Source: Desulfatitalea alkaliphila (GTDB taxonomy: Bacteria; Desulfobacterota; Desulfobacteria; Desulfobacterales; Desulfosarcinaceae). Taken from it: 64,000 nucleotides of DNA. The translations under genes and the position numbers were made by a program. Positions 1 to 64,000 of the stretch are shown in pieces (position 1 is the first letter of the stretch; every line of letters begins with the position of its first letter). Under the pieces are notes generated by a model. It did no database searches. It saw nothing but the letters and a program-made list of their open reading frames with translations, and was not told the origin of the DNA. Location: the NCBI RefSeq assembly GCF_022968795.1, contig NZ_JALJRB010000013.1, positions 1 through 64,000 of the forward strand, read 5' to 3'.

Positions 1-144
1 AATTGAATTGGTTGACCTACTCCTGTCTGCAGGATTTCGCTCGATATCTCTGGAGTGAGTTGACCATGATGGATATGCATCCGCGAGACATGATCGACGT
101 GCAGTCCTTCATGTGGTGCATTGCACCGGGGAAGAACAAGTAAA

Positions 145-1368
145 ATGCCTTCCATTCTGGCATGGATCGACCACGACGCGAAAGCGCGCGAGCGCACCCT
201 TCGCATTCTCTCCCTGTTTCAGGAAAAGGAGAGTCGTGACGAGCTCGGGCTTGGCGCCGTGCGCGACAGCTTCGCCGACCAGTTGTTTCCCGGCACAAGC
301 ACCATCCAGACACGTCTGCGCTACATGCTTTTCGTGCCATGGATGTATGATGCCCTGGAAAAGAGGCGTTTGACGGCGAAGCAGTTTGCGGTTCAGGCGG
401 ACAAGCAGGAGAGGGACCTGGTTCAGCCGTTGATGGATTCCGGTGATCAGGCCGGGGTTTTCGGCAAAAATGCCGGCAAGAAACTCAAGCGGTTGCCCAG
501 CTCTGTTTATTGGGCCGGTCTCGGCATCTGGGGCATACGGATGACGCCCTTTTCGCAGGATGAGTATCACCGGCGCATCGAAGAAACCCACCGCCGGCGG
601 AATGCTTTGCTTCTTTACGAAAAGGATGCCAAGGCGCGCGGCGACGACATCGATGTCGAGCGCAGAAGGGATGCGCTGAGTTGGCACCCGCGCTTACCCG
701 CTCCACCCGATGATTATCCGGCCAGGGCGGATTTCGCACTCTCCCGGGAAGAGGCCGAATTCATCCGGGACCGCATCCGTGTGGCCTGCCCCGGCAGCCT
801 GTTGTCCTATCTGGCATTGCACTGCGCGCCCGCCGACAGCGCAGCGCCCTGGGCGCATCCGGATTTCGGCCGCTTTTCCAAGCAGCACCAAGAGCTGCTG
901 ACGCATGCGCGGCTCTTTTCCGGGGTGATGCACAGCGCGGCGCTGTCCTACAACATCCTGCTCGCCAGGCTTCGCAGCCAGGACGGCCTTGTTGCCGAGC
1001 ACCAGGCACGCTTCGATCAATGGGCTGCAACCGTTCCTCTGGGCGAGATCCGCGCCTGGTCGATCGATCGTCTTTGGGCGTTGACCGTTGACCACGGCCA
1101 TGCCATCACCCCCCGGACGCGCGCTTTTGTCCGGCAGTGGATTGAGCACACCCGCAAAGCGCCCGCGGATCTCCTTTCGAATGCCGAAGCGATGCGCCTC
1201 ATTGAAACCAGGGAGATGGCGCTCAAGGGCGCCCGGTCCCGATTCCGCAACCGGCGGGCGCTCGAACAGTGGGGCGGGTATTCCGGTGTCGGCAGGCTGG
1301 TGTATCGCTGGCCGAACGTAAAGGTCCTTCTGCAGGACCTCCACCAGGGATTGCACAGGAGGGCATGA
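145..1368 (+). CDS. DUF6361-like protein, first gene of a helicase/PLD cassette
   Basis: A 407-residue protein of unknown biochemical function. Its N-terminus (MPSILAWIDHDAKARE) and general make-up resemble what I remember of the DUF6361 family; this is recognition from memory, not a search. No membrane segment or signal peptide is visible, and the protein is charged, Arg-rich and probably mostly helical. The start at 145 is preferred over an in-frame ATG at 121 because GGGGAAG lies at 128-134 and the family-like N-terminus begins there. Its stop overlaps the start of the phospholipase-D-like gene, so the two are translationally coupled. The neighbouring nuclease and helicase suggest an anti-phage or DNA-surveillance role, by context only. 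Family call moderate, function unknown. Confidence 0.75.
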   Translation: MPSILAWIDHDAKARERTLRILSLFQEKESRDELGLGAVRDSFADQLFPGTSTIQTRLRYMLFVPWMYDALEKRRLTAKQFAVQADKQERDLVQPLMDSGDQAGVFGKNAGKKLKRLPSSVYWAGLGIWGIRMTPFSQDEYHRRIEETHRRRNALLLYEKDAKARGDDIDVERRRDALSWHPRLPAPPDDYPARADFALSREEAEFIRDRIRVACPGSLLSYLALHCAPADSAAPWAHPDFGRFSKQHQELLTHARLFSGVMHSAALSYNILLARLRSQDGLVAEHQARFDQWAATVPLGEIRAWSIDRLWALTVDHGHAITPRTRAFVRQWIEHTRKAPADLLSNAEAMRLIETREMALKGARSRFRNRRALEQWGGYSGVGRLVYRWPNVKVLLQDLHQGLHRRA

Positions 1369-3179
1369 TGCTGAATCCAAGCGCCCGCAGCCTCTATACA
1401 TCCGCCTTGACGCCTCCGCCGGGAATGGTGTTTGACGAGGCGCTGGCAACGACCTTTTCAATGGACCCGGCATTGCTGCTCGAAACCCCGGTTTACCTGG
1501 CATTGATGGCGGCCGACGGCCAGGGGGATCCCGATCCCCTCTCGGTTCTGGAGGCCATGCGCCGGTACGCCAAGGCAATTTCCGTTTATGTGCAGAAAGG
1601 GCGGATTCAAGTCCCCCGGGTGGCCAAGCCCAATCCTCTGTTCGGCTATTTGGAAGGCATGGTCATCGAGGTGGGGGCACCCAAGGGGGGCGTTTTTCAC
1701 CCGAAAATTTGGGCCATTCGTTTCGTCGATCCCGATGGCAGGGGCGCAATGTACCGGCTGGTGGTCTTAACCAGAAACATGACCACCGATCCATCCTGGG
1801 ACCTGTCGCTGCAGCTCGAGGGCGCCATCGGCAGGCGTAAAGCCGCACAGAACAAGCCGCTGGCCCATTTCTTTAAAACGCTGCCGGAGCTGGCCACCGG
1901 GGCCATGGACAAGGCCCGGCAGGCGCAAGCGCACCGGTTTTCCGAGGAGTTGCATCGCGTCGTGTGGGAGCTGCCCGAGGGCTTCGGCGAGCTGGCCTTT
2001 TACCTGCCGGGCACCAAGGGGTATGAATGGCGCCCGCCGCCGGCCAATCGCATGGCCGTGATCTCACCCTTTTGCGCCGACGAGGCGCTTCGCTCCTTGG
2101 TAAAGGAAACCAAGGCGCCGGTTGCCCTGATCTCCAGGCCGGAGACGTTGTCCGGCCTTCATAAGGAGACCCTGGCCCTCTTTTCACAGTGCCTCCACCT
2201 GGACGAGGCGGCGGAAACCGAGGATGGCGAGGCCCTCAACCCGGCCGATCATCCTCGGGCTACCGGTCTTCATGCAAAGGCCTACTTGTTCGAGACGCGC
2301 CACTACACCGATTTCACCCACCTGGTCATGGGGTCGGCCAATGCGACCAACGCCGCCTTCCAGGCCTCGAACAACATCGAGATTCTGGTTGGCTTGGTCG
2401 GCCGGAGAAGCAAAGTCGGCGGCATCGATGCGCTTCTCGGGGATTACGGCCTGGGGGAATATCTTGTGACCTTCGATTGTGCCGGGGATTCCGAGGGGGA
2501 TAGCGAAAAACAGGAGGCCGAGGAGTGTGTGGAGGCGGCGCGCCGCAGTATATCCGAAGCGGAACTCTCCATCACCTGCGCTGCGGCGCTGAAAGACGAT
2601 TTGTGGGCCTTGACGCTTTCCGGGCGGATACCGCCCCTGGACGGCATTGTGAGTGCCGCGGTCTGGCCGATCACCGTCCTTTCCGATTTGGCGGTGAACC
2701 TTCCGGCGGGTGAGGTGGACGGGGGGATCGCACTTGGCGCGTTTTCCGCATCGTCCGCAACGGGCCTGATTGCGTTCGCGCTCACCACCCGCCATCCGGA
2801 TGTGTCGGCCCGTTTTGTGTTGAACCTTCCGGTCACAGGGCTTCCGGATGAGCGCAATGCCGCCATTTTACAAACCATGATCCGCAATCAGGAAGGCTTC
2901 ATCCGCTACTTGTTGCTCTTGCTGGGCAATGATGCGGCCGGCGCTCTTTTCGGTGCCGGCAGCGGTACCGGGCCGGCCAAATGGTTGTTGCGCATGGCGG
3001 AAGGGGAGGATGTCCCGCTGCTGGAGGAGCTGACCCGCGCCTTCAGCCGATACCCGGAGCGGCTCAGCGAAATTTCCGGGTTGGTGCGCGAGCTGTCCCG
3101 GGACACCCGCAATGCCGTTGTCCCGGAGCGCTTTTTGAAGCTCTGGTCGGTATTCGAGACCGCGGTGGGAGGGGTGTGA
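1365..3179 (+). CDS. Phospholipase D-like (HKD) nuclease family protein
   Basis: A 604-residue cytoplasmic protein with one clear PLD-type active-site motif: HAKAYLF with His303 and Lys305, followed by MGSANAT about 24 residues downstream, the H-x-K...G-S-x-N pattern of the family. In bacterial defence systems such domains usually cut DNA; canonical enzymes pair two HKD motifs, so this protein would have to dimerise or use a cryptic second site. AGGAGG at 1357-1362 serves ATG 1365 or ATG 1368; the first overlaps the upstream stop as ATGA. Its own stop overlaps the helicase start as TGATG. The N-terminal ~280 residues and the region after ~370 are not recognised. It is probably the effector of the operon (inference). 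Confidence 0.85.
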   Translation: MMLNPSARSLYTSALTPPPGMVFDEALATTFSMDPALLLETPVYLALMAADGQGDPDPLSVLEAMRRYAKAISVYVQKGRIQVPRVAKPNPLFGYLEGMVIEVGAPKGGVFHPKIWAIRFVDPDGRGAMYRLVVLTRNMTTDPSWDLSLQLEGAIGRRKAAQNKPLAHFFKTLPELATGAMDKARQAQAHRFSEELHRVVWELPEGFGELAFYLPGTKGYEWRPPPANRMAVISPFCADEALRSLVKETKAPVALISRPETLSGLHKETLALFSQCLHLDEAAETEDGEALNPADHPRATGLHAKAYLFETRHYTDFTHLVMGSANATNAAFQASNNIEILVGLVGRRSKVGGIDALLGDYGLGEYLVTFDCAGDSEGDSEKQEAEECVEAARRSISEAELSITCAAALKDDLWALTLSGRIPPLDGIVSAAVWPITVLSDLAVNLPAGEVDGGIALGAFSASSATGLIAFALTTRHPDVSARFVLNLPVTGLPDERNAAILQTMIRNQEGFIRYLLLLLGNDAAGALFGAGSGTGPAKWLLRMAEGEDVPLLEELTRAFSRYPERLSEISGLVRELSRDTRNAVVPERFLKLWSVFETAVGGV

Positions 3180-6100
3180 TGCCCGACAAACACTATTCGG
3201 CAGCCCCCGCCTTGGCCGGGCTGAAAGATTTTCAGAGAAAAACCGTTGAATATGTGTTCCGGCGCTTCCACGGCGCAAACGGGACGTCGCGCTTTCTGAT
3301 CGCCGATGAGGTCGGCCTTGGAAAAACCCTTGTCGCCAGGGGCGTCATTGCCAAAACCCTTGAACACTTGCAGGACCGGGTGGAGCGGTTCGACGTGATC
3401 TACATCTGCTCCAATGCCGCGATCGCCAAGCAGAACGTCAATCGGCTCAATGTCAGTGACAGCGACGGTTTTTCCATCGCCACGCGGCTGACCTATCTTC
3501 CCAAACAGGTTCGGTCGCTGCGGCACAACAAGGTGAACTTCATCAGCCTGACGCCCGGTACCGCCTTCGACCACTTTCGCAGCCGGGGCGGCCACGCCGA
3601 CGAGAGGGCCATTCTGTACCGAATGCTCTACGACCTGCCCTTGGCCCATGGTCGGCGACGAACACGGTTGCGCGCAGGCCTGCGCAACCTGTTGCAGGCG
3701 ACCTCCGGCAAAGAGCGCTGGCGCGCCACGGCCGAAGGTCTGCTCGCTGAAAATTTGGACCCGGACCTGTCCAGGGCCTTTCGCAAGGCCGTTCTCGGCG
3801 ATCCGGACCTGTACGCGGATCTGAAGGAGTGTTGCGAACGCTTCGCCCGCTATCGCGATTACAGCAGGATTCCTCTCGAGGACGGTGAGATGCGCTACGA
3901 TTTGATCGGAAAACTCAGGAGCAAGTTGGCCTTGGCCTGTCTTTCCGCATTGCGCCCCAGCCTGGTCATTCTCGATGAGTTTCAGCGTTTCAAGGATTTG
4001 CTGGATGCGGGGGATGACGCCTCCTTTCTGGCCGGCGCGCTCTTCGCGCAGCCCGATGTGCGCGTTTTGCTCCTGTCCGCGACGCCCTACAAGATGTTCA
4101 CCCTCGATCAGGAAACGGAAGAAGACGACCATTATCCGGATTTCATCAGAACCCTGAATTTTCTGTACAACGACCAGGACAGGGTCGACGAGGTAAAATA
4201 TCTATTGTCCGCTCATCGCACCGCCCTTCACGGCTGCTTTTCGGGTTCGGCGGGCCTTTCCGGCAAGAAAACGCAAATCGAGAACGCACTGCTCGAGGTC
4301 ATGTGCCGTACCGAGCGGGTCGCCACCACGCGGGATCACAACGCGATGCTGCGCGAAACGGAACAGCCGGCGCCGCTCAAGCCGTGGGACCTTCAAAACG
4401 CTGCGATGGCCGACAAGGTGGCATGTAGCGTCAATGCCGGGGAACCGATGGAATATTGGAAGTCCGTTCCCTACCTGGTCAATTTTTTAAAGCACTATGA
4501 CCTCAGGCGCAAGTTGGATACGCAGTTGGACGCGCCCCCGGACGCTCTCCGCGGCGCCCTCTCATCGGCCAATGGCGCGTTGCTGCGAAAGGATCGTTTT
4601 GAAACCTACAGCCCGCTGGATCCGGCCAATCCGCGGATGCGCGTGCTGTTTGAAGACACGATCGAAAAGGGCATGTGGCAACTGCTGTGGATGCCGCCTT
4701 CCATGCCCTACGCCGCGCCCGGCAGTGTTTTTCAAGGCAAGGAGGGCTTGACCAAGGCGCTGGTGTTCTCGTCCTGGAGTGCCGTTCCCGACGCGGTGGC
4801 GAGTATCTGCTCGTATGAGGCGGAGCGGCGCATGGTCAACGGATATAAACCTGCCGCCAGGTTCGGCTGGAAGGCGTCGCGGTTGCTCGATTTCAGGGAG
4901 AGCAACGGCCGGTTGACCGGGATGCCGGTTGTTGCCTGGCTGTTGCCGTCGCCGACCCTTGCCGCCCGGATCGACCCCCTGGAGGTGGCGCGGGGGCGCG
5001 GGGGCGGGCCATTGTCCGTTGCGGCGTTGAGAGCGGAGGTCAAGGCGATTTGCCGCAGTCTCCTCCAGCGTTTGCCGGCTGCCGGACCGGGTTTGCGCGC
5101 CGACGAAAGATGGTACTGGGCGGCGCCCATACTCCTCGATGCAGGCAATGGCCTCCTTGACTGGTGCAGGCGTGATTCGGGCTGGCGCGCCGCAACACCG
5201 GACCATGCGCCAGGTACCCGCTTCAAAGATCATATCGATCTGCTGGTCCATGCGGCGGAGGGCAAGATGACCTTCGGCCCCCGGCCGCACGACCTCGCGG
5301 ATGTACTGTGCGACCTTGCCCTGGCCGGCCCGGGCGTGTGTGCCCTGAGAGCCCTGCGCCGCATCGGGCCCGGGTTGGAACCCGCCGATACGGGGCTGCT
5401 GTCCGCCGCCGCCCGGATCGCCTCCGGTTTCCGCACACTCTTCAACATGCCCGAGACGATCGCCATGCTGCGCGGCGCCGGCGAGGACTCCTACTGGCGC
5501 TTGGCGCTTCAATACGGCATCGACGGCAATCTGCAAGCCGTTCTCGACGAATACGTGCATGTGCTCAAGGAGTCGTTGGGGCTCCAGGGGCATTCGCCGT
5601 CCGAACGGGTTGCCGGGGTGGCCGCATGCATTCAATCGGTTCTGTCCTTGCGCACCGCTCCCATGAGAATTGACGAAATCAAACGATCGGGAAAGGGTTT
5701 CGCCATCGACCCCTTCCACACCCGCTGCCGTTTCGCCCTTCGTTTCGGAGATATCCGGGACGACAACGACAAGGCCCTCGTGCGTGCCGATACGCTCCGC
5801 GACGCCTTCAACTCGCCGTTTCGCCCTTTTGTACTGGCCTCCACCTCTATCGGTCAGGAAGGCTTGGATTTCCACACATGGTGTCATGCCGTGGTGCATT
5901 GGAACCTGCCCGCCAACCCGGTCGACCTGGAACAACGCGAAGGCCGGGTCCATCGATACAAAGGGCACGCGGTCAGAAAGAACATTGCGCAGCGATATGG
6001 ATTGGCGGCACTATCCGGACATCGCCATGACGACGATCCATGGCAAACCCTTTTCGAGATCGCAGCCCACGGCAAAACCAACGGGCACTCCGATCTCATC

Positions 6101-6343
6101 CCGTATTGGATTTTCGAAGAAGGCACTGCACGCGTGGAGCGACGTATTCCGCTGCTGCCGTACAGCAGGGAAGTCGGGAAGCTCAAGCGGCTCAAAAAGG
6201 GCTTGGCGCTCTACCGGATGGTCTTCGGCCAGCCGCGCCAGGAAGACCTGCTGTTCAGTCTCAGCCATGATGGCAACCATGAATCCGTGAACCTGGATGA
6301 CTGGATCATTTCGCTGGCGCCGCCGGAAACCCAGCCGGCATAG
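3179..6343 (+). CDS. SNF2/DEAD-type helicase of the DUF6361-PLD cassette
   Basis: A 1054-residue superfamily 2 helicase. Motif I is ADEVGLGKT (GLGKT at residues 46-50), motif II is LDEFQRF (DEFQ at 266-269) and motif III is LLLSATPYKM near residue 300. The C-terminal RecA-like lobe has FSSWS near residue 530, STSIGQEGLDF near 890 and QREGRVHRYKGH near 920 (motifs V and VI). A long insertion of over 300 residues separates the SATP motif from the C-terminal lobe, and a second unrecognised stretch lies inside that lobe. It likely translocates on DNA using ATP. The start at 3179 overlaps the PLD stop (TGATG), so the three proteins should be made together and may act as one complex. The exact subfamily is unknown to me. 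Confidence 0.9.
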   Translation: MPDKHYSAAPALAGLKDFQRKTVEYVFRRFHGANGTSRFLIADEVGLGKTLVARGVIAKTLEHLQDRVERFDVIYICSNAAIAKQNVNRLNVSDSDGFSIATRLTYLPKQVRSLRHNKVNFISLTPGTAFDHFRSRGGHADERAILYRMLYDLPLAHGRRRTRLRAGLRNLLQATSGKERWRATAEGLLAENLDPDLSRAFRKAVLGDPDLYADLKECCERFARYRDYSRIPLEDGEMRYDLIGKLRSKLALACLSALRPSLVILDEFQRFKDLLDAGDDASFLAGALFAQPDVRVLLLSATPYKMFTLDQETEEDDHYPDFIRTLNFLYNDQDRVDEVKYLLSAHRTALHGCFSGSAGLSGKKTQIENALLEVMCRTERVATTRDHNAMLRETEQPAPLKPWDLQNAAMADKVACSVNAGEPMEYWKSVPYLVNFLKHYDLRRKLDTQLDAPPDALRGALSSANGALLRKDRFETYSPLDPANPRMRVLFEDTIEKGMWQLLWMPPSMPYAAPGSVFQGKEGLTKALVFSSWSAVPDAVASICSYEAERRMVNGYKPAARFGWKASRLLDFRESNGRLTGMPVVAWLLPSPTLAARIDPLEVARGRGGGPLSVAALRAEVKAICRSLLQRLPAAGPGLRADERWYWAAPILLDAGNGLLDWCRRDSGWRAATPDHAPGTRFKDHIDLLVHAAEGKMTFGPRPHDLADVLCDLALAGPGVCALRALRRIGPGLEPADTGLLSAAARIASGFRTLFNMPETIAMLRGAGEDSYWRLALQYGIDGNLQAVLDEYVHVLKESLGLQGHSPSERVAGVAACIQSVLSLRTAPMRIDEIKRSGKGFAIDPFHTRCRFALRFGDIRDDNDKALVRADTLRDAFNSPFRPFVLASTSIGQEGLDFHTWCHAVVHWNLPANPVDLEQREGRVHRYKGHAVRKNIAQRYGLAALSGHRHDDDPWQTLFEIAAHGKTNGHSDLIPYWIFEEGTARVERRIPLLPYSREVGKLKRLKKGLALYRMVFGQPRQEDLLFSLSHDGNHESVNLDDWIISLAPPETQPA

Positions 6344-6375
6344 GCGTTGGAAGACAGGATGTGGAAGGTGACCTC

Positions 6376-6627
6376 ATGACGATCAAAAGACCAAAACGGA
6401 GCATTGCAGACCGCCTGCTCCATGCCCTTGGGAAGAAGCGCGGCATAATACTGCCGGACAAATCCCATGAAGAATACGGCCCCCATGTGTATGCGGTTGC
6501 CGAAAAGGAGTGCTTCTGGAAGGCGCTGCTAAGGCCGAAAGGAGAAAGTCTTCCCCAAGGCATGACGGACCTGATGGCGTTCCTTGAGATATTGGATGGC
6601 AGGAATCGTAAACCGCACAATCAGTGA
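6376..6627 (+). CDS. Small protein at the end of the helicase cassette
   Basis: An 83-residue basic N-terminus/acidic-middle protein (MTIKRPKRSIADRLL...) that I do not recognise. ATG 6376 lies 32 bases after the helicase stop and has GGAAGG upstream at 6362-6367; a GTG at 6361 in the same frame is an alternative. Codon use and GC match the operon. It could be a regulator or accessory subunit of the cassette, but there is no motif evidence. A perfect hairpin starts two bases after its stop, so it probably ends the transcription unit. Confidence 0.6.
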   Translation: MTIKRPKRSIADRLLHALGKKRGIILPDKSHEEYGPHVYAVAEKECFWKALLRPKGESLPQGMTDLMAFLEILDGRNRKPHNQ

Positions 6628-6628
6628 A

Positions 6629-6645
6629 CCCGAAGTGGCTTCGGG
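6629..6645. terminator. Hairpin between convergent genes
   Basis: A perfect 7-bp stem, CCCGAAG/CTTCGGG, with a 3-base loop lies immediately after the last gene of the helicase cassette and 38 bases beyond the 3' end of the convergent ADP-ribosylglycohydrolase gene. There is no U-tract on either strand, so it may stabilise 3' ends rather than terminate alone. Confidence 0.45.
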
Positions 6646-6682
6646 AAGGCGCTTGTCGAAGCGGAAAAGGCTGTGTCGGGAT

Positions 6683-7645
6683 TCATAGGAAGAAACCTTT
6701 CTTCCTGGCCAGGCCATCGGCCAAGTTCCCCAGATAATCGGACTTTTCAATCTTCCGGATCCAATCCGGCGGTATGGCCGACACCCCCAGATAGGCGCCG
6801 CTGATGGCGCCGGCGATGCAGGCGATGGAATCCGAATCGCCGTTGGTGTTGGCGCCAAGGGTGACCACCGCGCGGTAATCCTCCGGGTGCCGCAGAAAAC
6901 AGTACAGGGCCAAGGCCACCGCCTCTTCGCCGACCCACCCTTCACCCAGATGAGACAAGGCCTTGTGCGAATCCTCCCAGGCCAGGCATCGGTTGATTTT
7001 CAGGATCGCCCGGTCGAACTCAGCGGAGATCCCCGCGGTGAAGGCCAACAGCTCGGGGACCACCTGTTGGGGGTCGGTTCCATCCAGCGCCAGTTTCACC
7101 AGGTACGCGGCGCCGATGCAGGCCGCATCGGCGGTTGGATGGCCGTGGGTGCAGATGCCGGACGCACTGGCCGTTGATTTCAACTTTTGCGGGTCATGCT
7201 GGTACAAGTAGCCGATGGGGGCCGCGCGCATGGCGGAGCCGCAGCCTTTGGAACGGGGTACGCCGCTTCGAGACCAGTGGATGCCCCTCTCGAGGTTGGC
7301 CACCCCCTGTAGGCACGCATTGCCGGGTGCCCGGTTGTTGTCGGGGGCGTGCAGCCACTGGATGAATTCCTCACGCAGGGCGGCCATGATGTCATCGATG
7401 TCCTTTTCCCCGGAAAGCAGCAGGGCCCTGGCCACGGCGATGCTCATCTGGGTGTCGTCGGTGAATAGGGCGGGGTCCGGCAGCTCTGTGATCCCTTGGG
7501 GGCCGTACCGGGACTTGATTTGGTCCAGTTTCAAAAACTCAGTCGGCCATCCCAGGGCATCCCCGATGGCGAGCCCGTACAGGACCCCCTTGGCCTTGGT
7601 GATTTCCTTCATCTGTTTCTTTTTCAATTGAAGATCCAGGTACAC
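6683..7645 (-). CDS. ADP-ribosylglycohydrolase (DraG-like)
   Basis: A 320-residue protein of the ADP-ribosylglycohydrolase family, which removes ADP-ribose from target proteins or small molecules using a dinuclear Mg/Mn site. Visible hallmarks are GLAIGDALGWPTEF near the N-terminus, LFTDDTQMS (the TDDT metal ligands) near residue 70 and NTNGDSDSIACIAGAI near residue 270. A GTG start at 7645 has AAGGAG six bases upstream; an ATG at 7612 (MKEITKAKG) is the other option and fits the family's usual N-terminus. The gene is convergent with the helicase cassette. The substrate cannot be read from the sequence; a nitrogenase-type role is not indicated because no dinitrogenase reductase gene is nearby. 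Confidence 0.88.
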   Translation of the reverse strand: MYLDLQLKKKQMKEITKAKGVLYGLAIGDALGWPTEFLKLDQIKSRYGPQGITELPDPALFTDDTQMSIAVARALLLSGEKDIDDIMAALREEFIQWLHAPDNNRAPGNACLQGVANLERGIHWSRSGVPRSKGCGSAMRAAPIGYLYQHDPQKLKSTASASGICTHGHPTADAACIGAAYLVKLALDGTDPQQVVPELLAFTAGISAEFDRAILKINRCLAWEDSHKALSHLGEGWVGEEAVALALYCFLRHPEDYRAVVTLGANTNGDSDSIACIAGAISGAYLGVSAIPPDWIRKIEKSDYLGNLADGLARKKGFFL

Positions 7646-7756
7646 GCCGCGCTCCTTGTTGATGTCGGATGGGTAACGATTGGTAATTGTCCCCTTTATA
7701 ACATCCTTGTTTGACAGATGAGGTCACAGTTGTTGTGCCTTTTTCGCATGCCCTGA

Positions 7757-7798
7757 TTGACAGCCGAGAACAATAGTGCCTATAACAGAACATTGTTC
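7757..7798 (+). promoter_or_regulatory. Sigma-70 promoter with inverted-repeat operator
   Basis: TTGACA at 7757-7762 and TATAAC at 7781-7786 are separated by 18 bases, a good sigma-70 promoter facing the acyl-CoA metabolism genes. GAACAAT at 7768-7774 and ATTGTTC at 7792-7798 form an inverted repeat that brackets the -10 element. This is a plausible binding site for the TetR-type regulator encoded at the end of the same unit (inference). Confidence 0.55.
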
Positions 7799-7839
7799 GC
7801 AATCGAGACTATGAATCACTATCAAAGAGGAGGGTTCGC

Positions 7840-8084
7840 ATGCGTATCAACACCGGTCAAATAATGGCAAACCGCGCGCTTCTCACTCCCAACCTGGAAG
7901 GCTGCCTGGGGGCCCAGTAACGTTTCACCTTCAAGGAAGCCAACGCGCGGGTCAATCGCTTCGCCGCCGTGAGCAAATGGCCGGTTTCAAATGCGTCAAG
8001 GAGGTGCTGTTCGTCGAAGCGCTGCCCAAAAACGCCACCGGCAAGATCTTGAAACACCAGCTGCGGGAACAGCTGGTCCAATAA
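7840..8084 (+). pseudogene. Remnant of a fatty-acyl-CoA ligase (large internal deletion)
   Basis: Both ends of an AMP-forming acyl-CoA synthetase survive without the middle. From ATG 7840 (RBS AGAGGAGG) the reading frame gives MRINTGQIMANRALLTPNLE, hits TAA at 7918-7920, then continues in frame with RFTFKEANARVNRFAA, a typical ligase N-terminus. At about 7970 it jumps to the extreme C-terminus in another frame: MAGFKCVKEVLFVEALPKNA, TGKILKHQLREQLVQ, stop at 8082-8084. This contains the conserved ATGK(I/V)LK motif of the family. Roughly 450 codons are missing. The intact acyl-CoA dehydrogenase starts 44 bases later, so the ancestral operon was ligase-dehydrogenase-TetR. Confidence 0.85.
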
Positions 8085-8128
8085 GCAACCAAGCCGTGAT
8101 ACCCGGCCTAAATTTTATAGGAGACGAC

Positions 8129-9727
8129 ATGAGTTACCCCAACGCTGCAAACCCCTATGGGTTCGACGATTTTCTCGCATGGCGCGAAAACTGCGATTAC
8201 TACGCGCAAGACCCCTTCGCGCAAAAGGCGGTGCGCGTGTTCACCGGCGCCCATGCCGCCGAGGTCGATGCCGCCGCCCGCGAGATTTCCGGCAAGGTTT
8301 CTTTTCGCTGGCGGAAAATGGCCGAATCCATTGCCTGGCCCGAGAAGCGTCCCTGGATGATGCACTACGACGGCCACGGCAACCGCATCGACCGCATCGT
8401 GCGGCCCCATGAAACCGAGGTGATGGAACAGGAGGTGTTCGGCGAAGCGCTCTTCGCGGACAAGACCCACCCGTGGGTGCGCTTCATCAAGATGTATCTG
8501 ATCTACCAGAACGGCGAAGCCTGCATCTCCTGTCCGTTGACCTGCACTGAAGGGATGGTGGCGGTGCTGGAGCGCTTTGCCGAAACACCCGAGATCCAGT
8601 CCATACTGGCCCACTGCAAGGAGGGCCGGGACGGACGTTTCGGCATCGGCGCCCAATACCTGTCGGAAATCCAGGGCGGCTCGGACGTCAAGGCCAACCT
8701 GCTCGAGGCGCGACAGGAAAACGGCCATTGGCGCCTCTACGGGACCAAGTTCTTCTGCTCGGCCACCCATGCCGACTATGCCATGGTGACGGCCAAGCCC
8801 GCGGGCTCCGAACAGGTCGGCCTATTTGTTATGCCCTCCTGGCTGCCGGGTGACAAGGCGCGCGAGCGGCGCAACCATTTCACCATCGATCGCATCAAGT
8901 GGAAGATGGGCACCAGCGAGCTGACCACCGCGGAGCTGACCCTCGACGGGGCCCTGGCCTACCCGGTGGGGCCGCTGGAACGCGGCCTGGCCAACATGGT
9001 CGGCATCGTGCTCACCTACTCGCGGCTCACCGTCGGTCTGTCCGGCGCCGCCAGCATGATGCGCGCCTGGCGCGAGGCGGCGCGATACTGCGATTTTCGG
9101 GAGGCCTTCGGCTTTCCCATCGGCCGCATGCCCATGGTGGCCGGCCAGTTGGCCACCATCGAAAAGGCCGCCAAACGCACCCTGGCCGGCGCCTTTCGCC
9201 TCAATGCCGACATCCTGTCCTTGCCCGGCGGCCTTGCCGCTGCACCCGATGCACAGGATACCGACGATCTGAAGCAACGGCGCTTCAACATCCGCGAGTT
9301 GATCATGCTCCAGAAAATGGCCACCAGCTTCGATGCCCCCGACGCTCTGCGCCTGGCCATGAGCCTATTCGGCGGGCATGGGGTGATGGAGGATTTTTCC
9401 GCCCTGCCACGCCTTTATCGGGACGCCGCGGTCAACGAACTGTGGGAAGGGCCGCGCAACGTGTTGCTGGCCCAGATTCACAGGGACCTGTTGAGCGCCT
9501 CTTCCTGGTATGCGCCGGAAGTCTTTGTCGCCAACATCCTTGCGGGAGCGCCCGAGGATCTGGTAAAGGAGCTGCAACAGGAGATCAAGGGGATTCTTTC
9601 CGGTCCCGGTCTTTTTGAAATGAGCCCGGACGCATTGGAAGTCTGCGCACGCTGGGATCGGTTCTGCCACCGGCTCTTCCACGCCTATCAAGATGTGGCG
9701 GCCGCCATGGTGGAAAAACAGGGATAA
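8129..9727 (+). CDS. Acyl-CoA dehydrogenase, AidB-like
   Basis: A 532-residue flavoprotein of the acyl-CoA dehydrogenase superfamily, expected to bind FAD and oxidise an acyl-CoA or a related compound. The segment LSEIQGGSDVKANLLEA and the C-terminal NELWEGPRNVLLAQIHRDL match the AidB/IBR3-type branch (EIQGGSD, WEG-N) rather than classical short-chain enzymes; the length, longer than the usual ~380, agrees. AGGAGACGAC precedes ATG 8129. It follows the ligase remnant and precedes a TetR gene. A fatty-acid or aromatic-acid beta-oxidation role is likely; the AidB-like DNA-alkylation role is the alternative. Confidence 0.9.
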   Translation: MSYPNAANPYGFDDFLAWRENCDYYAQDPFAQKAVRVFTGAHAAEVDAAAREISGKVSFRWRKMAESIAWPEKRPWMMHYDGHGNRIDRIVRPHETEVMEQEVFGEALFADKTHPWVRFIKMYLIYQNGEACISCPLTCTEGMVAVLERFAETPEIQSILAHCKEGRDGRFGIGAQYLSEIQGGSDVKANLLEARQENGHWRLYGTKFFCSATHADYAMVTAKPAGSEQVGLFVMPSWLPGDKARERRNHFTIDRIKWKMGTSELTTAELTLDGALAYPVGPLERGLANMVGIVLTYSRLTVGLSGAASMMRAWREAARYCDFREAFGFPIGRMPMVAGQLATIEKAAKRTLAGAFRLNADILSLPGGLAAAPDAQDTDDLKQRRFNIRELIMLQKMATSFDAPDALRLAMSLFGGHGVMEDFSALPRLYRDAAVNELWEGPRNVLLAQIHRDLLSASSWYAPEVFVANILAGAPEDLVKELQQEIKGILSGPGLFEMSPDALEVCARWDRFCHRLFHAYQDVAAAMVEKQG

Positions 9728-9821
9728 TGAAACAGACATAATAATGGGGGCAGGGACCGGAACAAACAGGCCACGTCCTGTCCGGACCGCCCTCACGACA
9801 ACCCATAGAACGCATGCCGAC

Positions 9822-10460
9822 ATGACAACCGCAGTCACCACATTCGCTCATCTGCGCAAAAAGGAGCGCCGGGAACGTCAGCAAATCATCATCGCCGCTG
9901 CCGAACGGGTCTACAGCCACAAACCTTTCGAGACGGTGAGCATGCGCGATATCGCCAAAGAAGCCGGTATCGCTGTTTCTTCTCTGTACCGGTATTTTCC
10001 GGACCAGCAGACCCTTTTTGTGGAAGCGTTCGTAGTCGGCACCCGGCAGATTATCGCGCGCGTGGACGCGCGTATTTCAAAGGGCGAGATCACCAATCTC
10101 ACCGCCTTCGGCCACGAATTCATTTCCTTTCTAGCCGAAAACGATCACTATTTCCGAATGATGACCCACTTTATGCTCGACGGTCGTTTGAGCGGTAAAC
10201 CACTGGAAAAACTCAACACAGCCGCTCGCTCCGTCCTGGACCTGTTCGAACGTGTCCTGGGCCATTGCGGTGCCGGCCGCCACAAACGTGCTCTGGCCCA
10301 TACCTATTTCGCCGCGTTGAACGGCATACTCATCACCTTCCGCAATTATCCCGGCCGCGACAGCGCCGAAGTCCGCCGCCACATGGAAAGCATCGCCAAG
10401 ATGATGGCCGAGGCCGTGGAGAGCTACGGCCGGTTGCCGCAGGACGATCAAGAAGCTTGA
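9822..10460 (+). CDS. TetR/AcrR family transcriptional regulator
   Basis: A 212-residue repressor. The N-terminal HTH is classical: RQQIIIAAAERVYSHKPFET followed by VSMRDIAKEAGIAVSSLYRY and FPDQQTLFVEAF. The C-terminal ligand-binding part is not assignable to a subclass. ATG 9822 gives the expected N-terminus; an in-frame ATG at 9744 would add a non-conserved leader. It lies 94 bases downstream of the acyl-CoA dehydrogenase on the same strand and probably controls that unit, perhaps through the inverted repeat at 7768-7798, sensing an acyl-CoA (inference). Confidence 0.9.
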   Translation: MTTAVTTFAHLRKKERRERQQIIIAAAERVYSHKPFETVSMRDIAKEAGIAVSSLYRYFPDQQTLFVEAFVVGTRQIIARVDARISKGEITNLTAFGHEFISFLAENDHYFRMMTHFMLDGRLSGKPLEKLNTAARSVLDLFERVLGHCGAGRHKRALAHTYFAALNGILITFRNYPGRDSAEVRRHMESIAKMMAEAVESYGRLPQDDQEA

Positions 10461-10988
10461 ACGGTGGGGGTTCCGTAAGTAACATCCGCCCAGATCATTG
10501 CCCACTAAGGGCTTGCGAAAAGACTAGTTGGCATTTCAAGCGGCCGGATTCGGGTCGGATGGGTTTGCTCAGCGGATGCTAAACCGGAGGCACTGCGCGC
10601 TATTCCGCGCTGCGACCGCGTCTACAAAATGGCCCCGGTATGAACCGCGCTGTTCTCGATGAATAATCCTCAAGAAATCAAGCCACCGGCCGATGACAGA
10701 CCAAATCACGGATACATCGAGCCGGGGTTCAGGTGAAGCGAGGTACCACCACATTTGAAGCCGCCATGCGGCCAGGCGCCTTGGAAGGTCATGCGGCGCG
10801 CACTACTTTGCAAACCGTCAGAGCAGTCAATATCATTGCGTCTCGCGTCTTTTTTCATCCCGAAAACAGAATCAAGCCTGTCAATGCCGCCGCCGTCGGG
10901 GGTTGCGCCGCCGAGCGGCCTATCCATAAAATCGCCGCGGCGGAAAAACCGGCGGGACAATTGACCCCATCCGACAAAGTGGGGTGGT
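10461..10988. other. Non-coding stretch with a dispersed repeat and a palindrome
   Basis: There is no convincing gene in these 528 bases. It holds one copy of a dispersed repeat (10531-10598, annotated separately), a lone CGTAAGTAAC at 10474 resembling half of the prophage motif, and an inverted repeat ACCCCA/TGGGGT at 10964-10985 with a 10-base loop directly in front of the WYL regulator gene, which could be its operator. Confidence 0.5.
10531..10598 (+). repeat. Dispersed repeat, copy 1
   Basis: About 68 bases beginning GCATTTCAAGCGGCCGGATT and ending GGCACTGCGC match, at roughly 85% by eye, the reverse complement of 28733-28799. Shared landmarks are CATTTCA, CGGGTCGG, GGTTTG-TCAGCGGAT and AACCGGAGGCA. 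Both copies are intergenic and next to genes of unrelated function. The nature of the element is unknown; it may be a host-specific REP-like or remnant insertion element. Confidence 0.6.
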
Positions 10989-12038
10989 ATGCTGCGGGGT
11001 ATGATGAGAGGTGATCAACTATCCAGACAGTGGCGCGTCCTGCGACAACTGGAGTCGGCCAAAAACGGAATGACCGCCGCCCGGATCGCGGAAACCAGCG
11101 CGGTGTCCCTGCGCACCGCCTACCGGGACCTCTATGACCTGCAACTGGCCGGCTTTCCGCTCTACACCGAAAAAGAGGGCAAGGCCAGCCGCTGGCGTCT
11201 CATGGAGGATTACCGCTTCAAGATCCCCGAGCCCTTCACCCTGACCGAACTGCTCTGTTTGCACCTGGGCGGCGATCTGCTCGATGTGTTCCAGGGAACC
11301 GTTTTTCAGTCCTCCCAGCAAAGCGTGCTGGAAAAGATCCGGGCCATGCTGCCGCCCGAAACCCTGGCCTACCTGGACCGCATCCGCGCCGCCTACCGGA
11401 TGGGCGGCGGCCCATGCAAGAACTACGGCCGCTTTTCCGAGGTGATCGGCCGGATCAACCAGGCGGTCGCCGACGGAAGAACATTGGAACTGGGCTACTG
11501 GTCCCTGCGCAGCAACCAGCGCACCAGCCGGCGGGTGGATCCTTACAAGATCTGGTTCTACGACGACACCATCTACCTGATCGGCCACTGCCACCTGCGC
11601 GACGAGGTGCGCACCTTTGTCGTGGACCGGATCAACATGCTGCACCTGACCGATGACCGCTTCGAAATCCCGGCGGATTTTTCCTTCGACGCCTACATCC
11701 GCAACAGCTTCAAGGTGATGCAGGAGGCGTTGCAGGCGGTGATCATCCGCATCAGCCCGGCGTGGGCCCGCTGGGTGGAAGAAAAGGTGTGGCACAAGAG
11801 CCAGCAGATTCAAAAGCTGATCGACGGCGGCATCGAGATCAGCTTCAGCGTAGCCGGCCTGGACGAGATCCGCCAGTGGGTCTTGAGCCTCGGCCCCGAA
11901 GCGGTGGTGCTGGCGCCGGAGGAGTTGAAGCAGGATGTGCGGCAGAGTTTGCAGCAGGCGCTGGAGCAATACGGCGGTGCGCTGGAAGAGGCTTCGGAAC
12001 CGGCGATTTCCGGGCGGAAATCGCGTGTTGCATCCTGA
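10989..12038 (+). CDS. HTH/WYL-domain transcriptional regulator
   Basis: A 349-residue regulator: an N-terminal winged HTH (AARIAETSAVSLRTAYRDLY, residues ~27-60) and a WYL ligand-sensing domain around residues 150-215 (LELGYWSLRSNQ, RRVDPYKIWFYDDTIYLIGH), with a C-terminal WCX-like part. Such proteins sense nucleic acids or nucleotides, and several (BrxR/CapW type) repress phage-defence operons. ATG codons at 10989, 11001 and 11004 are possible starts. It heads a same-strand series (12.1-15.4 kb) that includes a nuclease-like protein and a DISARM-type helicase remnant, so control of a defence island is plausible (inference). Confidence 0.88.
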   Translation: MLRGMMRGDQLSRQWRVLRQLESAKNGMTAARIAETSAVSLRTAYRDLYDLQLAGFPLYTEKEGKASRWRLMEDYRFKIPEPFTLTELLCLHLGGDLLDVFQGTVFQSSQQSVLEKIRAMLPPETLAYLDRIRAAYRMGGGPCKNYGRFSEVIGRINQAVADGRTLELGYWSLRSNQRTSRRVDPYKIWFYDDTIYLIGHCHLRDEVRTFVVDRINMLHLTDDRFEIPADFSFDAYIRNSFKVMQEALQAVIIRISPAWARWVEEKVWHKSQQIQKLIDGGIEISFSVAGLDEIRQWVLSLGPEAVVLAPEELKQDVRQSLQQALEQYGGALEEASEPAISGRKSRVAS

Positions 12039-12109
12039 CCGAGGCTGCGGTCCGGCGCTGATCGATTTAATGATGGTCCGACAATTCAAGCTTGGAGAAA
12101 ATACGATTG

Positions 12110-12724
12110 ATGACCGAGGCGGAAATCGCGGATTGGGTGCGCTCGCTATCCAAAAATGAACGGCTGATCCTTGCCACATACGAAGGCGGCACGTGCATGC
12201 CCGAAAGCATGCAGCGCTATTGGAACCCCAAGGCCCTGGAGAGTTTGGTGATGCAGGATGTCATCCGGTGGACCATGGCCGGGTATGAACTCACGGAAGA
12301 CGGGGTGTTGCTTGCAGGGTTCATCCAACAGAAGGAGGCGCAACGCAATCAACGCACGGCCCCGGTCGGCAAGAATGACAAAACCGCGACCGGCAAGCAG
12401 GTTCGATTCGGTGAGCCGTGCCCGATTTGCGAAACGGAGATCGTCAAGATTAAGCGTGAAACGCTGCAACACATCATCGACTTTCTTGCACCGAAGTTTC
12501 ATTCGGTCAGTCAAAGGCGAATAAAAGGGAAAAGCGCCTTTATTCCGATATGCCCTGAATGCGATGCGTATGCGCTAGGAATCGAATTTGCCAAAGGGTT
12601 TCCCTTCATTATGAAAAACGGGCAAGAATCTGAAATTCAGCGCATTGTACATTTGCTTTGGGTAACAGGAAAACCTTTTCGATCGATGGGTATCGAGAAT
12701 GGATGTATTAATTCGGAAGAGTAA
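12110..12724 (+). CDS. Unrecognised Cys4-containing protein
   Basis: A 204-residue protein I do not recognise. It begins TEAEIADWVRSLSKNERLIL, has a probable winged-helix-like N-terminal half, and carries CPICE at about residue 106 and CPECDAY at about residue 150, a likely zinc ribbon. The predicted start ATG 12110 follows GGAG at 12095; an in-frame TTG at 12092 is an alternative. It sits between the WYL regulator and the DUF4268 protein, same strand. GC falls steadily through this gene, suggesting foreign origin of the 12.4-13.8 kb segment. Confidence 0.6.
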   Translation: MTEAEIADWVRSLSKNERLILATYEGGTCMPESMQRYWNPKALESLVMQDVIRWTMAGYELTEDGVLLAGFIQQKEAQRNQRTAPVGKNDKTATGKQVRFGEPCPICETEIVKIKRETLQHIIDFLAPKFHSVSQRRIKGKSAFIPICPECDAYALGIEFAKGFPFIMKNGQESEIQRIVHLLWVTGKPFRSMGIENGCINSEE

Positions 12725-12783
12725 TAAAGAATAGCATAATAGGCCATATTACAGATCTTTCAAACGCAAAGGAATCATTGACA

Positions 12784-13779
12784 ATGAATCAAGTTGGCAC
12801 ATTGAGCAAAGTGGATGATTTGAAAACCGTATGGGAACACGAAGCCAGGGATTTCACAACTTGGTTGGCGAACAACTTGGAACTTCTGGGTGAAGAAATC
12901 GGTATTGATCTCGAACATCGCTGTAATGAATACACCGTCGGTAAATTCAGATTGGACATTTTGGCCCATGACTTGACCAATGATAGACCGGTGGCTATTG
13001 AGAATCAATTGGAAGTCACAGACCACAGCCACCTTGGACAATTGTTGACCTATCTGGCCCAATTCCCAAAAACGGGAATCGGAATATGGATCAGCAAGCG
13101 GATGCGGGACGAACACATTGCGGCGCTTGAGTGGCTGAACAATCAATCCAAGGATGGATGGTCATTTTTTGGCGTGGAGGTTAAGTTGTTTAAGGTCGAT
13201 AATTCCTTGCCGGCCCCATATTTTGATATTATCGTAAAACCAAACGATTATACGAAAAATCGTACTCGCGGAGACGGGAGTGCGCCATCGCAAAAATTGC
13301 TCGCTTACCAGAATTTTTGGCAGAATCTATTGGATACATTCAAAAGCAAATACCCTGGCATCACGAACGCTTCAAAAGGTCCGACACAAAATTGGTGCGC
13401 CATTCCTAGCGGATATGGCGGGCTTGCATTTCAATGGGCATTTAAAAGTATGAGCCGCTTCGTTATCGAGCTTTACATTGATTTTGCAAACGATCAGGGT
13501 CATCGCAGTGAAAAGAATGAAGTTTTTTTTCGTTTGATTTCAGAAAAACGCGAAGAAATCGAACATGCCATGCAAACCAAATTAAAATGGGAGCAGTTGC
13601 CAGCGGCTGTGTCATGCAGAATTGAACTGGAACGCGACGGCGTTAATATCGAATCGTTGCCGGAAGACCTGACCGGATACGCGATCGATAAAATGGCGCT
13701 ATTCAGAAGTATATTACTTGAACATATCAAGCCCGTCATGGATGTCATGAAACAAGAGCTTTCGTTCAGTCCTGAATAG
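12784..13779 (+). CDS. DUF4268 protein with nuclease-like N-terminus
   Basis: A 331-residue protein. The N-terminal ~150 residues contain GKFRLDILAHDL followed by RPVAIENQLE, a D...E-x-Q pattern typical of PD-(D/E)XK-type folds, then DHSHLGQLLTYLAQF. The C-terminal part (FWQNLLDTFKSKYP onwards, FVIELYIDF) resembles DUF4268, which is often found with restriction-like proteins. ATG 12784 follows AAAGGAA. The gene is AT-richer than its neighbours, which suggests recent acquisition. A likely role is DNA recognition or cleavage in a defence context; no partner methylase is present. Confidence 0.8.
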   Translation: MNQVGTLSKVDDLKTVWEHEARDFTTWLANNLELLGEEIGIDLEHRCNEYTVGKFRLDILAHDLTNDRPVAIENQLEVTDHSHLGQLLTYLAQFPKTGIGIWISKRMRDEHIAALEWLNNQSKDGWSFFGVEVKLFKVDNSLPAPYFDIIVKPNDYTKNRTRGDGSAPSQKLLAYQNFWQNLLDTFKSKYPGITNASKGPTQNWCAIPSGYGGLAFQWAFKSMSRFVIELYIDFANDQGHRSEKNEVFFRLISEKREEIEHAMQTKLKWEQLPAAVSCRIELERDGVNIESLPEDLTGYAIDKMALFRSILLEHIKPVMDVMKQELSFSPE

Positions 13780-13797
13780 TTCTCCAAGGCGTTTGTA

Positions 13798-13842
13798 CAT
13801 GAGCCTACGATACCCATAGTCTATGGGTATCGCAGGCTCATG
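13798..13842. repeat. Near-perfect 45-base palindrome
   Basis: Two 22-base arms (CATGAGCCTACGATACCCAT.. and its complement) meet with a single central T and one A/C mismatch. It lies 18 bases after the DUF4268 stop. There is no U-tract downstream, so it may be a 3'-end stabiliser, a bidirectional terminator or a recombination scar. The following bases to 14059 show no recognisable gene. Confidence 0.7.
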
Positions 13843-14059
13843 TCGAATAATAATGGTCACTCTGAAGGATGGCTGTTCCGAGGTCGACAAAAACACCTAT
13901 ACGGTGTATGAGTGCACTTCAGGCCTATTTCAGGCCGCACCACCATCCCCGAGTGCCGCGATGCGCAGCACATGAGAAGACGCGACAGCGCCCTGTTGTG
14001 CACGATCATCGCTCTGAGAGTGGACTGCCATGATGCTCCGTTTCACCTAAACCTGTGGC

Positions 14060-15354
14060 ATGAAGAAACTGGACATGAGTTTCACGGAGAGCGTTTCATC
14101 CAACCCACGTTTCGGCATGTTCGCCACAGTTCGCAACCGGCGCGGCGTAATCGCGGCGGTTGCGCCGTTTGACGGAAACCAAGGCCGGTTGCATCTGGTC
14201 GACATCGACTACAAGGATGATCAACGTCCGTCTTCCGAACAGCTTCTCTGGGAATTGGAGTCCCGGCGAACCCTTCTGGAACCGACGGCCCTTCCAGCTA
14301 TCCATTCTGCGGATCCCATGCCCTGCCAGGATCTCGACGCGCTGTTGCGGGCTGCTCGTTGGACCGCCACAATCCACTTTGTCGATCCTGACGGCCGGCA
14401 TGCACGAGCACCGATTTCAAGCCCCTTTCATGGGGCGGTCCAGGTCGAGGACTTTCAGCTGGTGCCGTTGCTAAAGGCATTGCTCATGCCCCGGGTCAAC
14501 CTGCTCATTGCCGATGACGTAGGGCTCGGCAAGACCATCGAGGCCGGATTGATCCTCAGTGAACTGTTGATTCGCCCGCGGATACAACGGGTCTTGATTC
14601 TGACCCCGGCCTCCCTGCGCCTGCAATGGCGTGATGAAATGTGGGAAAAATTCGCTTTGAACTTCAATCTGGTGGACCGGGCGGAGACCCACCATCTGCG
14701 CAAACGGCTGGGCATGGATGCCAACCCCTGGCGCGCGTACAGCCGCATCATTGCTTCCTATCACTATTTGCGCCAGGAGGATGTACTCAAGCAGTTCCTT
14801 TCCGCTTGCCGGACCCCGGAAGGCTCGCCGCACCTGCCCTGGAACCTGCTCATCGTGGGTGAATGTCACAATCTGATGCCGTCCGCCTTTGGCGATGACA
14901 GCGACTTGTGCCGCATGCTGCGCCTGCTGGCCCCCCAGTTCGAACACCGGCTCTTTCTGAGTGCGACTCCCCCCACAACGGGCACACCCGCTGTTTCACC
15001 GGGCTGCTGGAGATCCTCGACCCGGTGCGGTTCAGCCAGACCGACAACCTTAAGCCGGCGGAACGCAAACAGGTGGAGCAGATTGTGCTGCGCCGGCTCA
15101 AGCGGGACATCAACGCCCGCACCCAGCCGCCCAAGTTTTGCACCCGCCATGCCCCCAAGGCGCTTTCTCTGGACCTGGATCCCAGGGAGATCGAATTGAG
15201 TCGGGCCTTTGACGCCTTCCGCACCGCTATCCGGAAACGCATCGTCGCGGAAAGGGGGGGACGTACTAAGATATACAGTTATCGACCTCGAGGTCCATTC
15301 CTACTACAAATCCCGTATGCCAAGAGAAGCCCGCATAGATGCTCCCGGGGATAG
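14060..15354 (+). pseudogene. drmD: DrmD-type (DISARM) SNF2 helicase, frameshifted and truncated
   Basis: The first 310 codons read as the N-terminus of a DISARM SNF2-like helicase: RNRRGVIAAVAPFDG, LEPTALP, SSPFHGAVQVEDFQLVPLLK, motif I ADDVGLGKTIEAGLIL, SYHYLRQEDVLKQF, RLFLSATP. At a run of six C (14969-14974) the frame shifts; the next frame continues exactly with HNGHTRCFTGLLEILDPVRF, RRLKRDINART and FDAFRTAIRKRIV, then homology stops near 15255. Motif II is degraded: VGECHNL replaces VDEAHNL (14857-14868). Over half of the usual ~1000-residue protein is missing. No drmA, drmB, drmC or methylase gene is present. A single frameshift could be a sequencing error, but the motif loss and truncation indicate real decay. 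Confidence 0.85.
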
Positions 15355-15700
15355 CGCCGGCTGATGACCGGTACAGTAAGTAGCCCCCGGCCTTGTCGAT
15401 GAGCAATAAGCCCAGCCCCCTTATGCCTGGCAAGATCACATCGGCCGGCGCTTTGAAAAATTGCAGCCGGAACAGGCTATGGGCGGGAGCATTGTCCTCG
15501 CCGAGGATCCTTTCTGTGAGAACCTGCTTTTACATATCGCCGGAATTGACACCAAATTCGATACAGGTTTTTTGGAAATGGGCATTATTAGATTAGCGAT
15601 AAGCTGCTCGACCTTCAAGGACCATTCATGTATAAAATGGTGGCAATCTGAGCTTCTTTTCCAACCAGCGAATTCAGTTGCAAGCACATGCAGCTGCTGA
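15355..15700 (+). other. Junction zone with an unrecognised coding remnant
   Basis: After the drmD remnant the sequence is a mosaic. A plus-strand frame following a TAA near 15404 reads QDHIGRRFEKLQPEQAMGGS and then IVLAEDPFCENLLLHIAGID before losing coding character. I do not recognise it; it could be a decayed defence or DNA-modification gene. GC drops from ~60% to ~45% across this zone, which therefore marks the boundary between the GC-rich island and the acquired metabolic block. Confidence 0.35.
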
Positions 15701-16457
15701 TTGTTCTATCATGATGTAGATCGGAAAATTGAAAAGCGATAGAAGTTGGTTTTCTTCTTGTCGTTGCGGATCTGCATAAATGACGTACGTCCCCCGTACG
15801 TCCGTCCCCCGTACGTCCCCCGTACGCCCCGTACGTCCCCCGTACGCCCGTCCCCCATACGCCTCCATTCGTTTCCGGCTCCAGCTGCTGGATCGTCTTA
15901 GGCGTTCTGGCGAATCTGCTGCTGCCGTGGGTGCTGAAAGGCACAATGGTTTTTCCAGCGAAGTCGTATCCCTCAAAGAAGGTATACAGAATCATGGGCA
16001 TATCGCGCCACCAGATGGGATAGCCGATGAAGACCGTGTCGTACTGCGCGAAGTTTTCAATCTGCTCCGCAATGGCTGGGAGGGCGTTTGCATCCTTTTC
16101 GTCCTCTGCCAGATCGACCAGTGTCGCATGATTGGTGGGATAGGGGGTCACCGGCTCGATGCGGAAGATGTCCGCCCCAGTGGTCTTCTGAATTACATAG
16201 GCCATGTACTGGGTGTTGCCCAACACCTTGCCGTCGATAACCACGACGCTGTTGTCCTCATCGGTGGTCATTTTGTTGGGGTCGGTGGTCTCCGGCATGG
16301 AGAAGTAGACAATCAAGGTTTTCTTTCCAGAAACAGTTGTGAGGCTTTCTGGATTGCTTTTTAGTTCAGTCTCGTTTCCCTTTGCTTCTTTGCCGAAGCC
16401 GATGGTGCTACACGCCAACGCAGCGAGGATCACAGTTGTAAACAAGATCGTTTTCAT
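15615..16457 (-). pseudogene. Secreted flavodoxin-like protein with scrambled C-terminus
   Basis: The N-terminal ~200 residues are a normal exported flavodoxin: signal peptide (MKTILFTTVILAALACSTIG), KTLIVYFSMPETTDPN, TGADIFRIEPVTPYP, YDTVFIGYPIWWRDMP and IVPFSTHGSSRFART. After TIQQLEPE the expected C-terminal helix (usually ...VSRNDV...) is replaced by a Gly/Thr/Arg tail encoded by the CGTACG repeat and then by unrelated sequence. FMN-binding residues of the first two loops are kept, but the last strand and helix are lost. The start overlaps the stop of the upstream CMD-cupin gene, so it was the last gene of that operon. Confidence 0.75.
15783..15864. repeat. Degenerate CGTACGTCCCC tandem repeat
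   Basis: Seven to eight imperfect units of the type (C)GTACG(T)CCCCC, some with an extra CCGT, lie head to tail inside the 3' part of the flavodoxin reading frame, where they encode a nonsense Gly-Thr-Arg-rich tail. The repeat replaces the conserved flavodoxin C-terminus, so repeat expansion or insertion coincides with gene loss. Confidence 0.75.
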
Positions 16458-17623
16458 GGTTTTTCTTCCTCGTTTTTAAAGGATGACCTGCTGGCGTATT
16501 GCTCATCGCTGACATGTTCCATCCACTCCACGGTAGAACCATTCATGGGATCGGAAATTGCCACATGCGACATAGGGCTATCCGGCGCAGCACCGTGCCA
16601 ATGGCGCTCATTTGCTGGAATCCAGACCACGTCTCCTGGCAGAATTTCCTGTATGGCATCTCCTTCAGATTGCACCAGTCCCCGCCCGGAAATAACGATC
16701 AAAGTCTGTCCGAAAGGATGGGTATGCCATGCGGTGCGTGCCCTGGGTTCGAAATTCACGATTCCGCCGCGATAGCTGTCAGATGTTTCTGAAGAAAACC
16801 TCGATTCGACAGTGACATTGCCGGTGAAATAATCCTCCGAGCCTTTTGTCGGTGCTTGATTTTTGATGACCTTGACGGATGGATTCCGACTCTCAGGAAG
16901 GTTGATACCCAGGAGATCGTTGAGTGTGTCAGCGGCTCTTTGAGCTGTCTCTACACTGACTTTTTGTTCCAGCACTTGGATAAAATCAGCGAGCTGGGAT
17001 TTGCTCCACCCTACGTTCATGGAAACTCCGAAATGGGATCGTAGCTGGGGTTCTGTCCCTGTCTTCGCGGCCAGAATACTGATAGTCACCAGTTGACGTT
17101 CCTGATGTGTGAGAACATCTCTGACAAAAATCTCGGCAAACAGGTGCTCCACTAAAAACTGATCAATAACGGGCGTAAATACCGCATACCCGCTGGTACG
17201 GTTTGAAATATCCCTACCGACAAGGGCGTTCCGAACCTGATGGCCATAGGCATTTCGATCAAAATCGGCAGGCAAGGGACTTGCTTCTTTACCTGGGGTG
17301 TCGCTTATTCCCTGCTCCCGGCGCTGATCCAGCACCGCCATAAAGGTATTGATGCCGTTAAGGGCGCGGGGGAAACCGGCATAGGCATAGGAGTGCACCA
17401 GTATTTCCTTGATTTCATTAATTGTCAGACCGGCGTTCAACCCCTCAGTAAGGGCGGTTTCCAGCTGCGGTAAATTTCCCGTTGCCGTGAAAGCGGCGAT
17501 GGGAATGATTCCTTTCTCTTTGGTGGTCAAGGTTTTGTTTTCATCAGCCTGTGCTTGAGAAAAGCTCACAATAGAGACCAGTACAATCATCAATGTCGTG
17601 ATAGTTTTTGCGTATTTTTTCAT
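16454..17623 (-). CDS. Exported carboxymuconolactone decarboxylase-like/cupin fusion
   Basis: A 389-residue protein with a signal peptide (KTITTLMIVLVSIVSFSQAQ), two CMD-like helical domains (residues ~35-125, LTINEIKEILVHSYAYAGFP; and ~140-240, LTHQERQLVTISILA) and a C-terminal cupin (~275-370) with metal ligands in WHTHPFGQTL and ANERHWHGA. CMD domains of the AhpD type carry CxxC; here no Cys pair is visible, so peroxidase activity is unlikely. It is probably a periplasmic decarboxylase or isomerase-like enzyme. It lies in a minus-strand block of hydrolases and reductases likely under the divergent AraC regulator. Confidence 0.85.
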   Translation of the reverse strand: MKKYAKTITTLMIVLVSIVSFSQAQADENKTLTTKEKGIIPIAAFTATGNLPQLETALTEGLNAGLTINEIKEILVHSYAYAGFPRALNGINTFMAVLDQRREQGISDTPGKEASPLPADFDRNAYGHQVRNALVGRDISNRTSGYAVFTPVIDQFLVEHLFAEIFVRDVLTHQERQLVTISILAAKTGTEPQLRSHFGVSMNVGWSKSQLADFIQVLEQKVSVETAQRAADTLNDLLGINLPESRNPSVKVIKNQAPTKGSEDYFTGNVTVESRFSSETSDSYRGGIVNFEPRARTAWHTHPFGQTLIVISGRGLVQSEGDAIQEILPGDVVWIPANERHWHGAAPDSPMSHVAISDPMNGSTVEWMEHVSDEQYASRSSFKNEEEKP

Positions 17624-17647
17624 GTTCTTTCCTTTTTATGTCGCCAG

Positions 17648-18664
17648 TCAGTGACTGATTGATGGGTTCAAATGTTTTTCCCAGAACTGAACCGCAAGAT
17701 CCAGCCATCCTTCGGCGTCTGTGCCTGTGCCTAGCCCGAAACCGTGACCGGCCGTTCTATAGCGTCGATATTCGACCTCAACTCCGGCTTCACGCAGATT
17801 CTTGACGCGTCTGTCGACAGACAAGACATTTGCAATACCGTCATTTGCGCTGGTTGTCATAAATGTCGGCGGAAAATCTTCAGAGAAACTGGACTGGCCG
17901 GTATAGGCGATAACAGCGGTTGACGGTTTCGGCAGATCGTCGCCCTTATACGCGGCGACTCCGCTAAAGGCGATATTGCCAACCATCCTGGCTCCGGCAG
18001 AGCCGCCCCATAGTGAGTAACCGGCCGTGCTGACCCCGAGTGCTTCCGCATTCTCGAAGATATAGGTTATAGCCGCCGCCAGGTCCTCCGTCGCCTTTTG
18101 CTGGCTACCGATGCGGTATCTTATGACAAAGGCGTTGTACTTCTTTTTGCTGATTTCCAAAGCAAGCGGAAATCCTTCATGCAGAGAGCCGACATAGGAA
18201 AACCCTCCGCCAGGACAGACAATGGCAAACGGTGCCCCCTTTTCGCCCCCATAGAAGAAGAGTCCGGTGTTCTCTTTTGCGGGGTCGTCCCGCTTTTGCT
18301 GTTCGGCGTAGAAGTCGTAGAAAACAGCCTTGCCGTCGTTGACATCATCAATCATACGGTTCAGCGCCCCGACAACGGTGTCGGGGTTCACGTGGCCGTG
18401 GTAAGGCATGAGCGAGCGGACATTGCTGAGCGGCGTATCGAGGTAACGAGTGTCTTGCTCTGTCGGCAGGATGAGCTGACTGAAGCTTTTAAAAGCCGGA
18501 TGCTCCACGATGTCACGAACCGAATCAGCGGTCGTAAGATGGGCATAACGTCCTTGCCCGTTTCCTTTTGTACCCAAGGATGCGCCTGTCTTTGCTTCCG
18601 CCATGGCGACACCACCCGTGAAACAGGTCAGAAATAGCATCAGGATGAATATCGATCTGCTCAT
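17648..18664 (-). CDS. Exported alpha/beta hydrolase (BD-FAE/acetylesterase-like)
   Basis: A 338-residue protein with a signal peptide (SRSIFILMLFLTCFTGGVAM). The oxyanion segment is IVCPGGGFSYVGS, the nucleophile elbow is LWGGSAGARM (G-G-S-A-G) near residue 215, and the acid and His appear near TTSANDGIA and TAGHGFGLGTG at the C-terminus, so the catalytic triad looks complete. ATG 18664 is chosen over an upstream in-frame ATG at 18790 because the signal peptide starts there. It is likely an esterase or xylan-type deacetylase-like enzyme in the periplasm; the substrate is unknown. Its GC is lower than that of the island to the left. Confidence 0.85.
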   Translation of the reverse strand: MSRSIFILMLFLTCFTGGVAMAEAKTGASLGTKGNGQGRYAHLTTADSVRDIVEHPAFKSFSQLILPTEQDTRYLDTPLSNVRSLMPYHGHVNPDTVVGALNRMIDDVNDGKAVFYDFYAEQQKRDDPAKENTGLFFYGGEKGAPFAIVCPGGGFSYVGSLHEGFPLALEISKKKYNAFVIRYRIGSQQKATEDLAAAITYIFENAEALGVSTAGYSLWGGSAGARMVGNIAFSGVAAYKGDDLPKPSTAVIAYTGQSSFSEDFPPTFMTTSANDGIANVLSVDRRVKNLREAGVEVEYRRYRTAGHGFGLGTGTDAEGWLDLAVQFWEKHLNPSISH

Positions 18665-18734
18665 TGCTCCATACTCTTGCTGGGATGAAATAGGTTGCTC
18701 TTGTTCGCTCGGCTTAAATTCCACGCTGCAAGCC

Positions 18735-19832
18735 CTAATCCAGCCCTTTCTTTGCCAACCAGGCGGATAAATGATCCGCGACCTCAACATTGTTCAGATC
18801 CGAGAACGGAAAATGCGTGTTGCCCTTGATCCCAACCTTGGGCAGGTGCACGACTGTCACGTCTCCGCCGTGTTTGTTGACCGTCTCGGCCCATTTTTCC
18901 GCCATTTGAACAGCGGCGTACCAGTAATCCAGGGCGGGATTTTCGTGGCGGGTGTTGGGGATATTGTCACCGTAGTAGACGACGATGGGAATCCGGGTCA
19001 GCTTTTTGAAGTCATCCATCGGAACGCCATAGGCTTCGAGTTGTTTGTTGAACCCGTTGGGAATGGGCGCGGGAACCTCGTTGTCAGGAAAGGGAAAGCC
19101 GCTGCCCGATTCATAGGTCACCACGGCTTTGATGTTCGGGCTTTTCATAACGGAAGCCCAGCCTGGCCCGCCGCCCTGGGAGTGTGTGACCAGGATTCCC
19201 GGTCCGGTCCTGGCGTACAACGCCGCGATGGCGTCGGATATCACATCCATGTCGAACGGGCCGGTGTTGGGCGTCATCTGGCGGAAGTACTGGTTCAGGG
19301 ATTCCTCGTCCTTCGGAAACTGCACTCCCGGATAGAAATCGGGCCATACGCCAAGGCGAAATTGCTGGAACCACATCTGCTCATCCGTATTCGGTGTAAG
19401 GTTCATGGCCACGGTACTGCGCCCGGCGCCACCGCGGCGGGACTGGTCGAGCAGGTAAACGCTGAAATTGCGCCGCAGGAAGATGTTTTGAAATCCCTCA
19501 CGACCGTCGGGCGTGCTTTCCCAGGTTTTGGAAAACTGTCCGGCTCCGTGCAGGAAGGTGAGGGGATATTTGCGGGCGTTTACCGGCTTCTGGTAAAACA
19601 CGTAGGCATGGTCGCCGTGCAGGGTTTGCCCGGCCGGTTCAAACGGCTTGTTCGGGTTAAAGGTGCCTGGTGTGCTGATGACCGTTCCACCAACGGCAAA
19701 ACTGCCTTGCTGCTGAATGACCAGCGGTTCAAGTTTGCCACTACTCTGGGCGACGGCACCGGCGGAGAAGCTCAAGCTGACCAATATCAGCGTGAGCGCA
19801 ACGATTAAGCTACGAAAGGTTTTCTTCTTCAT
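18735..19832 (-). CDS. Exported alpha/beta hydrolase (esterase)
   Basis: A 365-residue exported hydrolase. Signal peptide LIVALTLILVSLSFSAGAVA; strand-loop YPLTFLHGAGQFSKTW supplies the oxyanion region, and LVTHSQGGGPGW near residue 220 is the G/H-x-S-x-G nucleophile elbow. GNTHFPFSDLNNVEVADHL carries the likely catalytic His near the C-terminus. It resembles the family of secreted esterases often annotated only as alpha/beta hydrolase. Its 3' end reaches into the leader of the next hydrolase gene, and the 5' neighbour starts 12 bases away, consistent with one operon. Confidence 0.85.
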   Translation of the reverse strand: MKKKTFRSLIVALTLILVSLSFSAGAVAQSSGKLEPLVIQQQGSFAVGGTVISTPGTFNPNKPFEPAGQTLHGDHAYVFYQKPVNARKYPLTFLHGAGQFSKTWESTPDGREGFQNIFLRRNFSVYLLDQSRRGGAGRSTVAMNLTPNTDEQMWFQQFRLGVWPDFYPGVQFPKDEESLNQYFRQMTPNTGPFDMDVISDAIAALYARTGPGILVTHSQGGGPGWASVMKSPNIKAVVTYESGSGFPFPDNEVPAPIPNGFNKQLEAYGVPMDDFKKLTRIPIVVYYGDNIPNTRHENPALDYWYAAVQMAEKWAETVNKHGGDVTVVHLPKVGIKGNTHFPFSDLNNVEVADHLSAWLAKKGLD

Positions 19833-19843
19833 GGTTCAGCTCC

Positions 19844-20902
19844 TTACTTCAGCGTCCTGCCGAAGAACTCGGTCAATTTGCCCATGGCCTGGTCCACATA
19901 TTGCGGCTTCCAATAGGTTTCGATGTGGGTTGCACCAGCGATCATAAACAGCTCTTTATCTTTGGAACTGTGCGCTTCCTTGAAAGCATCCAGGGTCATG
20001 TACAGGGAATCGGCCTTGGCCCCTGCCATCATCAGTAACGGCTGGTTGATCAGGTCCATATTGCTGGCGGCATCAAATCTCATCAGATCGAGCAGACTGC
20101 TCATGGTGTACCGAAACTTTGAATTCGGGTGTGCGTGCGTCTTGCCGTAGTACCCGAACCCTTCACGATAGAGATCAAACGGCAGCTTGGCGATTTGTTC
20201 ATCTGTCAGCTTGGCATCGCCGGCATAGAGTATCTCGCCGCCGGCCGCTTCTTGTGCGCGGGCGTCTGATGCTTGCTGCAAACGATCCTGGATGGTGGAC
20301 ATTTGCGAGTCCATATAGCCGTTGCGTCTCACCCGACCAGAATTGAACATGCTTAAAGTCGCTACCGTTTTAAATCGCTTGTCAGTTTGGGCCGCTTTTA
20401 AGGAATAGCCACCACCGCCACAGATTCCAAGTAAAGCCAACTGGTTGGCATCGACCCCGGCGTACTGAGTGATAAAATCAGCCATGCCATGAATATCTTC
20501 AATTCGGTTGGCTGGCTTATCCACATTGCGCGGCACCCCGCCGCTGGCCCCCTGATACGCCGCATCCGCAGCGATGGTGATATATCCCTGTTCGGTCAGA
20601 CGTTGTGCATACAGCCCGGCAACCTGCTCTTTCACGCCACCATTGGGGTGAGCCACCACCACGGCCGGATATTTGTGACTGGGGTCATAGTTCGCCGGGG
20701 TGTAAACATTGGCGGAAATATCGAGACCATTCAGTTTGTAAGTGACCGGATGGATATTGACTTTCCCTTTGACATTTTCGGTAATCGCACCTTCGTAGGT
20801 CAGTGAAAATGGATTGCTTTTGTAGTCTGCAGCCATGGCTGCTCCTCCTGAAAGAGTGATAATTGTTGCCAATAGTGATATTGCGATTTTCAAACTAGAC
20901 AT
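19844..20902 (-). CDS. Exported dienelactone hydrolase-like protein
   Basis: A 352-residue alpha/beta hydrolase with a signal peptide (LKIAISLLATIITLSGGAAM). Conserved segments are YPAVVVAHPNGGVKEQ, YITIAADAAYQGASGG and the nucleophile elbow LLGICGGGGYSL, where Cys replaces Ser exactly as in dienelactone hydrolases; FMIAGATHIETYWKP contributes the His. It probably hydrolyses an ester or lactone in the periplasm. ATG 20902 has AAGGAGAACG immediately upstream. It is the third hydrolase of the block, which suggests that the cluster degrades or detoxifies a small ester or peroxide-type compound (inference). Confidence 0.88.
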   Translation of the reverse strand: MSSLKIAISLLATIITLSGGAAMAADYKSNPFSLTYEGAITENVKGKVNIHPVTYKLNGLDISANVYTPANYDPSHKYPAVVVAHPNGGVKEQVAGLYAQRLTEQGYITIAADAAYQGASGGVPRNVDKPANRIEDIHGMADFITQYAGVDANQLALLGICGGGGYSLKAAQTDKRFKTVATLSMFNSGRVRRNGYMDSQMSTIQDRLQQASDARAQEAAGGEILYAGDAKLTDEQIAKLPFDLYREGFGYYGKTHAHPNSKFRYTMSSLLDLMRFDAASNMDLINQPLLMMAGAKADSLYMTLDAFKEAHSSKDKELFMIAGATHIETYWKPQYVDQAMGKLTEFFGRTLK

Positions 20903-20979
20903 CTCGTTCTCCTTTTATATTGGCTTTTTTGTAATACTTCGGCATCCAGATGTATATTCAGTTGATCCAAGCAGGCCAT

Positions 20980-21728
20980 TTACAATACCTGAGCCGTCGG
21001 CCGGTACAGGATCTCGTTGATATCCACCTCGTCCGGTTGGCACATAGCAAAGGCGACCGCCTGCGCAAAGGAATCGACCGGGATTGCATACTCGTCGTAG
21101 AAATTACGAATATTGTCGGCAACGTCGGACTCGGTGACACTACCGGGCAGCTCGGTGGCGACGGCACCCGGCGAGATGACTGTCGTTCGGATGTTGTGTA
21201 GGGTTTTGCCTCTTGGCGGAGTCCTTCAGACAGTACCCGAACTGCATGTTTGGTGGCCGAATAGACTGCGCTGCCGGGACTGACCTTGTGCCCGGCCACC
21301 GAAGAGACGTTGATGACATGTCCGCTCTTCTGTTCCTTAATATACGGAAGCGCCGCAGAAATGCCGTACAGCACCCCCTTTATATTGACGTCGATCATCT
21401 GGTTCCAGTCGTCGACCTTGAGCCGTTCGAGCAGCGAGAGCGGCATCAGCCCGGCATTGTTGATGATGACATCGATGCGCCCGTAGGTCTGAACGGCCGC
21501 ATCGACCAGTCGCTTGACCTGGTCGGGGTCGGTAACGTTCGTAGCGATGGCTAAGGCATTGCCGCCGTTCTGGTTCAACTCTTCTGTCAGGGCTTGGAGG
21601 CGCTCGACACGCCGCGCACCCAGAACGACGCTTGCGCCCTGGGCCGAGAGAAACCGGGCGGTTGCCTCACCCAGCCCGCTGCTTGCGCCAGTAATGACCA
21701 CGACTTTTCCTTTGATGTTGTTGCTCAT
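20980..21728 (-). pseudogene. Short-chain dehydrogenase/reductase, 2-base frameshift
   Basis: Residues 1-180 are a normal NAD(P)-dependent [21 protein letters not shown] (cofactor loop), [30 protein letters not shown] with catalytic Ser, Tyr and Lys, and [12 protein letters not shown]. Near 21200 the sequence has TACACAACATCCG where TACAACATCCG is expected. Removing two bases restores [19 protein letters not shown] and an ordinary SDR C-terminus ending at a TAA at 20980. As written the frame runs on into a Ser/Arg-rich nonsense tail. Either a 2-bp duplication has inactivated the gene or the assembly has an error there. The catalytic core is otherwise intact. Confidence 0.8.
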
Positions 21729-21758
21729 GATATCTACTCCTTGTTGCTGTGCCGCCGT

Positions 21759-22787
<1,029 letters not shown>

Positions 22788-22935
22788 TTAAATTAGCAAC
22801 ATGCACAAAAAACAGGTAGACCAATCCTGTCGAATCATTGCCTATTCCTCTAAGGGCCGGTAAAAAATCATTGATGTATTACGATTTGGTAAGTATCATA
22901 GGCGGATATCAAGGCCAAAATATGGAGGCAAATCA

Positions 22936-23859
22936 ATGAAAACAAAGGATAATGTGTTGAGTTTCGCCATGAACGGTTTGGCGAACAGCATTGCCCGTTT
23001 AACTGAAAATGGAGAGTTGCGTACAACGGCGGTTCCAGGGTTGTCGCTCTATCGAAAAACAGAGCCCTCCGAGCCGCTCACAGGGATGTACGAACCGAGT
23101 GTCTGCTTGATTGCTCAGGGGGCTAAACGGGTATTGCTGGGGGATGACACATACGTATACGATGAAAACCACTATTTATTATCTGGGTTACACTTACCCG
23201 TAATTGCACAGGTAATCGAGGCTAGCCAGGAGAAACCATACCTGGGCCTCAGATTGACTTTTGATTATAGCGATATTTCTCATCTAATGGCGGACAGCCA
23301 ACTCCCCCCACCACGTACACAGAAAACAGACCGAGGCATGGCTACTGGGGAATTGACAGTACCATTACTAAATGCTTTTCAGCGGATAGTGGACTTGCTT
23401 GACCAAAAACAAGATATTCCAATATTGTCGCCTGTCATACAGCGTGAGATTTTTTATCGATTACTGGTGGGGGAACAGGGGGCTATATTGCGCCGGCTTG
23501 CAGTAACGGGCACCCAAAGCCAACAGGTTGCTCGAGCCGTATTGTGGCTAAAAGCAAATTTCTCACAGCCATTACGGGTCGATGAACTATCTGAAATGGC
23601 CAATATGGGTAAATCAACCTTTCATCACCATTTTCGTAGCATGACGGCACTTAGCCCACTTCAGTACCAGAAGCAACTGCGGTTACAAGAAGCGCGGAGA
23701 CTGATGTTGACAGAACACATTGATGCCGCCTCCGCTGCATTTCAAGTTGGCTACGAAAGTCCATCACAGTTCAGTCGTGAATACAGTCGCCTATATGGCG
23801 CACCACCGGTACGAGACATCATGACCCTGCGCCAACAGTCAACAAGTGTGAGTGGGTAG
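22936..23859 (+). CDS. AraC family regulator of the adjacent oxidoreductase/hydrolase block
   Basis: A 307-residue protein: an AraC N-terminal domain (YEPSVCLIAQGAKRVLLGD, residues ~55-75; HYLLSGLHLPVIAQVIEAS) and a C-terminal double HTH (LRVDELSEMANMGKSTFHHH, FRSMTALSPLQYQKQLRLQE, ASAAFQVGYESPSQFSREYS, RLYGAPP). This architecture matches regulators of aldo/keto reductase and dehydrogenase operons in proteobacteria. TATGGAGG precedes ATG 22936. It is divergent from the aldo/keto reductase gene, and activation of the 15.6-22.8 kb genes in response to a small aldehyde-like effector is likely (inference). Confidence 0.9.
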   Translation: MKTKDNVLSFAMNGLANSIARLTENGELRTTAVPGLSLYRKTEPSEPLTGMYEPSVCLIAQGAKRVLLGDDTYVYDENHYLLSGLHLPVIAQVIEASQEKPYLGLRLTFDYSDISHLMADSQLPPPRTQKTDRGMATGELTVPLLNAFQRIVDLLDQKQDIPILSPVIQREIFYRLLVGEQGAILRRLAVTGTQSQQVARAVLWLKANFSQPLRVDELSEMANMGKSTFHHHFRSMTALSPLQYQKQLRLQEARRLMLTEHIDAASAAFQVGYESPSQFSREYSRLYGAPPVRDIMTLRQQSTSVSG

Positions 23860-24042
23860 CACATTCCTCGCTACCAACTAAACTGGATACCTTCGTACAA
23901 CCGACAATACCTTTGCGTCTGGTTTTGCTCTCGGGCGTCCTTTTCTTTTACGGTGGTGCGGTGAACACCGCTGTCCCTTGCGGTGGATGACCACCGCACG
24001 CCAAACCCTTGCCAGACAAGGCTTTCATGGCCTTTGCGGTGA

Positions 24043-24771
24043 TTGCGAGGGCAGGACGCCTCGGCAGGATGTGAAATTCCATCATTACCACCGCAACCCG
24101 CCATCTATGTCTCCACCGGGCTCGACGTCCACGAGATCGAGGACGCCCGTGACTGGCCTGAAGACAGGGAGGTCAACGGCACGCTGTGTCGTCGTCTGTC
24201 GCCTGAATACTTTGCCTGGCTGCGTTCCCGCATGGTTACCGCCCAAGCCGCGCACAAGGCCGGAAAGCTCCCCGAGGATGCCTGGAACACGCTGCGGCAG
24301 CGATTCAACGCCCTGCAGGAGCTGGCCATCCGGGAGTTCGGCAAGGATAGCCTGCAGGAGGTCCTGCACTCTTTTTCCCAGAAGAGTTACCGGTCACCCG
24401 CGCTTCGTCCCGAGCCCCAGGAGAAACCCGTCGAAGTTCCCAGAAAGGACTGGATTTATCCCGGCAACCAAGCTTGGAAATGTAAGCAGCCGGTGACTTC
24501 CCAGGCAGTCGCCAAGGTCGACGCCATCAGTGAGGAGGCCATGGCCAAGGGTTGGTCCGAGGCACGCCTATATCAGAACCAGGGCCGGTTCCGGTTTCCC
24601 TGCGGCGAGGACTACGGCCTGGTCTGTTTCGTCGATGGCGATCAGGAGATTGGCGAGGTCACCGAGCGTTTTATCGAAATTGTCCACGGGCCGAAGTCCG
24701 GGCGTCCCAGCACGCTGCGGTTCTACAACCCGGACGTACCGCAGCCGTGGATGAAGAAAGTGGAGGATTGA
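24043..24771 (+). CDS. Homologue of the prophage protein at 52797-53585, damaged N-terminus
   Basis: From about residue 24 onward this is clearly the same protein as that at 52797-53585: LSPEYFAWLRSRMVTAQAAH, DWIYPGNQAWKC, KVDAISEEAMAKGWSEARLY, FPCGEDYGLVCFVDGD and STLRFYNPDVPQPWMKKVED. Its only available start is a TTG at 24043 directly after a TGA, and the N-terminal ~25 residues do not match the other copy, so the 5' end is probably broken. The family is unknown to me. It is followed after three bases by the same HTH partner as in the prophage, indicating a decayed second prophage of the same lineage. Confidence 0.7.
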   Translation: MRGQDASAGCEIPSLPPQPAIYVSTGLDVHEIEDARDWPEDREVNGTLCRRLSPEYFAWLRSRMVTAQAAHKAGKLPEDAWNTLRQRFNALQELAIREFGKDSLQEVLHSFSQKSYRSPALRPEPQEKPVEVPRKDWIYPGNQAWKCKQPVTSQAVAKVDAISEEAMAKGWSEARLYQNQGRFRFPCGEDYGLVCFVDGDQEIGEVTERFIEIVHGPKSGRPSTLRFYNPDVPQPWMKKVED

Positions 24772-24774
24772 GAC

Positions 24775-25026
24775 GTGAAGAAAAAGAAACGCTACGCCAA
24801 CGCCAAGGATGTCCTGCCCGAGGAACTCTTCGAGCAGATCCAAAAGCACTACACCGGGATTCTCTGGGGCCCCGCACCGAGCCGGTTTTACCGAGAGCGC
24901 CGCGACCTGGTGCTTGCCCTTCATCTGCAGGGGATCAGCAGCCAGGAGATCTCCAACCTCGCCGGTGTGACCACCCGCCGGGTCAACCAGATCATCGCCG
25001 CTGAACGAAAACAGGATCGAGACTAG
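24775..25026 (+). CDS. CD3324-like small HTH protein, second copy of prophage module
   Basis: An 83-residue basic protein (YANAKDVLPEELFEQIQKHY, RFYRERRDLVLALHLQGISS, TRRVNQIIAAERK). The C-terminal half is a helix-turn-helix and the N-terminus resembles CD3324-family proteins (from memory). It is about 55% identical by eye to the protein at 53575-53850. It is placed directly after the larger partner with a GTG at 24775, exactly as in the prophage, so the two genes form a conserved pair. Codon use is GC-rich like the surrounding DNA, indicating longer residence than the prophage copy. Confidence 0.75.
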   Translation: MKKKKRYANAKDVLPEELFEQIQKHYTGILWGPAPSRFYRERRDLVLALHLQGISSQEISNLAGVTTRRVNQIIAAERKQDRD

Positions 25027-25203
25027 TTATGGCCGGCGAATACGATTGGACCCATTTGGTATATAGTATTTAGCTGGACCGGGTCAGAGTCCCGCATAAC
25101 CGATCTGTCCATTGCCACAGCCCATTACTTGTAGTAAATCTGCGAGGCTGCCGAACCTCAAAAGGGTAAATGACGGGAAAGCCATCAGCGAAGCGGGGAT
25201 GGA

Positions 25204-27288
25204 ATGAAAAAAAAGGCACAGGAACTCCTGCAGCAGGCCTTGGCCGATCCGGCTGCCGATTTCAGGGATGGCCAATGGGTGTGCATTGAAGGCTTGCTGC
25301 GCCACCGCCGTCTGTTGGTGGTGCAGCGCACGGGCTGGGGTAAGAGCATGGTATATTTTTTGGCTACCCGCTTGCTACGGGACCAGGGGGCCGGAGCGGC
25401 ACTTTTGATCTCTCCCTTGCTGTCTTTGATGCGAAACCAGATTCAGGCGGCTGAACGCATCGGCATTCGGGCGGCCACCATAAATTCATCGAACCGCGAG
25501 GATTGGGAGACGGTGCAGCAGCAGTTGCATGATGGTCGCGTGGATATTCTGCTGATTTCCCCCGAACGGCTGGCCAATGACGATTTCCGCGAAGGTGTCC
25601 TGCTGCCGGTGGCGGACAAGATCGGTCTGTTCGTGGTGGATGAAGCCCACTGCATCTCGGATTGGGGGCACGATTTCAGGCCCGACTATCGACGCATCGT
25701 TCGCGTGCTGCTGGCCTTGCCGGGCAACATCCCTGTATTGGCCACCACGGCCACTGCCAATGACCGCGTGGTCCGTGATGTGGCGGCCCAGCTGGGCAAT
25801 CTGCAGGTCGTGCGGGGTCCTTTGGTCCGCGAATCCTTACGGCTGCAAAATATCTGGATGCCTAACCCGGCGGCCCGCATGGCCTGGCTGGCCCATCAAA
25901 TACCGCGCATTCCGGGCAGCGGCATCGTTTACACCTTGACCCAACGCGATGCCGAACGAGTGGCCCTGTGGCTCAGGCAGAACCATATCGAGGCCTGGGC
26001 CTACCATGCCGGTGTGGAAGATCGAGAGGAACTGGAGACCCGGCTGCTCGACAACCAAATCAAAGCCCTGGTGGCTACCGTGGCCCTCGGCATGGGATTC
26101 GATAAACCGGATCTGGGATTCGTCATTCACTTCCAGCGGCCGGGGTCGGTGGTGCACTATTACCAGCAGGTGGGCCGGGCCGCACGGGGATTGGATTCGG
26201 CCTTCGGGGTTCTTCTTGGCGGCCATGAGGATTCGGATATCACCCACTTTTTTATTCGCAATGCCTTTCCACCCCAGGTGCATGTGGACCAGGTGCTGGC
26301 GGCACTCAATGACGCCGAGGATGGTCTGACCATGACCATGTTGGAGCAGCGCGTGAACCTCAGGAAGGGGGAGATCGCCAAGACCATTAAGTACCTTTCG
26401 GTAGAGTCGCCGGCACCGATAGTCAAGCAGGGTAGCAGGTGGTTTGCCACCCCCATCGACTATGTTCTGGACCAGGCGGCCATCGAGAAGTTATGCGCGC
26501 TGCGGCGTGCAGAGCAGCAGGTGATGCTGGAGTATATGCAAACGCGTGAATGCCTGATGCATTATCTGGCCAATGCGCTGGACGACCCCCACGCCGGCCT
26601 TTGCGGCAAGTGCGCAAACTGCGAAGGGCAGCCTCTTTTGCCCACAGCTGTGGATGCCGACCTGGCCAATGCGGCCGCCCTGTTTCTGCGCCGCAGTTAC
26701 CAGGTGATCGATCCGCGTAAACGGTGGCCCGGTGCCGGGGCATTTCCAGAATTCGGTTTTTCAGGTACCATCACACTAAAACAGAGGGTCGAGGAGGGTC
26801 GGGCCCTGTGTCTGTGGGGGGATGCCGGTTGGGGTGAGATGGTTCGGCAAGGCAAGTTCGAGCATGGCCGATTCAGCGATGACCTGGTGGCAGCCTGCGC
26901 CGGGATGATCGAAGAGGCATGGCGGCCCAATCCGCTGCCGCGATGGCTGGCCTGTGTGCCATCGTTGAATCCGAAAACCGCGCAACTGGTCCCTGATTTT
27001 GCCCAGCGCCTGGCCGCGCGGCTGGGAATACCTTTTGTGCCCTGCGTTCATAAAACAAAAGGAAATAGGCCCCAGAAAGAGATGCAAAACAGTTTTTCAC
27101 AAGCCCGGAATTTGGATGGGGTGTTCGAGGTCGAGGAAACCCTGATGCCGGATGGGCCGGCGCTGTTGGTGGATGATTTGGTCGACTCGCGCTGGACCTT
27201 TACGGTCGTCGGCGCGCTGTTGAAACGGGCCGGGTGCCCGGCGGTGTTTCCCGTGGCCTTGGCCGTCAGTTCGCCAGGGGGCGCCTGA
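25204..27288 (+). CDS. RecQ-like helicase fused to a phosphoribosyltransferase domain
   Basis: A 694-residue protein. RecQ helicase core: TGWGKS at 43-48, VVDEAHCISDWGHDFRPDYR (DEAH 146-149), TTATA near 180, VALGMGFDKPDL near 300, QQVGRAARG near 325. A RecQ-type zinc region follows (CLMHYL, CGKCANCEG, residues ~450-480), and the C-terminus is a ComF-like phosphoribosyltransferase with ALLVDDLVDSRWTF at ~652-668, where the PRPP loop TTGAT is replaced by DSRWT. RecQ/PRTase proteins encoded next to DprA-like proteins resemble the ShosTA type of defence/toxin-antitoxin pair, in which the PRTase part is the toxin. ATG 25204 has GGGGATGG upstream. The next gene begins 4 bases after its stop. Confidence 0.9.
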   Translation: MKKKAQELLQQALADPAADFRDGQWVCIEGLLRHRRLLVVQRTGWGKSMVYFLATRLLRDQGAGAALLISPLLSLMRNQIQAAERIGIRAATINSSNREDWETVQQQLHDGRVDILLISPERLANDDFREGVLLPVADKIGLFVVDEAHCISDWGHDFRPDYRRIVRVLLALPGNIPVLATTATANDRVVRDVAAQLGNLQVVRGPLVRESLRLQNIWMPNPAARMAWLAHQIPRIPGSGIVYTLTQRDAERVALWLRQNHIEAWAYHAGVEDREELETRLLDNQIKALVATVALGMGFDKPDLGFVIHFQRPGSVVHYYQQVGRAARGLDSAFGVLLGGHEDSDITHFFIRNAFPPQVHVDQVLAALNDAEDGLTMTMLEQRVNLRKGEIAKTIKYLSVESPAPIVKQGSRWFATPIDYVLDQAAIEKLCALRRAEQQVMLEYMQTRECLMHYLANALDDPHAGLCGKCANCEGQPLLPTAVDADLANAAALFLRRSYQVIDPRKRWPGAGAFPEFGFSGTITLKQRVEEGRALCLWGDAGWGEMVRQGKFEHGRFSDDLVAACAGMIEEAWRPNPLPRWLACVPSLNPKTAQLVPDFAQRLAARLGIPFVPCVHKTKGNRPQKEMQNSFSQARNLDGVFEVEETLMPDGPALLVDDLVDSRWTFTVVGALLKRAGCPAVFPVALAVSSPGGA

Positions 27289-27291
27289 TTC

Positions 27292-28596
27292 ATGGTGACG
27301 CATATGGAATATCTCACCGAAGATGCCAAAGCCATTTTGCTGCTGTGCGGCCGTTTCAGCGGCGATAAGGGCGTAAATGCGGAAAAGCCCCTGAGCCTGG
27401 CTGAATACAACCGTTTGGCCGACTGGATGGTGGACCGCAAGATGCGGCCGGCCGATCTATTGGCATCGCCGATAGACCGCCTGGCCATGGACGGGTCTTT
27501 GCAGATCGACGGCCACCGCATCCAGCATTTGCTGGGTCGCGGGGCAGCCATGGCGCTGGTGGTGGAAAAGTGGACCCACAATGGCATCTGGATTGTCTGT
27601 CGCAGTGATGTGGTGTACCCCCAGCGACTCAAAAAGCATCTGGGACGCCAGGCGCCGCCGGTGCTGTTTGGGGTGGGCGATAGCGGCCTGCTCAATCTGG
27701 GGGGCTTGGCTATTGTGGGGTCGCGCAATGTGGATGCCGAGGGTGAAGCATTTACCCGAATGGCGGCCCGGGCTTGTGCCCGGGATGGTCTGCCCGTGGT
27801 CTCCGGAGGCGCCCGGGGAGTGGATCAGACGGCCATGCTCAGCGCCCTGGAGGCGGGCGGCAAGGTGGTGGGGGTGTTGGCCGACAGCCTCCAAAAAACC
27901 GCACTGGCGCGTAAATATCGGACCGGCATCCGGGAGAAACGTTTGGCGTTGGTATCGCCCTTTCATCCCGATTCCCGTTTCAACGTGGGTAATGCCATGG
28001 GCCGCAATAAGTATATCTACGCGCTTTCCGATTTCGCCTTGATCATCAGTGCGGAGGTCAAAAAAGGCGGAACCTGGGCCGGGGCGACCGAAGAGCTGAA
28101 GCGGACAAGCGTCCGGCCCTTGTTTGTGCGCATGGCGGACGATGTGCCCCAGGGCAACCGCGAGTTGATGGACCTGGGTGCACGACCATTTCCCCAGCCG
28201 CCCTGGGATACAAATTTGAAAAGTCTGCTTTCCCAGGCAAAGGGAACGTCGCAAAAGAATCGGACGCCGGTGCAGCAGTCGCTCTTCGGCGGTGATGTCC
28301 AACCGGTTGAGGTGGATATGGTCAAGGAGGAACCGCGTGCCTATCCGGAGGTTACGGAAAGCCATCCGCCCGATGCGCACCCGGCGCCGGAGGATTATGA
28401 ATCCAAGGGATTGCCGATGATATATGACATTGTGCGGCCGGTGATATTGAGGGCTGCGGCGGATTGGGTCTCGGCTGCTGAATTGGCTGAACAACTGGAT
28501 GTGCGCAAGGGGCATATCGAAGACTGGCTCAAACGGGCTGTTGAAGATGGTATCATCGAGAAGAAAACCCGCCCCGTAAGATATCGGAGAAAATAG
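27292..28596 (+). CDS. DprA/Smf-like protein, partner of the RecQ-PRTase
   Basis: A 434-residue protein with a DprA Rossmann core: LAIVGSRNVDAEGEAFTRMA (GSRN 143-146), VVSGGARGVDQTAMLSALEA (SGGARGVD 171-178), FNVGNAMGRNKYIYALSDFA and KKGGTWAGATEELK. The N-terminal ~100 residues resemble the SAM-like part of DprA. The C-terminal ~75 residues (ILRAAADWVSAAELAEQLDV) form a winged helix. DprA normally loads RecA on incoming ssDNA; the version coupled to a PRTase is thought to act as the antitoxin or sensor (ShosA-like). It overlaps the RecQ-PRTase transcript (3-base gap), so both are co-expressed. ATG 27292 has AGGGGG upstream. Confidence 0.88.
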   Translation: MVTHMEYLTEDAKAILLLCGRFSGDKGVNAEKPLSLAEYNRLADWMVDRKMRPADLLASPIDRLAMDGSLQIDGHRIQHLLGRGAAMALVVEKWTHNGIWIVCRSDVVYPQRLKKHLGRQAPPVLFGVGDSGLLNLGGLAIVGSRNVDAEGEAFTRMAARACARDGLPVVSGGARGVDQTAMLSALEAGGKVVGVLADSLQKTALARKYRTGIREKRLALVSPFHPDSRFNVGNAMGRNKYIYALSDFALIISAEVKKGGTWAGATEELKRTSVRPLFVRMADDVPQGNRELMDLGARPFPQPPWDTNLKSLLSQAKGTSQKNRTPVQQSLFGGDVQPVEVDMVKEEPRAYPEVTESHPPDAHPAPEDYESKGLPMIYDIVRPVILRAAADWVSAAELAEQLDVRKGHIEDWLKRAVEDGIIEKKTRPVRYRRK

Positions 28597-28653
28597 CAGG
28601 TGCATGTGAAAGTTCAACACTTGATCTGTTGCCAAACAAAGCCTATGTGAAGC

Positions 28654-28680
28654 GGGACACCCTTATATTTTATGTGTCCC
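28654..28680 (+). terminator. Hairpin after the RecQ-PRTase/DprA pair
   Basis: GGGACAC (28654-28660) and GTGTCCC (28674-28680) form a perfect 7-bp stem around a 13-base AT-rich loop, 57 bases after the DprA-like stop. Only a short TGTTT follows, so termination would be weak. Confidence 0.4.
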
Positions 28681-28701
28681 TGTTTCCGGCCGTCTTGGCC
28701 C

Positions 28702-28799
28702 GATCAGCGGATTCAAAATCCTCGGAACAGGACGCTATGCCTCCGGTTTTGAATCCGCTGATCAAACCTACCCGACCCGCATCCGGGCGCCTGAAATGC
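28702..28799 (-). repeat. Dispersed repeat, copy 2, with long hairpin
   Basis: Bases 28733-28799 are, in reverse complement, the second copy of the repeat at 10531-10598. Next to it GATCAGCGGATTCAAAA (28702-28718) pairs perfectly with 28747-28763, a 17-bp stem with a 28-base loop. Copy 1 keeps only one arm, so copy 2 may be the more complete element. No gene is seen between 28597 and 28835. Confidence 0.65.
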
Positions 28800-28835
28800 G
28801 AAGTTGTTTTCTTTGCGGCGCGCTCAATGGGGTAT

Positions 28836-29354
28836 TTAGCCAGCCAAAACTTTTCTGGCAAATGCTTTGGCGCTTTCCATGTCTTCTTTGTTGGGGTGAC
28901 CGGTCATCTGCTGAATCATATCCGCCCACTGCTCGTCCGATGCATTCAGTTTTTTCTGTACTGCTGCGTGCAATGATTCGATCAGTGCGCCCTGGCAATC
29001 AAAACAGCCCTTGTATTCGATACCCTTTTCTTTGCAAATCGTTTTGATCGGCTCTGTAAAAGCATCCATATCCTGGTCCGGATAGGCGGGGGCGAAATGC
29101 GTTATGAAACCGGCCATTTTTTGTCCTGGTACGCCTTGTATTTCCTTTAGAAACGCTTTGACCGGTGCGGCCAGATTTGCGGCATGCAGGGGGGAACCGA
29201 TGAAAATGAAATCATATCCCGCCAAATCAGCAACGGCGACATCCTCCAGTTTCTTCAAATCGGCCTGATTTGCTTGGGATGCTTCTTCCCGGATGGCTTC
29301 GGCGATCTTTTCCGTATTCCCACTTTGACTGAAATAAGTCACTAGAACTTTCAT
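28836..29354 (-). CDS. Flavodoxin family protein
   Basis: A 172-residue cytoplasmic FMN-binding protein. The phosphate loop is VTYFSQSGNTEKIAEAI (residues 5-21), the second loop FIGSPLHAANLAAPVKAFL and the third FITHFAPAYPDQ. The pattern resembles flavodoxin/NADPH-dependent FMN reductase-like electron carriers of strict anaerobes, including a Cys pair (GCFDCQGAL) near residue 115 that is unusual for classical flavodoxins and may be redox-active. AAAGGAGATTACACC precedes ATG 29354. The upstream neighbour on the same strand is a broken selenoprotein-family gene. Confidence 0.88.
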   Translation of the reverse strand: MKVLVTYFSQSGNTEKIAEAIREEASQANQADLKKLEDVAVADLAGYDFIFIGSPLHAANLAAPVKAFLKEIQGVPGQKMAGFITHFAPAYPDQDMDAFTEPIKTICKEKGIEYKGCFDCQGALIESLHAAVQKKLNASDEQWADMIQQMTGHPNKEDMESAKAFARKVLAG

Positions 29355-29375
29355 GGTGTAATCTCCTTTTCTATT

Positions 29376-29892
29376 TTAAGGCTTTCCCGGTTTCATGCGC
29401 TCCTGCAAGCGCCGTCGCTCCTCTCCGGCGCGGGCCAGTGCCTCCCGGTTGGCGTCATCGACGCGCATGAATTTTTGCCGCCATCGATCATCCGACCAGG
29501 TGAAGGGCGCTCGCACGGTGGTGCAGGGCGACCAGGCGCGCTCCAGCATGTCGAGTGCGAGCCCCAAGACGGTACGTTGCATTTCCACATCCCCGTGCTT
29601 TCCGCAGGGATTGCCCAGGGGAAAATCGGTGAACAGGAAGCGGGCGACACCGCATTTCTAGACCCCGCTCTCTCATCAGGCTTTCAACGCCTTCGCCCAA
29701 ATCGACCATCGAGGCGGTGGTTGCAAGGCCCACCCTGCACTCCGACAGGGGTTTGGGGGGCGGCGTGAAGGGTGCCTGGTCATGAACGGCCCAGGTGTAT
29801 GGCTGTTGATATCCGTGGGCTTCGTAATAGGTGCGGCTCTTGTCGATGTAGCTGACGAAGGAACGATATGGGCTGCGTTTTCTCAAGGCCAT
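29376..29892 (-). pseudogene. GrdB-like (glycine/betaine reductase family) remnant, internal deletion
   Basis: The N-terminus SPYRSFVSYIDKSRTYYEAH and KPLSECRVGLATTASMVDLG and the C-terminus RFLFTDFPLGNPCGK, RVDDANREALARAGEERRRL both match the selenoprotein-B-like glycine/sarcosine/betaine reductase family as I remember it. They lie in different frames: the first runs to about 29665, then KCGVARFLFTDF begins one frame over at about 29655. Around 150 codons, including the segment where the family carries selenocysteine (TGA) or cysteine, are missing. The gene therefore cannot make an active enzyme. It is the second gene in the window that has lost its middle while keeping both ends. Confidence 0.7.
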
Positions 29893-30005
29893 GGGAGATG
29901 CTACCTTTCACGGGCTTTGATGTTATGATGCAATCATGGCGGGTTCCGGACCTTTCTGTCAACCTTCATGCCGAAGGCGTTGAATTTCACTTTATGAGGT
30001 GAACA

Positions 30006-30587
30006 ATGAAATTGCGTAAATGGTGTTGCGCCTTGATTTGCCTTTCGTTGCTAATACCTGTTTTTGCCGGCGCCGATGCCGCCGCCGGTAATGAATTGAT
30101 GGATAGGATCAAAACCGGCGGGCATGTGTTGATGATACGCCACGCCCATGCGCCCGGCACCGGAGATCCGGACGGTTTTACGATCGGAGATTGCACGACC
30201 CAGCGCAATCTTGACGACCAGGGCAGGGCGCAAGCGCGCCGGATCGGCACTTGGCTTCGTGCCGGAGGCGTCATGTCGGCGCGGGTGTATTCAAGTCAGT
30301 GGTGCCGCAGCCGCGAGACCGCGCAACTTATCGGTCTTGGCCCGGTGACCGATTTGGCCGCTTTGAATTCATTTTTCAATAAGCCGGAGGCGGCTGAATC
30401 GGCCCTGGCCGATCTGCGGGCTTTTCTGGCGCGACAGCCCCCGGACGGCGAGTTGATCGTGCTGGTGACCCACTTCGTCAATATTTCCGGCATTGCCGGC
30501 ATCGGGGTATTGTCCGGGGAGGGCGTGGTGCTGGCGTTGACCGGGGATGGCGGTTACGAGGTGGTTGGGCGTTTGAGGTTTGATTAA
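30006..30587 (+). CDS. Exported histidine phosphatase family protein
   Basis: A 193-residue protein with a signal peptide (WCCALICLSLLIPVFAGADA) and the histidine phosphatase fold: VLMIRHAHAPGTGDP (RHA/G motif, nucleophile His near 49), YSSQWCRSRETAQLIG (second Arg) and VLVTHFVNISGIAG (second catalytic His near 158). The length fits the short periplasmic branch (SixA/Ais-like outer compartment phosphatases), but the substrate cannot be told. TGAGGTGAAC precedes ATG 30006. It stands alone between two minus-strand genes. Confidence 0.88.
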   Translation: MKLRKWCCALICLSLLIPVFAGADAAAGNELMDRIKTGGHVLMIRHAHAPGTGDPDGFTIGDCTTQRNLDDQGRAQARRIGTWLRAGGVMSARVYSSQWCRSRETAQLIGLGPVTDLAALNSFFNKPEAAESALADLRAFLARQPPDGELIVLVTHFVNISGIAGIGVLSGEGVVLALTGDGGYEVVGRLRFD

Positions 30588-30761
30588 GCGTTTTGGAACG
30601 CCGGATAGGGATTTCGTCTTCTGGTGGTTTCTTGAGCCGGCAGTGTTCAGCTCCCCGGCACTCCATTTGAAAACGGGATTGGCGACGGTGCGGCGGCTGG
30701 AAAGGAACAGCTCGGGTAGCCCCCGGTGCGGCCCGCCCATATCGTCGCCAATGCCATCCTT

Positions 30762-32237
30762 CTATTCCTCCTGCGGCTTCAATCCGAGTATTTCTCTGGC
30801 TAGTCGGGTGCCTTCGCGGTTGGCCCGGGCAGTCAGGGGGTCGGTGCCATCGGCCCTTTCCGCGCTTTGCAAAAGGGCATCGACCGACTCGCGTCCTTCC
30901 TTGGTTTTGACCGCTTCGCGGGGTGTCAGGCCGCCCAGTGCCGGTAACGGATGATCCACCCAGGTGGTCCAATGCTGGGTGATGAATTGTTTCAATTGGT
31001 CCTGGACCTCGGGCATCTGCATCAACGCTTCCTGCTCTGCGGCGCTTTGCGGGGCTCCGGAGCCGCCGGCGTTCATGGAGGCCATCATGGCCTCCATGTC
31101 CTGGATTTCGTCGAGTTTGAAACGCGCGGCGGTGCCCAATCGGGTTTCGATTTCATGGCGCAGGGTCGCGGCCCTTTCGGCCGAGTTGACTTCCGCGGTG
31201 ATGCGGCGCCCTTGAATCCGGATGTGGCCCAGCAAGGTGTTGGGCAATGCGGCACTGGCCTTGTGCCCGGAACGGTCCCAGGGGATTTCGGCGCGTGTGA
31301 CCCGGCCGGCTGCATCACGCTCGGCGTCGGCCGCCAGCTCTGCGGCAGATTGGGTTACGCAAAGGGTCTGGAGCTTTGTGAAGGCCTCGTCGGCGGAATC
31401 CACTTCGAAAACCAGCTTGTGAAATTCCAAGGGATCGCCGTCGGTGTTGGTCATGCGTGGTGGGGTGTGCTGAGCGTGTGCGAGTTGGAAGTAAAGATCG
31501 CGAATCTCGATGTCATGCTCCCAGAGGGTTTCATTGGTGATCGGGTATTCGCTTCGTTGCAGGAATTTGCGAATCTGGATGATGTGCGGCTTGCGGTCCG
31601 GGGGGATCATGGAGGGGCCGAGGCCGAACAGCATGCCCACGCCGTCGATGCCCACCGCGCGTCCGAAAATCGCATCGCCGGGTCGCAGGAATTCAGACCC
31701 CGCGCGTTCCACGACATTGATTTGAAAGTCCCGCAGCATGTCGTGCAGGGTCATGCCCTGCCCCTTTTCGACGTGGCGCACATCCCAGAAACTGTAGGGT
31801 TCGCGATTGATGGCGTCGAGCACGCGCAGTTCCAGGGAATCGAGTTTTTCGCCACGGGCCTCCCGGAACATTTCGGCAATGGTGGTCTCTTCCGGCAGAT
31901 CCAGTTGAAATTCCGGATCATCTTCCGCATCGGCCTCATACTCCCAGTTGAACAGGAACCAGGGCCAGAAGATCGGCGCGATCCGTTCGATCTCATCGCT
32001 GTCGAAGCCTTCGTCCGTTTCAGGCCAGTTCATGAACTCGTTCAATGCCAATGACATCGCGGGACCGCCGATTTTCCGTTCGGCGAAATCGGACATGCGT
32101 TCAATCAGCCGATCGTGGGCTTCGGACAAGCGTCGATAGTGCACTGTCTCCGCCGGTATGACCGCTTTGTGGATACAGCATTTTTTGAATTTTTTTCCGC
32201 TGCCGCAGGGACAGGGATCGTTGCGTCCGGTTTTCAT
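30762..32237 (-). CDS. SEC-C zinc-motif protein
   Basis: A 491-residue protein starting with a SEC-C motif, RNDPCPCGSGKKFKKCC (Cys8, Cys10, Cys19, Cys20), which binds zinc and is found in SecA and many nucleic-acid or protein-interaction factors. The remainder is acidic and unrecognised; EIERIAPIFWPWFLFNWEYE near residue 85 and LDSLELRVLDAI near 135 are typical of long SEC-C proteins of unknown function. A central segment (TLRHEIETRLGTAARF) precedes a Met/Gln-rich linker. ATG 32237 is chosen because it begins the SEC-C motif. Function unknown. Confidence 0.8.
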   Translation of the reverse strand: MKTGRNDPCPCGSGKKFKKCCIHKAVIPAETVHYRRLSEAHDRLIERMSDFAERKIGGPAMSLALNEFMNWPETDEGFDSDEIERIAPIFWPWFLFNWEYEADAEDDPEFQLDLPEETTIAEMFREARGEKLDSLELRVLDAINREPYSFWDVRHVEKGQGMTLHDMLRDFQINVVERAGSEFLRPGDAIFGRAVGIDGVGMLFGLGPSMIPPDRKPHIIQIRKFLQRSEYPITNETLWEHDIEIRDLYFQLAHAQHTPPRMTNTDGDPLEFHKLVFEVDSADEAFTKLQTLCVTQSAAELAADAERDAAGRVTRAEIPWDRSGHKASAALPNTLLGHIRIQGRRITAEVNSAERAATLRHEIETRLGTAARFKLDEIQDMEAMMASMNAGGSGAPQSAAEQEALMQMPEVQDQLKQFITQHWTTWVDHPLPALGGLTPREAVKTKEGRESVDALLQSAERADGTDPLTARANREGTRLAREILGLKPQEE

Positions 32238-32250
32238 TGTGTGCCGCCTT

Positions 32251-32454
32251 TCATTCGGCCGGTGTCGGCCGCCCTGGTGCAATCCATGGTCCATCGTTGC
32301 CGTTTATGAAATCCATATCATAGACCGGATCATAACCCAATGCGGCCAAGACGTGGGGCCGGGACAACGATGATTTTCCGTGGTGATGGGGCCGACGGCA
32401 GGTGGGGCAGTGCGGATGATCAGGCTGGATGAAGGTTGCGTCGGCGGGAGACAT
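32251..32454 (-). CDS. Possible small Cys/His-rich protein
   Basis: A 67-residue reading frame (MSPADATFIQPDHPHCPTCR, RPHVLAALGYDPVYDMDFIN) ends 13 bases before the SEC-C gene. CPTC plus a His cluster could bind a metal. Codon use looks genuine, but there is no homologue I can name; an in-frame upstream ATG at 32481 is also possible. Confidence 0.4.
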   Translation of the reverse strand: MSPADATFIQPDHPHCPTCRRPHHHGKSSLSRPHVLAALGYDPVYDMDFINGNDGPWIAPGRPTPAE

Positions 32455-32571
32455 CCGGCCTTTTGCGGCTGCTGCGGGCACCCCCAGTGGAATGGTATCC
32501 AGGATACCACCTGCTGTGGGTCGCCATGCCCTGCGATACCGGATGGGGTGGTATGTGGCGTCCTGGTGGCT

Positions 32572-32784
32572 TTATGTGCCGGCGTTCGTCTCCGTGCGCT
32601 CGAGGATCACCGTGTGGTCGTTGACCAGGTCGATGGTGCGCACGGTGCTGTTTTCAACGAATTGGCGCTCGTCGAACAGATTGATCAGCCACACGCCGCC
32701 GTCGACGGCTTCGATGCGGGCCACATCCTTCATGACTTCCCGGCGTGTTCCGTCTGAATTCAGGTAGGCGGTGCTCAGGCACAT
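32572..32784 (-). CDS. CooT-like nickel-binding protein
   Basis: A 70-residue protein matching the CooT family: MCLSTAYLNSDGTRREVMKD, ARIEAVDGGVWLINLFDERQ and TIDLVNDHTVILE. CooT is a small dimeric protein that binds Ni(II) through its N-terminal Cys2 and assists maturation of carbon monoxide dehydrogenase. The conserved Cys2 is present. The stop-to-start gap to the CooC-like gene upstream on the same strand is 42 bases, so the pair looks like a nickel-insertion unit. No CODH catalytic subunit gene (cooS) is in the window. Confidence 0.85.
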   Translation of the reverse strand: MCLSTAYLNSDGTRREVMKDVARIEAVDGGVWLINLFDERQFVENSTVRTIDLVNDHTVILERTETNAGT

Positions 32785-32826
32785 AAAATGCTCCTTGGTC
32801 CCGGTGGCGGAGGTGATCGCGAGCCG

Positions 32827-33582
32827 TCAGAACGTCAATACGCGTTGCAGCACCTGATTGGCTGCATCGAGGGCTTCTCCCTGGTCGGGAATGCGGCCCG
32901 ATAGGCACGCCTCGAAGACCGTCGGATCCTGGGGCAGGTCCCCGATGACATCGATGTCGGCCATGACCAGTTGGGTTTTGATCTTTTGGGACAACTCCGC
33001 CGAAGGTGATTTGTTCACGATGGCGGCCACTTTTTTGCCCATGGCGGTGGCCATTGTTCTTATTTTGGTGGCGGTCTGCAGTGAATCGAAGGAGGGTTCG
33101 ACGATCACCAGGACCCGATCGATGGCCTCGTCGATGCCGCGGCCGAAGTGCTCCACGCCGGCTTCCATATCGATGAGGGCGATTTCCCGGGGGCCCAGGG
33201 TGAGTTTTTTGAGAAATTCACGGGTCAAAACGCCCATCGGACAGGCGCAGCCCTCCAGGGCCTGGTGAATTTTGCCGATCCCCACCAGGGTGAGGCCATC
33301 GCGGTGTTGCTTGAACTCGGGTGCGATGTCCGTTGTTTGGATCTGATTTTGGGTCATCAGGTTTCCCTGGCCCATCTTCTCCTTGATTTTGCTTTTGCCG
33401 CCCACCAGTTCCATCAGCGGCTCGGGTGGATGATCGAAGCCGAGCATCCGCGCCAGGCCGACATTGGAATCGTCGGCATCGATGACCAGCACCGATAGAT
33501 TTTTTCGTAACGCCTGCTCTGCCAGAAGAGCGGTCACCGTGCTTTTGCCGCTGCCCCCTTTGCCGCAAATGGATATTTTCAT
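32827..33582 (-). CDS. CooC-like nickel-insertion ATPase
   Basis: A 251-residue MinD/Mrp-type P-loop ATPase. Deviant Walker A KGGSGKSTV lies at residues 8-16; Walker B-like LIDMEAGVEHFGRG near 137; and the CooC signature GCACPMGVLTREFL holds the CxC that binds nickel. It should dimerise, bind Ni(II) and drive its insertion into CO dehydrogenase or a related Ni enzyme using ATP. ATG 33582 begins the family-typical MKISICGKGG; the upstream in-frame ATG at 33615 is not supported. Together with CooT it supports an anaerobic, carbon-monoxide-dehydrogenase-containing host. Confidence 0.9.
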   Translation of the reverse strand: MKISICGKGGSGKSTVTALLAEQALRKNLSVLVIDADDSNVGLARMLGFDHPPEPLMELVGGKSKIKEKMGQGNLMTQNQIQTTDIAPEFKQHRDGLTLVGIGKIHQALEGCACPMGVLTREFLKKLTLGPREIALIDMEAGVEHFGRGIDEAIDRVLVIVEPSFDSLQTATKIRTMATAMGKKVAAIVNKSPSAELSQKIKTQLVMADIDVIGDLPQDPTVFEACLSGRIPDQGEALDAANQVLQRVLTF

Positions 33583-33974
33583 GCCGCTGTGTTCCTTGTT
33601 CCGGTTTGCCGGCACCTGACATGGGTTGGACGGTGCCGGTGTTATCCGTGGTAATCGGTACGGTCTCGCTTTGCCTTTTCAGGAGAGCAAGGCTTGTGCC
33701 GTAATCCCGCGCCATTGCAAGGGGGCGTGAATCCCTTTGCGTTTCCAGGCGTTGCGCGGATCGGGACCTTTGTCCAGCGGAAGTTGGGGATCAAATACAT
33801 ACCACAATCGCGACGCCGCACTTGTTGGTGTCTCGTTTTTGCGACGTTGGGCGCGGGCGTTGACGGGACCCGCGCCTATCCCGAAGGGGGCCTTTGTGCG
33901 GGTTTGCTCTTGACCTGAGGGTGTCCTGTTCCAATGTTTGGTATTCGATTCACTTATCGAAGATTAGGAGATTT
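33583..33974. other. Intergenic region between cooC-like and selO
   Basis: These 392 bases contain no supported gene. GGCGCGGG and CCCGCGCC (about 33851-33877) form a stable 8-bp stem without a U-tract. The last 60 bases are AT-richer and should contain the selO promoter, but no clear -35/-10 pair stands out. Confidence 0.4.
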
Positions 33975-35133
33975 ATGGATGCCAAGATCGAGAAAAGCCA
34001 CACGGGCGTAGGGTGGAATTTCGATAACAGCTATGCACGATTGCCGGAGGCGTTCTATGTCCGGCTGAATCCTGAAGCGGTACGCATGCCGAAAATGGTG
34101 GTGTTCAACACAGTGCTGGCGCAATCTTTGGGGCTGAACCCCGCTGCCCTGGAGGGGGACGAAGGCGCGGCCGTCTTTGCGGGCAACAGGATCCCCGAGG
34201 GGTCCGAGCCGCTCGCTCAGGCCTATGCGGGGCATCAATTCGGCGGTTTTACCATGTTGGGCGATGGGCGCGCGATATTGTTGGGCGAGCAGGTGACACC
34301 GCAAGGGGATCGCTTCGACATCCAGTACAAAGGATCCGGCCGGACACCTTTTTCGCGGCAGGGCGACGGCCGGGCGGCGTTGGGGCCGATGCTTCGGGAA
34401 TACATCATCAGCGAGGCGCTGCACGCCCTGGGCATACCGACGACCCGCAGTCTTGCGGTGGTGACCACCGGTGAACAGGTGTTCCGTGAAACCGCCTTGC
34501 CGGGGGCGGTTCTCACCCGCACGGCGGCCAGCCACATCCGCGTGGGTACCTTCGAGTATGCTGCGGCCAGGGGTATCCCCAACGGGGTTCGGACGCTGGC
34601 CGATTACACCATCCGTCGCCACTTTCCGGATCTGGCCGCGGCCGACAATCCCTATCTATCCCTGCTGGAAGCTGTCATGGAACGGCAGGCATGCCTGGTG
34701 GCGCGCTGGCTGCTGGTGGGTTTCATCCACGGCGTCATGAACACGGACAACATTTCCCTTTGCGGCGAAACCATCGACTATGGCCCATGCGCGTTCATGG
34801 ACGCTTACGATCCGAACACCGTCTTCAGCTCTATCGATCACAACGGCCGCTATGCCTATGGCCGCCAGCCACAGATCGCCCAGTGGAACCTGGCCCGGTT
34901 TGCCGAGACGCTGTTGCCGCTGATTCACGATGATGCCCAGAAAGCCCTATCGATCGCCAACGAGGCCATCTCCGGATTTTCGGACACCTTCCGCCGCTAC
35001 TGGTTGCAGGGCATGCGGGCCAAACTGGGATTGTTGAATGCGGAAGCGGCTGACGGCGCCCTAGCGGAGGAACTGCTCGGCTGCATGCAGCGCCACGGGG
35101 CGGATTTTACCAACACCTTTCGCGACCTGACAA
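33975..35133 (+). pseudogene. selO: SelO/YdiU protein adenylyltransferase, truncated by the element junction
   Basis: The first ~386 residues are a clear SelO pseudokinase that transfers AMP to proteins: [58 protein letters not shown]-equivalent [33 protein letters not shown] (catalytic loop) and [12 protein letters not shown]. The mitochondrial/E. coli-type protein continues ~100 residues more; here, after [11 protein letters not shown], the sequence turns into the tmRNA-like 3' end and terminator. The reading frame happens to stay open to 35390 and would add an unrelated tail. The C-terminal redox Cys segment is lost. AGGAGAT precedes ATG 33975. Confidence 0.85.
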
Positions 35134-35160
35134 CCGGTTCGACTCCGGAGACCTCCACCA
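35134..35160 (+). mobile_element. Attachment-site-like tmRNA 3' end
   Basis: The bases CCGGTTCGACTCCGG followed by AGACCTCCACCA form a T-arm (CCGG stem, TTCGACT loop), an acceptor 3' strand ending CTCC and an encoded ACCA. CTCCACCA is typical of tmRNA (ssrA) 3' ends, a common integration target. No tRNA or tmRNA body precedes it; the upstream bases are selO codons. It therefore looks like an attL/attR core or a displaced ssrA 3' fragment that marks the left edge of the mobile DNA or the right edge of an island ending in selO. Confidence 0.65.
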
Positions 35161-35173
35161 TTTTAAAAATGAC

Positions 35174-35220
35174 AACCCGTCTCTCCAGAGTGATTCTCTG
35201 GGGTGACGGGTTTTCTTTTT
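35174..35220 (+). terminator. Strong intrinsic terminator downstream of the tmRNA-like end
   Basis: CCCGTC-T-CTCCAGAG pairs with CTCTGGGG-T-GACGGG across a 5-base loop (14 pairs, one G-T, one internal T/T mismatch) and is followed by TTTTCTTTTT. Its position 15 bases after the CCA is what is expected for an ssrA terminator. From here to 35520 no gene is supported. Confidence 0.85.
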
Positions 35221-35520
35221 CCCTTTGTATTCAAAGGGTTTCGACCGTTTTGACATCTTTCCGGAACCTCTCTCCAGCCACCCGATTCTTTCCATTCTCC
35301 CCACGTTCATTCTCTGTTTGGGGCGGTATTCTCTGTTTTCTTCGGACAGGGTCCGATACGCGTCCGGTTACAGATATCCTTTCAAATTAAGCATTTAGCC
35401 AAATGGCGGTATTTTTGAGTTGTGTTAAGACATCAAATGGTCGGGTCAAACCACCCGTTTTCACAAACCAAAAGTCTCTCGCAGGTTTCGGGAAGTGATA
35501 TTTATTCGGATTTCCAGCGG

Positions 35521-36102
35521 TCAGTACTGCTTGGGAAAGTATTCTTTGCCCGCCTGCCAGAGGTATTTGTCGACCTCTTTGAGGGTGAAGCCTTCCAGCC
35601 CATAGAACCTGCTGAACTCCATCAGAATTGCGTGGTATGTCGGATAGTGCTTCAGGTCGTCCTTCTTGAACTTATAGAATTTATCCACCCGCTTGAAGTG
35701 CATGAGCATCTTTTCCACAAAGCTGTCATAGATCGGATAGTCCTCCGGGAAATGGTGGCTGCAGTACTTGGTGGCAAATGAATAAAAATTGATGGTCTTC
35801 TGACCGTTAACCTTAACCACGGCAATATCGTTCACCAGAGTCTGATCCCGATTTGCGAGGCGGTGGTCGATATCCAAATCAACTATGTGCTTGGCAACGG
35901 TGAATGGTGAAAAAATGTTCGTGCTGTAAAAATCGTTCAACGAGCAGACCTTGATCAGGACATCATCCATATCGACATTTCGGGGATACGTCTCCGCGAA
36001 CAGTTTTCTGAGGCTGCTCTCCTGCAGTACATAATTGTCCAATGAATCCCACCGCTCCAGATACATGGACAACTGCTCCGCCGACGGTCTGACTTTATTC
36101 AT
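35521..36102 (-). CDS. Unknown protein C of the LexA-linked cassette
   Basis: A 193-residue protein I do not recognise: NKVRPSAEQLSMYLERWDSL at the N-terminus, VKVNGQKTINFYSFATKYCS in the middle, and KHYPTYHAILMEFSRFYGLE near the end. It is basic, rich in Tyr, Phe and Lys, and predicted to be all-helical. The start ATG 36102 overlaps the end of protein B by 8 bases (ATGAATAA), so it is translationally coupled. It is the last gene of a four-gene minus-strand unit that starts with a LexA-like repressor. It could be an effector or anti-restriction factor; there is no motif to decide. Confidence 0.75.
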   Translation of the reverse strand: MNKVRPSAEQLSMYLERWDSLDNYVLQESSLRKLFAETYPRNVDMDDVLIKVCSLNDFYSTNIFSPFTVAKHIVDLDIDHRLANRDQTLVNDIAVVKVNGQKTINFYSFATKYCSHHFPEDYPIYDSFVEKMLMHFKRVDKFYKFKKDDLKHYPTYHAILMEFSRFYGLEGFTLKEVDKYLWQAGKEYFPKQY

Positions 36103-37201
36103 AGAGCGCATCCTCGTTGATATAGGTTGAGTCGTCATCCCCCTCGGGCTTGATTGTGAAAAGGCATTGGTAGCAGCCTTCTTCCTTCAGGTATTCGATC
36201 GGGTCGCCTGTCAGCCGGAAAAACTCACGCAGCTTTTTTGACAAATCTTGCTTCCGCTTGGGCATGTGATGGAACGGTGTGTCCTTGGGGCTTGTGCTAT
36301 CAATAGTGCCTCGGTTTTCTGCAAAATCCTTCAAAAGCGCCCAGTGAACAGTCGGGTTCCCGTTTCTTGAATTTGCCAACCCCATCTGGGTGTAGTTATA
36401 TCGACCGTGTGATTTGGTCGTGCGGATGGAAACGGTATGGCCGTCAGTAAACTTGATGGTGATGCCGCTCCAGCTGATACCGGCAGGTGTCTCGAAATGG
36501 ACCATGCCTCCCGAATCCGGCTCAGGCACACCTGCCTGAAAGGTTGTAAATACATCAGCTGCCGATCTGAGAGCTTTCAGGCTGCCATTGGCTTGAATGG
36601 AAAATTCCTCGCTCAGTACGATACATTTTGAACCACTCCGACTCAGCAGGTCTTCGGTTCGGGGTGTCAGCTGCTTGCGGGTTGGAATGATCAGCGCATA
36701 AGGGTCATGTCCAAGCAGACTGATATTCCTGACGCTTTCGAGAAGTTCGTCCGGGTCACTCTTGAAGGTCAGGTAAACCGGAAAATTGAAACCGGCGGTC
36801 GGTGTATAATCACCGAGACGGAAAACACCGGGAATGCCGTCCAGCGAATTGTCATTCCGTGTGATTCCAAGCCCGGCACAGATGCTTTTTTGGAACGATG
36901 ACCGGTTTAATGTATAGACCAGCACATCCCTCTTGTTCAGGCCGTAAGGCTTCTCTTCCCGCTCAGGGCACACCGCAGCAATATCATCGGCGGCATGCTC
37001 GACAACTTTTCTGGGGCAGCCCTGTCCACAGTCGGTTTTGCAATTGACCGCAGACGCACGCTGATTGGTTAGCTGCAGGAACTTCGTTTCAAATCCACTG
37101 AAGGAGTCCCAACCACCAAACGCATCCTGCCACTCACACCACGGGGCATTCTGCTTCGGGTGCTCTTCTAAAAATTGCCAGAGCCGGGTTTCACTCACCA
37201 T
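36095..37201 (-). CDS. Unknown protein B of the LexA-linked cassette, Cys-rich N-terminus
   Basis: A 368-residue protein. Near residue 45 it has AVNCKTDCGQGCPRKVV and then AAVCPER, four to five Cys that could hold a zinc or Fe-S centre. The middle (DPYALIIPTRKQLTPRTEDL, SRSGSKCIVLSEEFSI) looks like an alpha/beta fold, and the segment WSGITIKFTDGHTVSIRTTK is beta-rich. The C-terminus (KLREFFRLTGDPIEYLKEEG, YQCLFTIKPEGDD) resembles a winged helix. No family name is known to me. Its start overlaps the end of protein A by 11 bases and its end overlaps protein C, so A, B and C should be made in fixed ratio and probably form one complex or pathway. Confidence 0.78.
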   Translation of the reverse strand: MVSETRLWQFLEEHPKQNAPWCEWQDAFGGWDSFSGFETKFLQLTNQRASAVNCKTDCGQGCPRKVVEHAADDIAAVCPEREEKPYGLNKRDVLVYTLNRSSFQKSICAGLGITRNDNSLDGIPGVFRLGDYTPTAGFNFPVYLTFKSDPDELLESVRNISLLGHDPYALIIPTRKQLTPRTEDLLSRSGSKCIVLSEEFSIQANGSLKALRSAADVFTTFQAGVPEPDSGGMVHFETPAGISWSGITIKFTDGHTVSIRTTKSHGRYNYTQMGLANSRNGNPTVHWALLKDFAENRGTIDSTSPKDTPFHHMPKRKQDLSKKLREFFRLTGDPIEYLKEEGCYQCLFTIKPEGDDDSTYINEDALYE

Positions 37202-38357
37202 TATCCTCCGAGCCGGAAATGACAAATCCACGGCGAATCAGCCATTTTTCCAGAACTTCAGCATCATCATCCCGTTTGAATTGAGCCCGGTTGCCGGAGC
37301 TGAGTGTGACGGTTCGTGGTGTTTTGGAGTCGGCAAACTTGATCTGGAAGCTGGCTTTGCTCAATCGGCCGCCATTGGGGATGCTGCGATCTCGTTCTTC
37401 CAGTGATGCAAAGATGTCCTCGGCTTTGCGGATTTCGATCTCTTTATGTGTTCCGCCACGGAAGATCTGGAACTCCTTGAGGCGCACCCAATCGATCCCT
37501 TCAATATCATCACAGAGGATGGAAGCTGAACCAGACTCCCTCAACGGCTCCAAAGTGAATTTGCTTTTGCCATCGAAAAACTCGCTGTCACCAAAAAGAT
37601 GAAGGCCAAATTTGGTGCGGTACAGTTCCTTTTCCCCCTTGGAGCGTGCGTTCATCCGGATCTCACCATTCTCCGGGTTGTAAACAATCACGTCATATTT
37701 TTCCGGCCGATAGAACAGACTTTTGGATTCACCGTCCTTGATGATTGATTCCCGAGCGAAGGGCTCTCCATGACGGACAAGGAACCAGACAAAATCCTCT
37801 TTCACATAGATGAATACCTTTGAAGCCCGGCCCCGGCGCTTCTTGGCAAACCATTCATCCAGATCCGCTTCGAGGGCGGCGATGGTTTCTTCGCTCGGTT
37901 CTTCAAAGTCCGGAATGGTTTCTCGGGTGCATTTGAAATATTCAAATGAGCGGGGGCGAAACAGGAACTGCTCGGCATGGAGACGCTCGATGATATTGCG
38001 GTCCTGAACCCAGACCTGCAGAGCCAGGTCACCGTAAGCGGCATCTTCGGAGATACTGACATCGATCTCGGTGTCGGCAATGGCCTCCTGTATCAGGTCG
38101 AAACCCTCAGGAGTCGACATCTCGTTAATGTAATAGAGGGCTTCCGACATCTCAGGTGGTGTGCTGGTGTTCGGGTTCAGCAGCACGTTACTCATGACTG
38201 TATAGTCCAGTCCGTTTTCTGCGGCTGCCAATGGCAACTCTATCCCTCGCCCGGATAGATATTCGGTGTAGGGCTCAAAAAATGTGATCAGATGGCTCCG
38301 GTCGATCTTCCGGAGCATTTCCGGCTTCGAAAAGCGGCGAAGGTTTAAAGTTGCCAT
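37191..38357 (-). CDS. Unknown protein A of the LexA-linked cassette
   Basis: A 388-residue protein without a recognised catalytic motif. Segments of note are NLRRFSKPEMLRKIDRSHLI at the N-terminus, RASKVFIYVKEDFVWFLVRH in the middle, and a C-terminal domain (residues ~285-388: SKASFQIKFADSKTPRTVTL, KRDDDAEVLEKWLIRRGFV) of the type seen at the end of several defence-associated hypothetical proteins (impression from memory). It contains the negatively charged linker EETIAALEADLDEW. AGGAGAAATTA precedes ATG 38357, 49 bases after the lexA stop, with no promoter in between, so it is read from the LexA-controlled promoter. Confidence 0.78.
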   Translation of the reverse strand: MATLNLRRFSKPEMLRKIDRSHLITFFEPYTEYLSGRGIELPLAAAENGLDYTVMSNVLLNPNTSTPPEMSEALYYINEMSTPEGFDLIQEAIADTEIDVSISEDAAYGDLALQVWVQDRNIIERLHAEQFLFRPRSFEYFKCTRETIPDFEEPSEETIAALEADLDEWFAKKRRGRASKVFIYVKEDFVWFLVRHGEPFARESIIKDGESKSLFYRPEKYDVIVYNPENGEIRMNARSKGEKELYRTKFGLHLFGDSEFFDGKSKFTLEPLRESGSASILCDDIEGIDWVRLKEFQIFRGGTHKEIEIRKAEDIFASLEERDRSIPNGGRLSKASFQIKFADSKTPRTVTLSSGNRAQFKRDDDAEVLEKWLIRRGFVISGSEDNGE

Positions 38358-38406
38358 TAATTTCTCCTGTTTTTTTAGCTTATAGCTGTCCTTACATAGT
38401 GTTCTC

Positions 38407-39030
38407 TCAAATTCGTTTACGGCCCACCACTTTGCCGAGAATCCTCAATTCATCCTCAGGTTTGACCCTGATTGGTTTCAGTCTCGGGTTCTCCGGGACC
38501 AGCTCGATGAGCTCATTATCAATTTTCAGCCTTTTGACCGTGGCTTCATCGTCAAGCAGAGCAATAACGATATCACCGTCCTCGGCAATTGGCTGACGCC
38601 TCACAATGATCAGGTCGCCGTCATTTATTCCGGCATCGATCATACTGTCGCCCTGTGTGTACAAGGCAAAGCACTTACCTGATCCGACAACGGATGCTTC
38701 CACCAGAACCTCGCCCATAATGTTTTCCTGAGCGAAAATCGGATGACCGGCTGCAACCGTGCCGACAATCGGAACCGCCACAAGGGCGACCGCGTTTGTC
38801 TGAGGATGCTTGGTTACGGTCAGACCGCGAGCCTTACCTTCCTCTCTTTTCAAATAACCTTTGCGAACCAGCTGGTTGATCCGGTCATGCACGCTGGCGT
38901 GACTGATTTCAAATGTTTCGCTCATTTCTTTAACCGTCGGCGGATACCCTTTGGCTGAAACGTACCGGCATATTTCATCAAGTGTTTCCTGCTGCAACGG
39001 CGTAATGTCGTCTTCTCTGTTTCTGCCCAT
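38407..39030 (-). CDS. lexA: LexA-like SOS repressor of the mobile element
   Basis: A 207-residue LexA. N-terminal winged HTH (TPLQQETLDEICRYVSAKGY, PPTVKEMSETFEISHASVHD), then the cleavage site VGTVAAGHPIF with the scissile Ala94-Gly95, and the latent protease dyad Ser129 (YTQGDSMIDAGINDGD) and Lys166 (DDEATVKRLKI). All residues needed for RecA-stimulated self-cleavage are present. It is full length. It precedes genes A-B-C on the same strand and has its own promoter at 39089-39117 with a palindromic operator, so it probably represses itself and the cargo until DNA damage or phage attack; it may also act as the element's lysogeny repressor. Confidence 0.92.
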   Translation of the reverse strand: MGRNREDDITPLQQETLDEICRYVSAKGYPPTVKEMSETFEISHASVHDRINQLVRKGYLKREEGKARGLTVTKHPQTNAVALVAVPIVGTVAAGHPIFAQENIMGEVLVEASVVGSGKCFALYTQGDSMIDAGINDGDLIIVRRQPIAEDGDIVIALLDDEATVKRLKIDNELIELVPENPRLKPIRVKPEDELRILGKVVGRKRI

Positions 39031-39088
39031 AGCGTACTCCTTCCTTATAAAAAGACAGAGAGCCCCAGTTTGGGCCGAATAACATGCA

Positions 39089-39117
39089 AATATACGACCT
39101 TACGTCCATAAGGTCAA
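39089..39117 (-). promoter_or_regulatory. Sigma-70 promoter of the lexA-A-B-C unit
   Basis: Read on the minus strand, TTGACC (39117-39112) and TATATT (39094-39089) are separated by exactly 17 bases, a near-consensus sigma-70 promoter whose start point would be near 39082, about 50 bases before lexA ATG. Confidence 0.8.
39096..39115. promoter_or_regulatory. Palindromic operator over the lexA promoter
   Basis: GACCTTA (39096-39102), six bases, and TAAGGTC (39109-39115) form a perfect inverted repeat lying across the -35 and spacer of the lexA promoter. It is neither the E. coli CTG-N10-CAG nor the Bacillus GAAC-N4-GTTC box, so it would be a lineage-specific LexA site. Position and symmetry indicate autorepression. 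Confidence 0.75.
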
Positions 39118-39138
39118 GAAATCTTATAAATAAAATTT

Positions 39139-39170
39139 CCGACGGATTGAAGTCCCTCTCGGTAAGTAAC
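39139..39170 (+). promoter_or_regulatory. Bipartite phage promoter-like motif, copy 1
   Basis: CCGACG (39139-39144), 16 bases, GGTAAGTAAC (39161-39170). It points right toward the integration cassette (first gene 39336) and sits 24 bases beyond the lexA operator, so LexA binding could influence both directions. Three more copies have identical spacing (43578, 52728, 58496). Confidence 0.7.
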
Positions 39171-39240
39171 CTCCGATAGTTCCGAAGATTCGCTTCGGAC
39201 ATGAGTTAGAAACCAGACAATTGGCCGGATGCCAGGCAGA

Positions 39241-39289
39241 GGCGGTTGTGGGTGCTGAAAAACGCGCATCCCAACCGCCTTTTGTTTTT
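39241..39289 (+). terminator. Leader terminator/attenuator before the integration cassette
   Basis: GGCGGTTGTGGGTGC (39241-39255) pairs with GCATCCCAACCGCC (39266-39279) and is followed by TTTTGTTTTT, a strong intrinsic terminator between the promoter motif and the first gene. Directly after it GCACCC (39291-39296) could instead pair with GGGTGC (39250-39255), an alternative fold that would break the terminator. A 39-base segment ending GTTGTGGGTG recurs in the leader of the sigma-like gene (42804-42830). A smaller hairpin TCCGAAG/CTTCGGA lies at 39181-39199. Confidence 0.7.
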
Positions 39290-39335
39290 GGCACCCGCAG
39301 CTTCCCTCATCAGCACCGGCCCAACGGAGGCCCTT

Positions 39336-39599
39336 ATGCTTGATGTGGAATTAGCACCCGAAAACCCTTACTCAAACCAGTTGACCGACGCCCAATTACC
39401 GGATGCTGAAGGTATTACACCGGAGCAGCGGATGGATTCCATTGCCGCCATTCTGGCCATTGCCGCACTCAGGAGTCGGTATCGTAAAGCCAATAATGCC
39501 AACAACTTAAAGAATATTGCAGATTCTTCGGGAACCTTCAGAGAAGGACTTGATTCTTCTGCGAGAAAGAGCGTCATTCATGACAACCGAGTCCTGTAA
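39336..39599 (+). CDS. Small protein at the head of the integration cassette
   Basis: An 87-residue protein (MLDVELAPENPYSNQLTDAQ; MDSIAAILAIAALRSRYRKA) with a short hydrophobic helix near residue 40 and a basic C-terminus. Not recognised. ACGGAGG precedes ATG 39336. It is 20 bases upstream of the DUF2924 gene and in the same unit as the recombinase; it may be a recombination accessory protein. Confidence 0.65.
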   Translation: MLDVELAPENPYSNQLTDAQLPDAEGITPEQRMDSIAAILAIAALRSRYRKANNANNLKNIADSSGTFREGLDSSARKSVIHDNRVL

Positions 39600-39619
39600 T
39601 CGAATATAAGGAGTTGAAA

Positions 39620-40126
39620 ATGAGTGACTTGAAAAACAAAAAAACGGAGCCGACCAAGACCTCGGTGTTGAGGCAATTGGCAACGCTCCAGAACATGAGC
39701 CTTGATCAGCTCAGAGAGAAATGGCTGGACCTTTATGGAACCGAGCCACCCCAGTACAAAAAGCAGTTTCTGGTTAAACGGCTGGCACACCGGATTCAGG
39801 AGCTCTTTTACGGCGGCCTGTCCGAGCAGGCCAAATCCCACCTGAAGAAAGTTGCCGAGACAGATCCGGTGGCAACGGTCATCCGCAAGATTCCGGAAGA
39901 ACGAAAATCACAGGAGGCCATCCTGCCGGGCACCCGATTTGTCCGGATCTGGAACGACCAGCGCTATGAGGTGATCGCCCGGGAAAGCGGCTTTGAATAC
40001 GACGGCCGCATCTTCAGGTCTCTGAGCGCCATAGCGAGGGAAATCACAGGCACCCGCTGGAACGGCAAGATCTTTTTCGGCCTGAAGAACAGTCACAGAA
40101 AAAAGGAAGGTGGTCCGAATGCTTAA
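39620..40126 (+). CDS. DUF2924 protein, companion of the serine recombinase
   Basis: A 168-residue basic protein of the DUF2924 family: LRQLATLQNMSLDQLREKWL, LYGTEPPQYKKQFLVKRLAH RI-type helical N-half and GTRFVRIWNDQRYEVIARES followed by EYDGRIFRSLSAIAREITGT, a small beta-strand module. DUF2924 genes are almost always encoded next to large serine recombinases of proteobacterial elements and are thought to assist site recognition or directionality. TAAGGAG precedes ATG 39620, and its end overlaps the recombinase start by 8 bases. Confidence 0.88.
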   Translation: MSDLKNKKTEPTKTSVLRQLATLQNMSLDQLREKWLDLYGTEPPQYKKQFLVKRLAHRIQELFYGGLSEQAKSHLKKVAETDPVATVIRKIPEERKSQEAILPGTRFVRIWNDQRYEVIARESGFEYDGRIFRSLSAIAREITGTRWNGKIFFGLKNSHRKKEGGPNA

Positions 40127-41702
40127 CAATAACAACACTCAAAATGGCCAGCGCAAAACACTCCGCTGTGCCATCTATACCCGCAAAAGCCACGAGGAAG
40201 GTCTGGATCAGGAGTTCAATTCACTCGATGCCCAGAGGGAGGCAGGTGAAGCTTACATCGAAAGTCAGAAGCTGCAGGGATGGAAGGCCATCCCTTACCG
40301 GTACGATGACGGCGGCTTTTCCGGCGGCACTATGGAACGTCCGGCACTGCAGAGACTGCTGGCGGATATCGATGCCGGTAAGATCGATGTCATCGTCGTT
40401 TACAAGATCGACCGATTGTCCCGCTCCCTGCTGGACTTCATGAAGATGATTGAGCTCTTCAATGAAAAGGAAGTGAGCTTTGTATCCGTCACCCAGCACT
40501 TCAGCACCACCGACTCGACGGGCCGCATGTTTCTGGGAATCCTGATCACCTTTGCCCAGTACGAACGAGAGGTCATCGGCGAGCGTATCCGGGACAAGGT
40601 GGCCGCTGCAAAACGCCGGGGCAAATACTGTGGTGGACCTGCGGTACTCGGTTACGACGTGGACCGGGAAAACAAAAAACTGCTGATCAACCAGAGCGAG
40701 GCTCCGCTGGTGAAACTCATCTTCAGGCGATACACGCAGGTGGGATCGGCAAAGAAGGTGGCGCAGGAGCTCAACGAGCAAGGATACAAAACCAAGTCAT
40801 GGACTACCAAAAAGGGCAAGGAGCGGATCGGTACCGAATGGAACACGGCTCAGGTCTACCGCCTTCTCAACAACAGGCTCTATATCGGGGAGATTGCCTA
40901 CAAAGGCAAAAACTATCCGGCGGAGCATGATGCCCTGATTGACCAGAACACTTGGGACAAGGTTCAGGCGCTCCTCTCGGAAAACAATCGAACCAAGATG
41001 AGCAAGGCCCGGGTGAAAATGGTCTCGCCCCTGAGCGGAGTGATCCGGTGTGGCCACTGCGACAGTGCCATGGGCATCACCTATACCAACAAAGGCGACC
41101 GGCGCTACTCCTATTATATATGTGAAAAGGATACCAAACGCGCTGTCAGCCGGTGCCCCTTGAAGCGGGTTCCTGCCGGAGACATCGAATCGGTGGTGCT
41201 TGGTCAGCTGGGAGCGGTATTCAGGACACCGACCTTGGTGGCTAAGACCTACTTTGCCGCCAGAGAAATCGAGGCGGAAGAGCGCGAGCGCCTGCAGAGC
41301 CAGAAAAAGGAACTCGAACAATCACTGCAGAGCATCAGGCAGGAAGCCCTGAAGCTGATGTCGCCCGACAATGATGATCCCGACCGGAATAACCGACTGC
41401 CCTTGGTCAACCAGCAGGCCGTCGATTTGACCAAGCAGCTCACCAACGTATCAGCACGGTTGAGGGTTATCGATACGGAGCAGATTTCCGAAGGTGATGT
41501 ATCCGAAGCTTTTCAAAGCGTAGAAACCTTCTGGGAGGATCTGTTCCCCCTCGAGCGCAACCGGCTGATCCAGCTTCTGGTGGAAACCATCGAGATCCGG
41601 GAGACAGGAATCGACATGGAACTGAAAACCAACGGCCTCACAAACCTTGTCACCGAGCTGGCCGGTCTGGCCTGTGAAGTCAGGGAAAGGGGTAACAGCT
41701 GA
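40119..41702 (+). CDS. Large serine recombinase (integrase)
   Basis: A 527-residue site-specific recombinase. Resolvase domain with catalytic Ser24 in AIYTRKSHEEG, Arg residues in VYKIDRLSRSLLDF and the helix-E linker after FAQYEREVIGERIRDKVAAA. The recombinase domain follows (GPAVLGYDVDRENKKL), then the zinc ribbon (IRCGHCDSAMG ... YYICEKDTKRAVSRCP, four Cys) and a coiled coil (EAEERERLQSQKKELEQSLQ). All parts of a functional phage-type serine integrase are present. It overlaps the DUF2924 gene upstream and the HTH gene downstream. The likely attP lies in the repeat-containing gap at 42193-42338 (inference). Confidence 0.93.
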   Translation: MLNNNNTQNGQRKTLRCAIYTRKSHEEGLDQEFNSLDAQREAGEAYIESQKLQGWKAIPYRYDDGGFSGGTMERPALQRLLADIDAGKIDVIVVYKIDRLSRSLLDFMKMIELFNEKEVSFVSVTQHFSTTDSTGRMFLGILITFAQYEREVIGERIRDKVAAAKRRGKYCGGPAVLGYDVDRENKKLLINQSEAPLVKLIFRRYTQVGSAKKVAQELNEQGYKTKSWTTKKGKERIGTEWNTAQVYRLLNNRLYIGEIAYKGKNYPAEHDALIDQNTWDKVQALLSENNRTKMSKARVKMVSPLSGVIRCGHCDSAMGITYTNKGDRRYSYYICEKDTKRAVSRCPLKRVPAGDIESVVLGQLGAVFRTPTLVAKTYFAAREIEAEERERLQSQKKELEQSLQSIRQEALKLMSPDNDDPDRNNRLPLVNQQAVDLTKQLTNVSARLRVIDTEQISEGDVSEAFQSVETFWEDLFPLERNRLIQLLVETIEIRETGIDMELKTNGLTNLVTELAGLACEVRERGNS

Positions 41703-42121
41703 TGAAAAAAATTAAACCAACTATCAAACTTTCTGACAGCGGGAATCTGCACATCCATATCCCCATGTTCATACGAAGAATGCGCGGCCGGAAAATGGTG
41801 TTCACTCCGGACACGCTGGACGGTGAAAATGAAGGGATGCCGGAAACGGTTCAAACAGCCATCGTTCAGTCACTGGCCAGAGCCTATTCATGGGCGGACA
41901 TCCTTGAGAGCGGCGAGATAAAGTCTATCAGCGAACTGGCAAGGGATCTCGATGTGGATTCATCCTACGTGGCCAGAACCCTGAAGCTGACCACTCTCGC
42001 CCCGGACATTGTCGAAGCCATCATTAACGGTGAAGAGCCCAGCGGACTCTCACTGTCAAAGCTGGTGAAAACATTCCCGCTCGACTGGAGTGAGCAGCGA
42101 ACGTTCTTTGGATTCTGCTGA
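41702..42121 (+). CDS. HTH protein downstream of the recombinase
   Basis: A 139-residue protein whose middle is a helix-turn-helix: GEIKSISELARDLDVDSSYV followed by ARTLKLTTLAPDIVEAIING, resembling ParB/KorB-type HTH modules. The N-terminus (KLSDSGNLHIHIPMFIRRMR) is beta-rich and basic. Its ATG overlaps the recombinase TGA by one base. Such proteins are the regular third gene of DUF2924-recombinase cassettes and might be the recombination directionality factor. A good intrinsic terminator follows. Confidence 0.75.
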   Translation: MKKIKPTIKLSDSGNLHIHIPMFIRRMRGRKMVFTPDTLDGENEGMPETVQTAIVQSLARAYSWADILESGEIKSISELARDLDVDSSYVARTLKLTTLAPDIVEAIINGEEPSGLSLSKLVKTFPLDWSEQRTFFGFC

Positions 42122-42150
42122 TCGCTATCCCATAAACCACCATCCCAAAC

Positions 42151-42177
42151 AGCCGACCTTCGTGTCGGCTTTTTTTA
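42151..42177 (+). terminator. Intrinsic terminator of the integration cassette
   Basis: AGCCGAC and GTCGGCT pair across CTTCGT and are followed by a run of seven T, thirty bases after the HTH gene. Confidence 0.88.
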
Positions 42178-42192
42178 TGCCCTGACGAGTGA

Positions 42193-42338
42193 GTCCAACG
42201 AAATTTCACTGAGGGGTGGCAAAAAAAGTTAAAAAATATTTCCCCGTCTCATCCAATTAAATCCCCCTCAAACTCAACGCATTAGCCAATCCAAGCGCAT
42301 CTATATCGAGTGAAATTTCAGTGGTCCAACGAAATTTC
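42193..42338. repeat. GAAATTTC repeats, candidate attP region
   Basis: GTCCAACGAAATTTC occurs at 42193-42207 and 42324-42338 as direct copies; GTGAAATTTC at 42310-42319 is the exact inverse of GAAATTTCAC at 42200-42209. Three palindromic GAAATTTC cores therefore sit in an otherwise gene-free 325-base gap just downstream of the integrase cassette, the classical place for attP. The gap between the outer copies is AT-rich. The role is inferred from position only. Confidence 0.5.
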
Positions 42339-42446
42339 GCCAAAGAAGGGTGACAGGTCTGGTGAACACAAAAACGTTCACGACCTCACCCGGATTAAGC
42401 ATGCCGGACCTGTCTTCCGGGAGGTCCTTAGCAAAGGAGGTTCGGC

Positions 42447-42773
42447 ATGAACCAGATAAAGAAGACATCACTAAACGGACAGCAGCAAAAGCTCATCGAG
42501 CTGATGCAGCAAATCAACTTCGGGCGCATTTCCAACATTCCAGTTGTTGGCGGCAATCCCGAACTCACCGCAGACACAATTATCGAGCGTGAAATCAAAC
42601 TGGGCGGCCAGAACGGTACCCGCCCGGAGCTGGAAAAGGATGACTTCACCCTGAAGCAGGAAGTGCTCGCTCTACTCGAACACCTTACCGGCATGGGCGA
42701 TGGAATCATCCGTCATCTTGAAATTAAGCATGGGCTGCCATTCCTGATTCGTATCGAGGAACGGGCTGCATAA
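42447..42773 (+). CDS. Small phage protein of unknown function
   Basis: A 108-residue acidic/helical protein (NGQQQKLIELMQQINFGRIS; EVLALLEHLTGMGDGIIRHL EIKHG). Not recognised. AAAGGAGG at 42434-42441 precedes ATG 42447. It stands alone between the attP-like gap and the sigma-like factor, perhaps a regulatory or DNA-mimic protein. Confidence 0.65.
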   Translation: MNQIKKTSLNGQQQKLIELMQQINFGRISNIPVVGGNPELTADTIIEREIKLGGQNGTRPELEKDDFTLKQEVLALLEHLTGMGDGIIRHLEIKHGLPFLIRIEERAA

Positions 42774-42803
42774 CAAACTGAAAATTTAGACACTTCGACA
42801 ACA

Positions 42804-42984
42804 AGCTGGACGCAAGGCGGAGGCTGTTGTGGGTGTCGCCGAGCCAAACCTGACCGTGTGTTTAACAGCACGGCAGGTGGCAGAAAAGGCGAACCTGCGA
42901 CACTCCGCTTGTTGGATCAGTTCCGTCCTCTGTTTCCGGCCCGTGCCGACACCCACGCGGTGCTCCTCCTCGCTCCGAGGAGGA
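42804..42984 (+). promoter_or_regulatory. Structured leader with RBS-sequestering hairpin
   Basis: TCCTCCTCG (42964-42972) pairs perfectly with CGAGGAGGA (42976-42984) around a 3-base loop; the 3' arm is the ribosome-binding site of the sigma-like gene (ATG 42989). Farther up, GTGGGTGTCG (about 42828-42837) can pair with CGACACCCAC (about 42946-42955). The 5' part (GACAAC..GGCGGAGGC..GTTGTGGGTG) is homologous to the leader before 39336, where the equivalent pairing is GGGTGC/GCACCC, so the helix is kept although the bases differ. Confidence 0.65.
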
Positions 42985-42988
42985 CCAA

Positions 42989-43573
42989 ATGTTTTATCGA
43001 AATTCTTATGAAGGCATTGATGGGTATGCCGCAGACCTTATTCGGCACAAGGCAAGACAACTGGTGGGTAAAGCCGGACTGACAGAAGACGATCGGCAGG
43101 ATCTTGAGCAGGAACTGATGATCGACCTGTTGGGCAGAATGAAGCACTTCAACCCTGCCAAGGGGAAGAAAACAACCTTCATGACTCGCATCGTGGAGCG
43201 GCGGATTTCAACCATTCTTGAAGCTCGCTTCGCTCAATGCAGAGACTGGCGCAAATGCTTCAACACTCTCAACGACCCCATTCCGGGCGGTGACAATGAT
43301 TCGGCAGAGCGCATCGAGCAGGTTTCAAGTGAGGGACAGATGGGACACCACGGCAAGGAAACCATCGAGCAACGGCAAAACGATATCCGCTTCGATGTCG
43401 AGCGGGTCATTGCCGCACTACCTGTAGATCTGCAGGAGCTCTGCGAAAAACTGCAGTCGAGCAACATGGCTGAAATTGCAAGAGAGATGGGCGTTCCGCG
43501 CAGCACCCTCTACGGACAATTGACCAAGCTGAGGGACGCATTCCGGGACGGCGGATTGGAAGAATACCTCTGA
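42989..43573 (+). CDS. Sigma-70-like factor of the element
   Basis: A 194-residue protein with the layout of a small (ECF-like) sigma factor. Region 2-like: DGYAADLIRHKARQLVGKAG, DDRQDLEQELMIDLLGRMKH FNPAKGKKTTFMTRIVERRI. Region 4-like HTH: LPVDLQELCEKLQSSNMAEI followed by AREMGVPRSTLYGQLTKLRD. Phage proteins of this type drive middle or late transcription. Its ribosome site is buried in a perfect hairpin, so translation should be conditional. Four identical-spacing bipartite motifs in the element (39139, 43578, 52728, 58496) are candidate promoters for it; the first one begins 5 bases after its own stop. Confidence 0.78.
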   Translation: MFYRNSYEGIDGYAADLIRHKARQLVGKAGLTEDDRQDLEQELMIDLLGRMKHFNPAKGKKTTFMTRIVERRISTILEARFAQCRDWRKCFNTLNDPIPGGDNDSAERIEQVSSEGQMGHHGKETIEQRQNDIRFDVERVIAALPVDLQELCEKLQSSNMAEIAREMGVPRSTLYGQLTKLRDAFRDGGLEEYL

Positions 43574-43577
43574 TCGA

Positions 43578-43609
43578 CCGACGCATCGCCCGGGGTTCCG
43601 GTAAGTAAG
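43578..43609 (+). promoter_or_regulatory. Bipartite phage promoter-like motif, copy 2
   Basis: CCGACG (43578-43583), 16 bases, GGTAAGTAAG (43600-43609), 73 bases before the first gene of the recombination/replication operon. Confidence 0.7.
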
Positions 43610-43681
43610 CATCGTGCCGCATGAAGCGGACGACCGGGGCCTCGGTAAACAGAAAACCTGAGAAACAACAGGAGATTAACA

Positions 43682-44002
43682 ATGGAAACTTACAAGTATC
43701 GCTTTGATCAGTCGGTCCCGGCTCAGGACTTGGAAGACACCTTCATGCTGGCGTTGCTGGCTGTGGAAAGCATGTATGGACACTCCAGAGTGAGGATGGA
43801 ATCCCGCTTCAATCTGGATAAACAGAATCGCACCTGTCAGATCGATGCCGCGACCAAAGTCGGCGGTGATCTGGCGAGCATCTTTACCGGATTCGCCACC
43901 AAGGAATACGGCGAGCGTGCAGTAATGATCGACCGTGAACCTGCCGGTGGCGGATGTGCCTGTAATGCAAAAGCGCCTTCAGCAATGGAGGTGACGGTAT
44001 GA
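43682..44002 (+). CDS. Small protein opening the replication operon
   Basis: A 106-residue protein (METYKYRFDQSVPAQDLEDT; MLALLAVESMYGHSRVRMES) with a possible ferredoxin-like alpha/beta pattern and Cys pair CAC near the C-terminus. Not recognised. CAGGAG precedes ATG 43682, and its stop overlaps the start of the nuclease gene (GTATGAG), so it is coupled to it. Confidence 0.7.
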   Translation: METYKYRFDQSVPAQDLEDTFMLALLAVESMYGHSRVRMESRFNLDKQNRTCQIDAATKVGGDLASIFTGFATKEYGERAVMIDREPAGGGCACNAKAPSAMEVTV

Positions 44003-45015
44003 GCGAAATGATGACCACCACTTATTCCATGTGGCGGCTCTTCCGCAACTGCCGCAAGGCTTGTGAATACCGCTACCTGAGGGACCTTGCTCCTCTGGAG
44101 CGGGATCACAACCTGGCTTTCGGATCGGTCATTCACGACTGCCTTGAAATCTGGCATGGCCAGCGGGACCTCGAAAAAGTTCTCGAACACATCGATCAGG
44201 TCTATGCCAACCGGGCACAGGATGATCACCAGCTTGCCGACTGGCATCTCGCCACCGCAATGATGAGTTCATACGTGGAGCATTATCCGGTCGAGGACTT
44301 TGATGTGGTCGCTCTGGAGAAGACCTTCGAAGGCCCCATCATCAACCCGGATACCAATGCGGCTTCCAGAAGCTTCGTGCTGGCTGGCAAGGTGGACGGC
44401 CTGGTCAAACAGGATGGGCAGTATTTCCTTCTGGAACATAAGACCGCCTCACAAATCGATGCCGGTTATCTGGAGCGCCTTTGGACTGATTTTCAGATCA
44501 TCATTTATGCGTGGTATCTGGAACAGACCCTCGGCATCCACATCTCCGGCATCATCTACAACGTGCTGGTCAAGGCCAAGCTACGCCAGAGCAAAGGTGA
44601 AACGGAAGCTGAATTTGAATCCCGTCGAGCCGAGCTGATCGCAAAATCCAAAACCGGCAAGAGCAGTGCCAAACGCAAGATGCCCGAGCAGGATGATGCC
44701 TTTCAGCAGCGCCTCAAAGACAAATACCTCGAACCCGGCATGTTTCACCGGGAGGTGCTCTACATCTCCCGCGATCAATTCGACGAGCTGCGCAGTGAGC
44801 TTTGGGAACTATCCAAAGCCATGCTGGATGCCCGCCGCCGCAACACCTTCTACCGCAATACGGCCTTCTGTTTTCAGTATGGACACGCCTGTCCCTACTT
44901 CCCGCTGTGCCGGAGCGGTGAGAACCCCAACGTCATTGAAAACCATTACCAACGGGTGCTCCCGCACGAAGAGCTGCGGGATGGAGCAAGTGAAGACGCT
45001 GCCCCTGTTTTTTAA
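43999..45015 (+). CDS. RecB/Cas4-like PD-(D/E)XK nuclease
   Basis: A 338-residue nuclease. FGSVIHDCLEIWHGQ gives the early His, and VDGLVKQDGQYFLLEHKTAS gives the D...E-x-K active site. One Cys near the N-terminus (NCRKACEYRY) and three near the C-terminus (CFQYGHACPYFPLC) match the Fe-S arrangement of Cas4/AddB-type nucleases. It probably processes DNA ends during phage recombination together with the following ATPase and SSB-like protein. It overlaps the upstream gene by four bases. Confidence 0.87.
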   Translation: MSEMMTTTYSMWRLFRNCRKACEYRYLRDLAPLERDHNLAFGSVIHDCLEIWHGQRDLEKVLEHIDQVYANRAQDDHQLADWHLATAMMSSYVEHYPVEDFDVVALEKTFEGPIINPDTNAASRSFVLAGKVDGLVKQDGQYFLLEHKTASQIDAGYLERLWTDFQIIIYAWYLEQTLGIHISGIIYNVLVKAKLRQSKGETEAEFESRRAELIAKSKTGKSSAKRKMPEQDDAFQQRLKDKYLEPGMFHREVLYISRDQFDELRSELWELSKAMLDARRRNTFYRNTAFCFQYGHACPYFPLCRSGENPNVIENHYQRVLPHEELRDGASEDAAPVF

Positions 45016-45040
45016 CCCAAACCATACAAGGAGATAAATC

Positions 45041-45811
45041 ATGCTTCCGAAAAGCAAAACCAAACCGAAAGCAAGCCTGAATGACCTGACCGCACTGGTT
45101 TACGGTCCAAGCAAAATTGGCAAGAGCACTTGGTGCTCCCACGCGGAAAACGCCCTGTTTCTCGCCACGGAACCGGGCCTGAATGCCCTCGAAGTGTTCG
45201 AAGCGCCCATTACCTGCTGGGACGACCTTCTGCAGGCGTGTGCCGAGATTGCCGAAGGCAAACACGACTTCAAGACCATCGTTATCGATACGGTGGATAA
45301 CGCCTACCGCATGTGTGCGGATTATGTCTGCAAGAAGTTCAAGATCGAGCACGAGTCCGACCTCGGCTACGGCAAAGGCTATGCCCTCATCAATAATGAG
45401 TTTCAGCGTGTTCTCAACAAGTTGGCATTTCTGCCATACGGCCTGATCCTCATTTCCCATTCCCATGAGCGTGACATCGAAACGCGCACCGGGAAGCACA
45501 CACGCATCGTGCCGACCCTGCCGGACAAGGCCCGCAAGCTGGTCACCGGTCTGGTGGACCTGATCCTGTTCTGTGATCTGGACATGAAAACCGGTGACGA
45601 CGGCAAGCCCATGTATCAGCGGGTGATGCGCACCAAGCCAAGCCCCAATTACGACGCTGGAGATCGAACCGGCCGACTTCCGGAGATGATCCCTCTGGAT
45701 TTCCCGACCTTCCTGAAAGCTTTCAATCAAACGGCTGCCGGTTCAGCGGTGAGTGCCGCCCGGACTAAGTCGGAGCCAGCCACAACGGCTAAACCTCAAA
45801 ACAAGGAGTAA
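45041..45811 (+). CDS. Sak4-like RecA-fold ATPase
   Basis: A 256-residue P-loop ATPase: LVYGPSKIGKSTWCSHAENA (Walker A near residue 20), FKTIVIDTVDNAYRMC (Walker B near 85) and LAFLPYGLILISHSHERDIE. The layout fits the phage AAA_24/Sak4 single-strand annealing recombinases that work with an SSB-like partner. The next gene is such a partner, beginning immediately after. AAGGAG precedes ATG 45041. Thr/Ala-rich C-terminal tail. Confidence 0.88.
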   Translation: MLPKSKTKPKASLNDLTALVYGPSKIGKSTWCSHAENALFLATEPGLNALEVFEAPITCWDDLLQACAEIAEGKHDFKTIVIDTVDNAYRMCADYVCKKFKIEHESDLGYGKGYALINNEFQRVLNKLAFLPYGLILISHSHERDIETRTGKHTRIVPTLPDKARKLVTGLVDLILFCDLDMKTGDDGKPMYQRVMRTKPSPNYDAGDRTGRLPEMIPLDFPTFLKAFNQTAAGSAVSAARTKSEPATTAKPQNKE

Positions 45812-45816
45812 TGACA

Positions 45817-46290
45817 ATGAGTTGGAATAACGATGACACCATGGACCTCGCGCAGTTCGACGATGATTTCGTTTCTGCGGATGTTGAAGAAAAGGACTTT
45901 GAAGCTGTTCCCGACGGGAAATATCAGGTCAAGGTCGATCGCGTGGAACTGACCCGCTCGGAAACTTCCGGTAATCCCATGCTCAAGTGGGCGCTGAAGA
46001 TTCTGGGTCCCACCCATAAAGGCCGTCTGCTCTGGCGTAACAACGTCATTGCCAGCAAGGACAATGTGAAATGGCTCAAGCAGGATCTCTATACCTGCGG
46101 CCTGCAGATTGACAAGCTTTCGGACCTCCCGGGCAAACTGGAAACCCTTCTGGATGTCGGACTCGAGGTGACCAAGCGCACGAAAAACGAATTCGAGAAC
46201 ATCTACTTCAACCGCCGGATAGTGCTTTCAGATGAAGATGCCGCAGCACCGTCGGCCGGTCACGACGTAGACGACATGATTCCGTTTTGA
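45817..46290 (+). CDS. DUF669 SSB-like protein
   Basis: A 157-residue protein of the DUF669 type: EAVPDGKYQVKVDRVELTRS, SGNPMLKWALKILGPTHKGR, LEVTKRTKNEFENIYFNRRI. These are OB-fold-like ssDNA-binding proteins of phages. Its last residues, DVDDMIPF, copy the acidic tip of bacterial SSB (D-D-x-I-P-F), which recruits replication and repair proteins. That strongly supports an SSB role. Start 45817 is preferred over ATG 45811 for RBS spacing (AAGGAG at 45804-45809). Confidence 0.87.
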   Translation: MSWNNDDTMDLAQFDDDFVSADVEEKDFEAVPDGKYQVKVDRVELTRSETSGNPMLKWALKILGPTHKGRLLWRNNVIASKDNVKWLKQDLYTCGLQIDKLSDLPGKLETLLDVGLEVTKRTKNEFENIYFNRRIVLSDEDAAAPSAGHDVDDMIPF

Positions 46291-46298
46291 GGATGGGC

Positions 46299-46769
46299 AT
46301 GGTTACCGTTGTCGTTGATACCCGAGAACAGGAGCCTTACGGATTTGATTCGGAATCTATTGCATCAATCCGCAAGGCCCTCCCGGCGGGAGATTACTCC
46401 ATCGAGGGATTCGAGACCCGGGTGGCGGTGGAAAGGAAGTCCATGGCGGATTTTGTTTCCACTGTCATCCGAGGCCGCAAGCGTTTTCACAAGGAGCTGG
46501 AAAAGCTCCGGCATTATGACGTGGCCTGTGTCGTCGTTGAGGCCAATTACCGGGATGTTCTCGGTGCCTGTTACCAGAGCGACGCCCATCCAAACGCCCT
46601 CATAGGAACCATTGCCTCCATCATCATCGACTTCGGTGTGCCCGTTTATTTCTGTTCAGACCGTCAGGCAGCCTGCCGGTTTGTTGAAGAGTTTTTAATG
46701 CGCTTTCACCGGAGGTTCGCTCAATGCCAAGAAAAACAAACTCCCCGGCAAAACTCCGGGGAAGAATAG
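46299..46769 (+). CDS. ERCC4-type nuclease
   Basis: A 156-residue nuclease of the ERCC4/XPF fold: VVVDTREQEPYGFDSE gives the acidic GDxxE-equivalent DTRE, and RVAVERKSMADFVSTVIRGR gives the ERK-x3-D core. It lacks the XPF HhH region, as phage versions do, and probably cuts branched DNA. ATG 46299 with GAGG seven bases upstream is chosen over ATG 46293. Its 3' end overlaps the RecD-like gene by 46 bases in another frame. Confidence 0.87.
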   Translation: MVTVVVDTREQEPYGFDSESIASIRKALPAGDYSIEGFETRVAVERKSMADFVSTVIRGRKRFHKELEKLRHYDVACVVVEANYRDVLGACYQSDAHPNALIGTIASIIIDFGVPVYFCSDRQAACRFVEEFLMRFHRRFAQCQEKQTPRQNSGEE

Positions 46770-48946
46770 AGAGAGTTTATTATGCCGGGCCAAAGTTTTC
46801 TGCAGGCCGTTTACTCACCTCCACAGGAGATGAAATTCAGTTTGCCGGAAACCTGTTTGCCCGTGAAAACCAGCCCGTGGTCCTTTTGGGGACGTGGGCC
46901 ACCCATCCGAAATATGGTCGTCAGTTCAAGGTCGATGCCATGGAGCACGATCTTGATCTGAACCCGGAAGGATTGATTCACTATCTGGCCAATCACCCGG
47001 ATATCAAAGGGATTGGCCCTGCCAAAGCCCGCCTTATTGTCGAAGAGTTCGGCGATTCATTTGAGGAGACTCTGATTGAATCCCCGGAGCTCATCGCATC
47101 AAAAGCCAGAATCTCCCTCGATGCCGCCAATCGCCTGAAGGATGAATGGTGCAAAAACCACAGCGTCAATGCCGTCCTTGCATGGCTATCCGCCTTTGGG
47201 TTGACCCATCATCAGGTAACCACATTGGTCGAAAAGCTGGGCGGCAACTGTCTGGAGATCCTAAAAGCTGATCCTTACATCCTCATCCGGGAATTGCGAG
47301 GATTCGGCTTCAAGAAGGTCGACAAGATTGCCCGCAAACTGGGCACGCCAAAAGACCACACTCCACGAATCCGTGCTGGAATTCAATATTGCATGCACGA
47401 GGCGCTGGATCAGGGAAACTGCTGGGTCGAGTACGAGGACCTTGTTGATCAGTCCAACCTGCTTTTGGTGATGGATAATCTGGACAGCCGCATTCGTATC
47501 GAAGCGTCGCTGGACAACCTGATCAGTGAAGGACTGCTCTCCTGTGAATCCCATGCGGGACGTTTTCTGGTGGCGCTTTCCGATATCCTGAAAATGGAAC
47601 AGGACATCGCCGCTATTTTCACCAAGGCGGATGCTCCGAATCCTCATTTCAAATCAACCCGCAACCTGCAGAAGCTGATTCTGCGTCAGGCAGAAACGCT
47701 CAATGAAAAGCAGCTCGAAGCGGTTCACTCTGCTTTGCAGCATTCCATCAGCCTCATATCCGGTGGAGCCGGATCGGGTAAGAGCTACACCGTATCGGTC
47801 ATCAACGCAGTATGTGAAGAGTGCGATCTGGAGGTGGTTCTATCCGCTCCGACAGGCAAAGCCGCCAAAAGGCTCGAGGAAGTGAGCGGTCGCACCGGAA
47901 CCACCATCCATCGCCTGCTTGGTTATGACGGCAAATCCTTTTCAAAGGACAGCAACAATCCCATCGATGCCGACATGCTGATCATCGATGAATTTTCCAT
48001 GGTGGATGTTCCGTTGGCGTGGCACCTGTTCAATGCGGTCGACTTTGCCAGAACGGCCATTGTCATTGTGGGAGACCATAACCAGCTACCGCCGGTCGGA
48101 CCTGGAAATATCCTTCGGGATCTGATTCACTCCAATGCCATCCCCTCGGTCATTCTGGATAAGGTGGTCAGGCAGGCCGGTGTGCTAAAGGAAAACAGCA
48201 CCGCCATCCTCAAGGGTGAAGTCAGAAAGACCAGCGACGCCAGCACACAGGGATGCCGGGACTGGTATCTGGCGGATCAGTTCACCGACCCGGGTGCCGC
48301 CCGCAATTTCCTGCTGGATCTCTTTGACAAGCGGCTTGATGCCCTTGGCTTTGATCTGATCAAGGATGTGCAGGTGTTGACCCCGACGCACAAAGGGCCG
48401 CTGGGAACCAAGTCACTCAATGAAGATTTGCAGCGGCTTATCCAAAAGCGTCTCTGGAATGTGAGCGTTCCGGAAACACAGCCCGGCCGCCGGTCGCCAT
48501 TTTTGAAACACGACAAGGTCATTCAGACCCGCAACAACTATGACCTGAACGTCATGAACGGTGCCATCGGTCATGTGGTCGATGTGCTGCCCAACGGCAC
48601 GCTTCTGATTAATTTCGAGGGTGTGGCGGTTGAGATTGAAAAAGGCTCACCGAACCTTCAGGACATCCAGCTGGCCTATGCGCTGACGATCCACAAAACC
48701 CAAGGATCGGAATTTCCCTGCGCTGTCGTGGTGGTCCATAAGGCGCACTCCTTCATGCATCACCGCAATCTGCTGTACACCGGCGTGACCCGTGCCCGCA
48801 AGACGGCGATTGTGCTGGGTGACCGCTGGGGTATCCGTAATTGCGCCAGGAAATGTCAGGTGGATGACCGTAAGACCTTTCTCTCCATTTTGTTGAACAA
48901 TGTGAATTGCCCTGAAGAGCAGTCAGCTTGTGCGGGGGCATTATGA
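46724..48946 (+). CDS. RecD2-like helicase
   Basis: A 740-residue superfamily 1B helicase. OB-like N-terminus (GRIERVYYAGPKFSAGRLLT), HhH segment (HPDIKGIGPAKARLIVEEFG), Walker A SGGAGSGKSYTVSVINAV near 348, APTGKAAKRLEEVSG, Walker B MLIIDEFSMVDV near 422, LPPVGPGNILRDL, and the C-terminal YALTIHKTQGSEF and NLLYTGVTRARKTAIVLGDR. It matches RecD2 and likely unwinds DNA 5'-3' in phage replication or recombination. It overlaps both neighbours (ERCC4 nuclease; primase by four bases), so it is a core part of the operon. Confidence 0.92.
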   Translation: MPRKTNSPAKLRGRIERVYYAGPKFSAGRLLTSTGDEIQFAGNLFARENQPVVLLGTWATHPKYGRQFKVDAMEHDLDLNPEGLIHYLANHPDIKGIGPAKARLIVEEFGDSFEETLIESPELIASKARISLDAANRLKDEWCKNHSVNAVLAWLSAFGLTHHQVTTLVEKLGGNCLEILKADPYILIRELRGFGFKKVDKIARKLGTPKDHTPRIRAGIQYCMHEALDQGNCWVEYEDLVDQSNLLLVMDNLDSRIRIEASLDNLISEGLLSCESHAGRFLVALSDILKMEQDIAAIFTKADAPNPHFKSTRNLQKLILRQAETLNEKQLEAVHSALQHSISLISGGAGSGKSYTVSVINAVCEECDLEVVLSAPTGKAAKRLEEVSGRTGTTIHRLLGYDGKSFSKDSNNPIDADMLIIDEFSMVDVPLAWHLFNAVDFARTAIVIVGDHNQLPPVGPGNILRDLIHSNAIPSVILDKVVRQAGVLKENSTAILKGEVRKTSDASTQGCRDWYLADQFTDPGAARNFLLDLFDKRLDALGFDLIKDVQVLTPTHKGPLGTKSLNEDLQRLIQKRLWNVSVPETQPGRRSPFLKHDKVIQTRNNYDLNVMNGAIGHVVDVLPNGTLLINFEGVAVEIEKGSPNLQDIQLAYALTIHKTQGSEFPCAVVVVHKAHSFMHHRNLLYTGVTRARKTAIVLGDRWGIRNCARKCQVDDRKTFLSILLNNVNCPEEQSACAGAL

Positions 48947-51900
48947 GCATGGGCGGTTCAGATAATGTCAGAGAATACTACCGCCTGATAACCGAGCTCG
49001 ATATCGGAGATGTGGCAAGGGATCTTCTGGCCGGAAGGATCACACAGGAATCCCGGCAGCGGCTCCAGTGCGATTGCCCGCATCACCAGAGTCAGTCCCA
49101 TCGCTCACTTCATGTGATGCTCGACAAACAGGGCTGGTATTGTTTCGGCTGCGGTGTGGGTGGTGATGTCCTCCAGCTCGTTGAGTTTATTCAATCGGGT
49201 ACGGTCACCGCCGGGCAATCCGGTCCCATGCCCGACAGCCATCGGCAGGCCCGTGATTTTCTTGCAGGGAAAGCCGGGATGCCGCCGTTGTCGCGTTACG
49301 GCCTCACGCAGGAACGCTTGGAGCAGACGGAGAATGATCGCTCGTTTGAGATCCGGGTCAAAGATGCCCTGACCGAGCTGGCCCGCTTCTATCACCAGCG
49401 GCTCAAAGAAAATCAGGAGGCGCTGACCTGGCTGAAAGAAAAATACGCCATCAGCGATGAGACCATCGACGACCTGTTGATCGGTTTTGCCGACAATGAG
49501 TCCGGTGTCATTGCAGCCCTCCGATCCGGCGAGCATGGCTTCAGCAAACGGGAGCTTTCCGCCACAGGAGCTTTTCGCCCGACCAGTCAGGATGGATTGA
49601 ATCCGTTTTTTGAAAAACGAATCATCTTTCCATACTGGAGTCGTGGCCGCGTGGTGTTCATGATCGGCCGCAAGACTCCGTGGACTCCGGACGTAAACTG
49701 GGAACAGGGAAAGTACAAGAAGCTGCCGGTTCACGATGAACATCAGCGTCCTTATGTCGCCCGGTTCATCAATAATGCGGTGCTGTTCAATGAGGACTGC
49801 CTGCTGGGTAAGCCCGACCACATCATCATTACCGAAGGCGTGACCGATTGCATCGCTCTGATGCAACAGGGTTTCCCGGCGCTCTCTCCTGTGACGGTAA
49901 GAATCAGGGCCGCAGACTGGGAGCGTCTGGTCCCGAAGATGCGCGGGCTCAAGACCGTCTATATCTGTCAGGACAATGAAATCTCGGAGGCCGGGCTTAA
50001 GGGAGCCTTGCAGACTGCTCGCACGCTGGCCGAACACAAGATTGATACGAAGCTGGTTACCATTCCTCTGAATGACCCCCAGCAGCAGGCACGTCAGGAA
50101 CTGCAGGAACGGTTCAACCTGACGACGGCCGTTGGTCCCCGGGAGCTGGCCAAATTACTCGAAGGCCACTCTTCCGAGGAGATCCGGGAAGCTGAAACAT
50201 TGCTGGCCAACGCCAAGATCGATGTGAACGATTTCTTTGCATCCGGTAATGGCAAGGCCGAGTTTGAGGAGCTGCTTTCTGCGGCCTGTACGCCGGTTGA
50301 GTTCGGCATTCAAAGTCTGCCCGAGGATGCCCCGGAGGAAGAGAGAAACCGCCAGCTCGAGCCGGTTCTGGCCGAAATTTCGGCGCATTCACCGCTGGAG
50401 CAAAGCCGTCTGCTGAAACTGGTTCAGGAGCGGCTGGGTAAAGCGGTTTCAATGGCGACCCTCAAGGAACAGGTGCGATCTGTTCAGCAGAACCGACGGG
50501 ACAACGCCAAAAAGGAAAAGAAGAAAGCCAAACGTCTCAGCGGATCACCGCCCGGTTCCTGTCGCGCCCGGGTCGATGAAGTGCTGATCGATACGGAGCT
50601 GGAAAACGGTGCTCCGGATTATACCGCCGCAGCCGAAGCGGCCTATGACTGGTTTACCGCCAACGGTGCCCAGTTTTTTCACACCCAGACCGGCGAGCCG
50701 TTTATGTATTTCGACAACTCCATCTACTGGATGGATTCACCCGATCGCGGACGCAAAAGGCAGTATGCAGCCATGCTCTACAAGCACACTGGCATGGTTC
50801 CGACATCCAACGGCGGCCGCACCTTTTTCGAGGTATTGCCGAGTCTGGCGATGATTCGTGGTCAGGTCCGCGACCATTTCTCGTGGCTGCATACGGATAT
50901 TTCCAATTTTACGGTCTACTTCAACCTGAACAATCAGGATCATGAGATTGCCCGAATCACACCCGACGGCATCGAGATCCTGAAAAATGGTGGGAACGCC
51001 GACGGAATCATTCTCGACGGTTCCCGCAAGATGAAGCCGTTGAAGTTTCTGAAAGACGCCGCACCGGAGGAAGCCGACAAGCTGCTGGTCGATCTCCTGA
51101 TCAACAATATGACCTGTTCGCAGGGTGACCGCTTTCTGATTCTGTCCTGGCTGACCTGTTTTCTGCTGATCGATTTTTCCGGAACCCGACCTATGACCCG
51201 TTTTGAAGGATCGGCCGGTTCGGGTAAGACCACGGCCAGTAAGCTGATTTCGGCGCTGCTTTACGGTGAGCCCCAGCACAAGAAAGCCACCGATGCTGCC
51301 AACTACACCGACGGTTCCCAGAATCCGCTCATCGTTCTCGACAACATCGAAGTCAAGCAGATGACTGAGGACCTGACCACTTTCATGCTGACCAGTATTA
51401 CCGGCATTGCCAAAGAGAAACGCAAGAGCGGCACCGACAGTGAAACCGTGACCGAGCGGACCAAATGCCTGCTCAATACCACCGGCATCGAGCCGTTGTG
51501 CGGAGAGCTGTCCGAAATCCAGTCCCGCAGCTTTGTGATCAATTTCGATATTGGCAATCAGGGCAACGACTGTTTCATTGAGTCGGATGTGATTGCCGCC
51601 CTGCAGCGCAACCGGGACCTGATCATTTCCGCTCTGATGAAACGGACCAGCGAGGTGCTGGCGATGATGAAGGACGGCATGCGGACACAGGCGATGAAGC
51701 TATTGCACGAGGCCCTTGGCAACCATGACAAACGACGCTGCAACGAATATCTCAGCCTGATGTATCTGATGCTGCTGGCCGGATCATCTCAGGATCAGAT
51801 CGAACAGGGAATGTCGACGCTGGCACCGGCTTTCAAGCAGCAGATCCAGACCATCAACCAGACCAGTCGTGAAACCGCCCGGGATTCCAATCACACCGCA

Positions 51901-52245
51901 ACGGCGCTCTCGACATTGTTCAAAGCATGGCGAACAGCCGTGGAGTCCGACCGGAAAGATATGTACAACGATCGCCGGGTGGACCACATTCAGGAGTTTG
52001 TTGCCCGCTATCAGGTGCAGCTCGAAGAAGACGGCTGCCTCAAGGAGGTATTGTCCCGGGAGCTGTTCGTGGCGCTCAAACGTGTGGCCAGAGATTTCGG
52101 TCTGCGCTTTGAAATGGATTCATCGAGGCAGTTTGCCCAGCGCTTTGCCAACGACCTTGAAACCATCCGCGAGGCCGGATTCGATGTTGTCATCAGCCAG
52201 AAACGATACGGAACCAAGCTCTATACCATCCAAACATTCGAATAG
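48943..52245 (+). CDS. Primase-helicase (CHC2/Toprim/ATPase)
   Basis: A 1100-residue phage replication protein. CHC2-type zinc finger: Cys45, His48, Cys67, Cys70 in LQCDCPHHQSQSHRS and WYCFGCGVGGDVLQL. Toprim-like segment near residues 285-345 (DHIIITEGVTDCIALMQQGF; LKTVYICQDNE). A linker rich in Lys (KKEKKKAKRLSG) leads to a C-terminal P-loop ATPase with RFEGSAGSGKTTASKLISAL near 760 and NPLIVLDNIEVKQ (Walker B). It should synthesise primers and help unwind DNA at the iteron region that directly follows. ATGA overlap with the RecD2 gene fixes the start at 48943. Confidence 0.88.
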   Translation: MSMGGSDNVREYYRLITELDIGDVARDLLAGRITQESRQRLQCDCPHHQSQSHRSLHVMLDKQGWYCFGCGVGGDVLQLVEFIQSGTVTAGQSGPMPDSHRQARDFLAGKAGMPPLSRYGLTQERLEQTENDRSFEIRVKDALTELARFYHQRLKENQEALTWLKEKYAISDETIDDLLIGFADNESGVIAALRSGEHGFSKRELSATGAFRPTSQDGLNPFFEKRIIFPYWSRGRVVFMIGRKTPWTPDVNWEQGKYKKLPVHDEHQRPYVARFINNAVLFNEDCLLGKPDHIIITEGVTDCIALMQQGFPALSPVTVRIRAADWERLVPKMRGLKTVYICQDNEISEAGLKGALQTARTLAEHKIDTKLVTIPLNDPQQQARQELQERFNLTTAVGPRELAKLLEGHSSEEIREAETLLANAKIDVNDFFASGNGKAEFEELLSAACTPVEFGIQSLPEDAPEEERNRQLEPVLAEISAHSPLEQSRLLKLVQERLGKAVSMATLKEQVRSVQQNRRDNAKKEKKKAKRLSGSPPGSCRARVDEVLIDTELENGAPDYTAAAEAAYDWFTANGAQFFHTQTGEPFMYFDNSIYWMDSPDRGRKRQYAAMLYKHTGMVPTSNGGRTFFEVLPSLAMIRGQVRDHFSWLHTDISNFTVYFNLNNQDHEIARITPDGIEILKNGGNADGIILDGSRKMKPLKFLKDAAPEEADKLLVDLLINNMTCSQGDRFLILSWLTCFLLIDFSGTRPMTRFEGSAGSGKTTASKLISALLYGEPQHKKATDAANYTDGSQNPLIVLDNIEVKQMTEDLTTFMLTSITGIAKEKRKSGTDSETVTERTKCLLNTTGIEPLCGELSEIQSRSFVINFDIGNQGNDCFIESDVIAALQRNRDLIISALMKRTSEVLAMMKDGMRTQAMKLLHEALGNHDKRRCNEYLSLMYLMLLAGSSQDQIEQGMSTLAPAFKQQIQTINQTSRETARDSNHTATALSTLFKAWRTAVESDRKDMYNDRRVDHIQEFVARYQVQLEEDGCLKEVLSRELFVALKRVARDFGLRFEMDSSRQFAQRFANDLETIREAGFDVVISQKRYGTKLYTIQTFE

Positions 52246-52273
52246 ACTTCGCCCTTCATACTTTCACCCAGTC

Positions 52274-52304
52274 AAGCCCGTGGATTCACCTCTGCGGGCT
52301 TTTT
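52274..52304 (+). terminator. Intrinsic terminator of the replication operon
   Basis: AAGCCCG (52274-52280) pairs with CGGGCTT (52295-52301) across a 14-base loop, followed by TTTTT, 29 bases after the primase stop. Confidence 0.82.
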
Positions 52305-52404
52305 CGTTTATATCCACGGTCACTCCAGCAAAAATCATTATCCCGATGCAAAAACGATTAGAAACCGGTGGTTTGCTGCAAAAATCGTTACAAAGGCCGC
52401 CGGT

Positions 52405-52724
52405 GTAGAAAGACCTTTCTACAATGTAGAATGTCCAAAGAGCACCTTTCTACAGCGCAAGTCGCTGATATTTATAGCGTTACGAGGCAAGCGTAGAAAG
52501 TGTAGAAAGGTTTCAGAGGTTACTCCCCCTTACTGTTCATTTTTTCAAATCATGGGATGAAGGCATACCTGAAAAAAACGGGCTATGTGTGAGTAATATT
52601 TCTATACCTTTCTACACTTTCTACAAAAAAATATATAACTAACTGTTATTACTACTGTTAAGAGATGTAGAAAGGGGGTGTAGAAAGGTCTCTGGGCGTA
52701 GAAACCCCTTTCTACGCTTTCTAC
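52405..52724. other. Iteron cluster, probable replication origin
   Basis: The 8-mer GTAGAAAG occurs perfectly 11 times in 320 bases: plus strand at 52405, 52493, 52502, 52667, 52680; minus strand (CTTTCTAC) at 52415, 52446, 52608, 52617, 52708, 52717. Near copies are at 52426 and 52698. Three pairs are spaced exactly 9 bases (52493/52502, 52608/52617, 52708/52717). An AT-rich stretch (52622-52660) lies in the middle. Directly downstream of the primase-helicase gene this looks like an iteron-type origin; a repressor/operator array is the alternative. Confidence 0.75.
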
Positions 52725-52727
52725 CAT

Positions 52728-52759
52728 CCGACACTCAGGCTCCGGCTCCGGTAAGTAAC
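52728..52759 (+). promoter_or_regulatory. Bipartite phage promoter-like motif, copy 3
   Basis: CCGACA (52728-52733), 16 bases, GGTAAGTAAC (52750-52759), starting 3 bases after the last iteron and 38 bases before the next gene. Confidence 0.7.
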
Positions 52760-52796
52760 GGGAAGAAAAATAAACCCGAACTTCCGGAGGTCACCC

Positions 52797-53585
52797 ATGA
52801 GTCTTTTACAAACCATGCTCACGCATCTTGATTCCCCTGTGTGTGAGCCTTCCCAACAAGCTGCTCCGCCTGCTGAAAATGACAGCAGCACACCGGAGCC
52901 CGATCTTTTTGTATCCACCGATCTGGACACCGCACAATTCGAGTGGGCCGTCACGTCCGCCAGCGACGTTGAATACAATGGCAAAATTTATCGACGTCTC
53001 GAGCCGGAGTATTTTGCATGGCTCCGTTCACGGATGCTGGCAGCCCAGTCCGCTTTCAAAGCCGGTAAGCTTTCTGAATCAACATGGGAAAGCCTGAAAA
53101 GCAGGTTCAACCCGCTTCAGGAATACGCGGTTCAGAAATTCGGCAAGGAAGATTTACAGCAGGCATCCCGTCAACTCAGCCCACAGAATTACCAGCCTCC
53201 CCGTCATGTTCCGGCAAACCCCGAGAAACCTGCAGAACCTCCCAAGAACAACTGGATTTATCCGCCAAACGAAGCTTGGAATTGTATAGAGCAGGTCTGC
53301 TCCGACGCATTGGCCAAAGTTGATGCCATCAAGGAGGAAGCCATGTCCCAGAAATGGTCTGAAGCCAGGCTATACCAGAATCAGGGACGATACCGCTTCC
53401 CCTGTGGTCAGGACTACGGGCTGGTCTGCTTTGTCGGCGGTGACCGGAAGATCGGTGCCGTGACGGAAAGATATATCGAAATCATCCACAGCCCGGATAC
53501 ACCGCGTCCCAGCACGCTCAGGTTTCACAACCCGGATGTTTCGCAGCCGTGGTTGAAGAAAGTGGAGAGTAACCATGAGCATTAA
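52797..53585 (+). CDS. Phage protein of unknown function, duplicated module part 1
   Basis: A 262-residue protein, related along residues ~40-258 to the protein at 24043-24771 (about 55% identical by eye). Conserved parts are RRLEPEYFAWLRSRMLAAQS, NNWIYPPNEAWNC, KVDAIKEEAMSQKWSEARLY, FPCGQDYGLVCFVGGD and STLRFHNPDVSQPWLKKVE. The N-terminal 40 residues are Pro/Ala/Ser-rich. It is not assigned to a family. GGAGGTCACCC precedes ATG 52797, and its last bases overlap the HTH gene. The pairing seen twice suggests the two proteins act together, possibly in control of DNA packaging or late genes. Confidence 0.75.
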   Translation: MSLLQTMLTHLDSPVCEPSQQAAPPAENDSSTPEPDLFVSTDLDTAQFEWAVTSASDVEYNGKIYRRLEPEYFAWLRSRMLAAQSAFKAGKLSESTWESLKSRFNPLQEYAVQKFGKEDLQQASRQLSPQNYQPPRHVPANPEKPAEPPKNNWIYPPNEAWNCIEQVCSDALAKVDAIKEEAMSQKWSEARLYQNQGRYRFPCGQDYGLVCFVGGDRKIGAVTERYIEIIHSPDTPRPSTLRFHNPDVSQPWLKKVESNHEH

Positions 53586-53850
53586 GAAATACGCCAATGC
53601 CGAACACATCCTGCCGAGAGAGATGCTCAAGGAGGTGCAGAAGTACCATTCCGGCATTCTTTGGATTCCAGCGCCGGGCAGTTTTTACAAGGAACGCAGG
53701 CAGCTGGTTATCGCCCTGAAAAGTCAGGGAATAGAAACCGATGAAATTGCCAGCCTCGCCGGTATCACACGTCGCCGGGTCAATCAGATCCTCGCGGACC
53801 ACAGAAAAGAAACCGACGCCCGACAGGTTGAGGACTCTTCCGGTATGTAA
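53575..53850 (+). CDS. CD3324-like HTH protein, duplicated module part 2
   Basis: A 91-residue protein: KKYANAEHILPREMLKEVQK, YHSGILWIPAPGSFYKERRQ, and the HTH GIETDEIASLAGITRRRVNQ. It overlaps the previous gene by 11 bases. The paralogue at 24775-25026 keeps the same order and spacing. It is probably a DNA-binding regulator whose partner is the upstream protein. Confidence 0.78.
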   Translation: MSIKKYANAEHILPREMLKEVQKYHSGILWIPAPGSFYKERRQLVIALKSQGIETDEIASLAGITRRRVNQILADHRKETDARQVEDSSGM

Positions 53851-53938
53851 GGCTTGAGGTGCGGGAAAACGGGCTAAATCTGCCTTCCGCCCCGAACCCC
53901 GAAATTTGGAAACAAAATTGATAAACCGGAGATGAGCC

Positions 53939-54472
53939 TTGGGCGTTACAAAAAAAGACGAACAGAATCTGGATCGCTGGCATCGGAATGAGGGCCGGAC
54001 GGACCATGATCAGGCAAAGAGCAAAGCGGGAGCTAAAGAAGGAAACCTTCGCACGCTCAAGCATGGCATCTTTGCCGACCGCTGCCTGACTCCGGAAGAA
54101 AAGGTCATGTTCGACAGCATCATCGAAAAGCTACATGAGGACTTTCAGTTCAACAAATCCAGCGATTTCCTGCAGGTCGAGCTTGTGGGCATCTACTCGG
54201 TAAAGCTGGTCCGGGCACAGATCGAAGGAAACACACAGGCAGCCGAAAGTCTCGACCGGATGATCCGCTGCCACATGAAGGATCTCAAGACCACCAAGAT
54301 TGCCCGTGAGGGTGAGGAGCCGAAAGGTCCGCAGACGTCTCCTGCCGAATGGGCCTCCGCTCTTCTTGAAAAAGTGAGTGAAGCCGCCGCCCAGAAGACC
54401 GCTTCCGTGAAAAAGCCGAAAAAAAGTTCAGATAACACCAGAGCCTCAAAAAGAAAGAGCGCGAAGGATTAG
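53939..54472 (+). CDS. Terminase small subunit-like protein
   Basis: A 177-residue basic protein. The N-terminal SKAGAKEGNLRTLKHGIFAD matches the opening of many phage terminase small subunits and related packaging proteins (GNxNALKHG-like). It continues with a helical region (LTPEEKVMFDSIIEKLHEDF) and a Lys-rich tail (KKPKKSSDNTRASKRKSAKD). The start is TTG 53939, seven bases after GGAG; no ATG is available in frame nearby. The terminase large subunit lies 2.5 kb downstream, separated by a minus-strand recombinase insert, which is unusual. Confidence 0.65.
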   Translation: MGVTKKDEQNLDRWHRNEGRTDHDQAKSKAGAKEGNLRTLKHGIFADRCLTPEEKVMFDSIIEKLHEDFQFNKSSDFLQVELVGIYSVKLVRAQIEGNTQAAESLDRMIRCHMKDLKTTKIAREGEEPKGPQTSPAEWASALLEKVSEAAAQKTASVKKPKKSSDNTRASKRKSAKD

Positions 54473-54598
54473 GCAGTTATGGAGGCTCAAGATGACAGGA
54501 ATTTCAGATAAGACGTGTTCCCGGAAATTTCAGTTAAGTAAAATTTCTCAAATGAAAGGTGCGAACCATCGGTTCAGCATCGGTTCCCTCCAATCCTA

Positions 54599-54647
54599 TG
54601 CGCATAAGACCATACATAAGAAAATCAACTTTATTGGCTTATGCGCA
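54599..54647. repeat. Inverted repeat near the tyrosine recombinase
   Basis: TGCGCATAAG (54599-54608) and CTTATGCGCA (54638-54647) are perfect inverted 10-mers 29 bases apart; two related CGCATAAC/CACATAAC half-sites follow before 54712. The 311-base gap 54473-54783 has no gene. The repeats lie 137 bases from the 3' end of the tyrosine recombinase gene and could be its recombination or operator site. Confidence 0.5.
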
Positions 54648-54783
54648 CATAACGCCATAAATCCCAAAGTGGCCTGTATGGCCTTGTTCGCGCATAACGG
54701 CATATGCCGCAATTTTAATATGCGGCCCGGGAACGAAAAAGGAGCAGCAGGAGCCGCTCCGGATGTTCAGGTCAACGCTGGTG

Positions 54784-55692
54784 CTACAGCCTTTCAAGAG
54801 CATCCTCGAGCTGACCATCGACAAGGTGAGTGTAAATCTGGGTCGTTGAAATATCCCGGTGCCCCAGCGCCCTCTGCACGACAAGCAGGTCGCTGGTGGC
54901 CCCGTAAAGGTGGGTTGCAAAGGTATGCCGCAGACCATGCGGAGTCAGGTTCTTTTCAATACCGGCTTTGTTCAGCCACAAGGCTATTCGGTTGGCTATC
55001 TGCCGCTGGCAAAGACGTGTTCCTCTATTGGATAGAAACAGTGCGTTGCATGGCGCTGTGCTTTGCCGGGATCGTTCTTTCAAATATCTTTTCAGCAGGA
55101 TGCGGAGGTCGGTTTTTATGAACTTGACCTGCACCACATTCCCTTTGGCTCTGACTCTCAGGTGCTTTGCATCGAGATCGATATCGTCCGTGTCCAGCGC
55201 CTCGAGCTCACCGATGCGGATGCCGGTGCCGAGCAGGACTTCGATCATGACCCGGTCCCGCATTCCGGCAAAGCCCGTGCGGCCTTTTACCTCTTTCAGC
55301 AATGCCTTCTTTTCTGAAGCTGTAAGAAACACCGGCGGCTTCTGTGCCAGCCTTTTCATGCGAACCGACCGGGCCGGGTTTTCAGTTGTAAGCCCGGCAT
55401 CGGTAGTCCATGTGAAGAAGGAACGGACCGCCGCTTTCAACCGATGCACCGATGCCGGTGACCTTGCTCCCGAATCCGTGGTCAAAAGCTCTGGCGAGGA
55501 TAAAGCCCGGTCCAGCAGGCCGGGTGTCACATCTTGGCAGCAGAGCCCGGGCTGGAAGGATTCGGCCACACAGGCCACCAGTCGCAGATCACGACGGTAT
55601 GCGGTCACAGTCCCGGCTGCTTTGTTTTCGGCCGACAGGTGGGCACAGAACCGCTCTATGGCCGTTTCCAGTCGATCACTGCTGTTCGGCAT
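54784..55692 (-). CDS. Tyrosine recombinase (XerC/D-like)
   Basis: A 302-residue integrase-fold recombinase with the complete active set: Arg159 (LLGTGIRIGELEAL), Lys184, His252 and Arg255 (PHGLRHTFATHL), His278 and nucleophile Tyr287 (ALGHRDISTTQIYTH). The N-terminal core-binding domain (AIERFCAHLSAENKAAGTVT) is normal for Xer-type enzymes. It is on the opposite strand to the phage late genes and between the small and large terminase genes. A second recombinase in an element that already has a serine integrase suggests dimer resolution, inversion, or a nested mobile unit. Confidence 0.92.
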   Translation of the reverse strand: MPNSSDRLETAIERFCAHLSAENKAAGTVTAYRRDLRLVACVAESFQPGLCCQDVTPGLLDRALSSPELLTTDSGARSPASVHRLKAAVRSFFTWTTDAGLTTENPARSVRMKRLAQKPPVFLTASEKKALLKEVKGRTGFAGMRDRVMIEVLLGTGIRIGELEALDTDDIDLDAKHLRVRAKGNVVQVKFIKTDLRILLKRYLKERSRQSTAPCNALFLSNRGTRLCQRQIANRIALWLNKAGIEKNLTPHGLRHTFATHLYGATSDLLVVQRALGHRDISTTQIYTHLVDGQLEDALERL

Positions 55693-56047
55693 CGGTCACC
55701 TCCGTCTGCTTGCTGTGTCCCATCGGGGTGCTCTTGGGCAGCGGCAGCTCATCGATAAATCCGGAATCCTTGGCCCATACCAGCATCATCCGGAACACTC
55801 GGATGGTCTTGGCGACGGTTCTTTCGGCCCGGGCATTGCCGTTTCCGAGCTTCAGCAGCGCATCGCATTTGAGAAACTTTCCAACCTGCGTGATACGCAG
55901 CTCCTGAAGCTTCTTGTCCTTGCCGATATATCCCTCGATGAGATCGAGGTCCTTCCGGTAGGTGTAGAGCGTCCGCTCCTTTTTGCCGTTCTCCCGAAGA
56001 TGGTTGATGAAGGCGGCTGTGGTTTCATGAATGGTCATTTCTGTCAT
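55676..56047 (-). CDS. Stand-alone core-binding (SAM-like) recombinase domain
   Basis: A 123-residue protein that matches only the N-terminal core-binding domain of tyrosine recombinases (TAAFINHLRENGKKERTLYT, KDLDLIEGYIGKDKKLQELR, RTVAKTIRVFRMMLVWAKDS). No catalytic domain follows; instead its 3' end overlaps the start of the full XerC/D-like gene by 17 bases. It may be a partner or a regulator that occupies the same DNA arms, or a remnant of a second recombinase. Confidence 0.8.
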   Translation of the reverse strand: MTEMTIHETTAAFINHLRENGKKERTLYTYRKDLDLIEGYIGKDKKLQELRITQVGKFLKCDALLKLGNGNARAERTVAKTIRVFRMMLVWAKDSGFIDELPLPKSTPMGHSKQTEVTDAEQQ

Positions 56048-56080
56048 GGCATTAACTCCTTTGTTTGTGAAGCCGGTGGC

Positions 56081-56275
56081 TTAACCCAGAAACTCATCGA
56101 TCTGCTGGAGCAGCTCTTCGACATGCCCGAGCGACCCGACGTGCGCCCAGTTGATATTCGATTGCCCGGCATCTGCGGCCAGCTTCTGCTGAATCCGCTG
56201 GATGTACTCGGCAATGTTGTCCTGGCGCTTTTTGTAGGCCGTTCTGGCGTCGTCGCTGTTTTTTACCTGTTTCAT
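56081..56275 (-). CDS. Small helical protein upstream of the recombinase pair
   Basis: A 64-residue protein (MKQVKNSDDARTAYKKRQDN; LGHVEELLQQIDEFLG), not recognised, likely helical. It is 33 bases upstream of the core-binding-domain gene on the same strand, so it forms a three-gene unit with the recombinases. CAGGAGACGCCCC precedes ATG 56275. A GCGGGAC/GTCCCGC palindrome lies at 56306-56320 in the divergent gap. Confidence 0.6.
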   Translation of the reverse strand: MKQVKNSDDARTAYKKRQDNIAEYIQRIQQKLAADAGQSNINWAHVGSLGHVEELLQQIDEFLG

Positions 56276-56415
56276 GGGGCGTCTCCTGCTTCGGTTTATA
56301 GTTCTGCGGGACCGTCCCGCGTTATGTCCAATGACGCTTATATCCCCTTGGAAATCAAGTGTTTGCAGAGATGTTTCTGCATTAAAACGACAACCCTAAA
56401 ACAAAGGAGCGCAAC

Positions 56416-56688
56416 ATGTTAAAGAAAGCACTCGAATGGGTAGTCCCATTGACGCTGGCCGGTATGGTTGCTGGCTGCGCCACGTACAGGCCGCCTGAGC
56501 AGATTCAGTCGGCAACATCCACCCTGAACCGCTACACCCCGGAATATGTCCGGGAGGCAAACAAGGCTTTGGTTGAATCCAACCACCCTGATGCGGAACG
56601 TCTGGTCGGAATCGGCCTGCGTCTGCAGACAGCCATTGATTCACTGGATAGCTGGGCGAACACAAACCCGGAGGACAGTGAACAATGA
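56416..56688 (+). CDS. Small phage lipoprotein
   Basis: A 90-residue protein with a lipoprotein signal: hydrophobic VVPLTLAGMVAGCATYRP with the lipobox AGMVAGC (Cys22). The mature part is helical. Short lipoproteins in phage late regions often serve in lysis (Rz1-like) or superinfection exclusion, but there is no proline-rich Rz1 signature, so the role is open. ACAAAGGAGCGCAAC precedes ATG 56416, and its stop overlaps the next start (ATGA). Confidence 0.75.
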   Translation: MLKKALEWVVPLTLAGMVAGCATYRPPEQIQSATSTLNRYTPEYVREANKALVESNHPDAERLVGIGLRLQTAIDSLDSWANTNPEDSEQ

Positions 56689-56963
56689 AACAGATACTCG
56701 AACAAAACAGCGATGCGATCCGGGAGGCCGGTCAGGCACTGGTCGATATCGGCTCTGAGCTGGCGGCCGGGCGCATAGACGACGCATTCGAACGTATGGA
56801 AGCCGCCCGTCAGAAATACGTGGAATGGCAGGAACTCGATCAGGCCATTCTGGATATAGAGGAAGCTGTCAGTAACAGGACGAACACATTGGCGGTTCAG
56901 CAGATCCTCACAGAGCTGATCTCATCGGTTCTTGGAATTGCCATCCGTAAAGAGATGAATTGA
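56685..56963 (+). CDS. Small phage protein before the terminase
   Basis: A 92-residue acidic helical protein (QNSDAIREAGQALVDIGSEL; QKYVEWQELDQAILDIEEAV) without a recognised domain. It overlaps the lipoprotein upstream by four bases and the terminase downstream by one, so it is part of the packaging unit. It could be a second small terminase-like subunit. Confidence 0.7.
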   Translation: MKQILEQNSDAIREAGQALVDIGSELAAGRIDDAFERMEAARQKYVEWQELDQAILDIEEAVSNRTNTLAVQQILTELISSVLGIAIRKEMN

Positions 56964-58486
56964 TGGGTGTCTCTGATAAGGAGCGCAGGCTGGCCGAAAC
57001 ACTCCGTGACCCGGTCTTGTGGGGACAGGCATATCTCTACAACCGGGACGGTTCGGCACGCTCGTATTGGGATCACCAGAAGGAAGACCTCCGCTGTTCC
57101 CACAAAAACATCATCCACCTCGATGGCCGTGACGTTGGCAAGTCGATCGTGCTTTCGACGGATGCACTGCACTATACCTTCACGACTCGCGGCGGACAGG
57201 GATTGATTGCCGCTCCTCATCAGGGACATCTGGACACGGTCATCGAGGAAATCGAATACCAGCTGGATCACAATGAAGACTTGATGAACAGCATTGCCAT
57301 CTCGAAATACGGCAAACCCAAAATAACCCGGAAGCCATACTTCCGACTGGAGTTTACCAATGGCTCCGTGATCTATTTCCGTCCGGCTGGTGCGTATGGC
57401 GATGCATTCCGCTCGCTTCATGTAGACCGAGTTTGGGTAGATGAAGGCGCGTGGCTTTCCGAGCGTGCATGGAAGGCGCTCAGACAATGCTTGAAAACAG
57501 GCGGCCGCCTGAAAATCTATTCCACCCCCAATGGCCTGAGAAACACTACCTACTATCGGCTGACCCTGTCGGAACAATTCAAGGTGTTCCGCTGGGCCTC
57601 TTGGCTCAATCCATTCTGGACGGCTGAACGGGAATCGGAGCTGCTGGAGTTTTATGGCGGCAAAGACACATCGGGCTGGCAGCATGAGGTTGCCGGGGAA
57701 CACGGGAAGCCTTCCTACGGAACGTTTAATGTTGAGCAGTTCAATCTCTGCCGACAGGAATTGCTGGAATATCAGAAGGTCACCATCACCGATACCGAGC
57801 TGCGTGATTGTGAAACAGAGGAAGCCGCCTATGACCGGCTTGAACTGCTGCTCAACCTCACGCCCCGAACCGGGTTATTCTGGATTGGCGGTGACCTTGG
57901 ATATACCAATGACCCGACCGAGCTGGTTATCTTTCAGGAAGCCGAGGTGGGTGATCGCAGCATCCTGAAACTGGTGCTGCGTATTCACATGGAGCATGTT
58001 TCGTATCCGCACATTGCCCAGACCATCGCACTGCTCGAGCGCTATTTCACTCCGGCGGGAATCGGCGTGGACAATGGCGGCAACGGTCTGGCCGTCGTGC
58101 AGGAACTGCTGACCCTCGACAAATACAAAGAGCTGGAATTGGAAGGCCGCTTGAAAGGCTTTGACTTCGGCGGCATGACCCGGCTCACCATCCGAGATGG
58201 CAAGGAGATCAAGAAGCGGACAAAAGAGCTGATGACCAGCCTGATTAACGGTGCCCTCCAGCGCAAACAGATCATCTTCCCGTCAGACGATCTGGAAATT
58301 GAAGACCAGTTCACCACCCAGACGTACACCCTGCGGGACGGTAAGATCATCTACTCCAAAGGCAACGACCACATAATCGATGCGGTCCGCTGTGCCATGC
58401 TCATTCGGGAGCAAGGCAACCTCGACCTTGCCGGTGAAGAGACCGTCTGGCTCAAGCCTGTTCTGACAGAGCCGGTCTTTATTTAA
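56963..58486 (+). CDS. terL: Terminase large subunit
   Basis: A 507-residue packaging ATPase-nuclease. The ATPase has NIIHLDGRDVGKSIVLS (Walker A variant G-R-D-V-G-K-S near residue 53), VDRVWVDEGAWLSERAW (Walker B, acid Glu near 157) and LKIYSTPNGLRNTTYY (coupling motif C). The nuclease has IGGDLGYTNDPTELVIF (Asp near 313) and AGIGVDNGGNGLAVVQELL. It cuts concatemers and pumps DNA into the procapsid. ATG 56963 overlaps the previous stop. A bipartite promoter-like motif follows at 58496. Confidence 0.92.
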   Translation: MGVSDKERRLAETLRDPVLWGQAYLYNRDGSARSYWDHQKEDLRCSHKNIIHLDGRDVGKSIVLSTDALHYTFTTRGGQGLIAAPHQGHLDTVIEEIEYQLDHNEDLMNSIAISKYGKPKITRKPYFRLEFTNGSVIYFRPAGAYGDAFRSLHVDRVWVDEGAWLSERAWKALRQCLKTGGRLKIYSTPNGLRNTTYYRLTLSEQFKVFRWASWLNPFWTAERESELLEFYGGKDTSGWQHEVAGEHGKPSYGTFNVEQFNLCRQELLEYQKVTITDTELRDCETEEAAYDRLELLLNLTPRTGLFWIGGDLGYTNDPTELVIFQEAEVGDRSILKLVLRIHMEHVSYPHIAQTIALLERYFTPAGIGVDNGGNGLAVVQELLTLDKYKELELEGRLKGFDFGGMTRLTIRDGKEIKKRTKELMTSLINGALQRKQIIFPSDDLEIEDQFTTQTYTLRDGKIIYSKGNDHIIDAVRCAMLIREQGNLDLAGEETVWLKPVLTEPVFI

Positions 58487-58495
58487 CCCTCCTTT

Positions 58496-58527
58496 CCGAC
58501 GTTTTTCCTCTTTCTCCGGTAAGTAAC
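58496..58527 (+). promoter_or_regulatory. Bipartite phage promoter-like motif, copy 4
   Basis: CCGACG (58496-58501), 16 bases, GGTAAGTAAC (58518-58527), ten bases after the terminase stop and 75 bases before the portal gene. Confidence 0.7.
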
Positions 58528-58601
58528 CCCAGTGTTGCCGTGATCGCCCCACAGCGGGGAGATGTGCGGCCGTTAAACCGGAAACAACCCGAGAGGATTA
58601 C

Positions 58602-60107
58602 GTGGATACAAACGCCCAGCCAGATACCGAGCAGCCTAATAACGAATCCAATGGATATGCGATTGTGCCCATGGCCGCAGCGGCAGCCCTCGACGCATCG
58701 GCCTTTAGCAAGGTAAACGCGTCGGACGCGGTTCCGGCTACATGGGAAGAGCGAGCCAGAAAGGCTTGGGAATACTATGTCGAAGAGCCGCTGGTAAAGA
58801 ACTGCGTCAATTCATGGCGCACCTTTGCGGTCGGGGATGAGATCAAAATTACCAGTGATGACGAGACTCTGAAAGATGATGCGGTCAACGCCGCATGGCG
58901 ACTCAATGTCTCGGAGTTCATAAAGGACATGATCCTTCAGTTGCTGGTCAAAGGCGACGCAGTCGGCTTCAAACGATATGCAACTTCCGGTCAGGACATC
59001 GAGGAAGTGGTATGTGTCAATCCGGTTTCGGTGAAGGTGAAGTATGCACAAGGCGAACTTATCGAAGCCACCCAACATGCCGAAGATTCAGGTTCAGCCA
59101 GCGACCCCATCGACCTTCCGGTGGATCAGGTCATCCACTTGAAATGGGATGCCCCGGGCTTTTCACCAAGAGGCAATTCACTGGTTCTTCCCGCGTTTCA
59201 GGCCATTGAACTGCTGCGTGACTACCGCCGCGCCGAACAGGCCATTGCCAAGCGCTGGGCCACGCCGTTCCGCTTGCTCAAAGTGGGCGGTGCCTTCGGA
59301 CAGAAGATGGTAATGCCGGACCAGCGAATGCTGGAACAGGTCCGCGACATGGTCAACAAGATGGATATGAAAAGCGGCCTTGTGGTCCCGTTTTATGTGA
59401 ATGTGGAAACTCACGGCACCGACGGCCAGGTCCTTAATGTCGAGGACAAGGTCAAGGAGGTCAAAGAAGACATCGTAGTGGCTCTCGGCCTTTCCCGTTC
59501 CTTGGTGACCGGAGACGGTCCCAACTTTGCCACGGCCTCGGTGAGCATGCAGAAAATGATGGTCATGATCCGGGAGATCAAACAGGCCGCCCGCAAACTG
59601 CTCGACTGGGTCTTCGATGACTGGATGGAACTGAAAGGCCACGCCGACAAATCCCTGCAATTCATCTTCAATGACCTCGACCCAAGTGATGCCGTCGACT
59701 TCAAGAAGCTGCTCATCGAGCTGTATGACCGTAAACTGATCAGCCGTTCCAGCCTGCAGCTCAAGATGGATCTGGACCCGGATATCGAAGCTGCCAACCG
59801 CGAGACCGAACGTAAGAACATCGACCTGATGGATGAAAAACAGGTGAAACCGGTCGTCGATATGGTGGTTTCCGGAATCATGAGTGTACCCAGCGCAAGA
59901 AAGATGCTCGGTATTCCCGCTGACGGCAATGATCTCGATACCGAGGCACACAATCACTATACAGAGGAACTGGAAGCAACGGCGGCGACCTCCCTGTGTG
60001 ATGAGTGCAGCCACTTCAATCCCGATTCCAACCGCTGCCGGGTACACAACACCGAGCGCACTTTCGATTCCCCGGCCTGCAGATTCATTGACCGCCGGGA
60101 ATCCTGA
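58602..60107 (+). CDS. Phage portal protein with Cys-rich tail
   Basis: A 501-residue portal: YVEEPLVKNCVNSWRTFAVG, KDMILQLLVKGDAVGFKRYA, VDQVIHLKWDAPGFSPRGNS, FQAIELLRDYRRAEQAIAKR and GLSRSLVTGDGPNFATASVS are typical portal segments. It should form the dodecameric channel at the capsid vertex. The last 35 residues carry four Cys (CDECSHF, CRVHNTE, SPACRF) that look like a zinc-binding tail not usual for portals. The start is GTG 58602 with GAGAGGA upstream. Two bases separate it from the giant head protein. Confidence 0.85.
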   Translation: MDTNAQPDTEQPNNESNGYAIVPMAAAAALDASAFSKVNASDAVPATWEERARKAWEYYVEEPLVKNCVNSWRTFAVGDEIKITSDDETLKDDAVNAAWRLNVSEFIKDMILQLLVKGDAVGFKRYATSGQDIEEVVCVNPVSVKVKYAQGELIEATQHAEDSGSASDPIDLPVDQVIHLKWDAPGFSPRGNSLVLPAFQAIELLRDYRRAEQAIAKRWATPFRLLKVGGAFGQKMVMPDQRMLEQVRDMVNKMDMKSGLVVPFYVNVETHGTDGQVLNVEDKVKEVKEDIVVALGLSRSLVTGDGPNFATASVSMQKMMVMIREIKQAARKLLDWVFDDWMELKGHADKSLQFIFNDLDPSDAVDFKKLLIELYDRKLISRSSLQLKMDLDPDIEAANRETERKNIDLMDEKQVKPVVDMVVSGIMSVPSARKMLGIPADGNDLDTEAHNHYTEELEATAATSLCDECSHFNPDSNRCRVHNTERTFDSPACRFIDRRES

Positions 60108-60109
60108 CC

Positions 60110-63100
60110 ATGCCTTCCGACCTTAAAGAACGCATTCAGGCGGCAACGCTCAAAAGTCTGAAATCCCGTAACAGCTACAACGATTCCATTACCGCCCAAC
60201 TGACTCAGTCCCTCAACAAGGCTGAACAGGAAGTGGCTCAGGCCATATTGAAATACCGCAGTCTTGGATCTCTGCCGGACAACAAGCTGGCTGCGTTGAA
60301 AGGTCTGGAGAAACTTCAGGGCGAGCTGGACGATGTTCTGCGTCAGTTGAAGCGTGACCAGACGCTCGTCTTCCGCAAGAGCACCAAGGACGCTTTCAAA
60401 GGCGGAATCGCTCAAGGCATCAGCGAACTGACATCCGCATCACTGCCTTTCTATGCCGACCTGAAACCTGAAGGTATCGATAAGCTGGCCACCAAAGTGT
60501 TCACAATCGTCGACACCAATGCCCTCGACTTCATGACGCAGTACAACCTGACGCTTGCCGGTGATGTCCATCGTGAGCTGTCAGATGGTATCAAACGGAC
60601 AATTCTGAGCGGGATAGCCACAGGCAAAGGCGCAGATGATATTGTCCGGGACCTCGGCAAAGTCATCATCGACAAAGACTCGTTCAGACAGGCTGGCAGT
60701 CGCGTGTTCAGCAAGGCGCAGTACCGCATGGAAATGATCGCCCGGACTGAAGTCTTGCGGTCGCACAATATGGGGCGGCTGAAATTCCATGAGCGAGTCG
60801 GTGTTCAGAGACTTGAATGGATGGCCATGAATGATGAGAGAACCTGCCCGGTGTGTGGACCTCTCGACGGCAAGACATTCCCCATCGATAAATTCCCCCA
60901 ACAACCCGCACATCCGCATTGCCGCTGCACAAACCTTGTCGCGTGGCCCATGAGTATCTGCGGCTCCGACTTGTCTGCACAGGCGGCACCCACGGCTTCA
61001 CAGGGCGATGCCTGCATACTGCCCCCGCATGCGCTGGAGGGAATGGCCGACGCTCAGGCAAAAGAGAACGCCAAACTGAAGGATGCATTTGAAAACGGAA
61101 ACGCCGATGACCTTACAGCACTCACCGTAAAACAGCTCCAGACACTCTCAAAAGAAAACGGCATCTCTATTGCCCGCACCAAGGCCGACTTCATCAAGCT
61201 GCTCGATCAGGCAGAGCCGGGAATAGACCACAGCACACTTTCAGGGACCGGACTGAAGGCAAAGCTCAAAGAGCACAAGATCGGCCTGCTCCGGACAAAG
61301 GAAGATTTGATCGGGCTGTTGTCTCAAAAACAGGCTGAACTCAAACAAGCACAACTCATTGCCCAGCAGATGTCTAAACTACCACCGGTGGAAGGACTCG
61401 ATGGCATGCCGGTATCCCAGCTCAAAGAGATGGCCAAAAGCAACGGCATCTCCCTGAATATGACCAAGCAGGAGACCATCGAGTTACTGGACAAACTCGA
61501 GCCGGGCATCGACCACACCTCCCTGAAGGGAAAAGAGCTGCTGGCAAAGAAAAAACAGTACGGAATCGGTGTCCTGAAAAACAAGCAACAGCTCGTTGAG
61601 GCACTCCAGAAAAAGGCCGGAACGGATCTGGCGGAATCAGCCAAAAAGAAAGCCGCCGATGAAGCCAAACAGCTTCTGGTGAAAAAACAGAAAGAGCTGG
61701 TCGAAAAGGCTGCGGCCGGAGTTCACCTGCCGGAATCCCCGTTGGACTACACAAGTTTTATCAGCCAGGTATCTGATGCGGAAAAAGCTCTGGCATCGGC
61801 GAAGGAACTGCCTCAGGAGTTGCTTGCCGGGCATGCCAAGGAAATCGCTCTCAAAAAGCAGCTCTTTCAGGAGCAAATATCCAAACTCAAGTCTTCGGAG
61901 CTTAAATCCATCGCCAAGGATACGCAGCTCAAACACTGGCAATGGGCAAGCAAGGATGACCTCGTCACGCTCTTTACTGAAACTGACCCCGGGAAGATCG
62001 GAGAAGCGCAATCCAATATCGAGAGTAAATGGCAGAAATGGGCTGAAAAGCATAGCGGCAAAAAAGCGAAGATTGCTCCTGCAAAAGAGAAAAAACCAGC
62101 GCCTAAACCATCTGTTGAACCCAAAGCCAAACCACCATCCTTTGCCCAGAAAGGTGCTGAATTTGAAACCGCCGATCAGAAATGGAATGAAAAATCAGCG
62201 ACCGGAAAATTCAATAAGTCAGGCAAGGCCAATGTCGGCGGAGCGCATGAAAAAGAGTTTTGGACCGATGAGAATGGCGATAAATGGCTGTTTAAACCGG
62301 CCAAGAAATCCAAGGACAACTTCATCGCTCATGGTGAGGAAGCCGCATACAAAATCGGGCGTCTGATCGACCCGGATGCAATCGAGGTTCGAAATATCCA
62401 GTTGAACGGAAGGACCGGTTCCATTCAGAAATGGCGCACGGACCTGAAGTCAGAAATCGACTTCAGAAACATACTCCCGGAGGACCTGACCACCGTTGAG
62501 CTTGAACAGCTGCAGCGGGAACATGTTGTCGACTGGCTTATCGCCAACCACGACGGACACTCCAAACAGTTCATCCGTGGAAGAAACGGCCATGTATATG
62601 GCATCGACAAGGGGCAGGCATTCAAACACCTCGGCAAGGACAATCTTTCTCTGGATTACCATCCCAACAGCGCCTTTGGTGAAGAAGAACCTTTTTACAA
62701 TAAGGTTTTTCGGGCAGCCAAGGACGGCAAGGTCAACTTCGATCCTCAGGTCACCCTGAAGTACATTCAGGAGGTCGAAAAGATATCTGACGACACATAT
62801 CTCGATATCATCCGGCCCTATGCCGAGGGGCGTTTCGGAAAAGACAAAATCGGGCTGGATAAATTCTATGAGCAGGCGCTTCAGCGCAAACATGATCTGC
62901 GGAAGGATTTCGAGCGCTATTACGGGGATGTTTTAGGTCGGAAAGATTTCAGTTTCTCATCACTGCAGACCAAACCCGGGATCAAAAAGCTGCTGCAGGA
63001 TGCGGATGAAAAAATCATCGATGATGCCGGTAAACTCGGATGGCAGGGAAAAACCCTGCCGTTTGACAGTGGCGATGTCGAAGACCAGAACGCGCTGATA

Positions 63101-64000
63101 TTCACAGAGACCTTCAAAGGCAAACAACGCACCGTTGTCAAAATGAAGATCCGACCGGATACGGATTCCAAAATCACCGCTCTGCTTCGGGAACAGCTGG
63201 ATCTTGTCGAACTCAAGAAAGGCCAGCCTTTGCAGGACGACACCTTTTTTTCGACCATTCTGGAAGCCGTGAAGAACGTCAATTTTCATGTCGGTGACGG
63301 GAATTATAACCGGACCAAACTGGCGAAAGCAGAGAAGCTTCGAACCCGTTTGCTTGTGCTTGCCCGCAGCAAAGATCCGGAAGTCAAAAAGATGGCCGAC
63401 AGCTATATCAAATGGCTGGATGAAATCAAAGAGGCGGTCGACTGGGACCGCGCCACCAACGGTGTCTTTGAACAGTACCTTCCCGAGCTGCCGAAGCAGG
63501 TCAAGCCCAAGAAACCGGATTTCAAGGTTACCAGAGGCAAGGTCACTCACACCAAGAGGCGCATCAGCGGCGGCAAGATAACCGTCGAGATGGATGATGT
63601 CGATAATTACGGGATGTTCAACCGGGATTCGAGGATGCAGGACGGCCTTCAATTCACCGCCGATTTTGACGACGGTACACGTCTTAAATACCGACCATGG
63701 GACAATACAAACCTTTATGCCCAGCGAGGAGAGCTGGAGATTGTGATCGATGGTGATGCCAGCGGCAAGAAGGTCGAAGCCCTGATGACCAAACTGGATA
63801 AACTCGGCATCGATGCACGGATTTCTTCACCCGAGAACGCCGAGCAGATGTATCTGGAAAAGATGGCTTACATCCGGAAAGTGGACCACACCGCAGAATA
63901 CAAGCGGCTTCAAAAAAGGCTGGATGACCGCGATGCATCAGTCAATGAGCGGGTACAGACTCTTCGTGGTTACTGGCAAAAAGAACTCAATGTTGATGAT
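60110..64000 (+). CDS. Giant MuF-type head protein with kinase-like domain (3' end outside window)
   Basis: An open frame of 1297 codons without a stop that runs off the right edge. Residues ~1-205 are the helical start of a phage Mu gpF/SPP1 gp7 minor head protein. Residues ~211-275 are the MuF core (ARTEVLRSHNMGRLKFHERV, CPVC at 246-249, HPHCRC near 273). Residues ~334-640 hold SAP-like motifs, two of them in a ~94-residue internal duplication (EPGIDHSTL, EPGIDHTSL). Residues ~690-850 resemble a HipA/PI3K-like kinase (LFKP with Lys729, DWLIANHDGHSKQFI at 808-822, YGIDKGQAFKHL with Asp833). The rest is unrecognised. It fits MuF polymorphic-toxin architecture, with the virion delivering a C-terminal effector. 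Confidence 0.82.
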   Translation, partial: MPSDLKERIQAATLKSLKSRNSYNDSITAQLTQSLNKAEQEVAQAILKYRSLGSLPDNKLAALKGLEKLQGELDDVLRQLKRDQTLVFRKSTKDAFKGGIAQGISELTSASLPFYADLKPEGIDKLATKVFTIVDTNALDFMTQYNLTLAGDVHRELSDGIKRTILSGIATGKGADDIVRDLGKVIIDKDSFRQAGSRVFSKAQYRMEMIARTEVLRSHNMGRLKFHERVGVQRLEWMAMNDERTCPVCGPLDGKTFPIDKFPQQPAHPHCRCTNLVAWPMSICGSDLSAQAAPTASQGDACILPPHALEGMADAQAKENAKLKDAFENGNADDLTALTVKQLQTLSKENGISIARTKADFIKLLDQAEPGIDHSTLSGTGLKAKLKEHKIGLLRTKEDLIGLLSQKQAELKQAQLIAQQMSKLPPVEGLDGMPVSQLKEMAKSNGISLNMTKQETIELLDKLEPGIDHTSLKGKELLAKKKQYGIGVLKNKQQLVEALQKKAGTDLAESAKKKAADEAKQLLVKKQKELVEKAAAGVHLPESPLDYTSFISQVSDAEKALASAKELPQELLAGHAKEIALKKQLFQEQISKLKSSELKSIAKDTQLKHWQWASKDDLVTLFTETDPGKIGEAQSNIESKWQKWAEKHSGKKAKIAPAKEKKPAPKPSVEPKAKPPSFAQKGAEFETADQKWNEKSATGKFNKSGKANVGGAHEKEFWTDENGDKWLFKPAKKSKDNFIAHGEEAAYKIGRLIDPDAIEVRNIQLNGRTGSIQKWRTDLKSEIDFRNILPEDLTTVELEQLQREHVVDWLIANHDGHSKQFIRGRNGHVYGIDKGQAFKHLGKDNLSLDYHPNSAFGEEEPFYNKVFRAAKDGKVNFDPQVTLKYIQEVEKISDDTYLDIIRPYAEGRFGKDKIGLDKFYEQALQRKHDLRKDFERYYGDVLGRKDFSFSSLQTKPGIKKLLQDADEKIIDDAGKLGWQGKTLPFDSGDVEDQNALIFTETFKGKQRTVVKMKIRPDTDSKITALLREQLDLVELKKGQPLQDDTFFSTILEAVKNVNFHVGDGNYNRTKLAKAEKLRTRLLVLARSKDPEVKKMADSYIKWLDEIKEAVDWDRATNGVFEQYLPELPKQVKPKKPDFKVTRGKVTHTKRRISGGKITVEMDDVDNYGMFNRDSRMQDGLQFTADFDDGTRLKYRPWDNTNLYAQRGELEIVIDGDASGKKVEALMTKLDKLGIDARISSPENAEQMYLEKMAYIRKVDHTAEYKRLQKRLDDRDASVNERVQTLRGYWQKELNVDD

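Follow-up and report, generated by a model that had tools for sequence, protein, structure and literature searches.

A bipartite motif, CCGACR-N16-GGTAAGTAAS, stands ahead of the transcription units of a prophage in the window (the whole stretch of 64,000 nucleotides of the Desulfatitalea alkaliphila genome analysed here), and very probably represents, at a rough probability of 0.86, the -35/-10 promoter of an ECF-type sigma factor which the phage itself encodes and which would read these sites. Four copies had been listed in an earlier note on this DNA, and their coordinates, plus-strand orientation and 16 base spacing are all exact; the description as a four-copy motif was too low, as a fifth copy lies within the window and ten are present across the prophage. 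The copies in the window and the units that they precede are as follows.

39139..39170, plus strand: motif copy 1, exact match, preceding the integration module, whose first well-led gene start is at 39336
39336..42121, plus strand: unit 1, an 87-aa ORF, a DUF2924 protein, a large serine recombinase and a PHROG 14161 recombinase (Pfam/PHROG matches)
43578..43609, plus strand: motif copy 2, exact match, 4 bases past the stop codon of the sigma gene, preceding the recombination/replication unit (43682-52245)
43682..52245, plus strand: unit 2, a PD-(D/E)XK nuclease, an AAA ATPase, a nuclease-like protein (called by eye; 46287-46769 lay outside the family searches), a RecD2-like helicase and a primase
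52728..52759, plus strand: motif copy 3, exact match, preceding 52797-53850
52797..53850, plus strand: unit 3, a 262-aa protein of no assigned function and an HTH protein
53820..53851, plus strand: fifth motif copy, absent from the earlier list, one mismatch, right half GGTATGTAAG, preceding 53939
53939..58486, plus strand: unit 4, a 177-aa protein through to the large terminase (PHROG match)
54784-55692, minus strand: integrase-like ORF (by eye alone) inside unit 4
58496..58527, plus strand: motif copy 4, exact match, preceding the portal gene at 58602
58602..60107, plus strand: portal protein (PHROG match), opening gene of unit 5

The exact motif was matched four times on the plus strand of the window and not once in 100 dinucleotide shuffles, on which ground a chance occurrence was rejected, while a scan allowing up to 3 mismatches returned 5 matches, compared with a mean of 0.73. 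The prophage extends beyond the window, where five further copies were found at C5:65559, 70961, 77873, 79414 and 85868, and all ten copies lie on the coding strand. Nine of them are situated at gene boundaries. The claim of a position always in the gap before a unit needs correcting, as copy 77873 sits within a 1222-aa ORF and copy 53820 includes the stop codon of the preceding HTH gene. When 100 kb of the contig were scanned with a matrix built from 17 sites that include the ten prophage copies, all ten scored at least 25 bits and the single other site 14.3. Outside the prophage the 5.07 Mb genome contains two good copies, both on contig C12 and adjoining the apparent start of a portal gene (by eye), as well as three matches with 2 mismatches; the reversed-pattern control in this genome gave 3 + 3 matches at up to 2 mismatches. 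The spacers had been called unrelated in sequence, which applies to most of the intervening bases but not to the final four, as these read YTCC in nine of the ten copies and TCTC in copy 1; the right half is therefore closer to YTCCGGTAAGTAA.

The gene for the sigma factor lies between units 1 and 2, in a unit of its own.

42151..42170, plus strand: terminator-like hairpin separating the integration module from the sigma unit, a consensus match at shuffle level (1 versus a mean of 1.1)
42447..42773, plus strand: 108-aa ORF directly 5' of the sigma gene, matched by tblastn in relatives
42989..43573, plus strand: ECF-type sigma factor of 194 aa with regions 2 and 4 (TIGR02937, Pfam, PHROG 1740, AlphaFold model, fold searches)

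That the element encodes a sigma-like factor was upheld by a match above the curated cut-off to TIGR02937, the ECF-type sigma70 superfamily (47.4 bits versus 42.9), in which residues 16-183 align on profile positions 12-159 of 165. Region 2 is matched by Pfam Sigma70_r2 (27.9 bits, cut-off 24) and the AlphaFold model places three helices within residues 12-83, and the protein also matches PHROG 1740. The helix-turn-helix of region 4 is present and matches ECF region 4 in sequence, while no region-4 family was found in Pfam at E 0.001. Confidence in the model is middling (pLDDT 69.5), and a Foldseek search with it returned no match at E 0.001. Some ECF groups read a GGAAC-like -35 element; the left half of the motif, CCGACR, is not of this type and the sigma factor was not filed under the GGAAC-reading groups. 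For the 108-aa ORF no Pfam match was found; tblastn matched it 5' of the sigma gene in both sets of clade B, in four of four sets of clade D and, among the contigs tested, in one of two from clade C and three of six from clade E. Its product is possibly a co-factor or an anti-sigma factor.

Linkage between motif and sigma gene is maintained across relatives. The motif scan of the whole element and of related prophages proposed in the earlier note gave, besides the ten copies described above, a sigma-linked motif in the relatives: it starts just 3' of the sigma gene in 35 of the 41 distinct downstream sequences (sigma identity about 35-100%), the mismatches never exceeding 2 and 30 of the 35 having none, and the spacer is 16 in all 35 despite a search that permitted 13-19. 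The other six sequences are one in which unrelated sequence follows the gene (L047), one in which the match ends at internal stops (L048), two with sigma factors of just 25-29% identity (L049 and L052), one without a clear motif (L108) and one with 3 mismatches (L109). All 20 sigma-bearing genomes or records that were searched whole contain the motif, with 160 matches compared to 16 for the reversed pattern; in one genome (G023) the two are equal at eight, the eight of the motif lying within 50 kb and on one strand. The corresponding figures for 97 related genomes are 64 and 6. Several copies per phage are present in clades A, B and D, whereas the short loci of clades C and E seldom extend beyond the single copy behind sigma. 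The lineage was found in sulfate reducers, Ectothiorhodospira and metagenomes, and Desulfobulbus rhabdoformis DSM 8777 has two sigma loci.

A motif copy precedes the integration module in relatives of clade A as well as in loci of clades B and D, and in a sister clade, where the module is inverted, the motif is inverted with it, such that orientation tracks the module. The earlier statement that the motif is always on the plus strand thus holds for this prophage, since the units of its ten copies run that way, and does not extend to the sister clade. A sister clade has a shifted right half of the motif, and in a single genome that has two prophages and two sigma factors the fifth base of the right half is A in 9 of 10 sites as compared to 2 of 8 (Fisher p 0.013). 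Motif-site variants named alongside the clade A and clade D sigma factors are GGTAAGTAAC and GGTAGGTATC.

In viral contigs the motif with a spacer of 16 was found in at least 120 stretches and none was found with a spacer of 17. Among 72 distinct viral sites, 19 fall within a same-strand ORF as compared to 93% of random same-strand positions. A start led by a Shine-Dalgarno (SD) sequence is located at most 130 bases downstream of 58 of the 62 usable sites (26% expected), at a median distance of 56 bases. Sigma was absent from 16 of 17 motif-bearing viral contigs that were checked, 16 of the 17 having been chosen since no sigma match had been seen in them earlier, and these seemed at first to be a counter-example. 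Primase is present in six of the 17, including the one with sigma (G177), and of the remainder three (G163, G172 and G173) end within the primase gene and two (G161 and G176) end too soon past it for the expected position of sigma to be covered. The counter-example was rejected, as these five contigs stop short of the place where sigma would be expected, while the 11 contigs without primase are taken as late-region fragments.

Upstream of copy 1 lies a candidate repressor region, and downstream of it a conserved leader.

38407..39030, minus strand: LexA-type repressor with an S24 peptidase domain (TIGR00498, 181.7 bits versus a cut-off of 110.95; Pfam)
39089..39117, minus strand: sigma70-like TTGACC-N17-TATATT, overlapping the palindrome and pointing toward the repressor gene
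39096..39115, no strand: perfect palindrome GACCTTA-N6-TAAGGTC, candidate repressor operator (read from the sequence)
39171..39300, plus strand: conserved leader with a strong hairpin, 3' of motif copy 1 (fold z-score -4.9)

Inspection by eye showed related palindromes at this position in all 7 sequences of clade A, not all of them perfect, and, among the printed loci, in 6 of 7 of clade B and 1 of 5 of clade D; the sigma70-like element is a consensus match alone (1 found versus a shuffle mean of 2.7). In the lysogen the LexA-type repressor would occupy the palindrome, and upon induction host polymerase would make sigma from its own motif-less unit, for which a consensus scan of 42100-43000 found no sigma70-like promoter. 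Together with host core polymerase, sigma would then read the ten promoters and thereby turn on the integration, replication, head and tail units, a predicted step for which comparison of relatives gives support. In this reading CCGACR would be the -35 element contacted by sigma region 4 and (YTCC)GGTAAGTAA an extended -10 element contacted by region 2, and transcription is expected to start a few bases downstream. The leader can be aligned in 7 sequences from clade A, 7 from clade B and 1 from clade D, and its part at 39225-39300 has a fold z-score of -5.8. It is not claimed as a riboswitch: no Rfam match was found in 39100-39400 up to E 1, and covariation is slight, with 4 of 28 predicted pairs changed on both sides.

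The motif could alternatively be the operator of a phage activator that recruits host sigma70 polymerase, the HTH protein (53575-53850) being one example, since its gene is placed between two motif copies and has a match to PHROG 836 ('late transcriptional activator', 3.2e-5). The gene is kept in a clade D prophage (67%), so the HTH protein stays a candidate reader, albeit an improbable one. The motif adjoins the sigma gene in 35 of the 41 sequences, in a survey made for sigma and not for the HTH gene; it is neither a palindrome nor a direct repeat, and instead consists of two dissimilar halves with constant spacing, the left of which resembles TTGACA. Moreover, a consensus scan of 38900-43700, covering copies 1 and 2, found no plus-strand sigma70-like promoter, and Wolbachia phage WO, with a related sigma factor, has a different motif.

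A role in RNA or DNA processing, as an antitermination or transcript cleavage site or as a recombination or packaging site, is less probable still, for while the conserved hairpin leader trails copy 1 and one copy lies within a gene, the exact core of that leader occurs in the window only behind copy 1, and viral copies are located a median of 56 bases upstream of SD-led starts in an orientation that tracks the module. Recombination or packaging would not need a copy ahead of every unit, and was rejected on position and orientation. A functionless dispersed repeat or chance similarity can practically be dismissed: nothing but the similarity itself speaks for it, the 100 shuffles yielded zero exact copies, and the halves are kept while the intervening bases mostly vary down to a sigma identity of about 35%. 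The ECF match, the linkage to sigma, the fixed spacer of 16, the SD-led starts, the orientation with the module, the drift between clades and the different motif of WO are best fitted by promoters read by the phage sigma factor, in support of what the earlier note had proposed.

Unexpectedly, the motif was also found in one or two copies 30-40 bases 5' of a gene of 62-63 residues beside ssrA. This gene has restriction-modification neighbours in several genomes, and for the most part no sigma factor of this family could be detected in the genomes that carry it. At 15 ssrA loci, six of them found via the motif itself and nine via the protein alone, the motif (at most 1 mismatch) is present before 8 of 8 full-length genes as compared to 2 of 7 broken or partial ones; for the nine protein-found loci the figures are 3 of 3 and 1 of 6. 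Searches of Pfam, NCBIfam and PADLOC with the 62-aa protein of one locus (L053) found nothing. We tentatively consider that this gene reads the phage promoter code from outside the phage, remaining silent until an infecting phage makes sigma, either as a tripwire defence or as a hitchhiker, a satellite borrowing the sigma factor of its helper, though such a role is rather doubtful; the gene might instead be the leftover end of ssrA-integrated phage relatives. If the former is true, the ssrA cassette shows cells or satellites eavesdropping on a phage sigma factor.

To our knowledge, most phage sigma factors whose promoters have been mapped belong to lytic phages. In the present case, one sigma factor with a readable promoter code seems to drive the entire programme of a lineage that carries integration modules, which could make the units and regulators of uncultured prophages predictable from sequence, and the same logic yields a testable promoter set for phage WO.

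WO was the only phage recovered when the prophage sigma was compared by tblastn with a phage collection at E 0.001 (best 4e-12). Its sigma-70 domain protein (KX522565, MN180251 and MW788656) is about 22-27% identical to that of the prophage and is followed in KX522565 by an AAA24-type gene, as in the prophage. No CCGACR-N16-GGTARGTAA-like site was seen by eye behind the three WO sigma genes, a lone GGTAGTTAA being present there in KX522565. Instead, a motif GGACGAAT-N11/12-CGTRYATATA is situated ahead of gene blocks in two records, the third, MW788656, giving no match, with a spacer that varies from 11 to 13 (13 in another contig). WO differs from the prophage in its fewer sites and divergent late units; its sigma factor probably acts likewise with another promoter code, and no WO promoter set was found in the literature searched.

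The nearest proven case in kind is Salmonella phage 7-11, whereas the promoters of the prophage are predicted. According to the relevant passages of PMC8948821, its sigma factor SaPh711_gp47 reads late promoters of consensus GTAAtg-(16)-aCTA, eight of them in one genome. As far as that account goes, the two systems share a sigma factor with region 4, bipartite sites with a 16 base spacer ahead of units and, as proposed for the prophage, the use of host core polymerase; unlike 7-11, the prophage has an integration module, which itself falls within the proposed regulon. The same passages describe gp36 of phiEco32 as reading middle and late promoters whose places in the genome are conserved, through a single element, tAATGTAtA, and as having no homology to region 4 (PMC8948821); the prophage resembles it in having a phage sigma factor and putative promoters at conserved positions, but its motif is bipartite. 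For the ssrA cassette, the parallel lies with phage SP10, whose sigma factor Orf199-Orf200, in the portion of PMC8270828 that deals with it, regulates nonA, a small resident gene of SPbeta that encodes a transmembrane protein, upon invasion: in both cases a small resident gene would come under the sigma factor of an invader.

Scanning of the window confirmed the four sites that the earlier note had reported for the bipartite motif CCGACR-N16-GGTAAGTAAS, all of them exact and on the plus strand, with no other exact match in the window and none in 100 shuffles, and added a fifth copy with one mismatch.

39139-39170 (+), motif copy 1
43578-43609 (+), motif copy 2, directly behind the sigma gene
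52728-52759 (+), motif copy 3
58496-58527 (+), motif copy 4
53820-53851 (+), fifth motif copy, one mismatch
42989-43573 (+), gene of the prophage-encoded ECF-type sigma factor, 194 aa

The prophage extends past the window, and a scan of all 98 contigs of the genome (5.07 Mb) at up to one mismatch established ten copies at 39139-85868 of the contig (C5), all on the plus strand, and two further copies on contig C12, adjoining what appears by eye to be a portal gene start. Three additional matches carried two mismatches, the reversed-pattern control giving six matches. A matrix built partly from the ten copies recovered these and one weak site in 100 kb of C5. A prophage remnant on another contig (L011:9737-10122) holds the motif with an apparent portal gene start, cut off, and a second motif facing.

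To assess linkage of the motif to the sigma gene, 20 and then 39 sigma loci were taken from viral contigs, with many contigs shared between the two sets, together with 8 loci from species genomes and those of the 10 genomes, among 97 related ones, in which the sigma had a match. Without second contig copies and L042, which coincides with L036, these and the window's own locus come to 59. These have 41 distinct downstream sequences, in 35 of which the motif, at up to two mismatches, starts within about 42 bases of the sigma gene end; the spacer is 16 in all 35, though 13-19 was permitted, in agreement with the fixed spacing previously claimed. One further sequence (L109) has the motif with three mismatches, while five (L047, L048, L049, L052 and L108) do not fit it at any spacer of 13-19. 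A spacer-17 pattern had no match in the viral contigs, where spacer 16 matched at least 120 stretches. Motif copies were present in 20 of the 20 sigma-bearing genomes or records searched whole, a set without L033's genome (160 matches versus 16 with the reversed pattern). The 97 related genomes gave 64 matches versus 6, with the motif in all ten genomes that have a sigma match, in one of which (G070) the two lie on different contigs, and also in five that have none. In one of these five (G054) the motif lies on a short contig, and the ORF that follows it there looks, by eye, like the protein at 52797; in the other four (G007, G039, G044, G067) the motif precedes a short gene beside ssrA, to which the motif of G042, a genome with only a distant sigma, also belongs.

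Nine of the ten copies are at gene boundaries and the copy at 77873 is inside a 1222-aa ORF, so that the claim that the motif always lies in the gap before a transcription unit does not extend to all copies. A stop codon lies 1-16 bases before the start of six copies (43578, 58496, 65559, 70961, 79414 and 85868) and within the copy at 53820, and a Shine-Dalgarno-led start follows eight copies at 25-87 bases; from copy 1 it is 165 bases to the first well-led ATG. Among the matches listed for viral contigs (72 distinct sites from 80 loci, close relatives included), the middle of the site falls in an ORF of 100 aa or more on the same strand in 19 of 72, as compared to 93% of random same-strand positions, and a Shine-Dalgarno-led start lies within 130 bases in 58 of the 62 sites with enough downstream sequence, as compared to 26%. 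In clade B, one of the related groups A-E, the LexA-integrase block runs in the opposite direction to the sigma block, and the motif of the LexA-integrase block has turned along with it, as expected for a promoter of the unit behind. No motif precedes the sigma unit in the clade B loci scanned, and a terminator-like hairpin (42151-42170, a match at chance level) separates the integration module from the sigma unit in the window, so that the sigma factor would first be made by the host polymerase. A 108-aa ORF (42447-42773) precedes the sigma gene, with same-place matches in clades B and D and on some C and E contigs; a role as co-factor or anti-sigma factor is possible.

Right halves like GGTAGGTATC accompany the clade D sigma factors (approximately 43% identical), and on one chromosome with both a clade B and a clade D prophage (G109) A occupies the fifth position of the right half in 9 of 10 clade B versus 2 of 8 clade D sites (p 0.013). 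More distant sigma genes have drifted motifs at the same place (CTGACA...TGTATGTAAT, CCGCCA...GATAGGTAAA and GCGACA...GGTAAGTAAT); in clades C and E, with short contigs, mostly the single copy behind the sigma gene was seen. This covariation is suggestive, since orthologous sites from different genomes do not count as independent observations. The earlier proposal that the sigma-like factor could read the motif is well supported by comparison, through linkage, spacer, orientation and position, and the motif probably represents a lineage-wide set of phage promoters directed by the sigma factor, a set whose kind is already known.

Upstream of copy 1, 38407-39030 scores as LexA, and a perfect palindrome, GACCTTA-N6-TAAGGTC (39096-39115), is a candidate operator of this phage repressor. 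Counterparts of the palindrome occupy this position in all 7 clade A sequences compared, and in 6 of 7 clade B and 1 of 5 clade D loci inspected; the palindrome itself is overlapped by a sigma70-like sequence that reads toward the repressor gene (one found versus 2.7 in shuffles). Behind copy 1 lies a strong-hairpin leader (39171-39300; AGGCGGTTGTGGGTGC...GCATCCCAACCGCC) with a core invariant in 15 sequences of three clades, no match in Rfam and a T-rich stretch after the hairpin that is less marked in clade B; it is possibly an attenuator. A competing pairing with GGCAYCCRC is possible by eye. Elsewhere, the minus strand carries three ORFs left of the repressor (35521-38357; no PADLOC match) and, within the otherwise plus-strand late region, by eye, an integrase-like ORF and a second, N-terminal integrase-like one (54784-56047), the first having a 61% match in a clade D prophage.

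In the phage collection the sigma factor matched only five records of Wolbachia phage WO (22-26% identical). As in the window prophage, the sigma gene of KX522565 precedes an AAA24-type gene. Comparison of the WO records by eye gave a different bipartite motif, GGACGAAT-N11/12-CGTRYATATA, with the following exact sites:

KX522565 (L115/L112): 55752 (-), 56601 (+), 65192 (+)
MN180251 (L116): 21217 (-), 26835 (-), 27875 (+)

MW788656 has no exact site, and the reversed pattern has none. The MN180251 sites lie behind the sigma gene before replication genes, before a terminase-containing block and before a block running into tail genes; all three are at 21-28 kb, and none precedes the pair of long minus-strand genes for hypothetical proteins at 71.6-76.6 kb. 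Of the KX522565 sites, one precedes the replication block and one the divergent tail block; the third, near the record's end, would lead to head genes by locus-tag order. A viral contig retrieved by the WO pattern itself (L120) has spacer 13. We predict that the motif is the promoter set of the WO sigma factor; a Wolbachia start-site study includes sigma70-type motifs and a TAAAAT motif among those it reports (PMC12558409).

The short gene beside ssrA has 62-63 codons and the motif 30-40 bases ahead of it.

L053:9279-9464 (-), the short gene beside ssrA; also L054, L055, L056, L058, L064, L071 and L073; one or two motif copies

A tmRNA gene directly follows the short gene in 3 (L055, L056, L058) of the 6 loci scanned that bear it. 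Matches occur in 13 of 146 related genomes, some with internal stops, and the carriers mostly have no detectable sigma match; among G000-G096, 3 (G003, G005, G042) of 11 have one. At 15 distinct loci the motif (CCGACR-N16-GGTARGTAWS with up to one mismatch; tandem copies at some loci) is kept beside 8 of 8 full-length ORFs and 2 of 7 broken or partial ones; for the nine loci found via the protein the figures are 3 of 3 and 1 of 6. On the other side of the gene are type I restriction-modification genes (L053, L056, L057) or a cytosine methylase and an MzaC-like protein (L064), and none such was seen at L055 and L058, which end soon upstream. Pfam, NCBIfam and PADLOC all gave no match for the L053 protein. 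The gene might read the phage promoter code from outside the phage, as a tripwire defence or a satellite, a reading that we regard as rather unlikely, and slightly more so because the other six loci (L053-L058) were found via the motif.

Both WO and the gene beside ssrA are testable extensions of the promoter set. A literature search covering few subscription journals recognised nothing on the motif, the promoters of this sigma family or those of the WO sigma factor. For the gene beside ssrA there is a precedent in SPbeta nonA, a resident gene under the control of the sigma factors that phage SP10 brings in when it invades (PMC8270828). The closest known system in kind is gp47 of phage 7-11, with its promoters GTAAtg-(16)-aCTA (PMC8948821).
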